Of a stretch of 64,000 bases of DNA, positions 1-64,000 are shown piece after piece; position 1 is the stretch's first letter; every line of letters starts with the position of its first letter. The notes beneath the pieces are model-generated. The model did not search any database. It saw only the letters and a list, made by a program, of their open reading frames with translations, and was not told the DNA's origin. The stretch covers positions 1-64,000 of the forward strand of contig NZ_NTFY01000039.1 of NCBI RefSeq assembly GCF_002289565.1, written 5' to 3'. This DNA is from Rhodopirellula sp. SM50. Its GTDB lineage: Bacteria > Planctomycetota > Planctomycetia > Pirellulales > Pirellulaceae. Made by a program: the position numbers and the translations under genes.

Positions 1-572
1 GAAAAGTAGCTCACGGATGGCAGCGCGAACCCACGGATCGTTCTGCTGATTGCTATCCGCGGGTTCGCGCTGCCATCTGTGGGTTCATTGCGTTAGCTCT
101 CAAATCAAATGTTCTATCGAAAAGCAGCATGCGGAAATTGGATACTTGATTAAAGGAGCTCAAAACATCCCCTTCCCCTTTTCTCTTCCGGTCGCTGCGA
201 CGCAGCGACCGGAAGCGGCTGAAGCCTGCACACCAACACGTATGCCGGTGCCATTCAACACTTGCAGTTGTCACCGATTTCGGTGTTCGTGCAGTCCGAA
301 TACTGCAATCGGAAAAGTAGCTCACGGATGGCAGCGCGAACCCACGGATCGTTCTGCTGATTGCTATCCGCGGGTTCGCGCTGCCATCTGTGGGTTCATT
401 GCCTTAGCTCTCAAATCAAATGTTCTATCGAAAAGCAGCATGCGGAAACTGGTTACTTGTTTGAAGGGAGCTTAAAACACCCCCTTCCCCTTTTTCTCTT
501 CGAAAAGCAGCATGCGAAAACTGGTTACTTGTTTGAAGGGAGCTTAAAACCCCCCCTTCCCCTTTTTCTCTT
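1..572. repeat. Duplicated palindromic intergenic block
   Basis: A block of about 185 bases at 1-185 recurs almost unchanged at 312-495 (offset 311). A 72-base piece of its end (428-499) is repeated again in tandem at 500-572. Each large copy holds a long hairpin: 13-38 pairs with 54-80 around the core GGCAGCGCGAACCC. Between the copies (188-237) lies half of the dispersed REP-A palindrome, with the perfect arms CCGGTCGCTGC/GCAGCGACCGG. Short reading frames here simply follow the repeats and I call none of them. The block sits downstream of the minus-strand gene that ends at 616. Confidence 0.8.
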
Positions 573-615
573 GCAGGTGCGTTCCCGGTTTCTCCTTGTC
601 TCCTTGTCTCCTTGT

Positions 616-1794
616 CTACTCTTCTCCCTGCTGAGACTCACGGTGGCGGCGTAAATTCTTGCTGACTCGTTGCAACAGCGCGCGGTCTTCTTGGCTGAGC
701 CCCTTGGTGCCGTGCTGGCTGACGACCTGTAGCACCTGGTCCAAGCGGGCCGCGTCATTGGCTTCTTCGTGCTCACGGCGCATCGCCGCGCGGACTCGTT
801 TTCGCTTTTGACGCATCCGCACCGAATCGATCCATTCACTCAGCCAAGGCGTGCGGACCGTCGTCGTGTCGTCGTGACCGCCGGTGACTTCGCTCGCCCG
901 CAATTCAGTGACGTCGAAATGTCCCGCGATGGGGTCTGCGGCGGCGACGTGGATCGAGGTGATCCAGTCGCGCAGATCGCTTTTATAGGTCGACACCCAC
1001 AACAGGCCGGCGAGGAACAACAAGACCGGCCAACGGGGAAGGTGGGCATCGCCGTCGCCGATCAGGGTTGCGATCGCGATCACGACGGTGATCAGCGAGA
1101 TCAATTGCAACAACCGGCGTAGCAGTTTGAGTTGCAAGTCATCATTGGCCTCGGCGGCGAACAGCGCGATCGCCGAAGCGATGGCGCCGCGGCCCAGGTT
1201 TTTCGGCAACGGATAAGCCTGGCAGGCGGCTTGAATCCACAGCAACCAGGCGGCCGTCAAATAGCTTTTCTCCGCGGCATCCAAGCCCAAGCCTGGTGCG
1301 GCGAGTTCTTGCAGCCACAACGTGCCGTCGGCATAGCCGGCCGTCCGCGTCAGCATGTGGACGGCCAAGCAGGCGGCTCCCAACATCACCAGTGCGGTCA
1401 ACGAAAAACAAGCCGCCATCAGATTGGCGACCGCAGACCAGGGATAGCGACGATACAGCGGATTGGCGGCCTCGACGCCCAGCAGTCCGATCGTGATCGA
1501 TTCGCTTTTGGCATTCGTCCAGCGATGCAGCCCGAGTTGTCCGAGCAGCTGGAGCCCCCAGCCGAAACACCAGATCGTCACGGCGGTCAGGGCGACCAGC
1601 GGCAGGTCACCGTTGCCTTCGCGGCCGTGGACTGTCGCGACGAGCCCCGCCAGGATCGCCAGCGCGACGAACACGGAATACGAGAGATACAACCGGATGC
1701 CGGCAATCGCTCCCAACGGCATCGACCAATTGTCAGCCCGCTGGGGTTCAAAGGAGCCGCCCGGGCTCTGCGAATCGACGTCGAATGCGGGCAT
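616..1794 (-). CDS. S2P-like polytopic membrane protein, no protease motif
   Basis: A 392-residue integral membrane protein of unknown activity. The first hydrophobic segment (about residues 24-55, GAIAGIRLYLSYSVF) is laid out like the start of site-2 protease (M50) relatives, and further membrane segments lie near 70-90, 118-150, 175-200 and 235-270. The zinc motif HExxH expected in a protease of this fold is absent, so any relationship would be to a non-proteolytic branch; this is inference. After a very basic stretch, the last 45 residues (LDQVLQVVSQHG, LSQEDRALLQR) resemble the short helical domain found at the C-terminus of planctomycete rhomboid-family proteins. It is divergent from the primase gene and apparently monocistronic. 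Confidence 0.75.
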   Translation of the reverse strand: MPAFDVDSQSPGGSFEPQRADNWSMPLGAIAGIRLYLSYSVFVALAILAGLVATVHGREGNGDLPLVALTAVTIWCFGWGLQLLGQLGLHRWTNAKSESITIGLLGVEAANPLYRRYPWSAVANLMAACFSLTALVMLGAACLAVHMLTRTAGYADGTLWLQELAAPGLGLDAAEKSYLTAAWLLWIQAACQAYPLPKNLGRGAIASAIALFAAEANDDLQLKLLRRLLQLISLITVVIAIATLIGDGDAHLPRWPVLLFLAGLLWVSTYKSDLRDWITSIHVAAADPIAGHFDVTELRASEVTGGHDDTTTVRTPWLSEWIDSVRMRQKRKRVRAAMRREHEEANDAARLDQVLQVVSQHGTKGLSQEDRALLQRVSKNLRRHRESQQGEE

Positions 1795-2225
1795 GGTCCG
1801 GACTGGGAAACAGGCGTTCCGGGGAGGGACGGGGTAGATTTAGGAGATTATACCGACGAGAAACCCGTTCTTCGTAACGGGATTCGGCAAAGTTCAGTGA
1901 AAAAGGGAACGGGACGGAAGTTTAATCGTGCCCAAGGAAGCCGCGAGAAATTCGCGTGAAACTGATCTTGACGTGAAATCAGACGATCGTGAAACTCCTC
2001 CAGCTCGTATGCGAAGCATCGCTCGTGCCCCCTCCTCTCCAGACGGGAGTGATCCCCGTCGGAGTCCGGTGGGCGGCGAGATTTGTTACGCTGCAACGGA
2101 GTGCGTGTGATCGAAATTTGCTCGAACGGCTTTCAGGAGAAAGCCTTTGCCGCGGGGCGGATGGGAGGGGGCTGTGAATCGGCTCTCCGAAATCCGACGA
2201 ACGCGGCACGAGTCGACCGATCCGG
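1795..2225. other. Divergent intergenic region before dnaG
   Basis: 431 bases separate the minus-strand membrane protein from the plus-strand primase, so promoters for both must lie here. I see a small hairpin near 2043-2060 (GACGGG/CCCGTC) but no convincing -35/-10 pair, sigma-54 site or RNA gene. Short frames on both strands show no recognisable protein. Confidence 0.5.
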
Positions 2226-4379
2226 ATGGTTTCGCCAATCCTGCGCGATTTCGGAATGAATTCGCAGGGACATTTTCAGCGAGTGGCTTTGTCCGCAATG
2301 ATGGACCTGGACCTCAAAGAGCGAGTGCGTGCCGCCGTCGACCTTGTCGACGTCATCGGTGCGTCGTTGACGCTGGTCCCGAAAGGACGCATGCTGGCCG
2401 CCCAGTGCCCCTGGCACGACGACCGCTCGCCTTCGCTGACGGTCAACCGTGAACGCCAGACCTGGAAGTGCTGGGTCTGTGACATCGGCGGAGACGTGTT
2501 CAGCTACGTGATGCGCCGCGACGGCGTCGATTTCGTCACCGCGCTGCGATCGCTGGCCGAACAAGCCGGGATCGAATACCAGACCGGCCCCAAGGTGGAC
2601 GCCGGATCCAAGGACGACAAGTCCACGTTGCTTGCCGCGGTCAAGCTGATTTGCGACGCCTATTTTGATCAGCTCGATTCGCCGTCAACCGACGACGCCA
2701 AAATCGCTCGCGACTATCTGGCCAGCCGCGGGATCGACGACGAACACCGACACCTGTTTCGCATCGGGTTCGCCCCCGACAGCTGGGACTTCGCCACCGG
2801 GCTGCTCAAACGGAACAAGTTCCGCGCCGAGATCCCGGTCGCCGCCGGCGTCGCGCTCAACCGCCGCGGCGGAAACGGCAGCTACGACCTGTTTCGCGGT
2901 CGATTGATGTTTCCGATTCACGACATGCAGAACCGCCCGATCTCGATGGGCGGCAGAGTGATCCCCGAGATCGCGGCGCGGCACGGCGAGAACGCGGGCG
3001 GAAAATACATCAACGGCCCGGAGACCAAACTGTTTCGAAAGTCGGAACAGCTGTACGGGTTGCAGCTCGCCAGGGAATCGATCCGCAAGGGCGGCCAGGC
3101 GCTGGTGATGGAAGGGTACACCGACGTCATCGCGGCGCGGCAATCGGGGATCGATCCGGTCGTCGCCGTCCTCGGCACCGCACTCGGTGAAGCCCACGTC
3201 CGCACCCTCAAGCGACTGGCCGACCGCGTCGTGCTGGTGCTCGACGGCGATGCGGCCGGCCAACGCCGCGCCGACGAAGTGCTGGAATTGTTCATCAAGG
3301 CAGATGCGGACCTTCGTGTTCTGACGCTGCCCGATGCGATGGACCCGGCCGACTACCTGCATCAACACGGCCGCGACGCGTTGCAGCAATTGGTCGCCGA
3401 AGCGCCAGACGCCCTGGAACACAAATTGCGTTCCCTGACTGCGGGAATCGACCTCACGCATGACACCCACGCGGTGATGCAGGCGATCGACACGATGACC
3501 GGGATTCTGGCCAAAGCCCCGATGCTGGATCCGCTCAAACAAGACCAGATGATCCTGCGTCTTTCGCGGACCTTCGAAATCTCCCAGTCGCGGCTGGAAG
3601 ATCGCCTGGAAAAGAAACGCGCCGAAGAGAAGGAGCGGAAACGCAAGGCGGCGAAATTCCGCGCCGCCACCGCCGCCGGCACGGACCCTCGCTCCGCCGA
3701 AGCCTCCGCCAGCCCCGCCACTCGAAAAAGCGGCCCCGCCACACGAAACACACCCCCGGCGCCGGTCGGATCGGCAACCGGACCGATCGACCCGAATCTG
3801 TTACTGGCCGAAGCCGCGGAAATGGAGTTGGACGATCCATGGTCGATGCAACAAGCCGGGCCGGCCGCGGCGTCTGCCGCAGCGACGAATGCAGCGACGA
3901 ATGCAGCGACTGTCAAACCGAACCAGGATCGCGAGGTCCCGCTCAGCAGCTTTGATCGCGAACTGTTCGAAACGATGATCGAATCGCCCGAGTTGGCGGG
4001 CCGAGCGGTCGAAGCGATCGATCCCGAATGGCTGGACACGCTGTCGGCAAAGATGATTTTGGCGGCCTATCAAGAACTGGACCTGCAGGGTCGCGAGCTG
4101 ACCGTCGAAACCTTGCTGGCACTGATCGAAAATGACTTCCTGAAAAATGAAGTCGTCACGATGCAGTTTCGCCTGGCACAGCGTGAAGGAAAAATCACGC
4201 AAAGTCCCGAGCAGCGATTCCAGTCTTTGCTAGAACAATTTCACAAGCGAGAAAACATTGCAGAAAAGCATCGACAAATCGCAAAACTTGAATCATTGGC
4301 CTTGGACGAAAACGAAGAGCTGGATCTACTAAAGCAGCTTTTCGATCGTGAGAAAGACCGTCAGCAAATTGACCATTAG
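2226..4379 (+). CDS. dnaG: DNA primase DnaG
   Basis: Synthesises RNA primers on the lagging strand at the replication fork. From the longest start the N-terminal zinc ribbon is C61, H64, C82, C85 (CPWHDD, KCWVC). The catalytic core follows, and the TOPRIM domain lies at about residues 290-360, with the acidic motifs VMEGYTDV and VLDGDAAGQ. A linker of about 90 residues rich in Ala, Pro and Thr (480-570) leads to the C-terminal helicase-interaction region. At 717 residues it is longer than typical ~600-residue primases because of this linker. The start is uncertain: ATGs at 2298 and 2301 (MMDLDLKERV) begin closer to where family members start. The next gene is rpoD, the classical macromolecular-synthesis pairing. 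Confidence 0.95.
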   Translation: MVSPILRDFGMNSQGHFQRVALSAMMDLDLKERVRAAVDLVDVIGASLTLVPKGRMLAAQCPWHDDRSPSLTVNRERQTWKCWVCDIGGDVFSYVMRRDGVDFVTALRSLAEQAGIEYQTGPKVDAGSKDDKSTLLAAVKLICDAYFDQLDSPSTDDAKIARDYLASRGIDDEHRHLFRIGFAPDSWDFATGLLKRNKFRAEIPVAAGVALNRRGGNGSYDLFRGRLMFPIHDMQNRPISMGGRVIPEIAARHGENAGGKYINGPETKLFRKSEQLYGLQLARESIRKGGQALVMEGYTDVIAARQSGIDPVVAVLGTALGEAHVRTLKRLADRVVLVLDGDAAGQRRADEVLELFIKADADLRVLTLPDAMDPADYLHQHGRDALQQLVAEAPDALEHKLRSLTAGIDLTHDTHAVMQAIDTMTGILAKAPMLDPLKQDQMILRLSRTFEISQSRLEDRLEKKRAEEKERKRKAAKFRAATAAGTDPRSAEASASPATRKSGPATRNTPPAPVGSATGPIDPNLLLAEAAEMELDDPWSMQQAGPAAASAAATNAATNAATVKPNQDREVPLSSFDRELFETMIESPELAGRAVEAIDPEWLDTLSAKMILAAYQELDLQGRELTVETLLALIENDFLKNEVVTMQFRLAQREGKITQSPEQRFQSLLEQFHKRENIAEKHRQIAKLESLALDENEELDLLKQLFDREKDRQQIDH

Positions 4380-4527
4380 GGAGGAGCTGAACGACCACGA
4401 CCACGACCGAATGACGCCCGCAACGTCAAGCAAACAACAACACCGCGCCTGGATGAAAGCACCGACGCGGTGAAAAGGAACGACCCGCACGCCCATGATG
4501 GGCAACTCAAACATGAGGTTTTGAACA

Positions 4528-6231
4528 ATGCTTTTGATGGATCGAAAACTTGCCGAATTGGTAGAGCGTAGTCACGAGCACGGATGCCTGACCTACGATG
4601 ACATCAACGCCTACCTGCCCGATGAAGACGGCAGCCCGAAGAAGCTAAACAAGCTGATCGAAGTGATCGAGCGATTCGGGATCAAGCTGGTCGACGGACA
4701 CAGCGCACCGGCCGCAACGACGCGGCGCCCCGAGCCCAACGTCAGCGGACTGCGCGACGTCGCCGATGGCGGCCCCGCTGCCGACGATGACGACGACGAC
4801 CAAATGCCCGGTGCCGCGGCTGCTGAAGAACTGGCAAGTGTCGACATGCCCCGGGCCAGTGACGACCCGATTCGCATGTACCTGAGCCAGATGGCCGAGA
4901 TCCCGTTGCTGGGCCGCGACCAAGAAATCTCGCTGGCAAAAAAGATCGAAGTCACCCGGCGGCAATTCCGACGCTGCTTGCTGGAATCCGACTACGCCTT
5001 GCGCCACACGGTCGAAGTGCTGCATCGCGTCCATGAAGGCGAGCTGCCTTTCGATCGGACCATCAAGGTCTCACTGACCGAGCACCTGACCAAAGAACAG
5101 ATCTCCGCCCGGATGCCACACAACCTGCGGACGCTCGACCACCTGATCGCTCAAAACCGCGAAGACTTTGAAGCGTTGGCTCGCAAGAGCACCCCGCCAC
5201 GACTGAAGGCCGAAGTCCGACGCCGATTCATCGCCCGTCGCCGCAAAGCGTTGGAACTGGTCGAGGAACTGAGTCTGCGCAGCCGACGCGTCACCCCGAT
5301 GCTGGCACGGCTGGAAGAGTTTTCAAACCGCATGAACTACATCCGCACCCGGTTGGCCGAACTCGGCAACGATGCGATCAGCCGCGACGAAGCCGCCGAT
5401 CTGCGACAAGAGCTACGCGAGCTGATGATGCTGACGCAAGAGACTCCCGAAAGCTTGCACAAACGTGTCACCAAAGCACGTGAGCACTTCGAACGATTCG
5501 AAGCCACCAAACGCGAACTCAGCAGCGGCAACCTGCGATTGGTCGTTTCGATCGCCAAGAAATACCGCAACCGCGGACTGTCGTTCTTGGATCTGATCCA
5601 GGAAGGCAACACGGGGCTGATGCGTGCGGTCGACAAGTACGAGTATCGACGCGGATTTAAATTCAGCACCTACGCGACCTGGTGGATTCGCCAAGCCATC
5701 ACGCGGGCGATCGCCGACCAGGCACGCACCATCCGCATCCCCGTTCACATGATCGACGTGTTGAGCAAGTTGCGTCAGGCGCAAAAGAAACTGACCCAGC
5801 AACTCAAACGGGAACCGTCGTACGAAGAAATCGCCGAGCTGACCGAAGTGCCGCTGGAAGAGGTCCAACGTGTGATGGACATCGGACGGCATCCGGTCAG
5901 CCTGGATCGCCCCGTCGGCGAAGGCGAAGACAGCAGCTTTGGCGAATTCGTCGAAGACAACGATAGCCTGAACCCGGTGCACATGGCCTCCGGCGGAATC
6001 CTGCGTGGGAAGATCGACGAACTGCTCAAGACGTTGACGTATCGTGAACGCGAAATCATCCGTTTGCGTTACGGCCTGGTCGATGGTTACAGCTACACGC
6101 TGGAAGAATGCGGCCGGATCTTCAAGGTCACGCGCGAACGTGTCCGTCAGATCGAAGCCAAGGCCGTCGCAAAACTGCAAAGCCCCAGCCGCGCCGATCG
6201 ACTCGCGTCGTTCATCAAGGTCGCTGCGTAA
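4528..6231 (+). CDS. rpoD: RNA polymerase primary sigma factor RpoD
   Basis: Housekeeping sigma-70 factor that directs RNA polymerase to most promoters. Residues 1-60 form region 1.1. An acidic linker follows, then region 1.2 ([16 protein letters not shown], about 112-127), a non-conserved segment, region 2 (about 330-400) containing the -10 recognition helix [14 protein letters not shown], region 3, and region 4 (about 495-555) ending in the -35 helix [13 protein letters not shown]. The length, 567 residues, is normal for a group 1 factor. It lies 148 bases after dnaG. Either ATG, 4528 or 4537, is possible. The stop is followed within about 30 bases by tandem palindromic units, which may affect mRNA 3' ends. 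Confidence 0.96.
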
Positions 6232-6263
6232 CAACGCAGCGCCGCAACGCCTTCAGGCCAAGG

Positions 6264-6515
6264 CACCAACAGGCGCTGGTGTGCAGGCTTTAGCCGCTCG
6301 GTCTCGCTGCTTCGCGGCGAGCGAGATGCGCCTGAAGGCTGGACACCAACAGGCGCTGGTGTGCAGGCTTTAGCCGCTCGTTTCGCTGCTTCGCAGCGAA
6401 CGGGATGCGCCTGAAGGCTGGACACCAACAGGCGCTGGTGTGCAGGCTTTAGCCGCTCGGTCTCGCTGCTTCGCAGCGAACGAGATGCGTCTGAAGGCTG
6501 GACACCAACAGCCTC
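6264..6515. repeat. Three tandem 80-bp REP-A palindromic units
   Basis: Units start at CACCAACA at 6264, 6344, 6423 and (truncated) 6503, a period of 79-80 bases. Each holds GGCGCTGGTGTGCAGGC, a CGCTGC-TTC-GCAGCG hairpin and CTGAAGGCTGGACACC, so the unit is palindromic overall. The same family occurs singly at 188-237, 22085-22160, 55856-55931 and 57468-57543. It begins about 30 bases after the rpoD stop codon. Confidence 0.9.
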
Positions 6516-6600
6516 GCGATCGACGGCATCCGAACTCGGGGGTAGCCGACGCGCTACTGTGCGTCATCTCTTTCCTCGCCCCCTCTTGATTCGTGCCATC

Positions 6601-7833
6601 ATGAAGTTTCGCCGCCTCTTGTCGTGTTTCTTGGTCTGCTGTTCTTACCAGATAGCCGCTGCTGACCCGGGCGATTGGAGCCAGTGGCGGGGCGAGAATC
6701 GCGATGGCCGACTGGCGTCTGGCGAGCTGCCCGAAAAACTGCAGGGCAATCTGACACTGGTTTGGGAAAAACCGCACGCCCCCAGCTACAGCGGACCGGT
6801 CGTGTTTGACGGCATGCTGTACACGACCGAGACGGTCGACAAGACGTTCGAGAAGGTCACCGCGTACCACCTCGGCGATGGCAGCGTTGCCTGGACGGCT
6901 CAGTGGGAAGGGTCGATGGCCGTCCCGTTTTTCGCGGCTTCCAACGGAGACTGGATTCGTGCCACGCCGGCCTGCAGCCCCGACGGATTGGTCGTCGTCG
7001 GAATGCGCGACGTGATCGTCTGTCTGGATCCGAAAACCGGTGCCCAAACGTGGCGGGTCGATTGCCCCAAGGCGATGGGAACGCCGCTGCCGATGTTCGG
7101 TGCGAATTGCTCGCCGCTGATCGACGGCGATGCGGTTTACATGCAAACCGGTGGCGCGACGGTCAAGCTTTCGATGAACGACGGATCGGTGATTTGGCAA
7201 ACGCTGGAAAACGCCTCCTCCAGTTCCCCCGGTGCGTTCTCCAGCCCGATCATCGCAACGATCGCCGGCAAGCGGCAGCTACTGGTGCAAACCCGCCTCG
7301 AACTGTGTGGCGTGGACTTGGAAACCGGCCAGCCACTTTGGAAGCAGCCGATCCAAGCGTTTCGTGGAATGAATATCCTGACGCCATTGCCGATCGGCGA
7401 TCGTGTTTTCACATCCGCCCACAGCGGCACCGCCCAGCTGTTTGAAATCTCTCGCGACGGCGACAAGTGGACGGTCCGGGAGGTTTGGAACCAGAAGCAA
7501 CAGGCCTACATGTCATCGCCCGTGCTGGTCGATGGGCGGATCTACATGCACCTCAAGAATGAACGGATGACGGCGCTGGACGCTCAAACGGGCGAAGCGA
7601 CCTTTACCACCAGGCCGATTGGAAAGTACGCGAGCTTGATCACCGATGGAAATCGGATCCTCGCCCTGACCGAGCGCGGCAAGTTGATGCTGCTCGACGG
7701 CTCCACACCGGACTACAAACTGATCGACGAGATGGATGTAGCGAAAAATTCCTGGGCCCATGTCGCAGTGGCCGGCGATGACGTCGTGGTGCGCGACCTG
7801 GGAAAACTGAAGGTATTCCGCATCAACCGATGA
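6601..7833 (+). CDS. Secreted PQQ-like beta-propeller protein
   Basis: A 410-residue exported protein. The ATG at 6601 gives a clean signal peptide (MKFRRLLSCFLVCCSY..AAA) and is preferred over the upstream frame. After GDWSQWRGENRDG, typical of planctomycete PQQ_2 proteins, come repeated blades with the signatures V-W-T-A, CLDPKTGAQTWRVD, ETGQPLWKQP and ALDAQTGEATF, consistent with a seven- or eight-bladed propeller. Members of this family resemble BamB or quinoprotein dehydrogenase folds, but no quinone-binding or metal-binding catalytic set is evident, so the role (scaffold or periplasmic binding) is open. It stands alone, with REP-A units upstream and a convergent gene downstream. Confidence 0.85.
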   Translation: MKFRRLLSCFLVCCSYQIAAADPGDWSQWRGENRDGRLASGELPEKLQGNLTLVWEKPHAPSYSGPVVFDGMLYTTETVDKTFEKVTAYHLGDGSVAWTAQWEGSMAVPFFAASNGDWIRATPACSPDGLVVVGMRDVIVCLDPKTGAQTWRVDCPKAMGTPLPMFGANCSPLIDGDAVYMQTGGATVKLSMNDGSVIWQTLENASSSSPGAFSSPIIATIAGKRQLLVQTRLELCGVDLETGQPLWKQPIQAFRGMNILTPLPIGDRVFTSAHSGTAQLFEISRDGDKWTVREVWNQKQQAYMSSPVLVDGRIYMHLKNERMTALDAQTGEATFTTRPIGKYASLITDGNRILALTERGKLMLLDGSTPDYKLIDEMDVAKNSWAHVAVAGDDVVVRDLGKLKVFRINR

Positions 7834-7913
7834 CGGCGCTGAAAGCCGTGAGGATAGCCCGCCACTTTAAATCATGGCCCAGAGGCAGGGATCCATTCTA
7901 ACGGTAGAGCAGC

Positions 7914-8357
7914 CTACGCCATCAGCTTGTTGGCGAAGTACGCCAACAACAGACCTCGGGCGGTCCACAGAATCGTTCGGATCCAGTTGCTGCCGACGAG
8001 CAGATGATAGTCCGCCAGGGAAAAACCGTTTTGTGTCAGTCGGTTGTGACATGGCACCTGGATCAGCGCAGTCGACAGCCAGATTGCGACCACGGCGATG
8101 AACGCCACCACCAATGCCCAGCGTGGGATTCCGGCGGGCACAAACGCGAGCAACATCCCTGCGGTCGCGATCTCGATCAGCATGGGCAGCCCGACGATCG
8201 GAGTGATCAGAGTGGAATGATCCGTTTCATACTTCACGAACTCCGCGTCGCCCACACGGTCGAACAGTTTGTAATGCACGACCTGGACCATCCAGATCAA
8301 TCCGACCATGTACCAAGTTGCGACCAGATTGATCAGAAAGATCAAATTCGGCTTCAT
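7914..8357 (-). CDS. Four-helix membrane protein of unknown function
   Basis: A 147-residue protein with four predicted membrane segments (about 5-27, 50-70, 80-100, 125-143). It carries the conserved-looking motifs MVGLIWMVQVVHY, HSTLITPIVGLPMLIE and NWIRTILWTARG. The pattern of His, Asn and Arg at helix ends matches a family of small bacterial membrane proteins that I recognise only as uncharacterised. Its ATG overlaps the stop of the upstream epimerase gene by four bases (ATGA), so it is probably translationally coupled as the last gene of a three-gene operon. Confidence 0.8.
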   Translation of the reverse strand: MKPNLIFLINLVATWYMVGLIWMVQVVHYKLFDRVGDAEFVKYETDHSTLITPIVGLPMLIEIATAGMLLAFVPAGIPRWALVVAFIAVVAIWLSTALIQVPCHNRLTQNGFSLADYHLLVGSNWIRTILWTARGLLLAYFANKLMA

Positions 8358-9742
8358 TCGATCGACTCCAATCGATTCACCCCCAAGTGATACCGCAACG
8401 CCTCATCGGCTTGGGTGAAACGGAATTCGTATCCGGTCTGCTGCAGCACCGACGGGATCACGCGGGTGCTGGACAGCAGTAATGCGTCAGCCATTTCGCC
8501 GAGTGCAAGCCGTAGCGCGAACGCCGGGGCGGGAACCAGCGCCGGACGCGAGATCACTCGCCCGAGCGTCTTGGCAAAGTCGCGATTGGTCAGCGGATTC
8601 GGTGCGGTGACGTTGAACGGACCGGAAACGCGATCGTCGCAAATTGCGTGGTAGATGGAACCGATCACATCGTCGATCGAAACCCAACTCCACCATTGAC
8701 GTCCGCTGCCCAAGGCGCCGCCAAATAGTTTTGCCGGGGTCAACATTTTTTCGAGCGCCCCGCCACCGGGGTCCAGCACGACTCCCAGTCGCGCGTTGGC
8801 GACGCGAATGCCTGCTTGTTCGGCAGGCCGACAGGCTTGCTCCCATTCCATGGCGACGTCTGCCAAAAAGCTGTCACCCGCTGTGCTCGATTCGGACAAC
8901 ACCTCGCCCCCGCGATCCCCATAGATCCCGATCGCCGAGGCGCAAAGAAAGACTTTGGGTGGATCCGCCAGACCGGCCAGGGCCGCGGCCAAACGACTTG
9001 TCAAATCGACCCGGCTGTCACGAATCGCCTGCTTGACCGGTTCAGTCCAGCGCTGGTCCGCGATCGACTTTCCGGCCAAATGCACGACGGCATCAACGCC
9101 GGAAAGCTTGGCTGCCTGTTCGGGCGAATCCCAAGGAGCGATCGCCGCTTGACCGTCTTCGATACGATCGATGGATCGTTCCAACGGAATCACCTCGTGG
9201 CCGAGCAAGGTCAACAACGCGCACAGCTTTCGCCCCACCAGCCCCGACGAACCCGAAACTGCAATCCTCATCGGCGACGCTTGGTACTTAGCCGCCAATT
9301 CCAAGTCATCGCGTGTGACGCGGTGGCGGTACGCAAACATCGTCTCCAATTCTTTACGGGCCACTGAAGCTCCAAACATGCCGCCGAGCGCCCCCAGCGG
9401 CAGTTGATAGGTGATCGAATCTCGCAACACACAACCATCGGAGGATGCTGCGTCGAACAAGTGGCGATGTTCCCAGTGGGCGAAAGGCCCCGAGCGTTGG
9501 ACGTCGACAAAGCGGTGGGGGGGATCGTAGTCGGTGTGCTGCGCGACCCAACGCATCGACAGCGGGCCGAACTTCAGTCGCAACACAACCACGCTGTTCG
9601 GTTTCAGGCTGCCATCGGACGATTCAACCGACACATTTTTCCAGGGCGGGATCAAACGATCGAGGGCGCCGGGTCTTTCGTGGTAGGCGAAGGCCTGCTC
9701 CGCGTCGACCGGCAGCGTCGTTGAAGCCAAATAGGTTTTCAC
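8354..9742 (-). CDS. SRPBCC-TIGR01777 epimerase fusion
   Basis: A two-domain protein of 462 residues. Residues 1-150 form an SRPBCC/START-like ligand-binding domain (STTLPVDAEQAFAYHERPG). From about 155 an extended short-chain dehydrogenase of the TIGR01777/YfcH type begins with the NAD(P)-binding motif VSGSSGLVGRKL and ends with a C-terminal DUF1731-like tail (SSTRVIPSVLQQTGYEFRF). The substrate is unknown. The gene starts inside the stop of the sigma-factor gene (ATGA overlap) and its own stop overlaps the following membrane-protein gene in the same way, so all three are expected to be made together. Confidence 0.9.
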   Translation of the reverse strand: MKTYLASTTLPVDAEQAFAYHERPGALDRLIPPWKNVSVESSDGSLKPNSVVVLRLKFGPLSMRWVAQHTDYDPPHRFVDVQRSGPFAHWEHRHLFDAASSDGCVLRDSITYQLPLGALGGMFGASVARKELETMFAYRHRVTRDDLELAAKYQASPMRIAVSGSSGLVGRKLCALLTLLGHEVIPLERSIDRIEDGQAAIAPWDSPEQAAKLSGVDAVVHLAGKSIADQRWTEPVKQAIRDSRVDLTSRLAAALAGLADPPKVFLCASAIGIYGDRGGEVLSESSTAGDSFLADVAMEWEQACRPAEQAGIRVANARLGVVLDPGGGALEKMLTPAKLFGGALGSGRQWWSWVSIDDVIGSIYHAICDDRVSGPFNVTAPNPLTNRDFAKTLGRVISRPALVPAPAFALRLALGEMADALLLSSTRVIPSVLQQTGYEFRFTQADEALRYHLGVNRLESIE

Positions 9743-10812
9743 TGAGTCTCCAGTTCCGCAAGGTTGACGTCGCCCGCCATGGCACGCAACTTATCCATCG
9801 CTCGACGCTCGAGCTGGCGGACGCGCTCCTTGGAAACACCAAGGCGGTTGGCGAGCGACTGCAGTGTATGAACTTTGCGGTGCGCCCCGAGCGAAAAACG
9901 GGCGCGGATGATGAATTTCTCGCGGCGATCCAATTCGTTCAGCATCACGCTCAAACGACTCCTCAGTTCGTGCCAGCGTTTTTCGCTGATCGCCGACTCG
10001 CGGCCTTCGTCGGTCAGATCCAAATCCATGTCTTGTAGCCCGCCCACCGTCTTTTGACGTTCCTGTTGTTTCAGCACGACGGTGCGGTACGAGTTGCGGC
10101 GGATGACCTGCGTCGCGTAGGTGCTGAATCGGAATCCGCGATCAAAGTCAAACTTCTCCACCGCGCGGATCAGCGCCACGATTCCGTCGCTGAGCAAGTC
10201 ATCGAAACTGTTGTTCGGGTTGACGAACTTTTTCACGATCGAAAAGACGAGCCGCAAGTTCGCTTCAACGATTCGGTCGCGGTGCCACGAAGCCAACGCG
10301 ATCAAACGGTCGATCAACTCCAACCGGACCCGCGACGGCCGGGTCGGATTCAGCACGCTGCGATGCACGGCAGCCTGTTGCAACAGGTAATTCATCCGCT
10401 GAAACAGCATTTGCTCCTGCTCCGGGGTCAACAGCGGAGCCTCGCAAAGGCGACCCAAATGGATCGGCATGTCGATCCCGCTGCGACGGATCGCCGCAAC
10501 GCCCAGTTCCGCCTTGCGGGGGGCAAGGTTCAACGGCTCGGCGAACAGCTGCTTGCCCAAGTCGGTATCGCCGAACTCGGAGTTCGCAATGAAATCAATT
10601 TCCTCACGCAGCCGACGCTTGGTGCGGCTCTTCAGTTCTTCGCTCGTCAGTTCCCCGAGCGGGGCGACCATTCCGTCGGCTTCGCGATTGGCATCGTTCA
10701 ATTCGTCCAGGTTCAACCAAGCCGGCGGCCGTGCACGGAGTTTAGACGCATCCGATTTGGGTGCGGTTTTCTTCGTGTCAGTCGCGGGGGCGGGGGCAAG
10801 CTTGGTAGCCAT
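9739..10812 (-). CDS. Sigma-70 family factor (non-primary)
   Basis: A 357-residue sigma factor distinct from RpoD. The basic, Ala/Pro-rich N-terminus (1-35) is followed by a region 1.2/2.1-like stretch. Region 2 (about 185-250) contains ANLRLVFSIVKKF, DDLLSDGIVALIRAVEKFDF and FRFSTYATQVIRRN; region 4 (about 285-345) contains KFIIRARFSLG and the helix-turn-helix GVSKERVRQLERRAMDK. Region 1.1 is missing and the -10 recognition helix reads QVIRRNSYRTV instead of the primary WWIRQAI, so a different promoter set is likely. It is first in an operon with an SRPBCC-epimerase and a membrane protein, both joined by overlapping start/stop codons. Confidence 0.9.
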   Translation of the reverse strand: MATKLAPAPATDTKKTAPKSDASKLRARPPAWLNLDELNDANREADGMVAPLGELTSEELKSRTKRRLREEIDFIANSEFGDTDLGKQLFAEPLNLAPRKAELGVAAIRRSGIDMPIHLGRLCEAPLLTPEQEQMLFQRMNYLLQQAAVHRSVLNPTRPSRVRLELIDRLIALASWHRDRIVEANLRLVFSIVKKFVNPNNSFDDLLSDGIVALIRAVEKFDFDRGFRFSTYATQVIRRNSYRTVVLKQQERQKTVGGLQDMDLDLTDEGRESAISEKRWHELRSRLSVMLNELDRREKFIIRARFSLGAHRKVHTLQSLANRLGVSKERVRQLERRAMDKLRAMAGDVNLAELETQ

Positions 10813-11082
10813 GGTTTGATCCTTGGGGCGGGTTGCAGAACGACAATTCGTTCAAAACGTTCATCACGGTATATCGGTAGGTTCGTGCAACAACAATGCC
10901 CGGATGCATAAAATGGCGAAATAAGTTTCAAATCCGCTGCAGAAACGCCGAAAACACGAAAGTTTTGCGATTCCACGGTTGGCGAGGCGGAGGTTTTCGC
11001 TACGATTCGAAAACGGCCACCGTGGACGATTTTCAGCCAAAACGTTCACGCTTGCCTGGTCCCACGCCCCGGGCCCTTTCCG

Positions 11083-11181
11083 CTGGCTGACCTGCCGCTG
11101 GCTGACCCGCCTCTGACTGACCCGCCGCTGACTGACTTGCCGCTGACTGACTTGCCTCTGACCGATCCGCCTGTGACTGAC
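11083..11181 (+). repeat. 15-bp tandem repeats across a gene start
   Basis: Six full 15-base units (pattern CTGACTGACCTGCCG) run from 11083 to 11172, and a seventh begins at 11173 with GTG in place of CTG. The period is a multiple of three, so the frame of the downstream regulator stays open through all copies and would read (L-T/A-D-P/L-P)n. Confidence 0.9.
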
Positions 11182-12075
11182 TCGCTCCCCCAATTCTCTC
11201 CGAAGCAGATCGCCAGCTCGCTGCATGTCAGCGAGTCGTCGGTCAAGCGCTGGTGCGACCAGGGTGCGATCCCGACCATCCGAACGGTCGGCGGCCACCG
11301 CCGGATCACCCTCTCGGGCCTGCGTGAGTTCCTCCAGTCGACCGAGCGAACGATCGTTGACACCAAGGCGCTGGGGATCGACGGCAGCGACCTGGAGATC
11401 GCGTCGCAGCCGACGGCCCGCCGCACCGCGGTGCGTGGAGCCGGCACCGAGCCGACGCAGCAGGAGTTCCGTGCGGCTCTGGCGGACGGCGACGAGCGTC
11501 ACTGCATGCGATTGCTGGAACAGCGGATCGCGTTGGGGTGGTCCCGGGCTGAAGCGGCCGAGGACCTGATCACCGACGCGATGCGAGGGCTCGGTGATGC
11601 TTGGGACTGCGGCGAGTTGGAGGTCTATCAAGAGCGACGCAGCTGCACGATCTGCACGCGGCTGATCTACAGCCTTAGAGAGGGGCTCCCAAACCTGCCC
11701 GCGGAGGCGCCGATTGCGATCGGCGCGGCGCCGGAGTCGGACCCGTATCAGCTACCGACGGCGTTGGTGGAGTTGGCGCTACGTGAAAGCGGCTGGAACG
11801 CGGTCAATTTGGGTAATGATTTGCCGCTGGTTTCGTTGATCCAGGCGGTCGAGGACTACCGGCCCAAGATGGTCTGGTTGAGCGTGACGGCGGTTGACGA
11901 TCCATCCCGCTTTGTGCGTGAGCAGAACAAGCTTGCCGACTCGCTGGGCGATCGCGTGAGCTTGATCGTCGGGGGGCGTGCGTTGGACGATCAATTGCGT
12001 CCGAAGCTGCGTTACGCAGCGCACTGCGACAGCCTTCGGCACCTGATTGAGTTGGCTGAGATTCTGAAGCGTTAG
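11173..12075 (+). CDS. MerR-type HTH with B12-fold domain regulator
   Basis: A probable transcription regulator of 300 residues. The N-terminus is a MerR/excisionase-like helix-turn-helix with wing (FSPKQIASSLHVSESSVKRW, TVGGHRRITLSGL). A linker leads to a helical cap domain (about 100-180) and a B12-binding Rossmann fold (about 185-300; RESGWNAVNLGNDLP). The layout is that of CarH/LitR photoreceptor repressors, but the cobalamin His motif (DxHxxG) reads DPYQLP, so the lower axial ligand is missing. The start is ambiguous: GTG 11173 is chosen because it opens the last 15-base repeat unit, but TTG 11137 is in frame and the frame is open through all the repeats. Confidence 0.8.
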   Translation: MTDSLPQFSPKQIASSLHVSESSVKRWCDQGAIPTIRTVGGHRRITLSGLREFLQSTERTIVDTKALGIDGSDLEIASQPTARRTAVRGAGTEPTQQEFRAALADGDERHCMRLLEQRIALGWSRAEAAEDLITDAMRGLGDAWDCGELEVYQERRSCTICTRLIYSLREGLPNLPAEAPIAIGAAPESDPYQLPTALVELALRESGWNAVNLGNDLPLVSLIQAVEDYRPKMVWLSVTAVDDPSRFVREQNKLADSLGDRVSLIVGGRALDDQLRPKLRYAAHCDSLRHLIELAEILKR

Positions 12076-12218
12076 ATTTGAAAGCGTTTCTAATTTTGTC
12101 TTTTTGCGACTGGCTTTGTTCGCTTCAGCGTTGACACATCGTCAGCGCTGTCCCTACGTTTGTAGCGAGCCGTCAGCAGCGTGTTGATGCTTTTTCACTT
12201 GCTGAGTCCCGGTTTGCT

Positions 12219-13064
12219 ATGAACCGTTTTGATGCGACCATGATTTGGAATTCCGTTAGCGATCACGTTGCCGACGGAAAGGACAACGCCCCGCACCCCG
12301 TCGACGCACTCGATGCAAAAGAGCTGTCGGGAGAGCACGACGGCGAGGGACCGAGCAGTTGGTCCGCGGCCATCCGTGCCCAGACATTTTTCGTGCCGCT
12401 GCATTACGAAGCGAATTACCGTTACCCGTTGATCGTCTGGCTGCACAGCGACGGCTTCAACGAAAATCAAGTCTGTCACGTGATGCCCCACGTCAGCTCG
12501 CGGAACTACTTGGCCACCGGCCTTCGCGCCCCGATGGCGTCGGACGCGTCGGGCCATCGGTTTTGGTGGAGCAACTCGGCGGCAGCCTTAGAGTCGGCGG
12601 AGCGAAGTGTGCTTGCCGCGATCGATCGCGCCGCGGATCAATACAGCATCCATGCCGAACGCATCGTGTTGGCGGGATACCAGAGCGGTGGTACGATGGC
12701 GACGCGGATCGCGATGCGTCATCCGGAACTCTTTGCCGCCGCGGTCTCACTCGGCGGCGCGTTCAATCTGCCCGCCCATCCAGAGCTGGATCGCCAGCGA
12801 TTGAAGGAACGACGATTGCCGATGCTGTGGCAGCGGTCCATCGAAAGCGAGTTCTACGACGAGACACGCTTGGTTTCCGAAATTCAAGCCGCCAACTCCA
12901 TCGGAGCACAACTGGAAATTCGCCAGTATCGCAACGACGACGAAATGAACACCGTCGTTTTGTCGGATCTGGACCGATGGGTCATGAATCATGTGGTGAG
13001 CGGTGCTCCAGTTGCTAAACTAAGCCATTGGGATACAAGTCCGACTTCGTTCTCGGACAACTAA
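12219..13064 (+). CDS. Phospholipase/carboxylesterase-fold protein lacking catalytic triad
   Basis: A 281-residue alpha/beta-hydrolase of the phospholipase/carboxylesterase or PHB-depolymerase type: FFVPLHYEANYRYPLIVWLHSDGFNENQ gives strands and oxyanion region, and RIVLAGYQSGGTMATRIA is the nucleophile elbow. The elbow has G-Y-Q-S-G where G-x-S-x-G is expected, placing Gln at the nucleophile position. The usual GHE near the C-terminus reads DDEM, and no HGxxD stands before it (LPMLWQRSIESEF). All three triad positions therefore look lost, and a binding rather than enzymatic role is inferred. Monocistronic, or followed after 30 bases by a response regulator. Confidence 0.82.
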   Translation: MNRFDATMIWNSVSDHVADGKDNAPHPVDALDAKELSGEHDGEGPSSWSAAIRAQTFFVPLHYEANYRYPLIVWLHSDGFNENQVCHVMPHVSSRNYLATGLRAPMASDASGHRFWWSNSAAALESAERSVLAAIDRAADQYSIHAERIVLAGYQSGGTMATRIAMRHPELFAAAVSLGGAFNLPAHPELDRQRLKERRLPMLWQRSIESEFYDETRLVSEIQAANSIGAQLEIRQYRNDDEMNTVVLSDLDRWVMNHVVSGAPVAKLSHWDTSPTSFSDN

Positions 13065-13094
13065 ACTTCCAGTTTCACCTCCAGGTTCCACTGT

Positions 13095-13511
13095 ATGGCC
13101 GACGAAGACTCTGACGATCTCCCCGAAGTGGTTCAAAGCGATCGCGGTGCCAAGATTTTGATCGTCGACGACGATGTCGAAATCATCGAGTCGGTGCGTT
13201 ACGCGTTGGAAGACGCCGGGTACGAAGTCGTCGTTGCCCGCGACGGAAACCAAGGCTTGGCGTTGGCCGAACGCGAATCACCGGACCTGATCATCTTGGA
13301 CATGATGATGCCCAAACGCAGCGGATTCCTGGTGCTCGAGAAACTGCGGCGGATGTCCGAGACCATGGTGCCGGTGATCATGATCACCGGCAATGAAGGC
13401 AGCCGACACAAAGCCTACGCCGAACTGCTGGGCGTCAGCGAATACATTCGCAAGCCCTTCCAAATGGACAAGCTTCTGCGGGCCGTTGACACCCAGCTGA
13501 CCTCGGCATGA
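13095..13511 (+). CDS. Single-domain response regulator
   Basis: A CheY-like receiver of 138 residues with a 20-residue acidic N-terminal tail. The acidic pocket is D25-D27 (ILIVDDD), the phospho-acceptor is D69 (LIILDMMMP), the switch residue is T98 (IMITGN) and the conserved lysine is K120 (YIRKPF). There is no output domain, so signalling must go through protein contact. No kinase is adjacent. The stop overlaps the next start (ATGA), coupling it to a DUF423 membrane protein. Confidence 0.93.
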   Translation: MADEDSDDLPEVVQSDRGAKILIVDDDVEIIESVRYALEDAGYEVVVARDGNQGLALAERESPDLIILDMMMPKRSGFLVLEKLRRMSETMVPVIMITGNEGSRHKAYAELLGVSEYIRKPFQMDKLLRAVDTQLTSA

Positions 13512-13933
13512 ACCCTGCCAACCGATTCCTGCTCGTTGCCGCCGCGATCGCCGGCGCCACGGGTGTGTCCCTGGGTGCCTTCGCGGCCCACGGACTGGAG
13601 GGGTTGCTGCAGTCCCAAGGGCTGGAGCCCGACCTGATCGCAAAACGGGTGCGGCAATTCGAAACCGGATCGAGGTACCACCTCGTGCATGCGGTTGCCC
13701 TTCTCGCCCTGGCGGCCTTTGGCGCCAACGCGTCCTCATGGATCGTAAAATCCGGTTACTTGTTCCTGGCCGGCATCGTGTTGTTCAGCGGCAGCCTGTA
13801 CCTGCTGGTGTTGACCGAAACACCTTGGATGGGGGCGATCACGCCGCTGGGCGGCGTTGCTTGGATCGTCGCCTGGATACTGCTCGCGTTCGCGACTCCC
13901 AAGCGGCCTGATGAGACCAGCCCGCCCGTGTAA
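13508..13933 (+). CDS. DUF423 membrane protein
   Basis: A 141-residue protein of the DUF423 (YgdD/TMEM256-like) family with four membrane helices. Family signatures are present: GATGVSLGAFAAHGLE, the long polar loop with FETGSRYHLVHAVALL, and LFSGSLYLLVLTETPWMGAITPLGG. Function is unknown throughout the family. It is translationally coupled to the upstream receiver protein by a four-base overlap. Confidence 0.93.
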   Translation: MNPANRFLLVAAAIAGATGVSLGAFAAHGLEGLLQSQGLEPDLIAKRVRQFETGSRYHLVHAVALLALAAFGANASSWIVKSGYLFLAGIVLFSGSLYLLVLTETPWMGAITPLGGVAWIVAWILLAFATPKRPDETSPPV

Positions 13934-14064
13934 GCAAGGGGCCACGCGACGACCCTCGCTGACGCGTTGCAGCTGACCTGGTCGCGTTGGATTCGGAACA
14001 GCGACTCAATCAACCGGCCACAAGCCTGGTCGCCGATCCGACAGGGTGCTCGACAGTCGTTCGG

Positions 14065-14180
14065 CCTAGTGCTTTGTCGACTTTTAGATTGACGGTGCCT
14101 CGGAAAAGGGAGCAGGTACCAAAAATGCGAAGCCCCGTTGGGCCATTTGGGTCTTGGTACCTGCCCCCTTTTCCGCTCGA
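14065..14180. repeat. REP-C palindrome (GGAAAAGGG..CAGGTACC)
   Basis: Inverted arms at 14101-14122 and 14154-14175 (CGGAAAAGGGAGCAGGTACC, one mismatch) enclose a loop with GCGAAGC and GGGCCATTTGG. The left flank CCTAGTGCTTTGTCGACTTTT (14065-14085) matches the left terminal repeat of the element at 41876-42032. The right terminal repeat is missing here, so this is a truncated copy. Confidence 0.85.
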
Positions 14181-14270
14181 CGCACCGACCTCTTGCTCCG
14201 TCAACGCTGAAGTTCGGGTTGTGATTGTGGAGCGGAAATAGGTGTCAGCGAGTTTCTGACCATTGCCTTT

Positions 14271-14286
14271 GGGCACGATCTTTGCA
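14271..14286 (+). promoter_or_regulatory. Candidate sigma-54 promoter (weak)
   Basis: GGGCAC-GATCT-TTGCA keeps the -24 GG and -12 GC at the right spacing, with one departure (G for the first T) from TGGCAY-N5-TTGC. Predicted transcript start is near 14297, 168 bases before the ATG at 14465. Confidence 0.4.
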
Positions 14287-14464
14287 TCACCGGACAGGTG
14301 ATCAACCAACGCGTGCTTATTCGAATTGGAGATTGCCAGCGGCACCGAATACAAAGCCCCCTCGCCATCTCGGCATCATGGTCTCCCGCGACTGGATCTG
14401 CACGACTAAATCCGCACGACAAGCAACCAACGTGTTGCCCACCCCAACGCCACCGAGTCGTTCC

Positions 14465-15724
14465 ATGAGACACCAACGAAACCTTCTGTACTTCGCCGCT
14501 TACATTGTTCTGTCGATGGCGGCGCTGATGACCGTCAAGGCGGAGCAACCATTGCGGACCGACCCGGCTGTGCCCGACGGAGCGGCCCAAGAGATCAGCG
14601 ACTGGGCCCTGGCAGGAGTGATTTGGAGCGATGCCAGTCTTGCCAAAAAGCTGGCCATCGAGGCCGCCAAACGGAGCGAGTCGAACGAACAGAAAAAACA
14701 ACTGCAGGCCATCGCCGAGCAGTCAAACCAAGTGATCGCCGAACTGGAGGCGTTTGGATGGACACAGGTCAAACGCTCCTCCGCCCCGACGGTTGATCGC
14801 GATTCCGACCGTGCGTTGCCCGATCCGAAAACAGTCGGTGCCGCGCTGGCGAAATCGCTTGATCGCCCGAATCGTGATCAGAAAACCCGCCGGTCGAACA
14901 ACGACAAAGCGACCGAGGGACCGCCGCCGTCTCGCCGTTCCGCACAAGCACGAACCGCGACGGACGCCGACGGGATCAAGCGTTTGGACACCGAAACCCC
15001 GGCAGGGATTGACGATCCAGGTTTAGATGACGAACGAACGGCTGACAAATTGCGATTGGATATCGATCAGTACCGTGTCGACGACTACATCGACGAAACA
15101 CCACGGGAAGCCGGCAATTTGGCCGACGCAATCGAAGACGGGACGGAAGCCGCGATCGCTGCCGCCGCGGGACGCCGTGCAGTCAGTGGTCCCCAAGCCG
15201 GGCACATCAGCCTGCGAGAGGCTCAGACGCGATCGGCAACCATGCCGTACTCCAAAGATTCGATCTACGATCGCGATGATTACGATCCCGATGCGGACTA
15301 CGACATCGACAATCCGCTCGGTACCGAGTTCACCAACCCGGAAAGCGCCGATTTCGGAGATGGGGACGATGAGATTGATCGAGACAATCCGGCAAAAGTC
15401 ATCGATGGCGAAGATGAATTGACCGCCGCGCTGCAACGCAGCAATCGCTCCACCGCTGGATCGGCGCAAGCCACCGCTGTTTCGGAAGTCACTGTCGATC
15501 TGGATCGCTATACCAGCGAGCGATCGGGGCATCTTCAAGACGCGAATTGGGTGCAGTTTCACTTGAACGTCAACCAAGCGACGTGGTCTCGTTTCACAAC
15601 CCGGGACAACCTCGTCGAGCGAACCGGCGATGCAGTCACGAAGCTCAAAGCCGACGCTGCGGCTGCCCTCCACGCGACCGACAACCCACAACTGGCGAGC
15701 ATCTTGAAGAAGATCGTCGAGTAA
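14465..15724 (+). CDS. Secreted Asp-rich protein of unknown function
   Basis: 419 residues with a signal peptide (FAAYIVLSMAALMTVKA), which sets the start at 14465 rather than further upstream. Residues 35-100 form a helical stretch (SDASLAKKLAIEAAKRSESN) resembling DUF4142-like ferritin-type helices, but this match is not strong. The middle (about 120-330) is low-complexity and very acidic, with RDDYDPDADYDIDNP and GDGDDEIDRDNP. The last 90 residues return to a folded-looking helical region ending QLASILKKIVE. Asp clusters suggest cation binding. It is convergent with a receiver gene. Confidence 0.75.
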   Translation: MRHQRNLLYFAAYIVLSMAALMTVKAEQPLRTDPAVPDGAAQEISDWALAGVIWSDASLAKKLAIEAAKRSESNEQKKQLQAIAEQSNQVIAELEAFGWTQVKRSSAPTVDRDSDRALPDPKTVGAALAKSLDRPNRDQKTRRSNNDKATEGPPPSRRSAQARTATDADGIKRLDTETPAGIDDPGLDDERTADKLRLDIDQYRVDDYIDETPREAGNLADAIEDGTEAAIAAAAGRRAVSGPQAGHISLREAQTRSATMPYSKDSIYDRDDYDPDADYDIDNPLGTEFTNPESADFGDGDDEIDRDNPAKVIDGEDELTAALQRSNRSTAGSAQATAVSEVTVDLDRYTSERSGHLQDANWVQFHLNVNQATWSRFTTRDNLVERTGDAVTKLKADAAAALHATDNPQLASILKKIVE

Positions 15725-15734
15725 GGACGGTGCC

Positions 15735-15761
15735 GTCAACACTCGCTTAAGACGAGTTGAC
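15735..15761. terminator. Possible shared hairpin between convergent genes
   Basis: GTCAACACTCG and CGAGTTGAC can pair across CTTAAGA with a two-base bulge in the 47-base gap between convergent genes. There is no U-tract on either strand, so this is only a possible transcript end. Confidence 0.3.
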
Positions 15762-15771
15762 CGCGGACGGG

Positions 15772-16284
15772 CTATCTCGCCCGCTTGCCCTTGGCGACAG
15801 TCTTGATCAGCCGTCGAAGTGTGGGCGAGATCACTCCATCGCCACACGGAGGGGCACCTGAGTCGGGGTCGCTGATTTGCTGAAGGCACTTCTTGCCCGC
15901 GAGTAAATTGAGGACGACCGAAAGGGTCGTCTCTCTGTCGAGCGGCTTCTGAAGCAATCCATCGCCACCCATCGTGCGGACCACGCTTAACGTCTGGGCG
16001 TCAAGCAGGCTGGTCATCACTAGAACGGGCAACTTCCGAATCCGCTCGTTGTCGGATTGGCGAACCTTCTCAAGAAGCTCCAGCCCGCAGATCAGCGGCA
16101 TTTCCAGGTCGGTCACCAGCAGATCAGGCGGATCGTTTTGAACCGATCGCCATGCTTCTAAACCGTTTTCGGCAAGCACGCAATCGAATCCGCAACCGTC
16201 GAGCCATTTTCCAACCTTGGTTCGCGAAGATCGCACATCGTCCGCAATCACACATCGTTTTGAGAGGGCATCGTCCGTCATCAC
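15772..16284 (-). CDS. Response regulator receiver protein
   Basis: 170 residues, one receiver domain and a short basic tail. Pocket residues are ADD (CVIADDVRSSR), phospho-acceptor D in LLVTDLEMP, switch T in VLVMTS and the lysine in LLQKPLD, so all phosphotransfer positions are intact. The C-terminal 45 residues (after LNLLAGKK) carry no recognisable output domain. A start at the second Met is equally likely. No kinase is adjacent; the nearest kinase in the window is the CheB-CheR hybrid at 42-47 kb. Confidence 0.9.
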   Translation of the reverse strand: MMTDDALSKRCVIADDVRSSRTKVGKWLDGCGFDCVLAENGLEAWRSVQNDPPDLLVTDLEMPLICGLELLEKVRQSDNERIRKLPVLVMTSLLDAQTLSVVRTMGGDGLLQKPLDRETTLSVVLNLLAGKKCLQQISDPDSGAPPCGDGVISPTLRRLIKTVAKGKRAR

Positions 16285-16434
16285 AGGGTGAAGCAGAAAG
16301 GGAGTGAGTGCGGGTTCTACTGTGATTGTTAGTGGGGTTTAAAGAGTGCAATTATCGTGCCCCTGGCACACCCTGTTCCTGACATCGCCTCTGCGCGACA
16401 TATCGTTCTTCGCCAGCAAGCGCCGCGCTCGGGA

Positions 16435-16514
16435 GACGTCGATTCTTTTTCTGCAGGATTTGGCAACCATTTCAGATTCTCCCCCTCGGGGAGAGACGGC
16501 GTTTGCGCAGCAAG
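16435..16514 (+). repeat. REP-B repeat copy 1
   Basis: GACGTCGATT, GGATTTGGCAACC, a CTCCCC/GGGGAG hairpin, then GAGACGGCGTTTGCGCAGCAA. The same order is found at 40199-40304 (plus) and at 27527-27630 (minus). Confidence 0.85.
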
Positions 16515-16540
16515 CTAGCTCTGTCCCTAAAGTCCTGCGA

Positions 16541-16620
16541 GCGAAAAGGGCGTCAGGAGTCAATCGTGCGAAGCACCCGTAGGGCCGTTCCGGCTTATTG
16601 ACTCCTGACCCCGTTTTCGC
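16541..16620. repeat. REP-C palindrome variant
   Basis: Arms 16541-16564 (GCGAAAAGGGCGTCAGGAGT..) and 16597-16620 are complementary with two mismatches, around a loop containing GCGAAGCACCCGTAGGGCC. It lies 27 bases after the REP-B copy in the 579-base gap 16285-16863. Apart from these repeats and the sigma-54 site, that gap holds no gene I can support. Confidence 0.85.
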
Positions 16621-16756
16621 GGTTCCGTCCCTTATGAAATCGACGTCACGTGAGTGAGACGAAAGCTGTTCGAGAATGCGCCGCGCTGGTCATTGATCGA
16701 CCGGCGATACACGAATGATCCCACCGGTTGTGGCGACGGCAAGGGCAAGCCGCCTT

Positions 16757-16772
16757 TGGCATGGAAACTGCA
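16757..16772 (+). promoter_or_regulatory. Sigma-54 promoter of the pfpI gene
   Basis: TGGCAT-GGAAA-CTGCA: -24 GG and -12 GC at exact spacing, one departure (C for T) from TGGCAY-N5-TTGC. The transcript should start near 16783, 81 bases before the ATG at 16864. Confidence 0.6.
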
Positions 16773-16863
16773 ATGTAAGTCCCTGCAACTGTACCACCCG
16801 CGACGTTGGTGATGCACCCAATCGTTTCGATACAAACCATGACTTCCCGTTCAGGAGAATTCT

Positions 16864-17430
16864 ATGAGCAAACAATCGCTGAAACAAAAACGAATCGCAT
16901 TTCTCGCCACCGACGGCTTCGAGCAAGTGGAACTGACTAAGCCGTGGGAGGCGATCAAAGACGCTGGCGCCGAGGTCGTGTTGGTGTCGCCGAAGTCCGG
17001 TGAGATCCAGGGCATGAACCATGACGACAAGGCGGACACGTTCAAAGTTGACCAGTCAGTCCAGTCCGCATCCGCCGAACAGTTTGACGGGCTTGTGTTG
17101 CCCGGCGGTGTTGCCAATCCAGACGCGCTGCGGATGTGTGACGATTCCGTCAGCTTCGTGCGAGACTTTTTCAAACAGCACAAGCCGGTTGCCGCCATCT
17201 GCCACGGGCCTTGGACGCTGATCGAGGCCGACGTCGTTCGCGGACGTAAAGTGACGTCGTGGCCGAGTCTGAAGACGGATCTGATCAATGCCGGAGCTGA
17301 GTGGGTCGATGAAGAATGCGTTTGTGATCAGGGATTGGTGACCAGCCGGAACCCCGACGACCTGCCCGCGTTCTGTGACAAGGCGATTGAAGAATTCGCC
17401 GAAGGTCGCCATGCCGAGCAAACGACGTAA
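16864..17430 (+). CDS. PfpI/DJ-1 family protein (YhbO-type)
   Basis: A 188-residue cytoplasmic protein of the type 1 glutamine-amidotransferase-like PfpI/DJ-1 family, whose members act as proteases, chaperones or glyoxal-adduct deglycases in stress. The catalytic set is complete: E20 (DGFEQVEL), nucleophile C113 and H114 in AAICHGPWTLIEAD. Length and motif order match the YhbO/PfpI (TIGR01382) group. The start has a good Shine-Dalgarno AGGAG at 16855. Preceded by a sigma-54-type promoter at 16757 and followed by small stress-type genes on the same strand, probably partly co-transcribed. Confidence 0.93.
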   Translation: MSKQSLKQKRIAFLATDGFEQVELTKPWEAIKDAGAEVVLVSPKSGEIQGMNHDDKADTFKVDQSVQSASAEQFDGLVLPGGVANPDALRMCDDSVSFVRDFFKQHKPVAAICHGPWTLIEADVVRGRKVTSWPSLKTDLINAGAEWVDEECVCDQGLVTSRNPDDLPAFCDKAIEEFAEGRHAEQTT

Positions 17431-17547
17431 ACGCGTTTTGCAACCGCTCTGCAGACACGTCGGGGGTGTCTCGGTCGGCCGATCCGCCGTCGTCGCCGCC
17501 GGCAAGCCGACGATACAGCGACCAAACATTCAACAAGGAATAGGACC

Positions 17548-18030
17548 ATGAACACTCATAAAAAACTGATCGACCTACTCAAGGACTTCGACACAGCAAT
17601 GCTCGTCACCCGCAGCGTCGAGGGTGCAATCAACGCCCGTCCGATGGCGGTCGCTCAAGTGGAACCAGACGGCCAACTCTGGTTTGTGACCGAGCGAAGT
17701 TCGGGCAAAGTCTCCGATGTGGCGCTCGATTCAGAAGTTGCCGTGACCATGCAAGCGTCAAATAAGTTCGTGTCGATCTCCGGGACTGCGCACCCGAGCG
17801 ATGATCAAGCGAAGCTGGACGAACTATGGAGCGAAGGCTGGAAAGTTTGGTTCCCCGACGGCAAGTCCAGTGAGAAGATTTTATTGTTGCGGATCGAACC
17901 GTCACGGGGCGAATACTGGGATCACTCCGGCTTAACCGGCGTGAAGTATTTGCTGAAAGCCGGTACCGCCTATTTGCAAGGCGAACGTCCCGCCACAGAT
18001 GCCGCAACCAACGCTTCTGTTTCGATGTAA
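17548..18030 (+). CDS. Pyridoxamine-oxidase-fold general stress protein
   Basis: 160 residues of the PNPOx-like split-barrel flavin-binding fold, closest in layout to general stress protein 26 (YdaG): LLKDFDTAMLVTRSVEGAINARPM, LWFVTERSSGKVSDV, VAVTMQASNKFVSISG, LRIEPSRGEYWD. Such proteins bind FMN, F420 or haem; the ligand cannot be told from sequence alone. It has its own ribosome site (AGGAATAGGACC at 17536) and lies 117 bases after the PfpI gene with no clear promoter of its own. Confidence 0.9.
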   Translation: MNTHKKLIDLLKDFDTAMLVTRSVEGAINARPMAVAQVEPDGQLWFVTERSSGKVSDVALDSEVAVTMQASNKFVSISGTAHPSDDQAKLDELWSEGWKVWFPDGKSSEKILLLRIEPSRGEYWDHSGLTGVKYLLKAGTAYLQGERPATDAATNASVSM

Positions 18031-18085
18031 ACCCGCGTGCCTTGCTGCCGCGCTTTCCACTCCCCCAAAAAACAACGAGAGAACC

Positions 18086-18727
18086 ATGCGACTCGCTGCC
18101 TCCCTACTAACGATGATGTTCGTAACAATCGCAATCGCCGACGATGGATTGTTCGACGACAATGACAACGCAACCGCGGCGGGTGACGTTCTCGAAGCCC
18201 GGGGCGAACTGGCCACCGGCCTCGGTAAGGGTGCCTATTTGAAATCCTTGTCGGCCGAGCAATTGCAGGAAGCGCTGGCGCTGAGGCTCAAGAATCGCGA
18301 GGAGCGGGTTGAGCAATACTATGAACTGCGTGATCTGCGGGACGAGGAAATCGCGGAGCAGCACACGCCGTTATCAGAGGAGAAGCGTCGTGAAATCGGC
18401 AAACGGATGGCCCCGGATCGATTGAAAGAAAACCAGATCGATCGACAGTCCGGCGAACTCTACTGGCCTCAGCCGCTGGACCATTCCGCCCTGAAACCGT
18501 ACCGCAAACCGATCGAAGAAACGTTTGCGAAACGTTCGAGCCCCGGGGAAACGTATCGGCGAATGGATTATGCAAAAGTCCACCGAATGGTCAACTTGAT
18601 CCACGAAGCGGTGGACTCGATCAAGGATCAACTGGATCCCCAGGAGTTCACCGCATTGAAAAGCTATCTCCGGCAAATCGATTATGAAGCCAGATTCAAC
18701 GGTTCCGACAAGAGGGTTGACTACTGA
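18086..18727 (+). CDS. Secreted charged protein of unknown function
   Basis: 213 residues. The ATG at 18086 gives a signal peptide (RLAASLLTMMFVTIAIADD), so the longer upstream frame is rejected. The mature part is rich in Glu, Arg and Leu, with a long predicted helix (LSAEQLQEALALRLKNREER) and a second helical region near the C-terminus (MVNLIHEAVDSIKDQLDP). I recognise no domain. Its stop overlaps the start of the zinc-ribbon gene by one base, so the two are coupled. Confidence 0.75.
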   Translation: MRLAASLLTMMFVTIAIADDGLFDDNDNATAAGDVLEARGELATGLGKGAYLKSLSAEQLQEALALRLKNREERVEQYYELRDLRDEEIAEQHTPLSEEKRREIGKRMAPDRLKENQIDRQSGELYWPQPLDHSALKPYRKPIEETFAKRSSPGETYRRMDYAKVHRMVNLIHEAVDSIKDQLDPQEFTALKSYLRQIDYEARFNGSDKRVDY

Positions 18728-18927
18728 TGAGCGATGATCGATCCGCTTCACCGTTGAACATGACTCCCTGTCCACAGTGCGGCATTGATGTGCACGACCG
18801 TGCGGTCGCGTGTCCCAACTGTGGCACAAAGATCTATGTGAACTCGCCTGCTGACATCACGCCGACCAGACACCCGCCTGGTTCATCAAGTGACCGCTCT
18901 GTTCAAAACCGACCAGATGGTCAATAG
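18727..18927 (+). CDS. Small zinc-ribbon protein
   Basis: 66 residues with four cysteines spaced as a zinc ribbon: C15-x2-C18 (CPQCGIDV) and C29-x2-C32 (CPNCGTKI). The remainder is a disordered Pro/Ser-rich tail. No catalytic domain is attached. It overlaps the preceding secreted-protein gene by one base (TGATG). The role is unknown. Confidence 0.72.
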   Translation: MSDDRSASPLNMTPCPQCGIDVHDRAVACPNCGTKIYVNSPADITPTRHPPGSSSDRSVQNRPDGQ

Positions 18928-19010
18928 AACGGTGTGACGCTTCAGGGGATTACTTCCCTACAAACCTCTTCTTCTTCCGCTGCCAGAATTGACCTCTCGA
19001 GGAACCTAAC

Positions 19011-19355
19011 ATGATTGAACAGATGCAAGAAAAGTTTAGCGATTTACGCGACACGGCGGCGGACCGCTTTCACGATGAACCGGATGGGCGCAATACCGGG
19101 ATCGGAAAAACGGAGAATCTGCTGGCCTATGCTGCCGCGCTGGGCGCGACATTGGTGGCACGCAACGCGTTGCAGGCCGGGTGGCGCACCACGCTCAATC
19201 GCGAGCCACCGAAGAATCCCACGTCGCCGGACGTCGATTGGAAAGACGCACTGCTATGGGGTGCGGTCTCCGGCGCACTGGTCGGCATCGTGCGAATTGC
19301 TTCGCGGCGTGCTTCCTCAGGAGCTTACAACAGATACCTGTCGCGGGAACGTTGA
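19011..19355 (+). CDS. DUF4235-like small membrane protein
   Basis: 114 residues with two hydrophobic segments (about 36-52 and 80-98). The motif set REPPKNPTSPDVDWKDALLWG, then SGALVGIVRIASRR, matches the DUF4235 family of actinobacterial and other small membrane proteins, often near stress genes. Function is unknown. The start is supported by GAGGAACC at 18999. Confidence 0.78.
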   Translation: MIEQMQEKFSDLRDTAADRFHDEPDGRNTGIGKTENLLAYAAALGATLVARNALQAGWRTTLNREPPKNPTSPDVDWKDALLWGAVSGALVGIVRIASRRASSGAYNRYLSRER

Positions 19356-19440
19356 AGCGCAGAAGCATCAACGGGCCGATGTCTCACGTGCGGGGACGTT
19401 CTCTGCCTGCATCTCACTTCTTCACATAAGGAAATGACGT

Positions 19441-20562
19441 ATGAGCCAATCCATCCCTTCGATTGGTGTCGAAGAAGAATACCAGCTTGTCGATCCCACC
19501 AGCGGACGATTGTTGCCCAATTGCAAACGGGTGATCGAACAGATCGGGAAACAGACGGTGGCGGACATCCAGCACGAACTTCACCTCACTCAGATCGAGA
19601 TGGCGTCGAAGGTCTGCAGCACATTGGACGAGGTGCGTCGAAGTGTCAGCAACGTTCGCGGTGAACTCATCGTCGCCTCGGGCAACACGGGCTCCACCCT
19701 GGTCGCAGCCGGAACCAATCCGTTGCCCGTCCCCGATTCGGACTCATTCACCCCCAAGCGGCGCTATCAAGTGATGAGTCAGCGGTTTCAACAAATCGCC
19801 CGTGACATGCTGATCTTCGGTTGCCACGTCCACGTGTCCATGGAAGATCGATCGATGGGCGTGCAGGTGATGAACCAGTGTCGTCGTTGGTTGCCGATTC
19901 TGCAGGCTCTCTCGGCCAATTCACCGTATTGGGACGGAGAAGACACAGGGTACGCGAGCTATCGACGTGAACTGTGGGCGCAGTGGCCAATGGCCGGCCC
20001 GCCACCGCATTTCGATGACCTCGCCGACTATGAAGCGTGTGTCGGTGACCTGGTGCATGCCGGGGCGATCAAGGATGAAAGTTTTATTTACTGGGACATC
20101 CGCCTGCCAACCAAAGTGCCTACGATTGAGTTTCGCGGTGCCGATGTGATGTTGGCGGTGGAAGAGACCGTCGGCTACGCGGGCCTGATACGAGCCATCG
20201 TGATGCAGGTGATGCAGGACATCCGGTCGAACCGAATCAACCGCCCGATACGATCGAGTGTGCTGTCATACGCGACGTGGCATGCCGCTCGATATGGCAT
20301 CAGCAGGGATCTGGTGGATCCACTGACCTGCGAAAAACTTCCGGCCAGAGAGGCCGTGACTCGATTGCTCGACGAGGTACGTCCGTCATTGGAAACGGCC
20401 GCTGACCTGCAGTGCGTCAACGAGTACGTCCAGCGGCTTTTCGATGCGGGCACCGGAGCTGATCGACAGCGGGCAGCAGTCGGTCCGGACGGTGACGTGA
20501 CGCAGGCAGTCCACTACGCTATCGGCGAAACGGCCCGCAGTGCGGTGGTCAGCGAGTGCTGA
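19441..20562 (+). CDS. YbdK-type carboxylate-amine ligase (GCS2)
   Basis: 373 residues of the glutamate-cysteine ligase 2 family (YbdK). The N-terminal ATP/metal motif SIGVEEEYQLVDP, the central CHVHVSME, and RLPTKVPTIEFRGADVML are all present at the usual places. The family links glutamate to cysteine or another amine, but YbdK-type enzymes have weak GCL activity and their true substrate is uncertain. The ribosome site AAGGA stands 8 bases upstream. Last gene of the plus-strand run that begins with pfpI; convergent with cardiolipin synthase. Confidence 0.92.
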   Translation: MSQSIPSIGVEEEYQLVDPTSGRLLPNCKRVIEQIGKQTVADIQHELHLTQIEMASKVCSTLDEVRRSVSNVRGELIVASGNTGSTLVAAGTNPLPVPDSDSFTPKRRYQVMSQRFQQIARDMLIFGCHVHVSMEDRSMGVQVMNQCRRWLPILQALSANSPYWDGEDTGYASYRRELWAQWPMAGPPPHFDDLADYEACVGDLVHAGAIKDESFIYWDIRLPTKVPTIEFRGADVMLAVEETVGYAGLIRAIVMQVMQDIRSNRINRPIRSSVLSYATWHAARYGISRDLVDPLTCEKLPAREAVTRLLDEVRPSLETAADLQCVNEYVQRLFDAGTGADRQRAAVGPDGDVTQAVHYAIGETARSAVVSEC

Positions 20563-20587
20563 ACAATCGGCTGATCGAACAATCGGC

Positions 20588-21973
20588 TTATAGTTCGGAT
20601 GCAAACAATCGAACGGCTGTTGCCATGGCCGACTGGAACCGGGTCCGACCGTTCGATTTGGATTCGCATTTGCGGGTCAATTGTTCAAACCAATCGCTCA
20701 CGACAGCGATGGTCTCTTTGTCGTGGATCGCGACCGACAATTCGTAATTCAAGTAGAACGAACGAATGTCGAAGTTGGCCGAGCCGACCAACGCAACAAG
20801 GTCGTCGACGATACCGATTTTGGCATGCACCATCCGATCCATGTGTCGATGGATCTTGCAGCCCTTTTCGACAAGATCCTCGAAGAAGTCCTCGCGGGCA
20901 TAGTCGACTGGCCTGAGATCGCTGACCTGGGGGATCAATATCTGAACGTCGATTCCTCGCCGGCACGCCATCTCCAGTGACTTCATCGCATGGGGCGGCG
21001 GCACGAAATACGGCGTGCAAATCCAGATTCGTTCTGTGGCCTGGTGAATCACGCATTGCCAAAAATCGGCGACGATTTCATCGGGACCGTCGGGACCGAT
21101 CGGCATCACGGTGATCCGCGAACCGCTATTGGGATCTGGCCTATCGTTTTCAGTCAATTCGCTCGGCGGTAGCCCTTCGTCCGTCTCAAAATTCCAATCG
21201 CTGCAAAAAACAGATTGCAATTGAGTCGCCGCGGGGCCATCGATGTACAGACTCATGTCTACCCACGCGTCGTCATCAGGCGGATCGGCGAGTTCGTCTT
21301 CGACGATGTTTGCTCCGCCCAAAATGGCCCGTTCACCGTCCGCCACCGCCAGCTTTCGGTGATTGCGAAAATTCAAATAAGCCAACCGCGAGAGTTGGGA
21401 CATGCGTTTGAATCGATGGACACGGCCCCCCGCATCCTCAACACGCTGCAGCAGTTCTTCGTCCAAAAAGAACGATCCAAAACCGTCGACCAGCAATCGA
21501 ACCTGAACCCCCTGGCGTGCTTTGTCGCACAGCAAATCGACAAGTTTGATGCTGCTCTCCTTCTCATCCATGATAAAGGTCATCACGTAAATGGCTTTCT
21601 GGGCGCTGGCAACCAATTCCATAAAAGCATCGCGCACCTCTGGCGGATCAGAGAGCAATCGAACTTCGTTGCCCGATGTCGGTGGACACAGTTCTCTCGA
21701 GATCAACAGTCGCTCGACCGCGTCGCGCGGCGTTTCAGTGGCACCTGGGAATTGCGGCATCTCCACCAACTTACGCGTCACGTGCTCTTCGGAAATCTTT
21801 CGCCCACCGAGCCAGAGAAACAGCAGCAAACCAATGGGCGGCGACAGCAGGATGAGCCCGAGCCAACCGATTCGACCGACGTTATGTCGCTCCTCATTGC
21901 GGATCATCGTCATCGCCAAGATCGTCAGGAATGCTCCGACGACTGAACTGAGATAAGCGACGATCCAAATCAT
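20588..21973 (-). CDS. cls: Cardiolipin synthase (PLD superfamily)
   Basis: 461 residues. Two N-terminal membrane helices (1-60) are followed by two phospholipase-D catalytic motifs, NHRKLAVADGERAILGGAN (about 215) and VHAKIGIVDDLVALVGSAN (about 400), as in bacterial ClsA. It joins two phosphatidylglycerols to cardiolipin and glycerol in the inner membrane. Length and motif spacing are standard. Part of a lipid-related theme with the PC-synthase-like, diacylglycerol-kinase and PAP2 genes at 34.8-37.7 kb. I found no sigma-54 site in front of it, unlike most neighbours. Confidence 0.95.
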   Translation of the reverse strand: MIWIVAYLSSVVGAFLTILAMTMIRNEERHNVGRIGWLGLILLSPPIGLLLFLWLGGRKISEEHVTRKLVEMPQFPGATETPRDAVERLLISRELCPPTSGNEVRLLSDPPEVRDAFMELVASAQKAIYVMTFIMDEKESSIKLVDLLCDKARQGVQVRLLVDGFGSFFLDEELLQRVEDAGGRVHRFKRMSQLSRLAYLNFRNHRKLAVADGERAILGGANIVEDELADPPDDDAWVDMSLYIDGPAATQLQSVFCSDWNFETDEGLPPSELTENDRPDPNSGSRITVMPIGPDGPDEIVADFWQCVIHQATERIWICTPYFVPPPHAMKSLEMACRRGIDVQILIPQVSDLRPVDYAREDFFEDLVEKGCKIHRHMDRMVHAKIGIVDDLVALVGSANFDIRSFYLNYELSVAIHDKETIAVVSDWFEQLTRKCESKSNGRTRFQSAMATAVRLFASEL

Positions 21974-22026
21974 GACGAAGTCCTCGGCGGTCCGTGTCCG
22001 GCTGAAAGTTGGGCGAATAACGGCAA

Positions 22027-22160
22027 GCGGAAAAGGGGTCAGGCACGAATGGCACGGGCATTCGTCAAACGAGATTCAGCAACCGTTGGTGTCTAGCCTT
22101 TAGGCGATTCCCGGTCGCTGCAACGCAGCGACAGTGAGCGGCTAAAGCCTGCTCACCAAC
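22027..22160. repeat. REP-C arm plus REP-A element
   Basis: A single REP-C arm (GCGGAAAAGGGGTCAGGCAC, 22027-22046) is followed, 58 bases from its start, by a complete REP-A palindrome (22085-22160: GTTGGTGT..AGCCTTTAGGCG..CGGTCGCTGC..GCAGCGAC..AAGCCTGCTCACCAAC). The same pair with nearly the same spacing is found at 57411-57543. Confidence 0.85.
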
Positions 22161-22175
22161 GCTGACGGACGTTTC

Positions 22176-22883
22176 TCAACGACTCAGTCCGTCCTCTGTA
22201 ATGGACAGTTCGACGGAGTCTTTGACTTCGACTTTCGAACCTGATCCAGTCAAGCTTAGCGTCGCCGGGAAACAGCGTTTCATAGTAATGATGGAGCGTG
22301 CTGGAAGTTCGACTTCGTCTTCGCTGTCGTTGGAAGTGACGACGAGCGTTTGAAACTGTTGGGTCTGGTTGGTCACTTTGACTTCGATCGCAGATGATTT
22401 CGGCCGCCCGAACAACTGAACGGCGTAATACGTCACGCCATCGGTGGACGCGACCGCAACACCCGTTTCGGTCACGAAGTCGGCCAAAATGTTTTCCCGG
22501 TGTGGCGGCGAGTCGATCCAGCCTTGCACAAACACTTCGGTCAGCGACTCGGCCGTCACCTCACCGGTGTTTGTTCGGTAGGCGATGTTCTCCCGCACCA
22601 CGCAATACTGATAACCGGAGTCTTTGGCACGCTCGGCCGGTGTTCGGCCGTCGGCATGGTGACCATACTTTCCTGACTTTGCCATGAAGGTTGCGAATTT
22701 GGATGCCGTTGCAACCAATTCATCATTCGAGCCGATCGGCGGCAGATCATGTTTTTCCCGATAGTCGTTGGTCTGATCCAAGATCGCCTGTTCCACTGCT
22801 TGAATCATCTTGCTGTCGGGCGTTTCAGCGTTGATCAAAGTGTTCACGGCGACCAGCATGAGGAGGGCTGCAGATACTCGCAT
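22176..22883 (-). CDS. Secreted CAP/SCP domain protein
   Basis: 235 residues from the ATG at 22883, which gives a signal peptide (RVSAALLMLVAVNTLINA). Residues 30-160 form a CAP (CRISP/antigen 5/PR-1) domain: ILDQTNDYREKHDLPPI, the first cavity His in YGHHADG, RENIAYR, and the conserved GWIDSPPHRENILADF. Bacterial CAP proteins are extracellular and may bind lipids or act on the wall. The C-terminal 75 residues form an added beta-rich domain. Third gene of the operon DUF1206-DUF421-CAP. Confidence 0.9.
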   Translation of the reverse strand: MRVSAALLMLVAVNTLINAETPDSKMIQAVEQAILDQTNDYREKHDLPPIGSNDELVATASKFATFMAKSGKYGHHADGRTPAERAKDSGYQYCVVRENIAYRTNTGEVTAESLTEVFVQGWIDSPPHRENILADFVTETGVAVASTDGVTYYAVQLFGRPKSSAIEVKVTNQTQQFQTLVVTSNDSEDEVELPARSIITMKRCFPATLSLTGSGSKVEVKDSVELSITEDGLSR

Positions 22884-22923
22884 TGTAAAAGCTCCAATTA
22901 GGTTTGATGAGCGGGGCAATTGT

Positions 22924-23472
22924 TTAACGACTTTCGAACAACCGTTCTGCTCCGATGACGGAGTCGAAGATTGTGGGTTCCATTTTTGTGTCTTTGCTGG
23001 AGTGCAAGACGGAGACGTCACCAGTGGTCTCAAACACCACCGCTTTGACCTGATCGAAACTCATCGCATTGGCCTCACGGAGCTTTGCGAAGAGATCACT
23101 TTCGGTCATGTTGGTTTGGCGAAGATTGTCGTACAGGATTTCTGATCCTGCCATCAGCAACAACGGCTGATTGTCGATGGTGTTGCTCACCCGGTCTGAG
23201 CGCACCCTCAATGCCGCCAGCAACCACTGGATCCCAAACAAGCAGAGGATTGCAAACATTCCCATCAAGAGAGTCGGCGATGGTCCGGATACGGTCGACC
23301 CGAACATCGATCCGACGGCAATGGTCATTGCGAAATCGGCAGCCGACATTTTTGAAAAACTGCGCAGACCAACGGTTCGTGTGTAGAGCAGAATGCTGGC
23401 GTACAGCACGACCGCTGACAGCGCAATCATCGCCAGGTCTGTCAGTGCGACGGAAATCCATTTTTCAAACAT
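22924..23472 (-). CDS. DUF421/YetF-like membrane protein
   Basis: 182 residues: three N-terminal membrane helices (about 10-30, 38-58, 62-85), then the cytoplasmic alpha/beta DUF421 domain (SNTIDNQPLLLMAGSEIL, NMTESDLFAKLREAN, AVVFETTGDVSVL). Membrane-part signatures LRSFSKMSAADFAMTIAVGS are typical of the YetF family. Function is not established. It starts four bases after the DUF1206 stop and is followed 40 bases later by the CAP gene. Confidence 0.93.
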   Translation of the reverse strand: MFEKWISVALTDLAMIALSAVVLYASILLYTRTVGLRSFSKMSAADFAMTIAVGSMFGSTVSGPSPTLLMGMFAILCLFGIQWLLAALRVRSDRVSNTIDNQPLLLMAGSEILYDNLRQTNMTESDLFAKLREANAMSFDQVKAVVFETTGDVSVLHSSKDTKMEPTIFDSVIGAERLFESR

Positions 23473-23476
23473 CCGA

Positions 23477-24349
23477 TCACCCCACGTTGAACTTGCGGAA
23501 CCAGCCCAACAACATCGAGTGGACCGCGTAGCACATCAATCCAAAACCGGTGATACCGAGAAGGACTTTTCCGTAGGCCTGCGACGCGATCGCAGCCAAT
23601 GCGTCGCTCATGCCGGCGATCTCACCGTCGGATGTCCCCTGGACTGCCGAGATGGTGATGAAGGTGCCGATGATTGCGAATGCGATGCCACGCGTACTGA
23701 GCCCCATTCGGCCAACGTGCAGTGCAATCGTACGAGTCGTTTCGCTCATCGCCGCCAAATCATACTTGGTCATGAACTTGGCCTGATACGCTTTGTAGAC
23801 CAAATAGAAAGCGACTCCGATGATGACGACGCCCGCAATCGCGAGCACGATTCGCCCCCACGTCGAATCCAACAACGAACTGGCAGGCCCACCCTGTGTG
23901 TTTCCCGAACTTGACGTCAGCCCCAATGCCATCGATCCGGCGTACCCTCCAAGTGCAACGTATGCCAGTCCGCTAATCGCGTAACCGATGCGTTTAAAAA
24001 TGCCCTTCAAGTCTCGCCCCTCGCCTTCGGTGTCTTTGGCAGCTTGCACCCATCGCCATGCGGTGTAACCGAGCAACCCGATCGCAACCAAACCAAGCAG
24101 CAACCGGCCAAATGGCTGTTTCCCGATCTCTTGGATCGCTTCTCGAGATCCCGAGATTTCACCCCCTGCACCGATCGCCAACTTGAAGGCCAGGAAACCG
24201 ATGATGAAGTAGACGATCCCCTTGGCGACATACCCAGCGCGTCCTAACGTTTCGATCCACGAGGGGACTTCAGGCATCGAACGGGTTTCAAATCCGTGCC
24301 ACGATGGACGCTCGGATGCACGGGACGTGGAAGCTTGATGGGTCGACAT
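23477..24349 (-). CDS. DUF1206 membrane protein
   Basis: 290 residues from ATG 24349 (MSTHQAS). Six membrane helices are arranged as three repeats of the DUF1206 unit, each with a glycine-rich pair: LGRAGYVAKGIVYFIIG, IGYAISGLAYVALGGYAG, VGRMGLSTRGIAFAIIG. Function is unknown; the family is common in stress islands. The longer frame upstream is rejected because the strong sigma-54 promoter (24432-24446) would start the transcript near 24420, downstream of the longest possible start at 24466. First gene of a three-gene operon. Confidence 0.92.
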   Translation of the reverse strand: MSTHQASTSRASERPSWHGFETRSMPEVPSWIETLGRAGYVAKGIVYFIIGFLAFKLAIGAGGEISGSREAIQEIGKQPFGRLLLGLVAIGLLGYTAWRWVQAAKDTEGEGRDLKGIFKRIGYAISGLAYVALGGYAGSMALGLTSSSGNTQGGPASSLLDSTWGRIVLAIAGVVIIGVAFYLVYKAYQAKFMTKYDLAAMSETTRTIALHVGRMGLSTRGIAFAIIGTFITISAVQGTSDGEIAGMSDALAAIASQAYGKVLLGITGFGLMCYAVHSMLLGWFRKFNVG

Positions 24350-24431
24350 GAGACAAATTCCAAAGGGATTGGCGGATCGATAGACAAACAGGGTGGCAGG
24401 CACGAACCACAAGAGTTGGCACCGACTGGGG

Positions 24432-24446
24432 GCAAACTGCGTGCCA
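24432..24446 (-). promoter_or_regulatory. Sigma-54 promoter of DUF1206 operon (exact)
   Basis: On the minus strand: TGGCAC-GCAGT-TTGC, an exact fit to the -24/-12 consensus including the G after TGGCAC. Predicted start near 24420, 71 bases before the ATG at 24349. Confidence 0.8.
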
Positions 24447-24479
24447 AGAGCTGTACCCAGATCCACCTACACGATCATT

Positions 24480-24495
24480 TGGCACAGTGTTTGCT
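24480..24495 (+). promoter_or_regulatory. Sigma-54 promoter of lipoprotein gene (exact)
   Basis: TGGCAC-AGTGT-TTGCT, an exact consensus fit. Predicted start near 24506, 64 bases before the lipoprotein ATG at 24570. It faces away from the minus-strand site at 24432-24446; the -24 boxes are about 35 bases apart. Confidence 0.8.
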
Positions 24496-24569
24496 TCATT
24501 CGCTGGCAAGCCGGCGTTAGTCAATGTCTGACTGCACGGCAAGAGAACGAAACCAACGAGGAAACAAAA

Positions 24570-24902
24570 ATGAAGTATGCACTGAGCCTGTTGATGCTGA
24601 CCGCTGGAATGACATTGGTTGGATGCAATGACAGCGTGTACGACGAACAAGCAGATGAAGTCCGTGAAAGCTCTCAGGAATACGCTGAGAGCATTCGCGA
24701 ACAAGCCGACAATGAAGCCGCACAGGTCGAAGACCGCTATGAAGCTGCCAAGCCGGCTTTAGAAGAATCAGCCGATGAGCGAGCTGAGGCGATCGAAGAA
24801 CGCGGCGAAGAAAAAGCGGACGCAATTGAGGAAGCCGGCGAACAACGCGCAGACCAACTGGAAGAGATGGACGATGAGGAAGTCGTCGAAGAAGTCGAAT
24901 AG
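24570..24902 (+). CDS. Small acidic coiled-coil lipoprotein
   Basis: 110 residues. The signal peptide ends in a lipobox with the modified cysteine at C19 (GMTLVGCND), so the mature protein is anchored by lipid. The rest is almost entirely charged helix rich in Glu, Ala, Asp and Arg, with repeated modules ERAEAIEERGEEKADAIEE and GEQRADQLEEM in heptad-like spacing. No known domain. ATG 24570 is chosen for the lipobox; AACGAGGAAAC precedes it. Divergent from the DUF1206 operon and driven by an exact sigma-54 site. Confidence 0.85.
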   Translation: MKYALSLLMLTAGMTLVGCNDSVYDEQADEVRESSQEYAESIREQADNEAAQVEDRYEAAKPALEESADERAEAIEERGEEKADAIEEAGEQRADQLEEMDDEEVVEEVE

Positions 24903-24971
24903 TCGGTCGCCGGGGTGAACACCCCATGCGTCGGCAGCTTCTTTTCCCCGTCGCGATCCTACAGAGTTGAC

Positions 24972-25129
24972 GGCCTGTCGATTGAGTCGATCTTGCACCT
25001 TCAACGCGATGGCGCCAGGGCGACGCGTAAGCGCGGGGCGCCGCGTGGCCGCTTGCTAACGCGTGCGGGCTTCAATCGACGGGCTTCTTAGACACCGGCA
25101 GTGGTCACCCCACTGCCGGTTTTTTTTTT
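24972..25129 (+). ncRNA. Structured intergenic segment, possible RNA
   Basis: In the 322-base gap after the lipoprotein gene, 24973-24986 (GCCTGTCGATTGAG) can pair with 25070-25084 (CTTCAATCGACGGGC), enclosing GC-rich inverted repeats (ACGCGTAAGCG and CGCTTGCTAACGCGT; GGCGCC pairs). A textbook intrinsic terminator follows. It could be the structured 3' end of the lipoprotein mRNA, a REP-like element, or a small RNA. No known RNA family is recognised. Confidence 0.35.
25094..25129 (+). terminator. Intrinsic terminator
   Basis: ACCGGCAGTGG and CCACTGCCGGT form an 11-base-pair stem with the five-base loop TCACC, followed by ten T residues on the plus strand. It ends plus-strand transcription from the lipoprotein gene before the convergent gene whose stop is at 25225. 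Confidence 0.93.
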
Positions 25130-25224
25130 GGAGGGAAACACCAGCTCTCGAGGAAAACGTACCACTCGAAACGAAACAATTTCGATCCACAGAACTGTCC
25201 CAGGCTGCTCCGTTGTCCGCTGTT

Positions 25225-25974
25225 TCACGATCCACGTCGCCAGCCATCATTGGCCGGCAATTGACCATCTGGTCGCTGATCGTCCAGCACCAACTCGGAT
25301 GCGTAAGCCAAGACGTCCACGGCGATTTCGGCGACGATGACACGGCCTTTCGCCAGCCAGGCCGCCGCAAACGACCACACTGCGATCGATTCCATCCACA
25401 GCAGAAAATTAAAATCGTTGAACCACTGCTTCCATTGACCGCCCAGCAGAAACAAATACGCGGCCATGGCGATCATGCAGAGCAAGATGACCAATCCACT
25501 GGCGCGGTAGATCCAACTCCGCTCACGCAAGTGTGGTTCTTGCTCAAGTCTCGCGTCACGCGGGAAGTGGTACAACGAGTAACACGCCAGCGTCAGAAAG
25601 AAAACGCCACCGCTGACGGTGTGCAAGTAGCCGCTCAGCGATTTTTGCACGAGCGGATCGCTGGCATAGTCGAGCGGAAACAAGGCGATACCCAATGCTG
25701 AAACGCCACCGGCATTCGCCGACCAGTTCTCCACCCAATCGTAGCCGCGATAGCAGAACAAAAACACGCCGATCGCACACAACGTCCCGACGAACACGTC
25801 GCGCATCGGTGTGTGGTAATAGCTGCTCATGTTGTCCTGGATCGGGACCCCGGAAAGCCAACCGCCACCGACAAGCATCACGGGGAGCGCCAGCCCGCTC
25901 AACCCCACCGCACGCCGGATCGTCAGGTACGACGCAACCAGCGTGCTCGTACTCTCGGCCGCATCATGAATCAC
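25225..25974 (-). CDS. Polytopic membrane protein of unknown function
   Basis: 249 residues with about seven membrane helices. Conserved-looking polar motifs are MSSYYHTPMRDVFVGTLCAI, FCYRGYDW, HTVSGGVFFLTLAC and LWMESIAVWSFAAAWLAKG. His, Asp and Glu in or next to helices suggest a site inside the membrane, but I cannot place it in a named family. The GTG start at 25974 is preferred to ATG 26058 because the sigma-54 site at 26023-26037 would start the transcript near 26011, downstream of that ATG. Confidence 0.75.
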   Translation of the reverse strand: MIHDAAESTSTLVASYLTIRRAVGLSGLALPVMLVGGGWLSGVPIQDNMSSYYHTPMRDVFVGTLCAIGVFLFCYRGYDWVENWSANAGGVSALGIALFPLDYASDPLVQKSLSGYLHTVSGGVFFLTLACYSLYHFPRDARLEQEPHLRERSWIYRASGLVILLCMIAMAAYLFLLGGQWKQWFNDFNFLLWMESIAVWSFAAAWLAKGRVIVAEIAVDVLAYASELVLDDQRPDGQLPANDGWRRGS

Positions 25975-26022
25975 GTCAATCCCTGAGAAAAGTAATGGTC
26001 GATCAGATCTCACGCTATTTGA

Positions 26023-26037
26023 GCATGTTGCGTGCCA
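26023..26037 (-). promoter_or_regulatory. Sigma-54 promoter, minus strand
   Basis: TGGCAC-GCAAC-ATGC on the minus strand: exact -24, one departure at -12 (A for the first T). Predicted start near 26011, 37 bases before GTG 25974. Confidence 0.6.
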
Positions 26038-26140
26038 GTGGCCATCCCCGCTTCGCAATCGCGTCTTCGGTCAACGCGGCGACGTTCTCGATGTCATTTG
26101 CCAGTGCGTTCCCAGGCACCAATGAATCCACCAGGGCATT

Positions 26141-26156
26141 CGGCATCGCGTTTGCA
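26141..26156 (+). promoter_or_regulatory. Sigma-54 promoter of baeRF gene
   Basis: CGGCAT-CGCGT-TTGCA: one departure (C for the first T), -24 GG and -12 GC at correct spacing. Predicted start near 26167, 34 bases before the ATG at 26201. Divergent from the minus-strand site at 26023-26037. Confidence 0.6.
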
Positions 26157-26200
26157 ACTGTCCTGGAGACAGCAGAACGTTTCCTCCTTTCCAAAGCGAG

Positions 26201-27316
26201 ATGGCGATGTCCACGATCACCAATGAACTCACACCAACTCGTCTGAAATCCGGCGATTTGAAAGAACTGGCCAATACAAGCGCGAAACCTTGCGTCTCAA
26301 TCCTGATGCCAACCTATCGAAGTGGCCCCGAGACCCAGCAAAACCCGATTCTTTTTAAGAATCTGCTCGGCGACGCGAAACGGCAGCTCGAGGCGGCCGG
26401 CCATGACTGTTCGATCGTTGACCCCCTTGAATCGCTTTCCACCAAGTTTGATTTCTGGCAACATCAAAGCGAAGGGCTGGCCCTCTTTGTGACGCCGGAA
26501 AAAACACGTCTCGTCCGGGCCAACCGATCCTTGCCAGAATGTGTTTTCGTGGGGGAGACGCTGTGGCTGTTACCGCTGGTGAGGCAGTGGAACACGGGCG
26601 ACACCCAGTTTGTCCTCTCGTTGACCTGGGACAATGCCAGCCTGTTCCGATTCGATGGCGAATCACTCGAGTTGGTCGAGACCGACGTGCTTCCAGCGAC
26701 CTTTCACGATCTCGTCGTGCCGCGTGACCCCGAAGTGAGCTTGCAGAACACGAGCCACCGCAGCCACGGAGGCGCCGGGGCGACGTCGACGGCGATCTTT
26801 CATGGCCATGGTGAAGGCGAAGATAAAATTGAGGCCGATCGCGACCAGTACCTTTCGCTGGTCGGCGATCAGGTCGCCGCGGAGATTTACAACACCGGCA
26901 TTCCGTTGGTGTTGGTCGCGACAACCGAAGTGGCGGGACATTTCGAAGCAACGACCGATGTGAGCGTCGACGCCAGGGTCGAAGGCAGCCCCTCGCAGTG
27001 GAGTGACCAGGAATTGCGGGAACGAGTCCGCCAAGCGATTTCCGACCAACCGAGTGATGGCAGCGAAAAGGATCTAGACCAGTTTGCCACCGCCATCGCG
27101 CAGTCACAAGGATCCAGCGAACTCTCTGAAATCGTCGCCGCCGCAGCCAACGGACGCGTCGATTCGTTGTTGATTTCCGCGGACGAAACAGATACCGACG
27201 CGACGCAATGGAACACGGCTGTCGTCGAGACCCTGCGTCAGGGAGGGCACGTTTTCCGGTGCCAAGCGGATCAGATGCCTGACGACGCAACGGTCATGGC
27301 CATCTTCCGTTACTAA
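26201..27316 (+). CDS. baeRF family (eRF1/Vms1-like) protein
   Basis: 371 residues. The N-terminus (VSILMPTYRSGPETQQNPILFKNLL, with FWQHQSEGLALFVTPE following) is that of the bacterial archaeo-eukaryotic release factor (baeRF) group, relatives of the eRF1/Vms1/Pelota RNase-H-like domain thought to act on ribosomes or peptidyl-tRNA. The middle holds a His/Gly-rich loop (HRSHGGAGATSTAIFHGHGEG), and the C-terminus (IVAAAANGRVDSLLIS, RQGGHVFRC) matches the L7Ae/Pelota-like third domain. No GGQ motif is visible. ATG 26207 is an alternative start. Divergent from the membrane-protein gene. Confidence 0.85.
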   Translation: MAMSTITNELTPTRLKSGDLKELANTSAKPCVSILMPTYRSGPETQQNPILFKNLLGDAKRQLEAAGHDCSIVDPLESLSTKFDFWQHQSEGLALFVTPEKTRLVRANRSLPECVFVGETLWLLPLVRQWNTGDTQFVLSLTWDNASLFRFDGESLELVETDVLPATFHDLVVPRDPEVSLQNTSHRSHGGAGATSTAIFHGHGEGEDKIEADRDQYLSLVGDQVAAEIYNTGIPLVLVATTEVAGHFEATTDVSVDARVEGSPSQWSDQELRERVRQAISDQPSDGSEKDLDQFATAIAQSQGSSELSEIVAAAANGRVDSLLISADETDTDATQWNTAVVETLRQGGHVFRCQADQMPDDATVMAIFRY

Positions 27317-27526
27317 GCAACGAGCAGTCAATGTTCGTCTAAACTTGCGTAGCTGCCCTCGCTGGGACGTCAATTTTATAACTGCAAGATTCATGGCTCC
27401 CTTCTCGCCCACAAATCGTAACAAGCTTGCTTGTCGATTTTCGGGGGAGAAGAGCTGGGGATGAGGGTGCTGGTGATCGGTTTTGCAGCCCACATCGATC
27501 GTCGCGGAAGTCGCTAAGCCTTTCGC

Positions 27527-27630
27527 AACGCCGGCCCTCTCTGGCGTTTGATTGCTGCGCAAACGCCGTCTCTCCCAGAGGGAGAGAATCTAAATCGGTT
27601 GCCAAATCCAGCAGTAAAAGAATCGACGTC
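27527..27630 (-). repeat. REP-B repeat copy 2 (inverted)
   Basis: The reverse complement of the 40199-40304 copy: AACGCCGGCCCTCTCTGGCG, GCTGCGCAAACGCCGTCTC, the CTCCC/GGGAG hairpin, GGTTGCCAAATCC, GACGTC. It lies in the 445-base gap 27317-27761 between the convergent baeRF and exchanger genes; I see no gene in that gap. Confidence 0.85.
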
Positions 27631-27761
27631 CCGCGGCGTGCCACATCAAAGCTTGGGGTCGCGTTAGCGCACCCCATGTTCTTGCTCTCGCACCCAACTG
27701 GTCGATCACCAACCAAGCCGGGCAATGATCGACCGCAATGGCGGTCGCCGGAAACTTCGAA

Positions 27762-28820
27762 CTACAGCGTCGAGTAGATTACCAACCCAATTCCGTACAC
27801 CAGCAAGACGGCGAATGAGTCGGTGCCCATCCCCAAGATCGTGCGATCACGGCGTTCCAGGATCCCCCACAGGTACAGGCTGGTGACAATAATCCCAAGT
27901 GCCGCGAGGAAGCCGGACGACGGGGACATGACGTCGAAAATCGCACCGTCGCGATAGGTCAGGTCGGCGGGAAAGAAGAGCGCGATTTCGATCGAATTGG
28001 TCCCCAGAATGTTTGCCGCGGCCATACTGTAGGCGCCGAACCGAACGGCGGAATACGTCGTGCTGACCTCCGGCAGACTGGTCGCCAACGCGACCAACGT
28101 CGCGCCGACGAGACTCTGGCCGACCCCGGTTTGTTCGGCGATCGCTTCGCCCGTTTTGGCGACAAAGAAGCCTCCGATCAGGACGGCGAGTGAGGCGATC
28201 GCGAAGAAACCGACCAACGCCTTGGTCGAGGTTTCTGCGTATTCGGATTGGTACGCATCCTTGAGGTCACGCGCCGATTCGGGCGGTTGGGCCAATTCGC
28301 CGCTCGGTTTCCAGCGTGGGTCGCCTTCGTAACGATAGATCACCCACACGGAAAAGACATAGAATCCGAAGATCACCAACGGCCACAGGCCGAGGTGAGC
28401 AATGGTCCCCAATTCGCCGCTGCTGACCGCCGCCGCTGCCAGGGCGATCAGCGCGATCAACATCACTCCCACCATCAGCAGCGATGATCGTGGTGAGAAC
28501 AGCGTCAGCGCCCTGCCTCGCAACACCACCGCGTCGATGATCCCCAGCACGGCGATCTGCATGGCGACTCCGCCAAGCAGGTTCGCTCCGGCCAGCTGCG
28601 CCGCACCTGAGTACGCGGCTGTACAGGTCGTTGCCATCTCCGGCAGGCTCGTCGCCCCACCGAGCAACAGGGCACCGGCGAAGGCTTCACCGATCCCTGT
28701 CCGATCGGCAAATAAGTCGACGTAACGGCTAAGTTTTGTGCCCGCCAGCCAAACCAGGATTGCCCCGCCCACAAAGATTGCGGCGTTGGCCAGTAACGGA
28801 AGTTCCAGGAAAGAAATCAT
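27762..28820 (-). CDS. Sodium/calcium exchanger family membrane protein
   Basis: 352 residues with about ten helices in two inverted halves of the CaCA superfamily. Each half has an alpha-repeat: GEAFAGALLLGGATSLPEMAT in the first and GQSLVGATLVALATSLPEVST in the second, with the ion-binding Glu of SLPE in both. A cytoplasmic loop of about 55 residues (YEGDPRWKPSGELAQ) joins the halves. It should exchange Ca2+ or another cation for Na+ or H+. The start is ATG 28820; ATG 28844 falls inside the sigma-54 site at 28834-28848. The predicted transcript start (about 28822) would leave almost no leader. Confidence 0.93.
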   Translation of the reverse strand: MISFLELPLLANAAIFVGGAILVWLAGTKLSRYVDLFADRTGIGEAFAGALLLGGATSLPEMATTCTAAYSGAAQLAGANLLGGVAMQIAVLGIIDAVVLRGRALTLFSPRSSLLMVGVMLIALIALAAAAVSSGELGTIAHLGLWPLVIFGFYVFSVWVIYRYEGDPRWKPSGELAQPPESARDLKDAYQSEYAETSTKALVGFFAIASLAVLIGGFFVAKTGEAIAEQTGVGQSLVGATLVALATSLPEVSTTYSAVRFGAYSMAAANILGTNSIEIALFFPADLTYRDGAIFDVMSPSSGFLAALGIIVTSLYLWGILERRDRTILGMGTDSFAVLLVYGIGLVIYSTL

Positions 28821-28833
28821 GCTCGATCGCAGT

Positions 28834-28848
28834 GCAACGAACATGCCA
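28834..28848 (-). promoter_or_regulatory. Sigma-54 promoter of exchanger gene (exact)
   Basis: TGGCAT-GTTCG-TTGC on the minus strand, exact consensus. Predicted start near 28822, two bases from the ATG at 28820. Confidence 0.7.
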
Positions 28849-28961
28849 GTCGGGTCGTGCCGAGCGCTCGCGCGACCAGTACCCGCCTGATGCCCCTGAG
28901 TGACGAGAACGCCAGACCATCTGACATTGTCCCGAGAAGGGCACGCCGCGTTGCGATGCAT

Positions 28962-28977
28962 TGGCATATCGATTGCT
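28962..28977 (+). promoter_or_regulatory. Sigma-54 promoter upstream of 29231 gene (exact)
   Basis: TGGCAT-ATCGA-TTGCT, exact consensus. Predicted start near 28988, which leaves a 243-base leader before the ATG at 29231. The divergent gap 28821-29230 holds this site and the exchanger promoter and no other gene I can support. Confidence 0.7.
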
Positions 28978-29230
28978 CTCCATCCCGGATGCAGAAACCA
29001 TTCCGGGGCGCTGGAATGGGCCCCAACAGCAACTCGATTGAGCGACTGTTGGCGATCCCTCGACTCAGCACCTGACGCTGCTTTCCCAACCGGCCTCGTT
29101 GGTCGAATTTTGATCGGCTTGGTCGTTGGGAATGACCGCTTGTGTGCCGGTGATGTTGAATGATGATTCATCAATCCACCGCAACGCTCGGTCAGTGCTT
29201 ACCAAAGAACTCCAAACAAAAAAGCGAAAC

Positions 29231-29590
29231 ATGAGCAATGTAAATCCGCAGATCGAAAAACAACTCGACAAGCTTGCCTCGATCTGTTGCACACGGCTTG
29301 AGCACTCGTCGAAAAATCCGGCGTTGGATGACTCGTCGGTCGAAGAACTATTGAAGTCGCTGTTAATGAGTGGCTACGCTCGCCTGCCCGACCGGACACT
29401 ACAGGTTGACATCGAGGATCGCGTGAAAGACATGTGTCGCGAACCGGCAATGCATCGGGGCGGCGCGCTGTCGGGACTCACCCAACAATTGCAAAACAAG
29501 TTTGACCAATTGAAGAGCTGGGAGTCGCGTCAACCCGACGAAACGAGCAAGGCCAAAGCGGCCAACATCAGTTCAGCGACTGACGCATGA
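29231..29590 (+). CDS. Small cytoplasmic protein of unknown function
   Basis: 119 residues from ATG 29231 (MSNVNPQIEKQLDKL). It has no signal peptide or membrane segment and is largely helical, with NPALDDSSVEELLKSLL and KFDQLKSWESRQP. I recognise no family. It lies 59 bases upstream of the AI-2E-type transporter on the same strand, probably co-transcribed from the sigma-54 site at 28962. Confidence 0.65.
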   Translation: MSNVNPQIEKQLDKLASICCTRLEHSSKNPALDDSSVEELLKSLLMSGYARLPDRTLQVDIEDRVKDMCREPAMHRGGALSGLTQQLQNKFDQLKSWESRQPDETSKAKAANISSATDA

Positions 29591-29649
29591 GCCACCCATT
29601 CCAGCCAAGGGAGTGATCCTAGAAAACTTTCATCAGAGAGTCGCCGGAC

Positions 29650-30732
29650 ATGCCACGCAATCTTTCATTCTGGCTATTGATCGTTTCGGTCGCTCTCTTC
29701 GGGTTGCTGTTCTTTCATGTCATCAAGCCGTTCATCGTGGCGATCTTCGTGGCCTTGGTGTTGACGGTGTTGTTTGCACCGTTGCACCGCTGGTTGACCG
29801 AACGGCTGGCCGGTCACGCGCGAATCGCGGCCGGCGCGACGACCTTGCTGGTGGTCATCGCGGTGCTGCTGCCCATCTGCGTCACACTTTTGATGGCCGG
29901 TACCCAGGTCATGCAGATCGGAGCCGACGTCGCTGGGCGATTTGAGGCCACATCGTCCAACGGGATCGAGGAGACCGTTGAGATGATTGAGTCAACACAG
30001 ATCGGCGACGCGATCGAAGATCTCAACACCCGGTTGCCAGAAGAGCAGCGGCAACACCTAAGGCGAGCGGTCTTGCGGATTACCGACGGTGTGACGGTGG
30101 AAGTGTACGACAAGACGCGTGGGTTGCTGTCGGACTTTTTCACGTTCGCCGTCAGCCTGGCGATCATGATGCTCGCTCTCTACTATTTCCTCGCCGACCG
30201 CGAGGTGTTCTTGTGTGAACTGCATCGCATGATGCCGTTGAAAAACCAGGAAGAACAACGATTGACCGAGCGGTTTCAGTCGGTCTGTCGCGGCGTCGTG
30301 TTGGGGACCGTGGTGGCCGGCGTGGTGCAAGCGGCTTTATCCGGCGTAGCATTCGCACTCTTGGGGGTACCGAACGTTTGGTTGCTGATCGTGCTGACGA
30401 TGTTCTCTTCGTTCATCCCGTTGCTGGGATCCGCCGCGGTCTGGGGCAGTGTGGCGGCGTGGCTGCTTTTTGATGGGCATTATGCATCCGGGATCGGGCT
30501 GGCGGTTTACGGCGCGGTGATTGTCGCGTCATCAGACAACCTGGTTCGTGCCTACGTGATCGGTAATCAAGCAAGGCTACATCCCTTGGTTGCTTTGGTG
30601 ACCGTGCTGGGGGCGCTGAAGTTGATGGGGTTGTGGGGCATCTTCGTCGGCCCAATGGTCGCCGCGTTCTTTTATGCCCTGCTGAACATCACCCGGGATC
30701 GTGTTGCCAACCAACGACAACTGGCGGCATGA
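29650..30732 (+). CDS. AI-2E family transporter (PerM-like)
   Basis: 360 residues with about eight helices and a central soluble domain. Family signatures are HVIKPFIVAIFVALVLTVLFAPLHRWL near the start, a helical extracytoplasmic region (about 90-160), LALYYFLADRE, and GVPNVWLLIVLTMFSSFIPLLG with LMGLWGIFVGPMVAAF near the end. The family includes the autoinducer-2 exporter TqsA and Na+/H+ antiporters; the substrate here is unknown. The ATG follows a short gap after the upstream small gene. Confidence 0.93.
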   Translation: MPRNLSFWLLIVSVALFGLLFFHVIKPFIVAIFVALVLTVLFAPLHRWLTERLAGHARIAAGATTLLVVIAVLLPICVTLLMAGTQVMQIGADVAGRFEATSSNGIEETVEMIESTQIGDAIEDLNTRLPEEQRQHLRRAVLRITDGVTVEVYDKTRGLLSDFFTFAVSLAIMMLALYYFLADREVFLCELHRMMPLKNQEEQRLTERFQSVCRGVVLGTVVAGVVQAALSGVAFALLGVPNVWLLIVLTMFSSFIPLLGSAAVWGSVAAWLLFDGHYASGIGLAVYGAVIVASSDNLVRAYVIGNQARLHPLVALVTVLGALKLMGLWGIFVGPMVAAFFYALLNITRDRVANQRQLAA

Positions 30733-30746
30733 CCAGGCATTCCCAG

Positions 30747-30762
30747 TGGCATGGTGTTTGCA
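30747..30762 (+). promoter_or_regulatory. Sigma-54 promoter of epimerase-VKOR-SPW operon (exact)
   Basis: TGGCAT-GGTGT-TTGCA, exact consensus, in the 72-base gap between the transporter and epimerase genes. Predicted start near 30773, 32 bases before the ATG at 30805. Confidence 0.8.
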
Positions 30763-30804
30763 GAGTCGCATAGGCGTACGTTTTTTCTTCAAGCGGAGTG
30801 ATTC

Positions 30805-31863
30805 ATGTCTGTACCACGTCCTGCCGTCATTGTCACGGGAAGCTCGGGTCTGCTGGGGCAACCGGTGTGCCGCGCGTTGGCTGATCGCGGCTATGAAGTC
30901 TTCGGATTCGATCGCGTCGGATTGCCTGAGCCGCCGAAAAGCCACGCCAACGTTTATGACGTCGAGTGCGACCTGACCAGCTACGAGAATGTGCGTGGCG
31001 CGGTCGCGGACGTTCGACGACGCACCGATGGCAAGCTCGCCAGCGTCGTTCACCTGGCGGCGTACTATGATTTCTCCGGAGAAGGCAGTGAAGCGTACGA
31101 CGAAGTCACGGTCAATGGAACCGATCGGTTGCTCAACGCGCTGGACGAGTTTGAACTGCAACAATTCATTTTCAGCAGTACGATGCTGGTGCACGAACCG
31201 TGTGAGCCGGGCCAACACATCGCCGAGACAGACCCGCTGTTGGCGAAGTGGCCCTATCCCGAAAGCAAAATCCGAACCGAACGGCTGATTCGTGAGGGTC
31301 ACCCCGGGGTGCGGTCCGTGTTCTTGCGGATCGCCGGGGTCTACACCGATTACGGGCGTCAACCGACAATCGTGCAGCAGATCAAGCGGATTTACGAAAA
31401 GGATTTTCAAAGCTACTTCTTTCCCGGCGATACCGAGACCGGACAATCGGCGGTTCACCTGGACGACGCGGTCGATGCGGTCGTGGCGACCGTTGAGCAG
31501 CGCGATCGGATCGAAGCCAAGACGGCTATCTTGATCGGCGAGCCGGATCCTCCCCCCTACGAAACGCTTCAAGATGAAATTGGGCGTCTGATTCATGGCA
31601 AGGAATGGACGACGCTGTGCGTTCCGAAACCGCTGGCGAAAGTGGGGGCGTCGGTCACCGACACGCTGTCCAATGGCGAAGCGTTCATCAAGCCGTTCAT
31701 GGTCAACATGGCCGATGACCATTACGCACTCGATCTCTCGCGGGCCAAAGAGCTGCTCGACTGGGAACCGAAACGCCGACTGATCGATCGGCTGCCAAAG
31801 ATCATTGACGGGCTGAAACAGGATCCCGATCAGTGGTACCGCAAGAACGGTCTGGAACGATAA
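30805..31863 (+). CDS. NAD-dependent epimerase/dehydratase family protein
   Basis: 352 residues, extended SDR fold. The cofactor motif is [14 protein letters not shown], followed by [14 protein letters not shown], a catalytic Ser region ([11 protein letters not shown]) and the YxxxK motif in [11 protein letters not shown]. The C-terminal substrate domain is about 120 residues long. The substrate is not determined; sugar nucleotides are usual for the fold. First gene of a three-gene operon with a VKOR-like protein (5-base gap) and a small membrane protein, under an exact sigma-54 site. Confidence 0.9.
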
Positions 31864-31868
31864 CACCG

Positions 31869-32501
31869 ATGTCGCACGCAACACTTCCCGTCGACGACTT
31901 GGATCGCAACGTCCCGCCGTACCCACACAACCCCTCGGCGTGGTCACAGCGAATCCCGATTTGCATTCTGGCGTTCGTCGCCGCTGCCATCTCCGCGCAC
32001 CTGTCCCTGTACCAATGGGGGCTAATCGAAACCGCTTGGGATCCCTTCTTTGGCAGTGGCACGGCCGAGGTCTTGAAGTCAAAGACGGCGACGCAGATGT
32101 ATGCCATCATCGGCATTCACGATGCGGCGCTTGGAGTGTTGGCATACCTGGGAGACGCCATCTTGGGTTTCGCCGGATCGACGCGGCGGTGGCAGTACCG
32201 TCCCTGGTTGGTGATCCTGTTCGGGATTGACGTGATTCCGCTGGGCATTGTCAGTGTCGTGCTGGTCTTGATCCAGGCGGCTATTATCGGTTCATGGTGT
32301 TTCTTGTGCTTGGTAACCGCTGCGATCTCGTTGATCCTCGTCTACTGGGCGTGGGATGAAGTCCGGGCGTCCCTGATGTACCTGTGGATTGTTTGGAAAC
32401 AGAACCATGATTGGCGACTACTGTGGGATGCGTTTTGGGGCAATCGCTGCGAAGCGATTGATCACGCGGCGGAAACCTTGTTATCGCGGGAGACTGCGTG
32501 A
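31869..32501 (+). CDS. Vitamin K epoxide reductase (VKOR)-like protein
   Basis: 210 residues with four to five helices. The quinone-reducing active-site pair is C-F-L-C in [15 protein letters not shown], and the first helix plus loop ([19 protein letters not shown]) aligns with the VKOR start. The outer-loop cysteine pair that normally relays electrons from a DsbA-like partner is not visible (WDPFFGSG instead of a Cys-containing loop). Family members oxidise thiol partners and reduce quinone for disulfide formation. The C-terminal ~50 residues are cytoplasmic. The start at 31869 follows the epimerase stop by 5 bases. Confidence 0.88.
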
Positions 32502-32848
32502 TGTGGGGACGCGTCGTTGAGATCATGACCGCAGTCTGGCTGGCGGCAAGCCCGTTTGTCTTTCAGGTGCAAGGCAGCGATTCGTTTGTGCTGATCGATT
32601 CGTTGGTTGCGTTGCTGATTGTGATTCTCTCGGGGTTGTCGTACTGGCATCCGACCCGGCATGCGCACTTGCTGATCCTGGTCGTCGCGACCGGGCTAAC
32701 GTTGTGGGGGCGCTTTGCAGAACTTCCCCCGCCACCGATTCACCAAAATCACATTGTCGTCGGACTCTTTCTACTGATGATCGCCATCATCCCGAATGCC
32801 GCGTCGCGTCCGCCCCTCGCGTGGCGCTCGTCTGCCGGATCGCATTGA
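32501..32848 (+). CDS. SPW-type small membrane protein
   Basis: 115 residues, three to four short helices. Its layout, with W-x(8)-SPFVF near the start (AVWLAASPFVFQV) and a second half opening with a similar helix pair, resembles SPW-repeat proteins, whose function is unknown. The ATG shares a base with the VKOR stop (TGATG); GTG 32498 one codon earlier is an alternative. Last gene of the epimerase-VKOR operon. Four bases separate its stop from the convergent glycosidase-like gene. Confidence 0.75.
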   Translation: MWGRVVEIMTAVWLAASPFVFQVQGSDSFVLIDSLVALLIVILSGLSYWHPTRHAHLLILVVATGLTLWGRFAELPPPPIHQNHIVVGLFLLMIAIIPNAASRPPLAWRSSAGSH

Positions 32849-32852
32849 TCGG

Positions 32853-34445
32853 TCAGCCGCTGGCCAGATGTTCGTCGGTTTGATTGGGTGGTGCGAGTCG
32901 TTCCAACTGGATTTCGGAAACTCTCACTTTCGCCGTCTCCAAATAGACACCCATCTTTCCCGTGTCAAAACTCTGGTCCGCCAATGACAAAACGACCCGG
33001 CCATTGACCGACACTTCGATGTAGCTTCCGAAGACGATCAACCGCACGGCGAGCGCATCGCGAACCTCGGTGTACCAGAAACCGGATTGCAACGGTTGAA
33101 ACTGCATCATCTGTTCGCCACTGCCGTCTTCACCGGTTCCCCAGGCCCGCAGCTGGGCGACGCCTTTGAGGACGTCCAGTGAGAGGTAGTACCCGTCGCG
33201 TGTTTCGGGATCGATGCGAAAGACCAGTCCGCACTTGCCAAGCCCCTGCATTTCCAACTTGGCTTGAAAGCGAAAGTGGTCCAACCGGTCATCGAACAAG
33301 AAGGCTTGAAACCCACTTTCACACGCCAGATCCAGATGCCCGCCTTCGACGCGACACTCTCGCATCTGCGGCCCCACATCATCGATCAGACTGTGAATGC
33401 ACCTCGTATCGAGCGGTTCTCGCAAGTACTGATTGATGCCTTCGAACGTCACCGCTCGCAGCAAGCCGTGTTCGTTTTTGACCAAGCGTTTGGGCGGTGG
33501 CATCAAGTTTTCAGCCGTTCGGTCTTCCCGATTCATCGAATAGAAATTCCACAGCAACCATCCTTGATCATCACGGCAGACTCGGCCTGCGTAGTTGCCT
33601 TGGGGCAGCAACACGTTGTCGTGATAGCTTTGCCAACGGTGGCCGATCTCGTCGGTGTGCCAGTAACGAATTTTTGCGTCTTCGCGAATACTACCGATCA
33701 AGTAATGATCGTCGTCGACGACGATCAAATTCGGCACTTCGATATCATCGTACAATCGCGGGTGATGCAGCGGCGGGTGCGCAACGAAATGGTTGGGTTC
33801 GACTTCTTTCATCAATGCGACGCAACCGCGGCGCACGACCGGTCCCGTATTCACGCGCCCGGCCGCCATCAGCCAGCCATCGTTGCCATCATGATGGTAG
33901 AACGGATCGCGAAAACTGACCCAGTGACGGCCCTCCGTCAGCGACGCTTCGTAATACTCCGGATCCGGCTCCAAAGGGAAACAACTCGTTTGATCAAACA
34001 TCGCATGGCGGGCATCCGCGGACGTCGCCCGGCTTTGCTGCACCGCTCGCTTGACACGCTCAGGGTCCCTCGGGCCGCGGTGATCCTCCCACCGGATCGG
34101 GGTCTTTTGCCAATGAAACAGATCGTCGCTGACCGCCATCCCCAACCGTTGAAAGGCGCCTTGATCGCGCCGTGACAGGCCGGTGTAGAACATCCGCCAA
34201 CGCCCGGAATGATGGGGATCGGGCGAAACATGCATCGTCCACAGCATCAAGTCGTCCCACGTGCCGGGATCGCCGATGAACAGCGCGTTATTGACTCGCC
34301 GCCAATTCAACGCGTCGGTGCTGACGGCGTGGGCGATAAAGTCGTGGTTGGGCAGGACGAGGTGGAATAAGTGATACAGGCCGTCATGGAACAAGACGTC
34401 CACGTCGCCGATCGTTTTTCTGCTGCCATCAGTTTCTGCAAACAT
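32853..34445 (-). CDS. GH32-like glycosidase fold protein
   Basis: 530 residues: an N-terminal five-bladed beta-propeller (about 1-340) and a C-terminal beta-sandwich (about 370-520; [24 protein letters not shown]-type strands). The three acidic positions of GH32 can be proposed: Asp in [16 protein letters not shown], Asp in [10 protein letters not shown] (the RDP motif) and Glu in [10 protein letters not shown] (in place of E-C-P). The classical WMNDPNG is not conserved, so a fructan/sucrose substrate is not assured. There is no signal peptide from ATG 34445, so it is probably cytoplasmic. The longer start at 34574 adds an unconserved Arg-rich stretch. Confidence 0.8.
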
Positions 34446-34845
34446 GGGCAATAATGTACACCAACTCGGTCGCGACGCCCCACCCCAATCGCTCCCAAGT
34501 CGACGCGGCTCCGCTGGCAATCGCAGCTCACCGCTTGCATCTCGGTCTGCTCGAAAATCCGTCGCGCGGGTCAATCAGCGACCGGCGGACGAATGGAGAG
34601 ACACGCGTCTGCCGGCGCGGACAGGAAAAATCGTGTTCGGCATGGGAACTGCTTCGGTTGGCTGCGGTCGGCATCGAATCGCACGGCATCGAATCGCACG
34701 GCGCGATTGAGTCGTCGAGTCGCCGATCGGCGGAAACACCTCCCCCCCCGGGCATCCGGTCGGCATTCAGGAGCCCTTGCCCGCCCGGAAAGAACCATTC
34801 CGACTCGATTTTGACGGTCCCCACTGAGGAGAATAAAACGCGATC
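34446..34845. other. Divergent gap between GH32-like and lipid genes
   Basis: 400 bases with no convincing gene. There is a weak sigma-54-type match on the plus strand (34638-34653, CGGCAT-GGGAA-CTGCT, two departures) that could serve the phosphatidylcholine-synthase-like gene with a 180-base leader. A 15-base direct repeat, CGGCATCGAATCGCA, occurs twice in tandem near 34670-34699. I found no site for the minus-strand gene. Confidence 0.4.
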
Positions 34846-35577
34846 GTGATTAGCAAGTCAACGACATCTGATTTCGCATGGGCTTCTTACGGTGTCCACT
34901 TGCTGACCGCGTCGGGGATCGTCCCGGCAGGGCTGGCGATGGCCGAGATCATTTCCCCTGACTGCGATCCACGAATCGTATTCGTCTACCTGTTGTTGAC
35001 CAATGTGATCGACGCGATCGACGGTCCCTTGGCGAGGCGTTTCGAAGTCAAATCGCGAGCCCCCGCGTTCGACGGGCGGACGATCGATGATTTGCTGGAC
35101 TACCTCACCTTCGCGTTCATTCCGCTGATGTTGATCTGGCGGATGGATTGGCTGCCGCAGGGATGGGGTTGGACGGTGACATTGGCGATGGGCAGCAGCT
35201 TGCTCGGATTTTCGCATCGCCACGCGAAAGACGAGGACGGCGGTTTTTTTCGGGGCTTTCCATCCTACTGGAATATTTTTGCGTTCTACGCGGGCATCCT
35301 GTTCGTTTGGGGCGGCGGTTGGGCGGTGGCCTTGTTGATGTGGACGCTGAGCGTCATGACCGTCAGCCCGCTGCGGTTTATCTATCCCAACCTCGCTCCC
35401 AGGCGATTGCGCAGACTTCTGCTCGGTGGTGCGGCGGGATGGGTCGCGGTGATGGTCTTGATGCTGTACCCGTACCCCCATCCGCCAGGATGGCTGACCC
35501 TGGTTTCCTTGGCCTATCCGCTGTTTTACGTCGCCGCATCGTGGCAACTGGCTTCAAGCCGCGGCAAGACAACGTGA
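34846..35577 (+). CDS. Phosphatidylcholine synthase-like CDP-alcohol phosphatidyltransferase
   Basis: 243 residues with about seven helices. The catalytic motif is of the PcsA type: DAIDGPLARRFEV, then FDGRTIDDLLDYLTF, with the Asp residues spaced as in phosphatidylcholine synthase rather than in PgsA/PssA. Two other PcsA-like landmarks are VHLLTASG near the N-terminus and GFPSYWNIFAF in the middle. PcsA condenses choline with CDP-diacylglycerol in the inner membrane; the alcohol used here is not proven. GTG start with Shine-Dalgarno GAGGAG at 34826. Convergent with the diacylglycerol-kinase gene. Confidence 0.87.
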   Translation: MISKSTTSDFAWASYGVHLLTASGIVPAGLAMAEIISPDCDPRIVFVYLLLTNVIDAIDGPLARRFEVKSRAPAFDGRTIDDLLDYLTFAFIPLMLIWRMDWLPQGWGWTVTLAMGSSLLGFSHRHAKDEDGGFFRGFPSYWNIFAFYAGILFVWGGGWAVALLMWTLSVMTVSPLRFIYPNLAPRRLRRLLLGGAAGWVAVMVLMLYPYPHPPGWLTLVSLAYPLFYVAASWQLASSRGKTT

Positions 35578-35593
35578 CTGGCCAGATCGTTTC

Positions 35594-36565
35594 CTAACCG
35601 AGTTCGGCACGCTCGACATGTGATTGAAACTGCCTGCCGACATACATTTTGATCGGCGCCGGCTCGACACAAAACCGGATCGGTTCCGCGTTCACGATTT
35701 CGCCGTCGAGCGTGAAACGCATCGACGGACTCGATCGCAGCTCCAGACGCTTGGCTTGTCGATGAATCACTTGATCACACTCCCCGAATGTTCCGGTCAG
35801 GTTGCGCGTCACGATCTCGGCCATGTCGGCGACCGTACCATCTTTGATCAACACGATGTCTAGCAATCCATCGGTCGGTGACGCCCAGGGAGCGACTTCG
35901 ATCCGTCCTGCGTTGGTACGGCCGTTGGCGACCAGAATTGCCCAGCTATCAAGTTCCAACTGCTCGCCGTCGATGTCGACTTGAATCCGATAGCTCGTCA
36001 TATCCGCCAAAACGGACACAGCCCCCCGAATGTAGCTCATCGCTCCCCAGCGTTGTTTGATTTCGTCGGTCATCAATTCCGACACTCTGACGCAATTCCC
36101 GCCGGCTGCAACGTTTGCGAAGTACTGCTGAAAGCCATCGGCGTGCACCTGCACGATGTCGATGCCTCGTGGCTCGCTTTCGCGCATGTGCTGGACGGCT
36201 TCGGCGACCTCATCTGAAATCGCAAGCGTCCCTGCAAAGTCGTTGGCCGTTCCCAGTGGGATGATAGACAGACTGGGACGCGACCGGGCATCGACTTCCA
36301 TTAAAGCGTTCACGACGGCGTTGACAGTACCGTCGCCGCCGGCGGCGACGACGGTGCGGCATCGGGAACCGTTGATCGCCTGGGGCAAATCCAACTCGCG
36401 ACGGATTTTTGTCCATCGCGTTGCAAAACAAGACAGTAATTGGCGAAGCTGATCGATCTGAGCCGCTCTCCCCGATCCTTCATTCCAGATCACGTGGTAG
36501 TCTAGCTCCAGCAAAGCCGCCCCAGGCCACTCGTCTTGGAGCAGATGGTTCGTGATGGCTGCCAT
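35594..36565 (-). CDS. Diacylglycerol/lipid kinase (YegS-like)
   Basis: 323 residues of the DAGK-catalytic/YegS-LCB5 family. The nucleotide-binding signature VVAAGGDGTVNAVVNAL and the substrate-side motif IPLGTANDFAGTL are intact, followed by the beta-sandwich domain (EVAPWASPTDGLLDIVLIKDG). It probably phosphorylates diacylglycerol or a related lipid, returning it to the CDP-diacylglycerol pool used by the neighbouring phosphatidyltransferase. It starts seven bases after the stop of a 61-residue reading frame and is probably co-transcribed with it. Confidence 0.93.
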   Translation of the reverse strand: MAAITNHLLQDEWPGAALLELDYHVIWNEGSGRAAQIDQLRQLLSCFATRWTKIRRELDLPQAINGSRCRTVVAAGGDGTVNAVVNALMEVDARSRPSLSIIPLGTANDFAGTLAISDEVAEAVQHMRESEPRGIDIVQVHADGFQQYFANVAAGGNCVRVSELMTDEIKQRWGAMSYIRGAVSVLADMTSYRIQVDIDGEQLELDSWAILVANGRTNAGRIEVAPWASPTDGLLDIVLIKDGTVADMAEIVTRNLTGTFGECDQVIHRQAKRLELRSSPSMRFTLDGEIVNAEPIRFCVEPAPIKMYVGRQFQSHVERAELG

Positions 36566-36572
36566 CCTTGGT

Positions 36573-36758
36573 TCAATCCTTTGAGGAATCCGACGATTGC
36601 TCGGCTCTGGCTGCCTCGATGCTCCGCTTGAGACGTTTGGCGGTTTCCTCGCGATACCTTTCGATCGAGGTATCGTCGTCGTCTCCGATCAGCGGAGGGC
36701 CTGCCACAATCGGGTGCGTGACGCCATGAACGGTCTGAATATTAGTGGTATTGGTCAT
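36573..36758 (-). CDS. 61-residue hypothetical protein
   Basis: A short frame from ATG 36758 (MTNTTNIQTVHGVTHP). It has an acidic turn GDDDDTSIERYREET and a basic helix (AKRLKRSIEAARAE). It shows no known domain, signal peptide or membrane helix. Support comes from position: 42 bases downstream of a predicted sigma-54 start (36800) and seven bases upstream of the lipid-kinase gene on the same strand. It could instead be a leader. Confidence 0.5.
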   Translation of the reverse strand: MTNTTNIQTVHGVTHPIVAGPPLIGDDDDTSIERYREETAKRLKRSIEAARAEQSSDSSKD

Positions 36759-36811
36759 TGTCTTATGATCAGTTTTGAAGTGGGGTGAAAGGTTCCTGCA
36801 GAGCCACACAT

Positions 36812-36826
36812 GCAGATGCCGTGCCA
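36812..36826 (-). promoter_or_regulatory. Sigma-54 promoter of lipid-kinase unit
   Basis: TGGCAC-GGCAT-CTGC on the minus strand: exact -24, one departure at -12 (C for T). Predicted start near 36800. Confidence 0.6.
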
Positions 36827-36890
36827 TATCGACGCCACTCCGAGACCGGCGTCTGGCGGCGGCAGCGACGCAAGCAACGCCCCGGCTGAT

Positions 36891-36905
36891 CGGCATGCGA
36901 CTTGC
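36891..36905 (+). promoter_or_regulatory. Sigma-54 promoter of PAP2 gene
   Basis: CGGCAT-GCGAC-TTGC: one departure (C for the first T). Predicted start near 36917, three bases before ATG 36920. Divergent from the minus-strand site at 36812-36826. Confidence 0.55.
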
Positions 36906-36919
36906 GAATGGAATCGAGC

Positions 36920-37669
36920 ATGAAGACCTTCAGCGATCGCAAATTCCATCGACACCTCGTCCGACTGGTCCGCTTCTTCCGTGACCGTGAACCGATTGTG
37001 CTGCTGGGACTGCTGGTCGTCGTACTGGCGGCATGGGGTTTTATCGAACTGACGGACGAAGTCTTGGAGGGGAGTACCGATTCGATTGACCGTTGGGTGG
37101 TGCTCAGTCTGAGAGATTCCAGCAATGTGTCCGACCCGGTCGGACCGACCTGGATGGAGGAAGCGGGGCGTGATTTGACGGCGCTTGGCGGAATAGCGGT
37201 CATGTTGATCGCCGTTGTGTCAGCCGCCGGGTTCCTGGCGATCAATCGCGCTTATCGGACGATGGTCGTTTTGGTGGTGTCGACGTTAAGCGGTATGGGC
37301 GTGAGCTTGTGGATGAAGTCGCTGTTTGCTCGTCCACGCCCCGACTTTGTCCCCCATCTGTCGCACGTCTACACCAGCAGTTTCCCCAGCGGACATTCAA
37401 TGATGGCGGCACTCGTCTATCTGACACTCGCGGCGCTGATCGCTCCGGTGCTGCGGCACTTTTGGTTGCGGTTCTACGCGCTCGCCGTCGCGGTCACATT
37501 AACGGTGCTGGTCGGAATCAGCCGGGTTTACATGGGTGTTCACTATCCCACCGATGTCTTGGCCGGCTGGGCGGCCGGTTTGGTGTGGGCGCTGGCGTGC
37601 TGGCTGATTGCCCGCGCGATCAAGACAAAGCATGACCGAACAAGGACCGATGCGACCGAACCGCCTTGA
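36920..37669 (+). CDS. PAP2 family phosphatase
   Basis: 249 residues with about six helices. The three phosphatase motifs are complete: KSLFARPRP (motif 1), SSFPSGHSM (motif 2) and SRVYMGVHYPTDVLAG (motif 3), as in PgpB, undecaprenyl-diphosphate phosphatase and phosphatidate phosphatase. It acts on the outer face of the inner membrane, removing phosphate from a lipid phosphate. ATG 36920 is chosen over 36908 because the predicted sigma-54 transcript starts between them. Forms a lipid-turnover set with the neighbouring lipid kinase and phosphatidyltransferase. Confidence 0.93.
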   Translation: MKTFSDRKFHRHLVRLVRFFRDREPIVLLGLLVVVLAAWGFIELTDEVLEGSTDSIDRWVVLSLRDSSNVSDPVGPTWMEEAGRDLTALGGIAVMLIAVVSAAGFLAINRAYRTMVVLVVSTLSGMGVSLWMKSLFARPRPDFVPHLSHVYTSSFPSGHSMMAALVYLTLAALIAPVLRHFWLRFYALAVAVTLTVLVGISRVYMGVHYPTDVLAGWAAGLVWALACWLIARAIKTKHDRTRTDATEPP

Positions 37670-37794
37670 ATGGCGACGGCGGAACGCCAGGTGCGAGAGC
37701 GGCCAGACGCCCGTCGCCGACGCCGCTGCCTTGGCATCGGTGAAGGTCACGATTGCGAAGCGAACGTGTTGTGGAACACTTGGCTGAGCAATGC

Positions 37795-37810
37795 TGGCAT
37801 GGAATTTGCC
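37795..37810 (+). promoter_or_regulatory. Sigma-54 promoter of yihY/brkB-like gene (exact)
   Basis: TGGCAT-GGAAT-TTGCC, exact consensus, in the 205-base gap after the PAP2 gene. Predicted start near 37821, 54 bases before the ATG at 37875. Confidence 0.8.
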
Positions 37811-37874
37811 CCTTTCTCGACACATCCGCCTCACTGAAAACTGAATCCGGGGTCGCTCCACCGGCACCACGACG

Positions 37875-38792
37875 ATGGAATTTCTGAAACAAACCTTCGA
37901 AGAGTTTTTTGACGACCGTTGCACCACCATGGCGGCGGCACTCGCCTACTACACCGCCTTCGCGCTGCCGCCGTTACTGTTTCTGCTGTTGACCGTGCTG
38001 ACGTTCGGGTTGTCGCTTGCGTATGAATCCGAGAACGCCAAGCAGCGGGCACAGGCGGTGTTGGAAGATCAAGCCACAGAAATGCTCGGTAACGAATCGG
38101 CGGCGGAGGGGATCACCACGATCCTGCAAACAAACCGGGCATCCGACGGTACGTGGTGGAAGTCCTTGATCAGCTTTGCGGGGATCATCGTCGGGGCAAC
38201 CGGAGTCGTCGGAGCGTTGCAAGATTCACTCAATCGAGTCTGGCAGGTGAAACCCGACCCGGACACCTCCAGCATCCTGACGATTTTGATCAAACGAATT
38301 ATATCGTTGGCAATGATCCTGGCGCTCGGCTTTCTGCTGCTGGTTTCCATTGTCGTTTCCTCAGTGCTCTCCAACGCGGGAGAACAACTGGGTTCGATCC
38401 TGGGGATGGACGTGGGAGTCGCTGCAATCATCAACTACCTGGTTCAGGCCGCGGTGGTCTTTATCGTGTTTGCGGCAATCTTCAAGTTCATGCCCGACGC
38501 GGTCGTGCAGTGGCGCAATGTGATTGCCGGTGCAGCGATCACGACGGTGCTGTTTCTGGTGGGCCGATACGCGATGCAATTCTATTTTTCTTACAGTGAA
38601 CCGGGAGCCGAATTGGGCGCGGCGGCGGCATCGCTGGCGGTCATATTGGTCTGGGTTTATTACTCGTCGATGATCGTGCTGTTGGGCGCCGAGGCCACTC
38701 AGGTGTATGCCGTCCGCTATGGGAACGGTATTCGGCCGGAGAGCAACGCAGTCCGCGTGGTCGAAGAGATCCGGCGACCGGAGCGGGTTTAG
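37875..38792 (+). CDS. YihY/BrkB family membrane protein
   Basis: 305 residues with six helices. Family landmarks are FFDDRCTTMAAALAYYTAFALPPLL at the first helix, GIIVGATGVVGALQDSLNRVWQV in the middle loop, RNVIAGAAITTVLFLVGRYAMQFY, and VYYSSMIVLLGAEATQVYA near the end. YihY/virulence-factor BrkB proteins are of debated function (once annotated RNase BN; possibly lipid transport). Its own exact sigma-54 site lies upstream. Confidence 0.93.
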   Translation: MEFLKQTFEEFFDDRCTTMAAALAYYTAFALPPLLFLLLTVLTFGLSLAYESENAKQRAQAVLEDQATEMLGNESAAEGITTILQTNRASDGTWWKSLISFAGIIVGATGVVGALQDSLNRVWQVKPDPDTSSILTILIKRIISLAMILALGFLLLVSIVVSSVLSNAGEQLGSILGMDVGVAAIINYLVQAAVVFIVFAAIFKFMPDAVVQWRNVIAGAAITTVLFLVGRYAMQFYFSYSEPGAELGAAAASLAVILVWVYYSSMIVLLGAEATQVYAVRYGNGIRPESNAVRVVEEIRRPERV

Positions 38793-38926
38793 CGTCCGTT
38801 CGAAAATGAAATCGAGGCAGTCCCCACGCGTTCCAGAACGTGGACGCAGTAGCGTCTGCCGGCGACCGGGGGTGCGAGGCAACGATTTGGTGAGATCAAC
38901 GATCGGCTGATTGCTTGAGCGTTTTT

Positions 38927-38942
38927 TGGCGCGCCCCTTGCA
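38927..38942 (+). promoter_or_regulatory. Sigma-54 promoter upstream of 39030 gene
   Basis: TGGCGC-GCCCC-TTGCA: one departure (G for A in the -24 box). Predicted start near 38953, 77 bases before ATG 39030; this excludes the upstream TTG at 38943 as a start. Confidence 0.55.
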
Positions 38943-39029
38943 TTGCTTCCTGACGACAGCGTCACTCGGGCGCGGGGCGGACGTTACGACGAACGCCGAT
39001 TCAGCGACTCCATTGAAAGGCAGAGTACC

Positions 39030-40172
39030 ATGAAAACGAACACGAATACGCCACAACACGAATCCAACGACTCGCGTAGCCGAAGACGGTGGGTGCTTGC
39101 CGCGGCCCTCGGCGCGATGATCCCGATCGCTGGTCAAATTCCGACCATTCAGGCCGATGAACCATTCGGGCATCACACCCAGTACTACGAAGACGATGCC
39201 TGGTGGGACGTCAGCGAATGGTTTGACGGAAACGATTACAACCCGACCGATGAGGCGATCGGCCGCTGGGATGATGAACTGTATGACACGCCCGATGCAT
39301 TGACTAGCACAGACCGCGATAACGACACCGCACCGTTGCGTTTCGATTTCGGGTTCTTTAGTGACAGCAATGACGACGACAACTGGTTCTTCGACTACTA
39401 CGATAGCGGCTACTCCGACCACGGCGACTACGACAACGACGGCTATTACGACTACTTCGCCACCTACTACGACTATGATGCCGACGGAGTGATGGATTCG
39501 GTCGCCGAATACGCAGACAAAGACCGCGACGGAGTCTATGAATTCCACAACTTCGTCGCGTTCTCGAACTCTAATTCGCAGCAGGATCGAGAGAGCGAAG
39601 CGAGATCGAGGGACGAACAAAAGACCCACAGTTCGCGTGTTGTTGAGCGACAGGGCAGCATCCAATTGGTCAAAAAGGTTAAGACGCCTCGGGGGAAAAA
39701 CCTTGTCGTTGCGATCGGAGAGGGCAATCAGGGGGATCGCCTGCTGGTCGACCTGGGCCGGGCCGATCAATTCGACGCGGAAATCAAGAAAGGGGACGAG
39801 GTCCAAGTCAAAGGCGCGATGTTCAAGGTCGGCGACAAATCGGTGCTCTTGGCCAGCACCGCGACTCTCCACGGGCAGCAACAGTCGATCGACCGCAGCG
39901 GTCGAAAGTTCACCGGAAAGGTTGATGACATGATGACCGCGCAGATTCGTGGAAATAAGCACGAGCTTGCGAAACTTCAAACCGACCAAGGGAAGAAACT
40001 GCTTGTCGACTTGGGGCCCCAGGATCGACTGAAACTGGATGTGAAATCCGGCAGCGAGGTGTCCGTTTCCGGGCCGGCGATCAAGGTCAAGGATCGGATG
40101 GTGCTGATCGCCCGAGAGGTGACCGTCGGTGACGAGACGATGCAAATCGAGCGAATGGCACTGAAGCAGTAA
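39030..40172 (+). CDS. Secreted Asp/Tyr-rich protein with duplicated C-terminal domain
   Basis: 380 residues with a signal peptide after a charged leader (RRWVLAAALGAMIPIAG). Residues 45-180 are rich in Asp and Tyr, with calcium-loop-like DYDNDGYYDYF, DYDADGVMDSV and DKDRDGVYEFH (thrombospondin-type-3/EF-hand-like spacing D-x-D-x-D-G). The C-terminal 170 residues contain two similar beta-rich units, each with KKLLVDLG or RLLVDLG, followed by V(Q/S)VKGA/V(S)GPA and KVGDK/KVKDR; they look like duplicated OB-fold-type barrels. No enzyme motif. It may be a cation-responsive surface protein. Confidence 0.75.
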   Translation: MKTNTNTPQHESNDSRSRRRWVLAAALGAMIPIAGQIPTIQADEPFGHHTQYYEDDAWWDVSEWFDGNDYNPTDEAIGRWDDELYDTPDALTSTDRDNDTAPLRFDFGFFSDSNDDDNWFFDYYDSGYSDHGDYDNDGYYDYFATYYDYDADGVMDSVAEYADKDRDGVYEFHNFVAFSNSNSQQDRESEARSRDEQKTHSSRVVERQGSIQLVKKVKTPRGKNLVVAIGEGNQGDRLLVDLGRADQFDAEIKKGDEVQVKGAMFKVGDKSVLLASTATLHGQQQSIDRSGRKFTGKVDDMMTAQIRGNKHELAKLQTDQGKKLLVDLGPQDRLKLDVKSGSEVSVSGPAIKVKDRMVLIAREVTVGDETMQIERMALKQ

Positions 40173-40198
40173 CCAGCATCGGCGCGGTGGTATCACGG

Positions 40199-40304
40199 GA
40201 TGTCGATTTTATTACTGCCGGATTTGGCAACCGTTTAGATTCTCTCCCCTTGGGAGAGACGGCGTTTGCGCAGCAAGCAAACGCCAGAGAGGGCCGGCGT
40301 TACA
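40199..40304 (+). repeat. REP-B repeat copy 3
   Basis: GATGTCGATTTTATTACTGC, GGATTTGGCAACC, a CTCTCCC/GGGAGAG hairpin, GACGGCGTTTGCGCAGCAA, then AACGCCAGAGAGGGCCGGCG. It lies in the 371-base gap 40173-40543 before the SDR gene; no sigma-54 match was found in that gap. Confidence 0.85.
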
Positions 40305-40543
40305 AAAGGAATAGCGACTTCCCCTACGGTCAAATCCGTGACTTATACAATTGACGTCCCCCGAGACCCCACCAGGTGCTCGCTGGCGTCAGCCCGACGG
40401 CGTCAGCGAGAGGCTTCTCTGACACGTCTTGATGGCTTCGTCCAATCCGCATCTGCCCGGCGTCGGGCAGGTGTCGTTTCGCTGCGTACTTTAACCCACG
40501 GCCGGATCGCCGAACGACCGTCCACTCTAAGGATGACCTGTTG

Positions 40544-41332
40544 ATGAAGATTGATCTGGAAAATCGAGTGATCATGATCACCGGTGGAAGCGAAGGGATC
40601 GGCAAGGGAATTGCGCAGGTTGCCGCACGATGCGGGGCAATCGTCGTAATCGCCAGTCGCGGTGAAGACGAAATGCAATCCGCCGTCGAATCGATTCGAT
40701 CCGAAGGCGGCAGCGCATCCTGGGTCACAGCCGATGTGACGCAGGACGATCAGGTCGCCGATGCCGTCAAAAAAACCATGGAACGCCACGGTCGCATCGA
40801 TGGGCTCGTTGCAAACGCGGGCATCAATGGAACGTGGGCCCCCGTGGATGAACTGACCCCGGAGGAGTGGCGCAAGACCATCGACGTCAACTTGACCGGT
40901 ACCTACTTGGCCATTCATCACTGCGTACCGCAGCTCCGAAAGGCGGGCGGGGGAAGCATCGTGATCATCTCATCGATCAATGGCACGCGGACATTCAGCA
41001 ATGAAGGGGCGTCGGCATACGCCGCGAGCAAGGCGGGACAATTTGCGCTGGCGAAAATGCTGGCTCTCGAGCTGGCACCATCAAAGATTCGCGTGAATGT
41101 CATTTGCCCTGGTGCGATTGAATCGAACATTCACGGCAAGACCGATCGTGAGCACTTGGAACGCATCGAAACCCCGGTGATTTATCCCGAAGGGGAAATC
41201 CCGCTGACCGGCGGTGACTTCGGCACCCCTGATCAAGTCGCCCGCTTGGTGACGTTCATGATGAGCGACCTGGCCGATCACATCACCGGCACACCGGTCT
41301 GGATCGATGGCGGTCAATCACTGATCTGCTAA
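40544..41332 (+). CDS. Short-chain dehydrogenase/reductase
   Basis: 262 residues, classical SDR. Cofactor motif TGGSEGIGKGIA, then VANAGINGTW (NNAG variant), the catalytic Ser in IVIISSINGT, Tyr-x3-Lys in YAASKAGQFAL, and CPGAIESNI. The absence of an acidic residue after the second strand (VVIASRGED) leans to NADP; this is inference. The substrate is unknown. ATG 40544 is preferred because TAAGGA lies 10 bases upstream; TTG 40541 is an alternative. Followed 37 bases later by the glycine-zipper gene. Confidence 0.92.
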   Translation: MKIDLENRVIMITGGSEGIGKGIAQVAARCGAIVVIASRGEDEMQSAVESIRSEGGSASWVTADVTQDDQVADAVKKTMERHGRIDGLVANAGINGTWAPVDELTPEEWRKTIDVNLTGTYLAIHHCVPQLRKAGGGSIVIISSINGTRTFSNEGASAYAASKAGQFALAKMLALELAPSKIRVNVICPGAIESNIHGKTDREHLERIETPVIYPEGEIPLTGGDFGTPDQVARLVTFMMSDLADHITGTPVWIDGGQSLIC

Positions 41333-41369
41333 CCGCACTTTTCAACTTTAAATCGAAGGAAACCAAACC

Positions 41370-41858
41370 GTGACCCAGAATTGCTTGATTGCCGAATTCA
41401 ATAACGAAGAAGATTTTCAAACCGCACTCGAAGTGCTGGACAAAGCCCATTTCACTCAAGACGAAGTCTCCATTGTCAGGCATGCCGACGACGACAGTTT
41501 GTCAAAATTAGACTCCGCGAAAGACAAGACGCCGGTCTCGCCGTCCAGTGAGAAAACGGCGGCAGCGTCGACCCTGGCCGGTGGAACCCTTGGCGCTGCA
41601 CTCGGTACGATGACGTTGATGGGCCCCATGCTTGTCGCCGGCCCGATCGTTGGAATGACAGCCGGGGCAGTCGGTGGCGGGCTGCTCGGTGCGGTCGAAA
41701 GCTGGGGCGTCGACGATCGGGTCGCCGAGAGTTACGAAGCCAAGGTTCGCGACGGGGCGCGGCTGTTGATCGTCACCGGTGACGATATCCGATTGGCCGA
41801 CGCGGCGAGCATGTTAAAAACCACCGGACCGGCATCGTTGGAAACATTTCAACGGTGA
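41370..41858 (+). CDS. Glycine-zipper stress protein (GsiB/YflT-like layout)
   Basis: 162 residues. A ferredoxin-like N-terminal half (CLIAEFNNEEDFQTALEVLD, DEVSIVRH) resembles the heat-induced YflT/general-stress 17M domain. A central hydrophobic Gly-rich stretch follows (STLAGGTLGAALGTMTLMGP.., AGAVGGGLLGAVES), likely one or two membrane-inserting glycine zippers. The C-terminus (YEAKVRDGARLLIVTGDD) matches the end of DUF1269-like proteins. GTG start with GAAGGA upstream. Function unknown; presumably co-transcribed with the SDR gene. Confidence 0.78.
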   Translation: MTQNCLIAEFNNEEDFQTALEVLDKAHFTQDEVSIVRHADDDSLSKLDSAKDKTPVSPSSEKTAAASTLAGGTLGAALGTMTLMGPMLVAGPIVGMTAGAVGGGLLGAVESWGVDDRVAESYEAKVRDGARLLIVTGDDIRLADAASMLKTTGPASLETFQR

Positions 41859-41875
41859 TGCACCGTCCGAACAGC

Positions 41876-42032
41876 CCTAGTGCTTCGTCAACTTTTGAAC
41901 TTGGGGTGCCGCGGAAAAGGGGTCAGGTACCAAAAATGCGAAGCACCCTGCGGGCCATTTGGTTTTTGGTACCTGACCCCTTTTCCGCTCGACAAACGCA
42001 ACCCGAAAATCAAATCTGGATGAAGCACTAGG
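41876..42032. mobile_element. 157-bp MITE-like element with terminal inverted repeats
   Basis: The ends CCTAGTGCTTCGTC (41876-41889) and GATGAAGCACTAGG (42019-42032) are inverted repeats with one mismatch. Inside is the perfect 26-base REP-C palindrome, arms 41911-41936 and 41963-41988 (GCGGAAAAGGGGTCAGGTACC..). No coding capacity. No clear target-site duplication is visible. A truncated copy with the same left end and palindrome is at 14065-14180. The right end overlaps the stop codon of the hybrid kinase gene. Confidence 0.75.
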
Positions 42033-45000
42033 AGGGGTTACCTGACGTCGCTTCACGAATGACGCGGAGCATTTTCCGCGCGTCGATCGGTTTGGAAAGG
42101 TAGTCGTTGCAGCCCGCTTCCAGGCACCGATTCATGTCACCCTGCATGGCATCGGCCGTCAACGCGATGATCGGACCACTGTATCCGATCTCGCGCAGTT
42201 TTTTCGACGTCGAATAGCCGTCCAAATTGGGCATCTGCATGTCAAGCAGGATTAGATCGGGACAGTCGCCCGTTTTTAAACACGCGGTCAGACGCTCGAC
42301 GGCGAGCAACCCGTCCTCGCACTCATCCACCGTCGCGCCGGCTTTGGTAAGGATATGCTTGCTCAGATAACGGATGTCTTGGCGGTCGTCGACGACGAGC
42401 ACATGGCAGGAGAGTTTGTTCGTTTCTGAACCCTCAAGCATCGATTCGGAACCGCCGTCTGGACCAGGTTCGGCATAGCGGATCAGGTCCGCTGGAGAAA
42501 CGTCGCCCGTCGCGATACGCAGTGTGAAGGTGCTGCCGACACCTTCGGTGCTGCTGGCGGTAATGTTGCCACCGAGCATCTCGGCCAGCCGTTGACTGAT
42601 GGCGAGGCCCAGGCCGGTGCCGCCGAAGTGACGTGTGACGCTGGCATCGCCCTGTGAGAACGGTTTGAACAGTTGCGCCATCTGATCATCTGAAATGCCG
42701 ATCCCCGTATCGACGACATCGAACTGCAAATGCTGCGATGAAAGATCAAATCGAATGCGAACGTTCACCCGGCCATGCTTGGTAAACTTGATCGCGTTGC
42801 CCACCAGATTGATGAGAATCTGTTTGAGCCGTTTCGCATCCGACCGGATCACCTTGGGGAGTTTGCCGTCATATTCGATTTCCAACTTCAATCCGCCCTC
42901 TTTCGCGCGGACTTCCATGATGCTTCTGACATCTTCGATCAACCGGCTCGGTTCGAAACAATCTTGCTGGACCTCCAGTTTCCCGGCTTCAATTTTAGAG
43001 AGGTCCAGAATGTCATTGATGATTTCCAGCAAGTAATCCCCGTTGCGTCGAATGGTTTGCAGGTATTGCAGTGACTCCTCGTGATCGACCAGCTCTTTCA
43101 ACAATTCGGCGTACCCCAAGATGGCGGTCATCGGCGTACGGATCTCGTGAGACATATTCGCCAGAAACTCACTTTTGGACGCACTGGCTTGATGGGCTCG
43201 GCGTTCGCTCTCGCGGAGCGCTTCGGCCTGCAAGTGCTCCTCGGTCGAATCCCAGTTGACGCCGTACATCTGGACCACTTTCCCCTCGTCACGAACGACT
43301 TCGCCGAGTCCGTTCATCCAGCGAACTTCACCGTCGGGGCGAATGATGCGGAACTCGCTGTCGTAGGTGTCCGAGCCCTCGATCGAATCTTGCCACGCCT
43401 GTTTGAGTGATTCGACGTCGTCGGGATGCACCAGGGAGAAGAACAGATCCGGACATGCTTCTTGGTCCGATTCGATGCCGAGCAGTTCGTACAACTCGGG
43501 CGTCCAAATGCTTTTCGTCGGGGTCCATTCCCACGCCGCCATGCCGCCGGCACGCAACGCCATCTCCATCCGGCGAGTCACCGACCGTTGTTCTTTCTCG
43601 ATCTTGACGCGTTCGCGGATGTCGACACCCGATGGAACCAAGAATTCGACGTTTCCATCGGCGTCAAAGACCGGCGCGATCATGAAATCGATCATCACTC
43701 CGTCGTTGCCGTGTGCAAACAGAGACACGTCATACCGGACGACCTCCCCGGCAAAGGCCCGGGCCATAGCCTCTCGCGTCTGTTCGACCACTGCCGGATC
43801 GTAATTCCACCAGGGTGCTTCGGCAAAGGGCTTGCCGACCACATCCTCTCGTCGCGCCCGAGCGATCTGCAGCGACCCGTCGTCAATTTCTCGCAACAGC
43901 CCCTCGCGGTCGATCACACCGACCAAGCCCAATTGGTTGTTGATGACGCGACGGAGGTGTGCTTCACGGTCGGCGAGATCGAGTTCGCGGCGTTTGCGGT
44001 CGGTGATATCGACGACGACACCGTTGAAATCCTCGGCCACACCCGCCGCCGACATCCGGACACGGCCACGAGCGCGAAGGTGACGCACCTCCCCGCCGGG
44101 TAAATGAACGGGATACTCCTCGTCATAGATATGCCCCGTCGCGATCGCATATTCGATCGCCGACGAGATGTAGTCTCGAACGGACGGATCGATACGTTGC
44201 AAAAAATCATTGAACGTGGGCTCCTCGTGTTCGTCAAAACCGAACAGCCGGTTGAGAATCGGGTTGCTGATCGGATCTGGCGAACGCATGTTCCAAGTCC
44301 AGGGAGCCACGTCGGCGATCTCCAAGGACAGCTCGAGCCGATCCTTGGCATCGGCCAGTGCGATTTCGGCGTCACGACGCTCGGTGATATCGATAAAGGT
44401 GACGACACAACCGACCAATCGCCCGTCTCGAATCTGTGGATGGGACCAATACTCCACATCAAACGACGATCCGTCGGATCGCCAGAAGCGTTCGTCATCG
44501 ACGTGCACCTGTTTTCCGCTGCGAAAGGCCCGCGCGATTTGGCAATCCTCGGCAGGGTATGTTGCCCCGTCCCGATGCGAGTGGTGGATCATGGCATGCA
44601 TGTTCTGCCCAAGAAACTCGTCCGCACTCTGATAGCCGAGCAACTTGGCACAGGCAGCGTTCGCAAAGATGCATCTGCCATCGAGATCAATGCCGTAAAT
44701 GCCTTCGGCGGTCGAACTCATCAGCGATGCCAACATGGCCTCACGCTCGACCAGTTCGGAGACGTCGACGAAGGTCACGACGATGCCATCGGTTTCACCG
44801 GGTTGGGATCGGTAGGGTGAAATACGGCGAATGTAGGATTTCCCGGATTCGGCGACAATGGTGTCTTCGACGACACCGGTTGAGTCGACGGCGGCCGGAT
44901 CGGGTAGCGGGGGCATGTGGTGGACGCGAGGGACAAAATGCTCCAACGGTCTGCCGACGTCCGTCGGGAGCAACGAATAGATTTCTGCTATCGCCGGCGT

Positions 45001-47229
45001 GAAGCTTCGGATCCGCCGATCGTTGTCGAGAAACACGGTCGCGATCTGCGTGCTTCGCAACAGGTTCTCCAAGTCAGCGTGGGCGCGTGCGACGGCCTCA
45101 CTACCGGCTCGGATCTCCTCCTTGGATGTTTCCAATTCCTCATTGGCCGACTGAAGCTCCTCATTCATCGACAACAGTTCTTCGTTGGACGATTTCAGCT
45201 CTTCGTTGGCCGCCTCCATGTCTTGGAGCGTCCGTTCCAGATCGCTTCTTGTGGATTCGAGTTCACGCTCCAATTGGGCGATGATGACATCGGCGTCTTG
45301 ATCACCGGTGGAGATGGCGTCCGGTGGCTGATCGAACTCTTCACGCCGCATCGGTTCGCCGACGTCATGAAACACGACCAGGAACAACTCATCGTCCTCT
45401 CCCAACTGGGGCATCGGCTGGACGGTCAACATGATCCGCTGCATCAGATCATCATCGCGGATGGAAAGATTGTCGTGCGTTACCCGTCGACGCAACTTCT
45501 TCGCCTCGTTGAGGGCGGCTCGCAAACCGATCCTCAAACTGGGCAACGCCATTTTGATGATGTTGTTGTGGAAATCTCCGCCGGAGACTTCCAGATACTT
45601 CGAGATGCCATCGGAGGCGTTCAGGACGGTCCCGGTCTGGTCGATCACGACGGCCTTGGGCGTGAACTCATCCAGCAGGATGCGTTGGCGGATGACGTTC
45701 AAATCGATCGTCGCATCGGATTGTGTTTCGCCGCCGTAAACCGGTTTGACCTCCCCGTGGCGTGTCACGAGCGCACTGATCGATCCCGTCGCCGTGCCCT
45801 TGCGTTGTGAGATGCGGCACTTGGTATCGTATGGCTTGAACAGTTCGCCGTGAGTCGAAACGGTTTCGCTGGGGCCGAGAAAGAGGAAGCCCGCCGGCCG
45901 CGTGGCGTAGTGAAACAGCGGAATCAATTTCTCTTGTAAATGCTCGCCCAGGTAAATGAGCAAATTCCGACACGAGATCAGGTCTTGTCGCGAGAACGGC
46001 GGGTCACTGATCAGATTGTGCTTGGAAAAGAGCACGAGTTCGCGGATCTCTTGAGTGACCTGATATCGCTTGCCGCGTTTGATGAAAAACCGTTTCAACC
46101 GCGCCGTGCTGACGTGATCTTCAATCCCGGTTGGATACGATCCTGCGCGTGCGATCTGCAACGCGCGGTCGTCGATGTCGGTCGCAAAAATCCTGACTTC
46201 CGGCGGATCCCCCATTTCGTCGATGTGCTCGCGACAGAGCATGGCCAAGGAATAGGCTTCTTCACCGGTGCTGCATCCGGCCACCCAGATTCGGACGACG
46301 TCTCCGCGACTTCTGCCTTCGAAGATTTTCGGCAGGACCGTCGTTGCGATCGCGTTGAAGGCTTCGGGGTCTCGAAAAAACGCGGTCACACCGATCAACA
46401 GTTCGCGAAAGAGCGCGCGGGTTTCCTCTTCACTCTTTTGCAGGTGAGACAGGTATTCGCCGGCCGTTGCAATCTTCAAAACGTGCATCCGTCGCAGGAT
46501 ACGACGCATCAGCATGGTGATTTTGTAATGCTGAAAATTGTGCCCGGTCGCTTCCAAAAGGTGCTCAGCGATCCGCGGAACCGCCTCAGCGATTTGGTTT
46601 TGGACGCGACCGACGGATTTTTCGTCGCCGTATTGAGACAGATGAGCCGTGTACCGTCTCACCTCTGCCGCCATCTCGCTCGGACGACAGACGTGATCGG
46701 CCACCCCGATCGTGGCGGCACTGCGCGGCATGCTGTCGTATTTTGCCGATGCGGTGTCCTGGGCAAACGTCAGCCCGCCGGCGTCTCCGATCGCCTTCAG
46801 CCCGACCGTTCCGTCGCTACCGGTTCCCGACAGGACGATCCCGATGGCTCGCTCGGCTTGATCCTGAGCCAGGGAATGAAAAAAGTGGTCGACCGAGGTG
46901 AGCTGGCTTTTGTCGCTGTCGGGGACGATCGGCGAAATGGCGCCGTGCGAGACGTCCAAAACCTGCTTGGCGGGGGCGACATAGACGCAGTCGGGCCGGA
47001 GTTTCGTTCGCTCGGTGACCTCGACCAACGGCATCTCCGTCGCCGCAGCCAGCAATTCACGGAGCAACGTTTCGCTGGACGCATCGTGATGCAAGACGAG
47101 AACGATCGACAGACCCTCACACCGTCCGAGGTGTTTTAGGAACTCGCAGACCGCTTCCAGCCCTCCCGCCGACGCACCGATGCCGACGACAAGTGGTGTT
47201 TTGTTCTCGTTGGTTGACTGGCTAGCCAT
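42028..47229 (-). CDS. CheB-CheR-PAS hybrid sensor histidine kinase
   Basis: 1733 residues from ATG 47229. Order: CheB methylesterase (about 5-190; GIGASAGGLEAV, VLSGTGSDGTVG), CheR methyltransferase (about 215-470; VWVAGCSTGEEAYSLA for SAM), a PAS-like segment, a coiled coil (about 655-730; repeated NEEL), four to five PAS/PAC domains (about 730-1340), HisKA with phospho-His near 1361 (FLANMSHEIRTPM), HATPase with N-box NLVGNAIKFTKHG, and a C-terminal receiver with Asp near 1663 (LILLDMQMP). Such proteins couple CheB/CheR-like modules to two-component signalling. No membrane helix is visible, so it is probably cytoplasmic. Its stop codon TAG lies in the MITE end. Confidence 0.95.
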   Translation of the reverse strand: MASQSTNENKTPLVVGIGASAGGLEAVCEFLKHLGRCEGLSIVLVLHHDASSETLLRELLAAATEMPLVEVTERTKLRPDCVYVAPAKQVLDVSHGAISPIVPDSDKSQLTSVDHFFHSLAQDQAERAIGIVLSGTGSDGTVGLKAIGDAGGLTFAQDTASAKYDSMPRSAATIGVADHVCRPSEMAAEVRRYTAHLSQYGDEKSVGRVQNQIAEAVPRIAEHLLEATGHNFQHYKITMLMRRILRRMHVLKIATAGEYLSHLQKSEEETRALFRELLIGVTAFFRDPEAFNAIATTVLPKIFEGRSRGDVVRIWVAGCSTGEEAYSLAMLCREHIDEMGDPPEVRIFATDIDDRALQIARAGSYPTGIEDHVSTARLKRFFIKRGKRYQVTQEIRELVLFSKHNLISDPPFSRQDLISCRNLLIYLGEHLQEKLIPLFHYATRPAGFLFLGPSETVSTHGELFKPYDTKCRISQRKGTATGSISALVTRHGEVKPVYGGETQSDATIDLNVIRQRILLDEFTPKAVVIDQTGTVLNASDGISKYLEVSGGDFHNNIIKMALPSLRIGLRAALNEAKKLRRRVTHDNLSIRDDDLMQRIMLTVQPMPQLGEDDELFLVVFHDVGEPMRREEFDQPPDAISTGDQDADVIIAQLERELESTRSDLERTLQDMEAANEELKSSNEELLSMNEELQSANEELETSKEEIRAGSEAVARAHADLENLLRSTQIATVFLDNDRRIRSFTPAIAEIYSLLPTDVGRPLEHFVPRVHHMPPLPDPAAVDSTGVVEDTIVAESGKSYIRRISPYRSQPGETDGIVVTFVDVSELVEREAMLASLMSSTAEGIYGIDLDGRCIFANAACAKLLGYQSADEFLGQNMHAMIHHSHRDGATYPAEDCQIARAFRSGKQVHVDDERFWRSDGSSFDVEYWSHPQIRDGRLVGCVVTFIDITERRDAEIALADAKDRLELSLEIADVAPWTWNMRSPDPISNPILNRLFGFDEHEEPTFNDFLQRIDPSVRDYISSAIEYAIATGHIYDEEYPVHLPGGEVRHLRARGRVRMSAAGVAEDFNGVVVDITDRKRRELDLADREAHLRRVINNQLGLVGVIDREGLLREIDDGSLQIARARREDVVGKPFAEAPWWNYDPAVVEQTREAMARAFAGEVVRYDVSLFAHGNDGVMIDFMIAPVFDADGNVEFLVPSGVDIRERVKIEKEQRSVTRRMEMALRAGGMAAWEWTPTKSIWTPELYELLGIESDQEACPDLFFSLVHPDDVESLKQAWQDSIEGSDTYDSEFRIIRPDGEVRWMNGLGEVVRDEGKVVQMYGVNWDSTEEHLQAEALRESERRAHQASASKSEFLANMSHEIRTPMTAILGYAELLKELVDHEESLQYLQTIRRNGDYLLEIINDILDLSKIEAGKLEVQQDCFEPSRLIEDVRSIMEVRAKEGGLKLEIEYDGKLPKVIRSDAKRLKQILINLVGNAIKFTKHGRVNVRIRFDLSSQHLQFDVVDTGIGISDDQMAQLFKPFSQGDASVTRHFGGTGLGLAISQRLAEMLGGNITASSTEGVGSTFTLRIATGDVSPADLIRYAEPGPDGGSESMLEGSETNKLSCHVLVVDDRQDIRYLSKHILTKAGATVDECEDGLLAVERLTACLKTGDCPDLILLDMQMPNLDGYSTSKKLREIGYSGPIIALTADAMQGDMNRCLEAGCNDYLSKPIDARKMLRVIREATSGNPS

Positions 47230-47569
47230 GATCGGTTTCCAAACCGCCGGCGACACTGCCGAGGGTTGTCACATTTCCGCCAGCGATTCGCTCTCCAAAC
47301 ACTTTGACACTGCCCCAGATGACCTTCATTGGCGTTACTCCAAACTGACAACAACCACGCGTCGGTCAATTGGAAGCGACTCAGGCGGTTTGGTCAATCT
47401 GGAAACACCCGATCAGCCCGGCCTGACGCTGAGAATGTTTTTACAGTTGGTTTGGGTCGAGTTCGATCGTCGCTCCGGTGCCATGCGTTAGAGTGGTAGA
47501 AAACCTCTTCCGGCCCGGCACGCTGCTTCGATTGGCGTTCGGACGCCTGCTATTGTGGAGTATCGACAG
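47230..47569. other. Divergent gap between hybrid kinase and A2M gene
   Basis: 340 bases between two very large divergent genes. I see no sigma-54 match, repeat or small gene. Promoters for both should lie here. GTGGAG at 47555-47560 can serve as the ribosome site for ATG 47570. Confidence 0.4.
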
Positions 47570-50500
47570 ATGGCCCGAATCGGCTCGAACGTGTTGCGTG
47601 GGGTGTTCTTGGTCTCGCTCATTTGGGGTGGCGTCGGGACTGGCGTCGCCGCCGACCCCGGCGGTCCGGTGGACTCGGACGGGCGCCCCTCCATCACCAG
47701 CGTGGTCCGCATTCCGCCGGCCGTTCACGACGCGATGCAAGCCAAACGGTACCAGGACGCTGTCAAGGCGATCGAGTCGGAATTGCAGAACGACGCGGTC
47801 ACCGCGCCAGATTACTTGCTCTATTTAAAAGCGCTCGCGCTGTCGCACGCGGATCAACGGGACGATGCCGTCGCGGCCTATCTGGAACTGGAAAAACGGT
47901 TCCCCAAAAGCGAATGGGTCAGCCGATCCAGATTCGGGCGTGCGGCCGTCGCGGTCATGAATCGTCAGTACAACGTTGCCGGCGAAATCTACCAGCGTGA
48001 AGCCGAACGATTGCTTTCGCGCGGCAGAAAAGACGAACTCGCAAAAATCTATCTGGAGTTTGCCGACCGGTTCTTCGAGGGTGTAACCGCCAATGATCCC
48101 TCTCGCGCCAAACAACCCGATTACAATCAGGCGCTGGAATATTACCGCGAAGCCAACAAGCTTGGACCGACCGTGCGTCGCCGGCAGCAAATCGAATTTC
48201 GCGTGGCCCGCTGTATCGAATCGCTCCATCAACTCGATCAAGCCACCAAAGCCTACCAAGACTTCCTCGCCCAGCACGGCGATCCGAATCCGAAGTCCGG
48301 GGTGTCCGCATCGATCGAACTGCAGTCCGACGCGATGTATCGACTCGGGTTTGTCCAACTGCAGAACAAGCAACCGTCCGCGGCGCGTCGGACCTGGCAA
48401 GACTTTCTAGCCAAACACGATCCACCGCTCGACCAAAGCGACGCCTTGGCCGACCGACTGGCCAATGCGACGTACCGACTGGCCCACACGTACGGGCTGC
48501 CGAACCCGGCAACCGACGGGAACCTCGAACTCGGCGTCACGCTGGCAGAACGGTTTCTCAAAGCCTACCCCCACCACAAACTCGCTCCCAAGGCCGAACT
48601 GGAGATCGCCCAAAGCTACGAATCGCGGCGACGCAACGTCCAAGCGATCGACCGGCTGGAAAGTTTGATCGCCAATCCGGACTATCGAGGATCCGACCAA
48701 CTGGCGATCGCACGGCGCATGCTGGGGCAGTCGTATCTCGCCCAGAACGAGTTTGACAAAGCGATCGAAGCATGGAAGGAATTCCTCGAAAAACATCCGA
48801 CCGACTCACAGTGGCCCGACGTTCAACAAAAGATCATCGGGGCGGAATTCGCCGCCGCCCAATACGCACTCAACAAAAAAGACTTCGCCAAGGCCAGGGC
48901 GCTCTGGCAAACATTCCTGAACAAGTATCCGCTGGACCAACGGGCGCCGAGCATCCTGTTGCAATTTGGCGAAATGAACAAACGCGACGCGCTGGATCGA
49001 CATCAACAGCGTGTCGACGCGGCGATCAAAAAGGGAAAATCCGGGGCCGAGATTCGACTCAACCAAACCTGCCGAGACCTGCTGGAAGACGCGATCGCAG
49101 ATTGGCAGCGTCTGGTCGAAAAGTACCCCGACACCCACCAGGCCTCACTGGCGTCGTTGCGGATCGGGATCACCTTGGAGGAACAACTCGAGCGCCGCAA
49201 GGAAGCCCTTGAGTCTTACAAACGGGTCAAGGGAGCCAGTGAAGGCGCCGCCAAACAGCGGATCGCACGGTTGACCCGCCCCGAGTTGCAAGTGATGACG
49301 AAACGCAAATTCCGCAGCGACGAACAGGCCGGGATTCTGCTCACGACGCGGAACTTGGAGAAGGTTTCTGTGGCCGTCTACACGATTGACATGACGGATT
49401 ACTTTCGAAAGATGCACCTGGCCACCGGCGTCGAAAAGCTAGACATCGCTTTGATCGACCCCGACCAGCAATTTGAACATACGGTCGATGATTACGAACC
49501 GTTCAAGCGGATCGATCAGGAGGTCACGATCCCGATCGATGGGCCGGGCGTCACCGCGGTCACCGTCAGCAGTGACAAGATGGAAGCAACGACCATGGTC
49601 GTCGTCAGTGATTTGGACATCCTGGTCAAATCGTCTCGCAACGAATTGTTCTTGTTCGCACAAAACATGCGAACCGGGAAACCGGCCGAGGGAGTCAGTG
49701 TGCTGGTCAGCGACGGTGCGTCGGTGTTCGAGGAATTGGTGACCGATGCAGAGGGAATCGTGCGATCGCAGTCGGAGCGTTTGCGTGAGATCAAAGACTT
49801 GCGTGTGTTTGCCGTCCACGAAGGCCAGATCGCATCGACGGTGACCAATCTGAACGGCCTGGACTTCGCCGTCGGCTTGGTGCCCACGGGATACCTGTTT
49901 ACCGATCGCCCCGTTTATCGGCCGGGGGAATTGGTCAACATCAAAGGCATCGTCCGGTGTGTGGATCAAGACCGATTCACGTTTCGCGAAGGCGAGACAT
50001 TCTCATTGGACGTTTACGATACCCGCGGCCGAAAACTAAAAACGGAAACGGTGACGCTCAACGCGTTCGGTTCGCTTCACACCAACATGGTGCTGCCGCC
50101 CAGCGCGGTGCCCGGACGATGCCGGATCCATCTCCATCGGCGCTCGACACCGAATCAACCGGAGCTGTCCTTCGAATCGCAGTTCGAGGTCAAACAATTC
50201 AAGCTGGAACCGGTACAGCTGACGATCCAGACCGACCAAGACGTCTACTTTCGTGGCGACGAAATCACCGCCACCGTTGCGTTGAAATACTATTACGGTG
50301 CACCGCTGCCGGGTGAAGAAATCAGCTACTCCATCGGCGGTGAAAGTGAACGCCAGACGGCGAAAACCGACGCGGAGGGGAAAGTCGAACTCAAATTCCC
50401 GACCCGCCGATTCAGCGAATCGCAAGCGATCGCCATCGATGTCGCTTGCCCCCAACGGAACGTCAGGCAATCTCAGACGGTCTTTCTCGCCACCCGCGGA

Positions 50501-53500
50501 TTCCACGTCAACGTCACCACGGGGCGATCGGTCTACATCGCCGGTGAGACCTTTGATGTAAATATCAAAGTGGTCGATCCCGCAGGCAAACCGGTCGGCA
50601 CGGCGGTCCAGTTGGAGGTGTTCGAAGTCACGGGGGCAGAGAGCGCGAACCAGACTGGTAACCGAGTGACCGCGCGACGGAATCGGAGCGGTCGAACTGG
50701 AGAGCGGCGGGTTGAAGCCTTCAACCTGACGACCGATCCCGAAGACGGGCAAGCCAGCGAGACGATCCAGATCGAACGCAGCGGTACCTACATCGTGCGG
50801 GCGACGGGCGACGACCGATTCGGGAATTCCGTCAGCGGACAGGCACGGTTGCAGATCTCAGGCGACGACGACACCACGCGGCTGCGGATTTTGGCCGACC
50901 AGCACAACTATCGCGTCGGCGACAACGCCAACGTGCGGTTGCACTGGCGCGATGCCCCCGCACTGGCATTGATCACCTTCGATGGAGCATCGGTGCTGGG
51001 CCACCGGTTGGTGCAACTGAAGCAGGGGGAAAACAAGATCGACATTCCGATCGACGCGGATCTGGCGCCGAATTTCTATCTGTCCGCCAGCGTGATGCAG
51101 CGCAGTCAGTTGCATCACGCCATCAGCGGTTTTGTCGTCAGCAAGCGATTGCAGGTTAAACTGACGCCGTCGACGACGGATCTCCAACCGACCGATCGCG
51201 TCAAGGTGGGCATCGAAGTGACCGACTCGAGTGGTCGCCCGGTGGCGGCGGAATTGGCGATGTCGCTGGTTCAGTCGAGTTTGCTCGACCGATTCGGCTC
51301 CGCCGGCCAGGAGATCATGACGGCCTTCACCAGTGGGCTTCGCCAACGACGAATGCGGCAAACCTCCAGTTGCGAATTCAGCTACGCCACCGAGACACGC
51401 TCGATCAACGAAGCCTTGCTCGTCGAATCGGAACGACGATCGCGGCGACTGGCCGAAGCGGACGCGGCGGCAAACGTTTTCGCCGACGGCGAGGTTTCTA
51501 TGCAATTCGCGGAGATTGCGGGCGACGTGATCACCGAGGATGAACCGTTCGATCGAAATCAATCCGTCGACTTCGGATATGCCGGAGGCGTAGCAACTTG
51601 GCAATCCCTCGACGCCAACTTCGACGTCGACAGCGACGGCGCGGTGCAGCAGATGCGCGCGACCACGGCGACACCGCGGGCGATGTCGCTTTATGCCCAA
51701 ACGGGACGTTCATCAGGGCAACGCGGCGTTCAAGCGGGCCAACTGGGCGATGGACCATGGACTCAGGACCCATCGTTCTGGGGTGCAAATGCCCCCGCAT
51801 CGATGAGCAAACTCGGACGAGTCGACAGCAAGAGTTTGCAACGCCGCGACGTCACGATTAACGGTTTAACCCTGGATGGAAGACTGATGGTGGTCAATGG
51901 AATGAGTGACGATGAGTTCAACCGATTGAATCAGTTCACCGGCGTTCGAATGTTTGGCCAAGCGGTCAGTGGGGAGACCGGTTTTTGGGACCCCGTCATC
52001 GTGACCGACCAGGACGGCAAGGCCGAGATCGAAATCACCATGCCGGCCGTTTCAACGGCCTGGAAACTGAGTGCGAGTGCAATCAGTACGGACACGCTTG
52101 CCGGCTCGGAGTCGGTCGATCTGGTCACGCGAAAAACGTTGTTCGGCCAGCTCCGCGTTCCGCAGGCGTTTACCGTCGGCGACAAGGCGGACGTCCGTGT
52201 CGAAGTCCACAACTCGCTGGAGGGTCCGCGGTCGATCAACGTCGCGCTCAAAGCAACGATGGGAAGCCAGTCGCTGGAACAGAACAAGACCATCGAAGTC
52301 AAGGACGCCGGGATCCAAACGCTGGCGTTTCCGGTCGAGATCGTTGAGTCGGACCAAGTGCAGTTTGAATTGACGATCCGAAGCGAAGGCGTGACCGGAG
52401 ACACCTACGTTTCTACAGCAGAGGTGCTGCCCTATGGATTCCCGGTCTATCAAACGGCAAGCGGCGTGGCGTCACAAAACACGCTGGCGTTGATTCAACT
52501 GGAACCGAATCAAAAAACGCGCGGTCAGTCGCTGGAATTGATGATCGGCGGTGACCGACAGCAGTCTTTGTTGGACAGCCTGTTGCGTGGCGAGACGTAT
52601 TTGCCGCTGCGTTGTGTGCCGACCAGTTTGCTGGCTCGCAGCGTGTCGGATTGTCTCGGAGGCGTCGCGGTACTGAACCATCTCCGACGATCCGCCCAGC
52701 AAGATTCACCCGAGGGCACGCAAGTCAGCGGGATCGTCGCCGGCGCGGTCAGCCATCTGATCGCGTCGCAGCGAGACGATGGCGGTTGGAGTCTGGCGGG
52801 TCATTCGGCCGGCCCGGCTGATCCGATCAGCACGGCGCGCGCGATGTGGGCGTTGGTCCATGCACGTCGCGCGGGATTCGCGGTGCCGGAGCGACAATTT
52901 GAATTGGGAGTCGCGTCGCTGAAAACGGCGTTTGCCGGAGAAACCGATTTGAACCGTCAAGCGGTGCTGTTGGCGGCGTTGGCCGAGTGTGGGGCCGGCG
53001 ATTTTGCATTGGCCAATCGGTTGTACCGTGAACGCAATCGGTTGGACAATTACGGCCTGGTGCAATTGATGTTGGCTCTGACGGCGCTTCAGCACAACGA
53101 GATGGCGGCGGAACTGCTCCCCCTGGTCAATCTCGACGCGACCGGCGGACGACCGAGTGTGGGCCGGACGTCGGTGGAACTCGCCGCGCTCGAGTTGATC
53201 GTGTTGCAACGGATGGACCTGCGACCGGAGCTGAGGGTGAAACTTGCCGAGCGGCTGATGGCCGCGCGGGCCGGTTCGCGCTGGCCGGTGGAATCGGATA
53301 ACGGTCCGGCAATCGCGGCGTTGGCGGCGCATTTCGGCCAAAGCCCGCCGAAGCGGGAGCGGGTTGAAGTGACGATCTACGTCAACGGTGAACCGTTGCA
53401 GCCGTTGACGCTCGATCCGGGGGCGGAAAGTCGCCGCATCCGCGTGCCGGATGAGATGCTCGTTGATGGCCAGCAACGGATCGAATTTGAGTTGGAAGGT

Positions 53501-55849
53501 CGCGGTGAATTCTCCTACAGCGTCGTCCTGACCGGTTTTTCAGATGCCGATTCCATCAGCAGCACCACGACGGATTGGTCGATCGGGCGACGTTACGAAC
53601 CCGATCAATTGCGCGTCGACGGCCGGCCGATTCCCCGTGGATACCGCGTGATCGATGGCAGCCACCCCTGGGCACCCAACAAGTTGAGCGAGCTTCCCGT
53701 CGGATCGCGTGCCCTGGTGACGCTGACACCACGGGTCCGCTACTTGAATTCACGTCCGCTGCGGACGTACTTGATGTTGGTCGAGCCGATCCCGGCGGGT
53801 TGCACGATCTTGGAGGAAACGATCAGCGGCGTGTTCGACCGCTACGACATCACTCCCGGTGCGATCACGTTTTACATCGGCGATTCGAAGACCCCCGGTG
53901 ACATTCGTTACTCGTTGGCGGGGTACTTGCCCGGTAACTATCGAACCGCTCCTGCCGTGCTGAAAAGTTACTATTCACCCTCGGAGATTGCCGTCACCAA
54001 GCCGCAATCGCTACGCGTGCTGGCACTCGGTGAAACGTCCGCCGACGAATACAAGCTGACCCCCGACGAGTTGTTCGAACTCGGTAAAGTCCACTTCGAC
54101 AAGGGGGAATTCCAGCAGGCATACGATTCACTTCATCCATTGCACGAGAACTGGCAGCTTCAGGCGGATCCCTATCAAGAAACGGTATCGCTGCTGTTTC
54201 GCGCCTCGATGAAACTGCGCAACCATGCGGAGATCGTTCGATTCTTTGAGATCATCAAGGAACGGTTCCCCGAAGTCGAGCTGTCGTTTGAGGAGATCTT
54301 GACCGTCGCGCAGTCGTATCGTGAGATTGCCGAATACGAACGCAGCTACCTGGTCTATCGCGCGACCGTTCAAGCGAGTTTCGAAAGAGAGAACCAGGTT
54401 GCCGGTTTTTTGAATGCGCGTGGCGAGTTTCTGCGAAGCGTCCAAGCGATGGAGTCATTGTTGCGTGATTACCCCGCTGAATCCTACGTCGCCACCGCCA
54501 GTTATGCGCTCTCCCAAGAGGTCTATCGGCGTGCCGAGACGGTCGCTGAGGATGAGAAGTTGATGGAGTCGGGGATCACGCGTGTCGATTTGATTGACAG
54601 TTCGATTCGCATGCTGGACGACTTTGTCACCAACTGGCCCGAAGACCCGTCCAGCGATCAAGCCAGTTTTGCGCTGGCGACGGCATTGATCGACCTGCAG
54701 CAGTACACGCTGGCGATTCGACGTGGTCAGCAATACGCCCAGCGCTACCCCGACAGCCGGTTGCTGGATTCGTTCTGGTACATGATCGGATTCTGCTACT
54801 TTGAACTTCAGGATCACGAGCAGGCGCTTCGGATGTGCCAAAAGGTTGCCGAGGCAACGTTTACGGATCCCCAAACGGGTGCGTCGCGCCAAGCGGACAA
54901 CAAGTGGGAAGCCGTCTACATCATGGGGCAAATTCATCACAGTCTCGGTCAGGCGGCTAAGGCGATCGATCAGTACGCCAAAGTAAGCGACCGATTCAAG
55001 GATGCGGCCGAAGCGATCGAATTCTTCAGCCGGAAATCGGTATCCTTGCCCGATGTGACGACGCTGTTGGCCAATGATGAGAGCGAAGTGTTGCTGCAGC
55101 ACCGAAACGTCTCGTCGGTGTTGATCAAGGTTTATCGGATCGACTTGATGAAGTTCGGATTGACGCAGCGGAATCTGGACAAGATCACCGCGATCAATCT
55201 GGCGGGAATTAAACCGTATCACCAAGAGACGGTCGAACTGGGCGACGGAAAGGATTACCGGGACCGTGAAACGAAGATCGCATTGCCGCTGAAAGAGCAA
55301 GGCGCGTATCTAGTCGTCGGACGATCCGACAATCTCTACACGTCGGGATTGATGGTCGTCAGCCCACTGGCTCTGACGGTGGAAGAAGATTCCGTGTCGG
55401 GCCGGGTCCGCGTCAGCGTCAAAGATCAAACCGAGGATGCGTTTGTCGGCGATGTGCACGTCAAAGTGATCGGGTCGGCCAACGACCAGTTTGTCTCCGG
55501 GCAAACCGATTTGCGAGGGTTGTTCGTCGCCGACGGGATCCAAGGGACCAGCACGGTGATCGCGGTCGGTCAAAACGACCAGTATGCGTTTCACCGCGGA
55601 TCGGTCTTCCTGCAGCGGGCGCGCGAAGAAGAACTGAACCGACAACCGGCTCAGGCTAATGACCCGTTCGGGGCTCCCAGCGATGCCCTGCCCCAACAAC
55701 CCGCCGCAGGGCAAAACGCGAAAGGCGGAAAGGCATTGCTGAACAATCTGTTCAATCAGAACGACGTCTTTCAGCAGGAGCAAAAGATGAACATCGAAGG
55801 GTTGATGAACAATCGTCGGGAAGGCGTGCAATCCAAAGAAGCATATTGA
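47570..55849 (+). CDS. Giant secreted TPR-alpha-2-macroglobulin-like protein
   Basis: 2759 residues. Signal peptide (RGVFLVSLIWGGVGTGVAA); tetratricopeptide repeats at about 55-560; macroglobulin-type domains from about 590, including the MG2 hallmark YLFTDRPVYRPGELVNIKG near 775; an A2M domain with GFWDPVIVTDQDGKAEI near 1470; and an alpha-alpha barrel like the thioester domain at about 1660-1925. The thioester motif C-x-E-Q is replaced by C-V-P-T near 1682, so no covalent trap can form. A second TPR block (about 2160-2480) and a beta-sandwich tail follow, ending in an Asn/Gln-rich region. Proposed role: protease-trapping or envelope surveillance. GTG 47555 is an alternative start. Confidence 0.92.
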   Translation: MARIGSNVLRGVFLVSLIWGGVGTGVAADPGGPVDSDGRPSITSVVRIPPAVHDAMQAKRYQDAVKAIESELQNDAVTAPDYLLYLKALALSHADQRDDAVAAYLELEKRFPKSEWVSRSRFGRAAVAVMNRQYNVAGEIYQREAERLLSRGRKDELAKIYLEFADRFFEGVTANDPSRAKQPDYNQALEYYREANKLGPTVRRRQQIEFRVARCIESLHQLDQATKAYQDFLAQHGDPNPKSGVSASIELQSDAMYRLGFVQLQNKQPSAARRTWQDFLAKHDPPLDQSDALADRLANATYRLAHTYGLPNPATDGNLELGVTLAERFLKAYPHHKLAPKAELEIAQSYESRRRNVQAIDRLESLIANPDYRGSDQLAIARRMLGQSYLAQNEFDKAIEAWKEFLEKHPTDSQWPDVQQKIIGAEFAAAQYALNKKDFAKARALWQTFLNKYPLDQRAPSILLQFGEMNKRDALDRHQQRVDAAIKKGKSGAEIRLNQTCRDLLEDAIADWQRLVEKYPDTHQASLASLRIGITLEEQLERRKEALESYKRVKGASEGAAKQRIARLTRPELQVMTKRKFRSDEQAGILLTTRNLEKVSVAVYTIDMTDYFRKMHLATGVEKLDIALIDPDQQFEHTVDDYEPFKRIDQEVTIPIDGPGVTAVTVSSDKMEATTMVVVSDLDILVKSSRNELFLFAQNMRTGKPAEGVSVLVSDGASVFEELVTDAEGIVRSQSERLREIKDLRVFAVHEGQIASTVTNLNGLDFAVGLVPTGYLFTDRPVYRPGELVNIKGIVRCVDQDRFTFREGETFSLDVYDTRGRKLKTETVTLNAFGSLHTNMVLPPSAVPGRCRIHLHRRSTPNQPELSFESQFEVKQFKLEPVQLTIQTDQDVYFRGDEITATVALKYYYGAPLPGEEISYSIGGESERQTAKTDAEGKVELKFPTRRFSESQAIAIDVACPQRNVRQSQTVFLATRGFHVNVTTGRSVYIAGETFDVNIKVVDPAGKPVGTAVQLEVFEVTGAESANQTGNRVTARRNRSGRTGERRVEAFNLTTDPEDGQASETIQIERSGTYIVRATGDDRFGNSVSGQARLQISGDDDTTRLRILADQHNYRVGDNANVRLHWRDAPALALITFDGASVLGHRLVQLKQGENKIDIPIDADLAPNFYLSASVMQRSQLHHAISGFVVSKRLQVKLTPSTTDLQPTDRVKVGIEVTDSSGRPVAAELAMSLVQSSLLDRFGSAGQEIMTAFTSGLRQRRMRQTSSCEFSYATETRSINEALLVESERRSRRLAEADAAANVFADGEVSMQFAEIAGDVITEDEPFDRNQSVDFGYAGGVATWQSLDANFDVDSDGAVQQMRATTATPRAMSLYAQTGRSSGQRGVQAGQLGDGPWTQDPSFWGANAPASMSKLGRVDSKSLQRRDVTINGLTLDGRLMVVNGMSDDEFNRLNQFTGVRMFGQAVSGETGFWDPVIVTDQDGKAEIEITMPAVSTAWKLSASAISTDTLAGSESVDLVTRKTLFGQLRVPQAFTVGDKADVRVEVHNSLEGPRSINVALKATMGSQSLEQNKTIEVKDAGIQTLAFPVEIVESDQVQFELTIRSEGVTGDTYVSTAEVLPYGFPVYQTASGVASQNTLALIQLEPNQKTRGQSLELMIGGDRQQSLLDSLLRGETYLPLRCVPTSLLARSVSDCLGGVAVLNHLRRSAQQDSPEGTQVSGIVAGAVSHLIASQRDDGGWSLAGHSAGPADPISTARAMWALVHARRAGFAVPERQFELGVASLKTAFAGETDLNRQAVLLAALAECGAGDFALANRLYRERNRLDNYGLVQLMLALTALQHNEMAAELLPLVNLDATGGRPSVGRTSVELAALELIVLQRMDLRPELRVKLAERLMAARAGSRWPVESDNGPAIAALAAHFGQSPPKRERVEVTIYVNGEPLQPLTLDPGAESRRIRVPDEMLVDGQQRIEFELEGRGEFSYSVVLTGFSDADSISSTTTDWSIGRRYEPDQLRVDGRPIPRGYRVIDGSHPWAPNKLSELPVGSRALVTLTPRVRYLNSRPLRTYLMLVEPIPAGCTILEETISGVFDRYDITPGAITFYIGDSKTPGDIRYSLAGYLPGNYRTAPAVLKSYYSPSEIAVTKPQSLRVLALGETSADEYKLTPDELFELGKVHFDKGEFQQAYDSLHPLHENWQLQADPYQETVSLLFRASMKLRNHAEIVRFFEIIKERFPEVELSFEEILTVAQSYREIAEYERSYLVYRATVQASFERENQVAGFLNARGEFLRSVQAMESLLRDYPAESYVATASYALSQEVYRRAETVAEDEKLMESGITRVDLIDSSIRMLDDFVTNWPEDPSSDQASFALATALIDLQQYTLAIRRGQQYAQRYPDSRLLDSFWYMIGFCYFELQDHEQALRMCQKVAEATFTDPQTGASRQADNKWEAVYIMGQIHHSLGQAAKAIDQYAKVSDRFKDAAEAIEFFSRKSVSLPDVTTLLANDESEVLLQHRNVSSVLIKVYRIDLMKFGLTQRNLDKITAINLAGIKPYHQETVELGDGKDYRDRETKIALPLKEQGAYLVVGRSDNLYTSGLMVVSPLALTVEEDSVSGRVRVSVKDQTEDAFVGDVHVKVIGSANDQFVSGQTDLRGLFVADGIQGTSTVIAVGQNDQYAFHRGSVFLQRAREEELNRQPAQANDPFGAPSDALPQQPAAGQNAKGGKALLNNLFNQNDVFQQEQKMNIEGLMNNRREGVQSKEAY

Positions 55850-55855
55850 CCCCGC

Positions 55856-55931
55856 GCTGGTGTGCAGGCTCTAGCCGCCCGGGCTCCCTGCTCCGCAGCG
55901 AGTGGGATGCGCCTGAAGGCTGGACACCAAC
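55856..55931. repeat. REP-A element after the A2M gene
   Basis: GCTGGTGTGCAGGCTCTAGCC, then CTGCTCCGCAGCGAG, then CCTGAAGGCTGGACACCAAC: a single REP-A unit in the orientation of the 6264-6515 array. It begins seven bases after the A2M stop. The rest of the gap to 56152 shows nothing recognisable. Confidence 0.85.
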
Positions 55932-56152
55932 AGGTGTTGATTCCCCATTCAGGCTTCCCACGCCAATCACGGCGAGTCTCAAACGTGGCGGTTGTCCCTC
56001 AATTCTGGCGAGACGACGCAAATGATTTGCGATTAAGGGGCAAACGTCAGTCATGCCGTCGAACTTCTTGCGCCCCGCTTTAACCGCGAACTACGCTTGC
56101 GAGACCTCCAAGATAGCGTTTCCATACCAAGTAGCTGACGAGACAAAGCCAG

Positions 56153-57397
56153 ATGGCGACAGCATCGACGAATGCGAATCCGGTTCGATCTTTCCTATAC
56201 AACAATTCAATGTTCCTGGTCCTGGGATCGCTGGCTGCCCTGTTATGGGCCAACGCCGATGGATTGTTTTCGGGGCATTCGTATCACAACTTTGTGCACG
56301 TCAACCTGTGGCCGTTTGCCGGATCGGGGCACGGCGATCACGGCGGCCATGGTTTGACATTCCACTTTGTGGTCAACGATATCCTGATGGCATTGTTCTT
56401 TGCCATTGCCGCCAAGGAAGTCTGGGAATCGGTTTTGCCTGGTGGGGCGCTCTCCAACATGCGGACCGCGGCGACACCCCTGTTGGCAACCGCCGGCGGT
56501 GTGGTCGGTCCTTCGGTGGTCTATCTGGTAGGTGCCCTTGCCGTGGGGCAATACTCCGAACTTGGAAACGGATGGGCGATCCCCTGTGCGACCGATATTG
56601 CGTTCAGCTATCTGATCGCGCGTTTGATCTTCGGCAACGGGCATCCGGCGATTTCGTTCTTGCTGCTGTTGGCGATTGCCGACGATGCATTGGGGCTGGC
56701 GATCTTGGCGGTGTTTTATCCGTCCAGCGAGGTCAACCTCGCCTGGTTGGGCCTGACGGCGATCGCCGTCACGACAGGTTTGGGTTTCAAACGCAGCGGG
56801 ATACGGAATTTCTGGTGGTATTTGGCCATCCCGGGAATCATGAGCTGGGTGTCGTTCCACATGGCTGGCATTCACGCGGCACTCGGCTTGGTGCCCATCA
56901 TCGCCACCTTGCCCCACGCGAATACCGATGCGGGATTGTTTGCCGAAACCGGTAAAGAAACGGATACCTTGAACCAGTTTGAGCATTGGTGGAAAGAACC
57001 GGTCGAGCTGATTTTGGGTTTATTCGCCTTGGTCAACGCCGGCGTGGTGCTGTCGAGTGTCGGCGCGGGAACCTGGCTGGTGACGATGGGACTGTTCGTG
57101 GGCAAACCCCTCGGGATTTTCGCCTTCAGCTACTTTGCGGTTCGCGTGTTAAAACTCGAGTTGCCCGGCGGAATGAATCTCAAACACGTCGCAGTGATCG
57201 GTTGCATCGCCAGTCTAGGGTTCACCGTGGCCCTGTTCGTCTCGACCGCAGCATTCCCGAATCCGGGTCCGATCCAAGACTCGGTCAAGATGGGCGCGTT
57301 GCTGAGCTTCCTGGCGCCGGTCAGTGCCTTGGCGACCGCCTGGTTGATGGGCATCCGCCCGGCGTTCCTGGGCGGTAAAGAAGACGCCAGCGTGTAA
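56153..57397 (+). CDS. nhaA: Na+/H+ antiporter NhaA
   Basis: 414 residues with about 12 helices. NhaA landmarks: FFAIAAKEVWESVLPGGALS, GWAIPCATDIAFSYLIARLIFG (with the T-D-I-A of the discontinuous helix IV), LLLLAIADDALGLAILAVFY (the two adjacent Asp of the Na+/H+ site) and GKPLGIFAF. It exports Na+ in exchange for H+ at the inner membrane. The N-terminal loop after helix I is His-rich (GSGHGDHGGHGLTFHF), as in other planctomycete members. Monocistronic between two REP-A copies. Confidence 0.95.
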   Translation: MATASTNANPVRSFLYNNSMFLVLGSLAALLWANADGLFSGHSYHNFVHVNLWPFAGSGHGDHGGHGLTFHFVVNDILMALFFAIAAKEVWESVLPGGALSNMRTAATPLLATAGGVVGPSVVYLVGALAVGQYSELGNGWAIPCATDIAFSYLIARLIFGNGHPAISFLLLLAIADDALGLAILAVFYPSSEVNLAWLGLTAIAVTTGLGFKRSGIRNFWWYLAIPGIMSWVSFHMAGIHAALGLVPIIATLPHANTDAGLFAETGKETDTLNQFEHWWKEPVELILGLFALVNAGVVLSSVGAGTWLVTMGLFVGKPLGIFAFSYFAVRVLKLELPGGMNLKHVAVIGCIASLGFTVALFVSTAAFPNPGPIQDSVKMGALLSFLAPVSALATAWLMGIRPAFLGGKEDASV

Positions 57398-57410
57398 CGG
57401 GGGCACCAGT

Positions 57411-57543
57411 GCGGAATAGGGGGCAGGCACCAACGACACGGCGAAAGCAGAAGGGGAGTCGGCAACCGTTGGTGTTTAGCCTTTAGGCGATTTCCGGTCG
57501 CTGCTCCGCAGCGACTGTGGGCGGCTGAAGCCTGCACACCAAC
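57411..57543. repeat. REP-C arm plus REP-A element
   Basis: One REP-C arm (GCGGAATAGGGGGCAGGCAC, 57411-57430) is followed, 57 bases from its start, by a full REP-A palindrome (57468-57543). It is the second copy of the composite at 22027-22160. It lies between the nhaA stop and the convergent flhB stop. Confidence 0.85.
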
Positions 57544-57596
57544 ACTTGTGCCCGCGCTTTTCCGGGCAGACGCCTTCTTTCAATCGTGACAAATCA

Positions 57597-58664
57597 CTAG
57601 ATCGCCGAGCGCATGCGATTGACGAAGTTCAGGATTTCGGCGACCGCCTGGTACAACTCGAATGGGATTGCGTTTCCGATTTCGACGTTTTTGAACAGGA
57701 ATCGCGCCACCGGTTTTCGCTCGACCACGGGGACGCCGTTTTCCTTGGCGATCGCGATGATCTTTTTCGCCACGAAGTCCGCTCCCTTGGCGATCACGAC
57801 CGGCGCTTCCATGTTGTCGCGGTCGTATTGAACCGCGACGGCGAAGTGCGTCGGGTTGGTGATGACGACGGACGCTTTGGGAACGTCCGAAAGCATCCGC
57901 TTGCGTCCCATTTCGGCTTGCAGTTGTTTGATCCGTGCCCGAACCATCGGATCACCCTCGGACGATTTGTGCTCCTCCTTGATGTCTTGCCGGCTCATCT
58001 TCATGTCTTCCAGGTGTTTCCATTTTTGGAATCCCAAGTCGATCATGCCGATGAAGGTGATCGTGGCGGCGATGGCCAGTGAGCATTGGACCAGCAGTCC
58101 GCCGAGAAAGAACATCAGTTCTTGAATCGACCCGAATCCGGAGGTTGTGATCTGGTCGATTTTTGATTGACCGACAAACACGGCGATGGCGACGATGACG
58201 GCGGCTTTGGCCAGCGAAAGCGCTCCGCGGACGGCGCTCTGCATCGAGAAGATTTTCTGGAACCCCTTGACCACGCTCAGTTTGTCGACCTTCAATTCCA
58301 AGGGTTTAAAGGACAGGTTGAAACTGGTTTGCAGCAGACCGGTGGCCGCCGCGAGAATGCCCAGGGGAGCGACGATCGCCATCACGGCCGCGCCGATGCG
58401 AAAGGTTTCGTCGATAAAGGCTTTGACCAGCAAACGGGGATCCACCACCACTTCCTCGAATTCGGTCATGCGGTGTTCGATGGATCCCGTGAGGGTGCCA
58501 AAGAACCAATCCCCCAGGGACCAGTAGAAAAATGCGGTCGTCGCCAGAATCACTCCGCCGACCAACTCCGCGCTGAACCCGATTTGGCCGTCCTCGCGGG
58601 CTTTACGCAGCCGCTGCGGTGTTGCTTCCTCGGTCCTCTGATCGCGATCTTGATTCTCGGCCAT
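57597..58664 (-). CDS. flhB: Flagellar export protein FlhB
   Basis: 355 residues: four helices in the N-terminal half (about 25-210), then the cytoplasmic specificity-switch domain with the autocleavage motif NPTH (VITNPTHFAVAVQYD) near residue 270. It controls the change from rod/hook to filament export. The N-terminus shows the usual EKTEEATPQR-like start (DQRTEEATPQRLRKAREDG). Last gene of the minus-strand operon, two bases after the fliR stop. Confidence 0.96.
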   Translation of the reverse strand: MAENQDRDQRTEEATPQRLRKAREDGQIGFSAELVGGVILATTAFFYWSLGDWFFGTLTGSIEHRMTEFEEVVVDPRLLVKAFIDETFRIGAAVMAIVAPLGILAAATGLLQTSFNLSFKPLELKVDKLSVVKGFQKIFSMQSAVRGALSLAKAAVIVAIAVFVGQSKIDQITTSGFGSIQELMFFLGGLLVQCSLAIAATITFIGMIDLGFQKWKHLEDMKMSRQDIKEEHKSSEGDPMVRARIKQLQAEMGRKRMLSDVPKASVVITNPTHFAVAVQYDRDNMEAPVVIAKGADFVAKKIIAIAKENGVPVVERKPVARFLFKNVEIGNAIPFELYQAVAEILNFVNRMRSAI

Positions 58665-58667
58665 CGA

Positions 58668-59438
58668 TCACCCCAGCAAGGATTGCATCAGGTATTCGAT
58701 GTCTTCTTGCACGCGATAGAAATAGATTTCGACCGCACCGAACAGGATCGGGCAAAACAGAAACAGCAACAGGCCGCCGAAACCGACGCGGATCGACATG
58801 CCGACCGAAAACAGATTCATGGCCGGCGCGGCGCGATTGAGGAATGCCAGGACCAGTGTGACCAGCATCAGCAGCACCAGCAGGGGCGCGACGATCAACA
58901 ATCCGTAATCGCTGGTCCGATTGAAGGCCGCCACCAATTCTTCGGTGGGCAATTCGAGCAGGCCCACCCGGGTCATCGTCTCGTTGAACGAAAGGTGCAG
59001 CGAGAGGATGATGAAGTGATGCAGATTGAGTGAAAAGAACAACAGCATCGAAAAGGCTTCGAAGACACGTGAAACCAGCGTCGAGGAATCCTGGCTGCCC
59101 GGATCGCTGATCGCAGCCAGGGAGAGTCCGAGTTCCTGGGCGATGTAAGACCCGGCGATTCGCGCCGGCCAAAAGAACAGCCCCAGCACCAGGCTGAGCA
59201 ACAAGCCGATACAAATCTCTTTGAACACCAGGAACAAGAACAGCAAGCTGCCGACGTCGTCGAGTGACAGCTGGGGCATCACGTTCTTGGCATCAGCCAG
59301 CCAGAACACGGACAGCGCCGTCGCCAGTCCCGCTTTGACCTGATTGGGAAGTTGTTTTTTGCTGAACAGCGGAAAAAACGCAACGAAGACCGAGACGCGG
59401 GCGAGCACCAATAGAAACAGGACAACGTCGCCGGTCAT
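58668..59438 (-). CDS. fliR: Flagellar export protein FliR
   Basis: 256 residues with about six helices. Matches the FliR/SctT pattern: FFPLFSKKQLPNQVKAGLATALS, FKEICIGLLLSLVLGLFFWPARIAGSYI and NLHHFIILSLHLSF. Part of the FliPQR export gate. The ATG at 59438 overlaps the fliQ stop (ATGA); longer frames upstream run through fliQ and are rejected. Confidence 0.95.
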   Translation of the reverse strand: MTGDVVLFLLVLARVSVFVAFFPLFSKKQLPNQVKAGLATALSVFWLADAKNVMPQLSLDDVGSLLFLFLVFKEICIGLLLSLVLGLFFWPARIAGSYIAQELGLSLAAISDPGSQDSSTLVSRVFEAFSMLLFFSLNLHHFIILSLHLSFNETMTRVGLLELPTEELVAAFNRTSDYGLLIVAPLLVLLMLVTLVLAFLNRAAPAMNLFSVGMSIRVGFGGLLLFLFCPILFGAVEIYFYRVQEDIEYLMQSLLG

Positions 59439-59704
59439 TTCACAAATTCGACCATTTGTGTCATCAAACCCAGCGTGTAGTTCTGGAGCGTGACGAGGTA
59501 CCAATTGGACATGAAGATCAGCACGAAGACCACGCAAACGATTCGTGGTGCGAACGAGAGCGTTTGTTCCTGGATGCTGGTGACGGTTTGGCCGATGCTG
59601 ATCAGCAAGCCGACGACCAGGCTGACCACGACGACCGGCGCGGTCAGCAGCAACGCCATCGCGAAAAACTCACGACCGATCAGTACGACGTCTTCAATTT
59701 CCAT
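59435..59704 (-). CDS. fliQ: Flagellar export protein FliQ
   Basis: 89 residues, two helices, standard FliQ length. The motif VVVVSLVVGLLISIGQTVTSIQEQTLSFAPR is shared by all FliQ/SctS proteins. It forms the export gate with FliP and FliR. Unusually, fliP is not next to it; the gene upstream is motE-like. Confidence 0.96.
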   Translation of the reverse strand: MEIEDVVLIGREFFAMALLLTAPVVVVSLVVGLLISIGQTVTSIQEQTLSFAPRIVCVVFVLIFMSNWYLVTLQNYTLGLMTQMVEFVK

Positions 59705-59719
59705 CCTTGGATCCGGTTG

Positions 59720-60445
59720 CTATTTGTTTGTCAAGGCTTCGATCAACTGGTCGACCAGAATCGGGTCGTTCATGGCGCCCAGGATCTTCGACTTTTGGCG
59801 GTCGGGCATCTTCTGCAGCAGCGAGGCGGCAAAGCCCATCTTGCCGTTGTTGGAAAATTCGCGAATGTATTCGGCGGCCTGTTCGGGTTGCAGGCCTTCG
59901 AACCAACCTTTGACTTCATCGGCCTGGGTGTCGGCGTTGGACACCGTGTTGACCTTCTTGGTGTCCGCCTTCTTGGTCAGTTTTTCGAGTTCTGCTTTTT
60001 TCTGTTCGACATCGGAGATGGTCGATTTCAATTCTTCGGTCATCCGGCTCAGCATGTCCAATTTGGTGTCGATGCCTTCGCTGAACGCACGCAATTCGTC
60101 CTGTTCGGTGGCCAGATCGTCGAAGATCAATTTGACCCTCATCTCGTCCCGTTTGACGCGTTCTTCGCGTTCGGCGAGTTCTTGTTCCATGCGTTTGATC
60201 GAATCGCTCATCTGCAGCACGGCTTCGACCGAGACGTTGTTATCGGGGCGAAACGAGACGGGGACGGCCTCCCCCTGGGGATCGATCGCTTGGTCGGCGG
60301 CGAGTTCGCCCCGCGGTTCGGTCGCAGCGGACGAGTCGGTGGCTTCCAGATCGGCGGGCGTCTTTTTGAGCAGGAACTGGGTTGCACCGGCAGACAAGCC
60401 GAAAATGACGGCGCAGGTAATCATCGCCGTAATGATCGCTTTCAT
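59720..60445 (-). CDS. MotE-like flagellar protein
   Basis: 241 residues: an N-terminal membrane anchor (about 1-27, AIITAMITCAVIFGLSAG), a variable linker, a long coiled coil (about 75-165) and a C-terminal FliG-middle/MgtE-N-like helical domain (AAEYIREFSNNGKMGFAASLL, MPDRQKSKILGAM). This layout is that of MotE, a periplasmic chaperone of the stator protein MotC in other bacteria. Its place in the operon between fliJ and fliQ supports a flagellar role. No stator genes are nearby. Confidence 0.8.
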   Translation of the reverse strand: MKAIITAMITCAVIFGLSAGATQFLLKKTPADLEATDSSAATEPRGELAADQAIDPQGEAVPVSFRPDNNVSVEAVLQMSDSIKRMEQELAEREERVKRDEMRVKLIFDDLATEQDELRAFSEGIDTKLDMLSRMTEELKSTISDVEQKKAELEKLTKKADTKKVNTVSNADTQADEVKGWFEGLQPEQAAEYIREFSNNGKMGFAASLLQKMPDRQKSKILGAMNDPILVDQLIEALTNK

Positions 60446-60448
60446 ATT

Positions 60449-60883
60449 CTAATTCCTTGCGTACTTTTTAAGCGCGTTTTCATCTGCCAATAACATTTGT
60501 TGCGTCATGGCGTCTGCATCAAATTCGAGCCTTCGCTGGTCCATCAGGATTTCCAGTCCACGAACCCGCGTGCGTTGATCCATCACGCGCGAACGCGCCT
60601 CGGCACGCTCGGATTCGCATTTGGAGAGGACTTCGCGGACGATTTTGATGGAACGATCGATGCTGTCGATCCAGAGATTGGTTTGCGTGAGCGATTCAAT
60701 CGAACAGTCCTGGTTGATTTCCAGCCCCTGCCGTTTCAGCGTTTCGAATTCATCGAGTCGTTTTTGGTGCGACGCCAACATCGCGTCGATGCGAGCGAGT
60801 TCTCCGATCAATACATTCAACTGACTGGTTTCCAGCGAATGAATGCGACGAATTCGCTCGATCTTTTTCTTTAATTCGCTCAT
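60449..60883 (-). CDS. fliJ: FliJ-like flagellar export chaperone
   Basis: 144 residues, almost entirely a two-stranded coiled coil (KKIERIRRIHSLETSQLN, LMDQRRLEFDAD), the expected shape and size of FliJ, the stalk of the FliI ATPase ring. Sequence conservation in the family is low; assignment rests on size, coiled coil and position directly after fliI, with overlapping start/stop codons. Confidence 0.85.
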   Translation of the reverse strand: MSELKKKIERIRRIHSLETSQLNVLIGELARIDAMLASHQKRLDEFETLKRQGLEINQDCSIESLTQTNLWIDSIDRSIKIVREVLSKCESERAEARSRVMDQRTRVRGLEILMDQRRLEFDADAMTQQMLLADENALKKYARN

Positions 60884-62181
60884 TGCGGCTGCCCGATCAG
60901 TTGGTGCAACCTACTCAGACCGGCTTGGGTCGACGCCAAGGTGCTCGGTGCGTCCATGGCCTGTCGCAAGAACCGGTTGACCTCGGGGTAGGTCTCAATC
61001 GCGCGATCGGAATCCGGCATGGCGCCTTTTTGGTAGGCGCCGATTTGGATCAGATCTTCGACTTCGAAGTACTTCGCCAAGACCCGGCGGATGCTGGCGG
61101 CTTGCTGCTGATGCGGTTTGTCGGTGACCTCTTTGAACAGCCGGCTGGCACTCTTGAGCACGTTGATCGCGGGAAAGTGGCCTTCGTGGGCGAGTTTTCG
61201 ATCCAGGACGATGTGTCCATCCAGGATGGCCCGCGCCGAATCGGCGACCGGTTCGTTCATGTCGTCGCCGTCGACCAGCACCGTCAGCAGACCGGTGATG
61301 ACGCCCTTGTCGCTGGTCCCGAGCTGCTCGAGCAACTGGGCCATCTTCTGGAACACGCTGGGGGTGTAGCCGCGAGAAGTGGGCGGTTCGCCGAGCAGCA
61401 ACCCGAGTTCGCGTTGTGCGTGTGCCAAACGGGTCAGACTGTCGAGCATGAACAGGACGTTCATGCCTTGCGAGCGAAACCAACTGGCGATCGCGACGGC
61501 GGATTCGCTGGCACGGATCCGGGCCAAGGGTGGCTGATCGGAGGTCGAGACGATGACAACGGATCGGGCCAGGCCTTCTTTTCCCAATGTGTCTTCGATA
61601 AAGGGACGGACCTCTCGCCCCCGTTCGCCGATCATGGCGACGACATTGATGTCGCATAAGGCGTGTTTGGCGATCTCGCCCAACAGCGTGCTCTTCCCCA
61701 CGCCGCTGCCGGCGAACAGCCCGACCCGTTGGCCTTGGCCCATCGTCAGCAGCCCGTCGATCGAACGGACGCCCGTGACGAAGGGCTGGCGGATCAGCGG
61801 GCGTGTCAGTGGATCGGGTGATTCGAAGTGCAGTTCGGCCGTCGCGTCGCAATGGATCGGACCGAGTGAATCGATCGGGCGTCCCAGCGAATCGATGACA
61901 CGTCCGAGCAGCTGGCGACCGACGGGGACGCGCATGCGTTTGCCGGTGGACACCACGACGTTGCCGCGTTGAAAATCGACGCCGGAATGATACGGCATCA
62001 ACTGCGCTTTATCGTCGTTGAACCCGATCACTTCGGCCAACACGCTCTGGCCGGTCGACGAGGTGATTTGCACCAGTTCACCGAGCCCGGCATCGATGGT
62101 CGCGCACATCCGGCCCTCGACGCTTTGCAACCGCCCGGTCGTTTGAAGCCATTGGTCGTTTCGCAGCGTCGACGCCAGCAT
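60880..62181 (-). CDS. fliI: Flagellum-specific ATPase FliI
   Basis: 433 residues. Walker A GLFAGSGVGKSTLLGEI, Walker B VLFMLDSLTRLAHAQRE, the GYTPSVFQKMAQLLE stretch and the catalytic MIGERGREVRPFI are all in place, as in F1-beta-like FliI. It powers unfolding and release of export substrates. The ATG at 62181 is chosen because it follows the fliH stop by one base and matches the family's length; the longer frame would overlap fliH. Confidence 0.97.
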   Translation of the reverse strand: MLASTLRNDQWLQTTGRLQSVEGRMCATIDAGLGELVQITSSTGQSVLAEVIGFNDDKAQLMPYHSGVDFQRGNVVVSTGKRMRVPVGRQLLGRVIDSLGRPIDSLGPIHCDATAELHFESPDPLTRPLIRQPFVTGVRSIDGLLTMGQGQRVGLFAGSGVGKSTLLGEIAKHALCDINVVAMIGERGREVRPFIEDTLGKEGLARSVVIVSTSDQPPLARIRASESAVAIASWFRSQGMNVLFMLDSLTRLAHAQRELGLLLGEPPTSRGYTPSVFQKMAQLLEQLGTSDKGVITGLLTVLVDGDDMNEPVADSARAILDGHIVLDRKLAHEGHFPAINVLKSASRLFKEVTDKPHQQQAASIRRVLAKYFEVEDLIQIGAYQKGAMPDSDRAIETYPEVNRFLRQAMDAPSTLASTQAGLSRLHQLIGQPQ

Positions 62182-62182
62182 C

Positions 62183-62785
62183 TTAGCAGTCCCCCCTAAC
62201 CATCGACATCTGTTTCCCCGCCGCGTCGAGGAACGATTCCAGTGAAGCGAGGAAGCCCTTGCCGTTGGATTCGATTCGGCAGTCGCCCGGCTGGACCGTG
62301 GCATCGGCCTGAATCTCGATCGCCTCGTACTCCACTTGGGACAACCAGGATTCCAACGGCGTGACACAGTCCGGGTTCACGAAGATGACCGCGGATTGGC
62401 TGGGGTGCACTTGGCGGAGCAAAATGTTGGCGAAGTGGGCGACGCGTTCTTCGACAAGGCTGCTGTCGCTGCCGAGGGCCTGTTTAGCCAGTTGCGTGGC
62501 CGCCGCGGTCAGCTGCACACCGATTGAGGAAAACTCTTGATCGAGTTTGGCGTCGAGCTGCTGCAGTTGCTGCTCGATCGATTGCAGTGTCTTCAGTGCG
62601 GAAGCGGCGATGTCGTCGCGTGTCTCCGCAGCGGACCGGGCGTTCGGTTTGGACGGTGCCGGAGCATTCGTCGAGACATTCATCGCGGCACCGGACGCGG
62701 CACCGGACGGCGGCATCGCAACTGGGCCGCGTGCGACGGTGACGTTAGCCAGGGATTGATCGAAGGGGATTTGAATCACAGCCAT
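62183..62785 (-). CDS. fliH: FliH-like flagellar assembly protein
   Basis: 200 residues. A variable Ala/Pro-rich N-terminus is followed by a coiled coil (ALKTLQSIEQQLQQLDAK) and the C-terminal FliH/YscL/V-ATPase E-like domain (VEERVAHFANILLRQV, IFVNPDCVTPLESWL, GDCRIESNGKGFLASLESFL). It binds and restrains the FliI ATPase. Its stop lies one base before the fliI start. Confidence 0.9.
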   Translation of the reverse strand: MAVIQIPFDQSLANVTVARGPVAMPPSGAASGAAMNVSTNAPAPSKPNARSAAETRDDIAASALKTLQSIEQQLQQLDAKLDQEFSSIGVQLTAAATQLAKQALGSDSSLVEERVAHFANILLRQVHPSQSAVIFVNPDCVTPLESWLSQVEYEAIEIQADATVQPGDCRIESNGKGFLASLESFLDAAGKQMSMVRGDC

Positions 62786-62786
62786 G

Positions 62787-63803
62787 TCAATCGATTTTCA
62801 CCTCACCGGCTTCGCACAGGCCGGCCAAGATTTTGGCAATCGAGCCCCGTGCCTCCATGATCTCCTCTTCGGTCGCGTTGGTCTTGAATTCCATCTCCTC
62901 TTGCAGCGACTCTTTGGCCCGCTTGGACATGTTGGACAGGATGAAGGTCAGCAAAGATTCATCGACCTGCTGAAGGGCACAGACCAGGGCATCGGTTTGG
63001 CATTGTCCGAGCAGTTTTTGCAGGTCTCGGTCACCGAGTTTCTCGATGTCTTCGAAGCGGTAGAGTTGATTTCGAACGGTTTCGGCCAGATCGCTGTCTC
63101 GTTTTTCCAGTTCGTCGAGCATCGGTTTGCGTAGCGCTCTGGGGAGCGAACGCATCAGGTTCGCCATCTGGGAGGTGGTTTCCTGTTCGGTCTCACGCTC
63201 TTCGACCTGGAGCGACAACTGCAGTGCTTTGGCGAGAATACGTTCTTGGATCAACGGTGAAACCGACAGCGGCTGGGCCAATTGCAGGAACACGTTGGGG
63301 CGAACCACTTCGGGCAGGAATTCGAGTGTTTTCGCGGCGTGTTCGTTGGCCAGTTTGCGCAGCACGATCGCGGTGGCGACCGGGTTTTCGTTTTTGAGTG
63401 CCTGGGCGACCTGATAGGGGTGCATCAAGTTAAGATCGCGAACGGTGTCACCGGTCAGTTTTGGCGGGGTGAAGCGTTTGGTCGGTTCGATTTCGACGTC
63501 AAAGCTTTCTTCGGCGATCTGAAGGATCTTGGGGCCGTCGTCGTCCTGCTGCTGCTCGTCTTCCGGCGTGGGATCCTTTTTATCCACCGTCTGCAGCGCC
63601 ATGTGGAAGTAGTCTTCAAAGTCGCCGAGGACCATATCGACTTCTTCCTGACTGGGCGGATAGGACTCAAAGTCCTTGAGTGCCTGATCGAGTTCGTCCA
63701 AGGCTTCGCCGGAGAGGTCTTGCCGGGCCATCTCGGTGGCCTCGTCCCCCATCAGGTGCAAGAGCAGCGCGAGACGCTCGGGCCGAGTCAACATCATCTT
63801 CAT
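62787..63803 (-). CDS. fliG: Flagellar motor switch protein FliG
   Basis: 338 residues from ATG 63803 (MKMMLTRPERLALLL), with Shine-Dalgarno AGGAGGG just upstream. The N-terminal domain is shortened and followed by an acidic Gln/Asp-rich insert (PTPEDEQQQDDDG, about 80-92). The middle domain (NLMHPYQVAQALKNENP, FLPEVVRPNVFLQL) and C-terminal torque domain (FEDIEKLGDRDLQKLLGQC, ILSNMSKRAKESLQEEMEF) are conserved. FliG forms the rotor ring contacted by the stator. Confidence 0.94.
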   Translation of the reverse strand: MKMMLTRPERLALLLHLMGDEATEMARQDLSGEALDELDQALKDFESYPPSQEEVDMVLGDFEDYFHMALQTVDKKDPTPEDEQQQDDDGPKILQIAEESFDVEIEPTKRFTPPKLTGDTVRDLNLMHPYQVAQALKNENPVATAIVLRKLANEHAAKTLEFLPEVVRPNVFLQLAQPLSVSPLIQERILAKALQLSLQVEERETEQETTSQMANLMRSLPRALRKPMLDELEKRDSDLAETVRNQLYRFEDIEKLGDRDLQKLLGQCQTDALVCALQQVDESLLTFILSNMSKRAKESLQEEMEFKTNATEEEIMEARGSIAKILAGLCEAGEVKID

Positions 63804-63823
63804 CGTTGCCAACCCTCCTGTGG

Positions 63824-64000
63824 TCACGCGGCGTTGCGTTTATCGGAATCTCGATCGGAATCGGCTCCGGACCAAGATCGAACGACCTGTGCAAACACTT
63901 CGGGGTTTTCTTTGATCATCCGGGACAATTCGCTGACGTTTTCCAGGCGGGTACCATCGATTTGTTGATCGGCACCGATGCCGCCCGGTTTGCTGGCCGG
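63824..64000 (-). CDS. fliF: FliF C-terminal fragment (runs off window)
   Basis: Only the last 58 codons of a minus-strand gene are present; it enters from beyond 64000 and stops at TGA 63824-63826, 20 bases before fliG starts. The peptide TRLENVSELSRMIKENPEVF, followed by AQVVRSW, matches the conserved C-terminal tail of the MS-ring protein FliF that binds FliG. The extreme C-terminus is an Asp/Arg-rich extension ending KRNAA. The position directly before fliG agrees with the standard fliF-fliG order. Confidence 0.9.
   Translation of the reverse strand, partial: PASKPGGIGADQQIDGTRLENVSELSRMIKENPEVFAQVVRSWSGADSDRDSDKRNAA

What the first reader, a model, noticed from the sequence alone, without database searches (positions are those of the whole stretch)
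16757..38953. A sigma-54 regulon covering a stress/envelope gene block
Seen directly: six exact matches to TGGCA(C/T)-N5-TTGC, each in a gap and pointing at the next gene: 24480(+), 24446(-), 28848(-), 28962(+), 30747(+), 37795(+). One-departure matches, also correctly oriented, lie at 16757, 26141, 36891 and 38927 (+) and at 26037 and 36826 (-). By my estimate an exact match is expected about 0.2 times in 64 kb on both strands, and far less often in correctly oriented gaps. The genes served are DJ-1/PfpI, a lipoprotein, DUF1206-DUF421-CAP, baeRF, a cation exchanger, an AI-2E-type transporter, epimerase-VKOR-SPW, a lipid kinase, PAP2, BrkB and a secreted Asp-rich protein. I infer that a single sigma-54 activator switches this block on as a unit, a system I do not know as described.
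Basis: partly seen in the sequence, partly recalled or inferred. Interest (0 to 1): 0.9.

Follow-up and report, generated by a model that had tools for sequence, protein, structure and literature searches.

The report
Planctomycete sigma-54 stress gene island
A 25-kilobase cluster of stress and cell-envelope genes in a planctomycete bacterium is studded with about fifteen conserved switches of the sigma-54 type, and comparison with relatives points to one activator protein, encoded elsewhere in the genome, that probably turns them on together.

Summary
Nine of 200,000 simulations placed six of the genome's 110 exact sites as close together. I add three sites: 14271(+), 16362(-), 34638(+). The cluster runs from 14.2 to 38.9 kb; the same matrix finds nothing at score 13 in the flanks. 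All 15 sites recur in a syntenic relative, several as conserved patches in diverged gaps, so they are almost certainly working -24/-12 promoters.
The single-activator idea is partly supported. No sigma-54 activator lies in the window. The best candidate is a REC-AAA+-Fis protein elsewhere in the genome (C137:48586-50109). Its orthologues sit among block genes or CheB-CheR hybrid kinases in three other genomes. BrkB genes carry the promoter more often in genomes that have this protein (13 of 22 genes) than in those without (1 of 13). No shared enhancer motif was found. GroES has a sigma-54 site even where the candidate is absent, so other activators must exist.
Sigma-54 control of planctomycete stress genes has been predicted before, by gene category. 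The island and its proposed activator-kinase module look new in the searches I made.

The parts
14271..14285 (+). -24/-12 site GGGCACGATCTTTGC before orf499 (no Pfam match)
   Evidence: G012 has GGGCACGGTCTTTGC
15772..16284 (-). single-receiver response regulator RR3
   Evidence: Pfam Response_reg; relatives beside CheB-CheR-like kinases in G013, G007, G019
16348..16362 (-). -24/-12 site GGGCACGATAATTGC before RR3
   Evidence: G012 GGGCACGAGAGTTGC, G001 GGGCACAATCATTGC
16757..16771 (+). -24/-12 site TGGCATGGAAACTGC before DJ-1/PfpI
   Evidence: conserved in G012 and G001
16864..18727 (+). DJ-1/PfpI, PNPOx-like stress protein, orf242 (no Pfam match)
   Evidence: Pfam
19011..20562 (+). DUF4235 and GCS2-type ligase (no site of their own found here)
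   Evidence: Pfam
22176..24349 (-). DUF1206, DUF421, CAP operon
   Evidence: Pfam; start
24432..24446 (-). exact site TGGCACGCAGTTTGC before DUF1206
   Evidence: a site scoring 14 or more before DUF1206 in 10 of 12 relatives
24480..24494 (+). exact site TGGCACAGTGTTTGC before small lipoprotein
24570..24902 (+). small lipoprotein-like protein, 110 aa
25225..25974 (-). DUF998 membrane protein (start uncertain)
   Evidence: Pfam
26023..26037 (-). near site TGGCACGCAACATGC before DUF998
   Evidence: G012 TGGCACGCGACATGC
26141..26155 (+). near site CGGCATCGCGTTTGC before baeRF
   Evidence: identical in G012 and G001 within diverged gaps
26201..27316 (+). baeRF family protein
   Evidence: Pfam
27762..28820 (-). 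Na/Ca-type exchanger; start codon 13 nt after the GC of its site
28834..28848 (-). exact site TGGCATGTTCGTTGC before exchanger
28962..28976 (+). exact site TGGCATATCGATTGC before orf154 and AI-2E transporter
29126..30732 (+). orf154 (no Pfam match; start uncertain) and AI-2E family transporter
30747..30761 (+). exact site TGGCATGGTGTTTGC before epimerase-VKOR-SPW
30805..32848 (+). epimerase, VKOR, SPW operon
   Evidence: Pfam
   Evidence: TGGCATGGGAACTGC in G012, TGGTATGGAAACTGC in G003
34900..35577 (+). CDP-alcohol phosphatidyltransferase
   Evidence: Pfam
35594..36758 (-). orf107 (no Pfam match) and DAGK/YegS lipid kinase
   Evidence: Pfam
36812..36826 (-). near site TGGCACGGCATCTGC before orf107-lipid kinase
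36891..36905 (+). near site CGGCATGCGACTTGC before PAP2; ATG 14 nt after its GC
36920..37669 (+). PAP2 phosphatase (start chosen because this ATG, not the one at 36908, is kept in G012 and G001)
   Evidence: Pfam
37795..37809 (+). exact site TGGCATGGAATTTGC before BrkB
37875..38792 (+). BrkB family membrane protein
   Evidence: Pfam
38927..38941 (+). near site TGGCGCGCCCCTTGC before secreted Asp-rich protein
39030..40172 (+). secreted Asp-rich protein (no Pfam match)
42028..47256 (-). CheB-CheR-PAS-histidine kinase-receiver hybrid, proposed sensor
   Evidence: Pfam; a relative lies one gene from the candidate activator in G019

Best explanation
The block is a sigma-54 stress island. About 15 separate -24/-12 promoters each drive one gene or short operon for envelope, ion, lipid, redox and general-stress functions, and RNA polymerase with the single RpoN waits at them (promoters shown by sequence and conservation; occupancy inferred). 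The proposed trigger is a phosphorelay. PAS-rich hybrid kinases of the CheB-CheR type (42028-47256, and the related PAS hybrid kinase beside the activator on C137), helped by single receivers such as RR3, phosphorylate a REC-AAA+-Fis activator encoded at C137:48586-50109. Its GAFTGA loop then opens the promoters together (inferred from gene neighbourhoods, co-occurrence and promoter presence). Two promoters point at RR3 and at the neighbouring orf499, so feedback on the receiver is likely (inferred).
For: Promoters: number, clustering, reversed-matrix control; 15 of 15 recur in G012. In the syntenic block of G001, eight orthologous sites score 13 or more (BrkB, orf107, epimerase, orf154, exchanger, baeRF, DJ-1, RR3), the other side of the baeRF gap has one before CAP, and a weaker one stands before PAP2. 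In eleven other relatives, 19 of 37 orthologous upstream regions score 12 or more against 0 of 37 with the reversed matrix and 6 of 37 on the opposite strand. A related 80-kb island in G007 has 26 sites, 23 in gaps and well oriented, against 2 (1 well placed) for the reversed matrix. Machinery: one rpoN match; candidate = REC + Sigma54_activat + HTH_8, with GAFTGA. Activator link: in G007 one orthologue (78%) lies in the 80-kb island and a second (81%) about 63 kb further on, among DUF4235 and CheB-CheR-like genes; in G026 the orthologue (80%) sits between CAP and DUF1269-orf242-PNPOx-DJ-1, with three CheB-CheR-like kinases next; in G019 (72%) it is separated by an RR3-like gene from a CheB-CheR kinase. 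All 12 relatives with DUF1206 are among the 14 of 59 relatives with the orthologue at 70% identity or more. BrkB genes with a site scoring 12 or more within 360 bp: 13 of 22 with the orthologue, 1 of 13 without, Fisher P = 0.004; score 13 or more within about 1.45 kb: 16 of 22 against 1 of 13, P = 0.0003.
Against: No enhancer motif common to 57 island promoters beats control gaps. The candidate is not in the block or on its contig in this genome. The with/without comparison is confounded by phylogeny. G032 has a BrkB site without the orthologue; G010 has the orthologue but no site before DUF1206, and G026 only a weak one (9.8); G003 and G019 have the orthologue but no DUF1206. In seven further genomes the surroundings of the orthologue show few or no block genes. 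GroES carries a site in genomes with (13 of 14) and without (6 of 14) the orthologue, so at least one other activator works at stress promoters. Other activators also lie near islands: a GAF-AAA-Fis type 8 kb (G013) and 39 kb (G002) from DUF1206, and the L031 group lies 26-35 kb from the candidate in G012, G013, G002 and G001. No expression data exist here.
Confidence: 0.66

Rival explanations
1. The sites are real sigma-54 promoters, but several different activators each control some of them; the block is a gathering of stress genes, not one switch.
For: About 22 strong activator-domain matches in the genome; no shared enhancer motif; GroES sites occur without the candidate; a GAF-type activator lies near the islands of G013 and G002.
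Against: One orthologous group recurs among the block's genes in G007 and G026 and beside RR3 and CheB-CheR relatives in G019, and BrkB promoter presence follows it.
Confidence: 0.27
2. The activator is one of the other paralogues (L031, L034, L041 or the GAF type L032) rather than the C137 protein.
For: L041 is paired with a PAS histidine kinase behind an exact sigma-54 site in the home genome and its orthologue lies about 20 kb from DUF1206 in G010; L032 orthologues lie 8 and 39 kb from DUF1206 in G013 and G002; L031 lies 26-35 kb from the candidate in four relatives.
Against: No block genes were found around L031, L034 and L041 in the home genome. Their surroundings in other genomes were not examined systematically, so this is a weak argument.
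Confidence: 0.15
3. Chance or another motif: a G+C-rich genome throws up TGGCA-TTGC strings, or they bind an ordinary repressor.
For: 110 exact matches genome-wide, 50 for the reversed pattern, 31 of 96 classified sites inside genes.
Against: Clustering, no reversed-matrix hits in the block, -24 and -12 boxes kept while the spacer changes, sensible distance to start codons.
Confidence: 0.02

Closest known systems
Predicted sigma-54 regulons of Planctomycetia (Carrera-Reyna et al. 2025, PMC12316311; passages read)
   Same: Stress categories: UspA, MscS, chaperones, proteases, ZraR-type regulators. In this genome exact sites outside the window precede Usp, MscS+BON, GroEL, GroES, HSP20, CsbD and BON genes.
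   Different: Given by COG class; the passages I read describe no multi-promoter island, no DUF1206/BrkB/baeRF set and no assigned activator. Its data files were not read.
[quoted passage not shown]
   Same: Related planctomycete; PNPOx-type stress gene; sigma-54 suggested for a stress gene.
   Different: One suggested promoter at another locus; rpoN itself was not seen to respond to heat and fell under salt in that study.
ZraSR and NtrBC type two-component sigma-54 systems (recalled)
   Same: REC-AAA+-Fis activator, histidine kinase, -24/-12 promoters.
   Different: Many more promoters in one block, CheB-CheR-PAS hybrid kinases and separate receivers.
General stress responses run by sigma-B, RpoS or PhyR-EcfG (recalled)
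   Same: Similar target classes: DJ-1, PNPOx, CsbD, Usp.
   Different: Those use sigma-70 family factors; the SigBFG model finds 27 matches but none above its cut-off in this genome. RpoS and PhyR-EcfG were not searched.

Membership tests
sigma-54 (-24/-12) promoters | GG-N10-GC with TGGCAY and TTGC boxes, in gaps, pointing at the next gene | tested here: met
   (6 exact; 9 with one or more departures from the consensus)
sigma-54 (-24/-12) promoters | Conserved as footprints in relatives | tested here: met
sigma-54 (-24/-12) promoters | rpoN and enhancer-binding proteins in the genome | tested here: met
sigma-54 (-24/-12) promoters | Transcript start about 12 nt after GC; dependence on rpoN | not testable with these tools
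   needs 5'-end mapping and a mutant
single-activator regulon | Shared upstream enhancer motif | tested here: inconclusive
   none above controls in 57 promoters; Fis-type sites can be degenerate (recalled)
single-activator regulon | Activator linked to the block by neighbourhood and co-occurrence | tested here: met
   neighbourhood in three genomes, not in seven others looked at; not corrected for phylogeny
single-activator regulon | Activator encoded in the block itself in this genome | tested here: not met
   no PF00158 match on contig C80
NtrC-family enhancer-binding protein (candidate) | Receiver, sigma-54 AAA+ domain with GAFTGA, Fis-type HTH | tested here: met
sigma-B type general stress response | SigB/F/G sigma factor | tested here: not met
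   27 matches, none above the curated cut-off (the cut-off was passed in 1 of 14 control genomes)

The most novel reading that the evidence does not exclude
A Rhodopirellula-like group of planctomycetes runs a general stress response through sigma-54: CheB-CheR-PAS hybrid kinases and free receivers feed one NtrC-type activator that fires dozens of promoters gathered in islands, doing with an ATP-driven, all-or-none sigma what other bacteria do with sigma-B, RpoS or EcfG.
Probability: 0.4. Interest if true: 0.8.

Novelty: new variant of a known kind. Interest (0 to 1): 0.62.

Why it matters
How planctomycetes sense and answer general stress is, to my knowledge, poorly known. The finding gives a definite candidate activator, a kinase family and a list of about 15 promoters that can be tested directly. 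It would also be an unusual case of sigma-54, often used for single-signal systems (recalled), serving a broad stress programme arranged as an island that is reshuffled between species while its promoters are kept.

Tried and rejected
Enhancer motif: k-mer and dyad counts and EM motif searches on 30 and 57 promoters gave nothing clearly above controls; the best non-palindromic motif (2.02 per sequence against 1.63-1.80 in three controls) reads like the divergent promoter itself. The GCTTCGCA enrichment is at least partly a palindromic repeat (see noticed items). A first activator comparison read loci on the wrong strand and missed the candidate's orthology; one search corrects it. I considered L031, L034 and L041 and ranked them lower for lack of block genes around them in the home genome. 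GroES was tried as a second with/without comparison and turned out to have sites in both groups, which argues against one activator for all stress genes. Rows dropped: of 26 BrkB rows listed for genomes with the activator 22 were counted (two start too far into the profile, two are fragments below the cut-off), and of 17 rows listed without it 13 were counted (from 12 of the 22 genomes searched). In one search, 30 of 47 and 30 of 61 GroES matches had loci, and 29 and 24 of these had full flanks; sites scoring 13 or more were 15 of 29 and 6 of 24 (reversed matrix 1 of 29 and 0 of 24). Two sites left out for cut flanks (G008, G022) scored 18.5 and 13.8. Pfam was run on 28 of the 38 genes behind well-placed exact sites outside the window.


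Full report
Observation. The six exact TGGCAY-N5-TTGC matches are at the stated places and strands, and all six named near matches are present. Shuffles give 0.26 exact matches on average and none of 100 reaches six. The home genome (9.80 Mb, 146 contigs) has 110 exact matches against 50 for the reversed pattern. Six of the 110 lie within 13.4 kb; 9 of 200,000 random placements do this anywhere in the genome. Of 96 distinct sites that I could classify in fetched stretches, 44 are in a gap and point at the next gene, among them all six of the window; 31 lie inside called genes.

More sites, and a boundary. With a weight matrix for -24/-12 elements typed from recall, the segment 14-39 kb has 14 hits at score 13, against none in 1-13 kb, 39-64 kb and the remainder of the contig, and none with the reversed matrix. 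One of the 14 lies inside the baeRF gene and is left out. With 36891 (12.7) and 34638 (12.4), kept because they recur in relatives, there are 15. Of the other nine one-mismatch matches eight lie inside genes and one, 10901(-), in a gap before a sigma-70 family gene; it is not counted.

Conservation. Relative G012 has the whole block in the same order, and all 15 sites recur there. The block is also syntenic in G001 and, where covered, in G003. In G001 eight orthologous sites score 13 or more; DUF998 is replaced by CAP, with a site; the Asp-rich gene is missing from its place. In G003 the sites before the Asp-rich gene, BrkB, lipid kinase and CDP-alcohol gene are present, while PAP2 was called only as a fragment and its site is not seen. 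In several alignments the sites are the longest unbroken conserved stretch of a gap whose flanks have diverged, for example GGCATTCGGCATCGCGTTTGCA before baeRF. At RR3 and orf499 the spacer changed while both boxes stayed. In eleven further relatives, many with the genes in other places, 19 of 37 orthologous upstream regions hold a site scoring 12 or more (0 of 37 with the reversed matrix, 6 of 37 on the opposite strand), and DUF1206 keeps a site scoring 14 or more in 10 of 12 relatives, G010 (none) and G026 (9.8) being the exceptions.

Islands. A related 80-kb region in G007 holds orthologues of many block genes and 26 sites, 23 of them in gaps and well oriented, against 2 for the reversed matrix. 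G013 and G002 islands have 2.5 sites per 10 kb and G026 2.0; 40-60 kb regions around DUF1206 in G001, G004, G005, G006, G009, G010 and G024 have 0.3 to 1.0, close to the reversed matrix there.

Activator. The genome has one rpoN match and 27 Sigma54_activat matches, about 22 of them strong, none on the window's contig. The activator inside the G007 island is 77% identical over 504 residues to one home-genome protein, C137:48586-50109. It has a receiver, the sigma-54 AAA+ domain with GAFTGA, and a Fis-type HTH. In the home genome it follows a PAS hybrid kinase that is 49.5% identical over 420 residues to the block's CheB-CheR hybrid, with a near-consensus site between them that recurs in G012, G013, G002, G001 and G003. 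In G026 the orthologue lies between CAP and DUF1269-orf242-PNPOx-DJ-1, with three CheB-CheR-like genes next; in G019 it is separated by an RR3-like gene from a CheB-CheR kinase; G007 has a second copy about 63 kb from the first, among DUF4235 and CheB-CheR-like genes. In G004, G005, G006, G009, G010, G024 and Rhodopirellula solitaria, by contrast, the 20-60 kb read around the orthologue shows few or no block genes (GH32-type genes, CheB-CheR-like kinases, and one BrkB in G024); 2 to 5 sites stand in each of these stretches, with 4 for the reversed matrix in that of G024 and 0 or 1 in the others. Orthologues at 70% identity or more are in 14 of 59 relatives, and all 12 relatives with DUF1206 are among them; the chance figure printed (6.5e-11) used 60 genomes and ignores phylogeny, so it is only an order of magnitude.

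With and without. BrkB genes were compared between 14 genomes with the orthologue and 22 of the same family without (12 of which gave a usable gene). A site scoring 12 or more within 360 bp was found for 13 of 22 genes with and 1 of 13 without (Fisher P 0.004); with the wider reach 16 of 22 and 1 of 13 (P 0.0003). As a contrast, GroES has a site in 13 of 14 genomes with the orthologue and 6 of 14 without, counting full-flank loci. So sigma-54 control of a chaperonin gene is spread through the family and does not need this activator, while control of the envelope/stress set follows it. Phylogeny confounds both comparisons.

Wider regulon. Pfam was run on 28 of the 38 genes behind well-placed exact sites outside the window. 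Nine are plainly stress, protein-quality or envelope genes: GroEL, GroES, HSP20, a universal stress protein, CsbD, BON, MscS with BON, an FtsH-like protein and a second BrkB. Others include sucrose-phosphate synthase- and phosphatase-like proteins, a branching-type amylase, ExoD, hemerythrin, P-II, FliK, CBS and cytochrome proteins, and several without a match. So it is a mixed set with a strong stress part and some classic sigma-54 targets.

Against. No enhancer motif was found. Exceptions are G010 (activator, no DUF1206 site), G003 and G019 (activator, no DUF1206) and G032 (a BrkB site, no activator). Other activators lie near islands or near the candidate. Nothing here measures transcription.

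Known work. Carrera-Reyna et al. 2025 (PMC12316311; passages only) predict sigma-54 enrichment of UspA, MscS, chaperone, protease and ZraR-type genes in Planctomycetia and cite earlier work on the sigma-54 regulon of Pirellula sp. strain 1. A find for BrkB and COG1295 in its main text gave no occurrence; its promoter tables were not read and may list some of these promoters. PMC2754498 (2009; section 12 and passages) reports the R. baltica common stress response and one proposed sigma-54 promoter. A search for DUF1206 gave one paper, on transport proteins of Myxococcus and Streptomyces (listing only). Searches for sigma-54 with planctomycetes, RpoN with Rhodopirellula, enhancer-binding proteins with Pirellula, sigma54-stress-BrkB-regulon, and planctomycete general stress response showed no description of this island in the rows listed; one search listed 10 of 732 papers and one search listed 12 of 20. 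The library is open-access only.

Organism. An 80% orthologue of the activator lies in Rhodopirellula solitaria, so the home organism is probably a Rhodopirellula-like member of the Pirellulaceae (inference).

Verdict. The promoters are real with high confidence (about 0.95). The block is under sigma-54 as a set. One activator of the C137 group is the best explanation but unproven (about 0.6).

Noticed in passing
28820 (-) and 36920 (+): The exchanger and PAP2 start codons follow the GC of their sites by 13 and 14 nt, both preceded by ATCGAGC, so the transcripts would be nearly leaderless; the arrangement is kept in G012 and G001.
   Followed up: partly
16284-16757 and 14127-14144: Palindromic repeat-like sequences: one in the RR3/DJ-1 gap, absent from G012 and G001, and a related one before orf499, sharing a GCGAAGCNCC core.
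   Followed up: partly
8354-12075: A CarH/LitR-like HTH plus B12-binding regulator beside a sigma-70 family gene and a DUF1731 epimerase, which looks like a light- or oxidation-responsive set (likeness recalled). A one-mismatch sigma-54 match, 10901(-), stands before the sigma-70 gene.
   Followed up: partly
4528-6231 (+): A 567-aa protein with a stretch that matches the SigB/F/G sigma model below its cut-off.
   Followed up: no
47570-55849 (+): A 2759-aa alpha-2-macroglobulin-type protein with TPRs beside the CheB-CheR kinase; the pair is also neighbours in G001 and G003.
   Followed up: no
home genome, places: Two sequences holding exact matches recur: TGGCACAATGCTTGC (8 in the cut listing, often with the same flanks GGGC...CGGTGG) and TGGCATTGGGCTTGC (10 in the listing).
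   Followed up: no
home genome C108:101392-126900: Kinase genes 62% identical to the block's hybrid in the kinase part, near three exact sites and a CsbD gene, perhaps a further island.
   Followed up: no
home genome C132:33173-39340: A second BrkB and two small genes with weak apolipoprotein-like matches (like the window gene at 24570), each behind an exact site.
   Followed up: no
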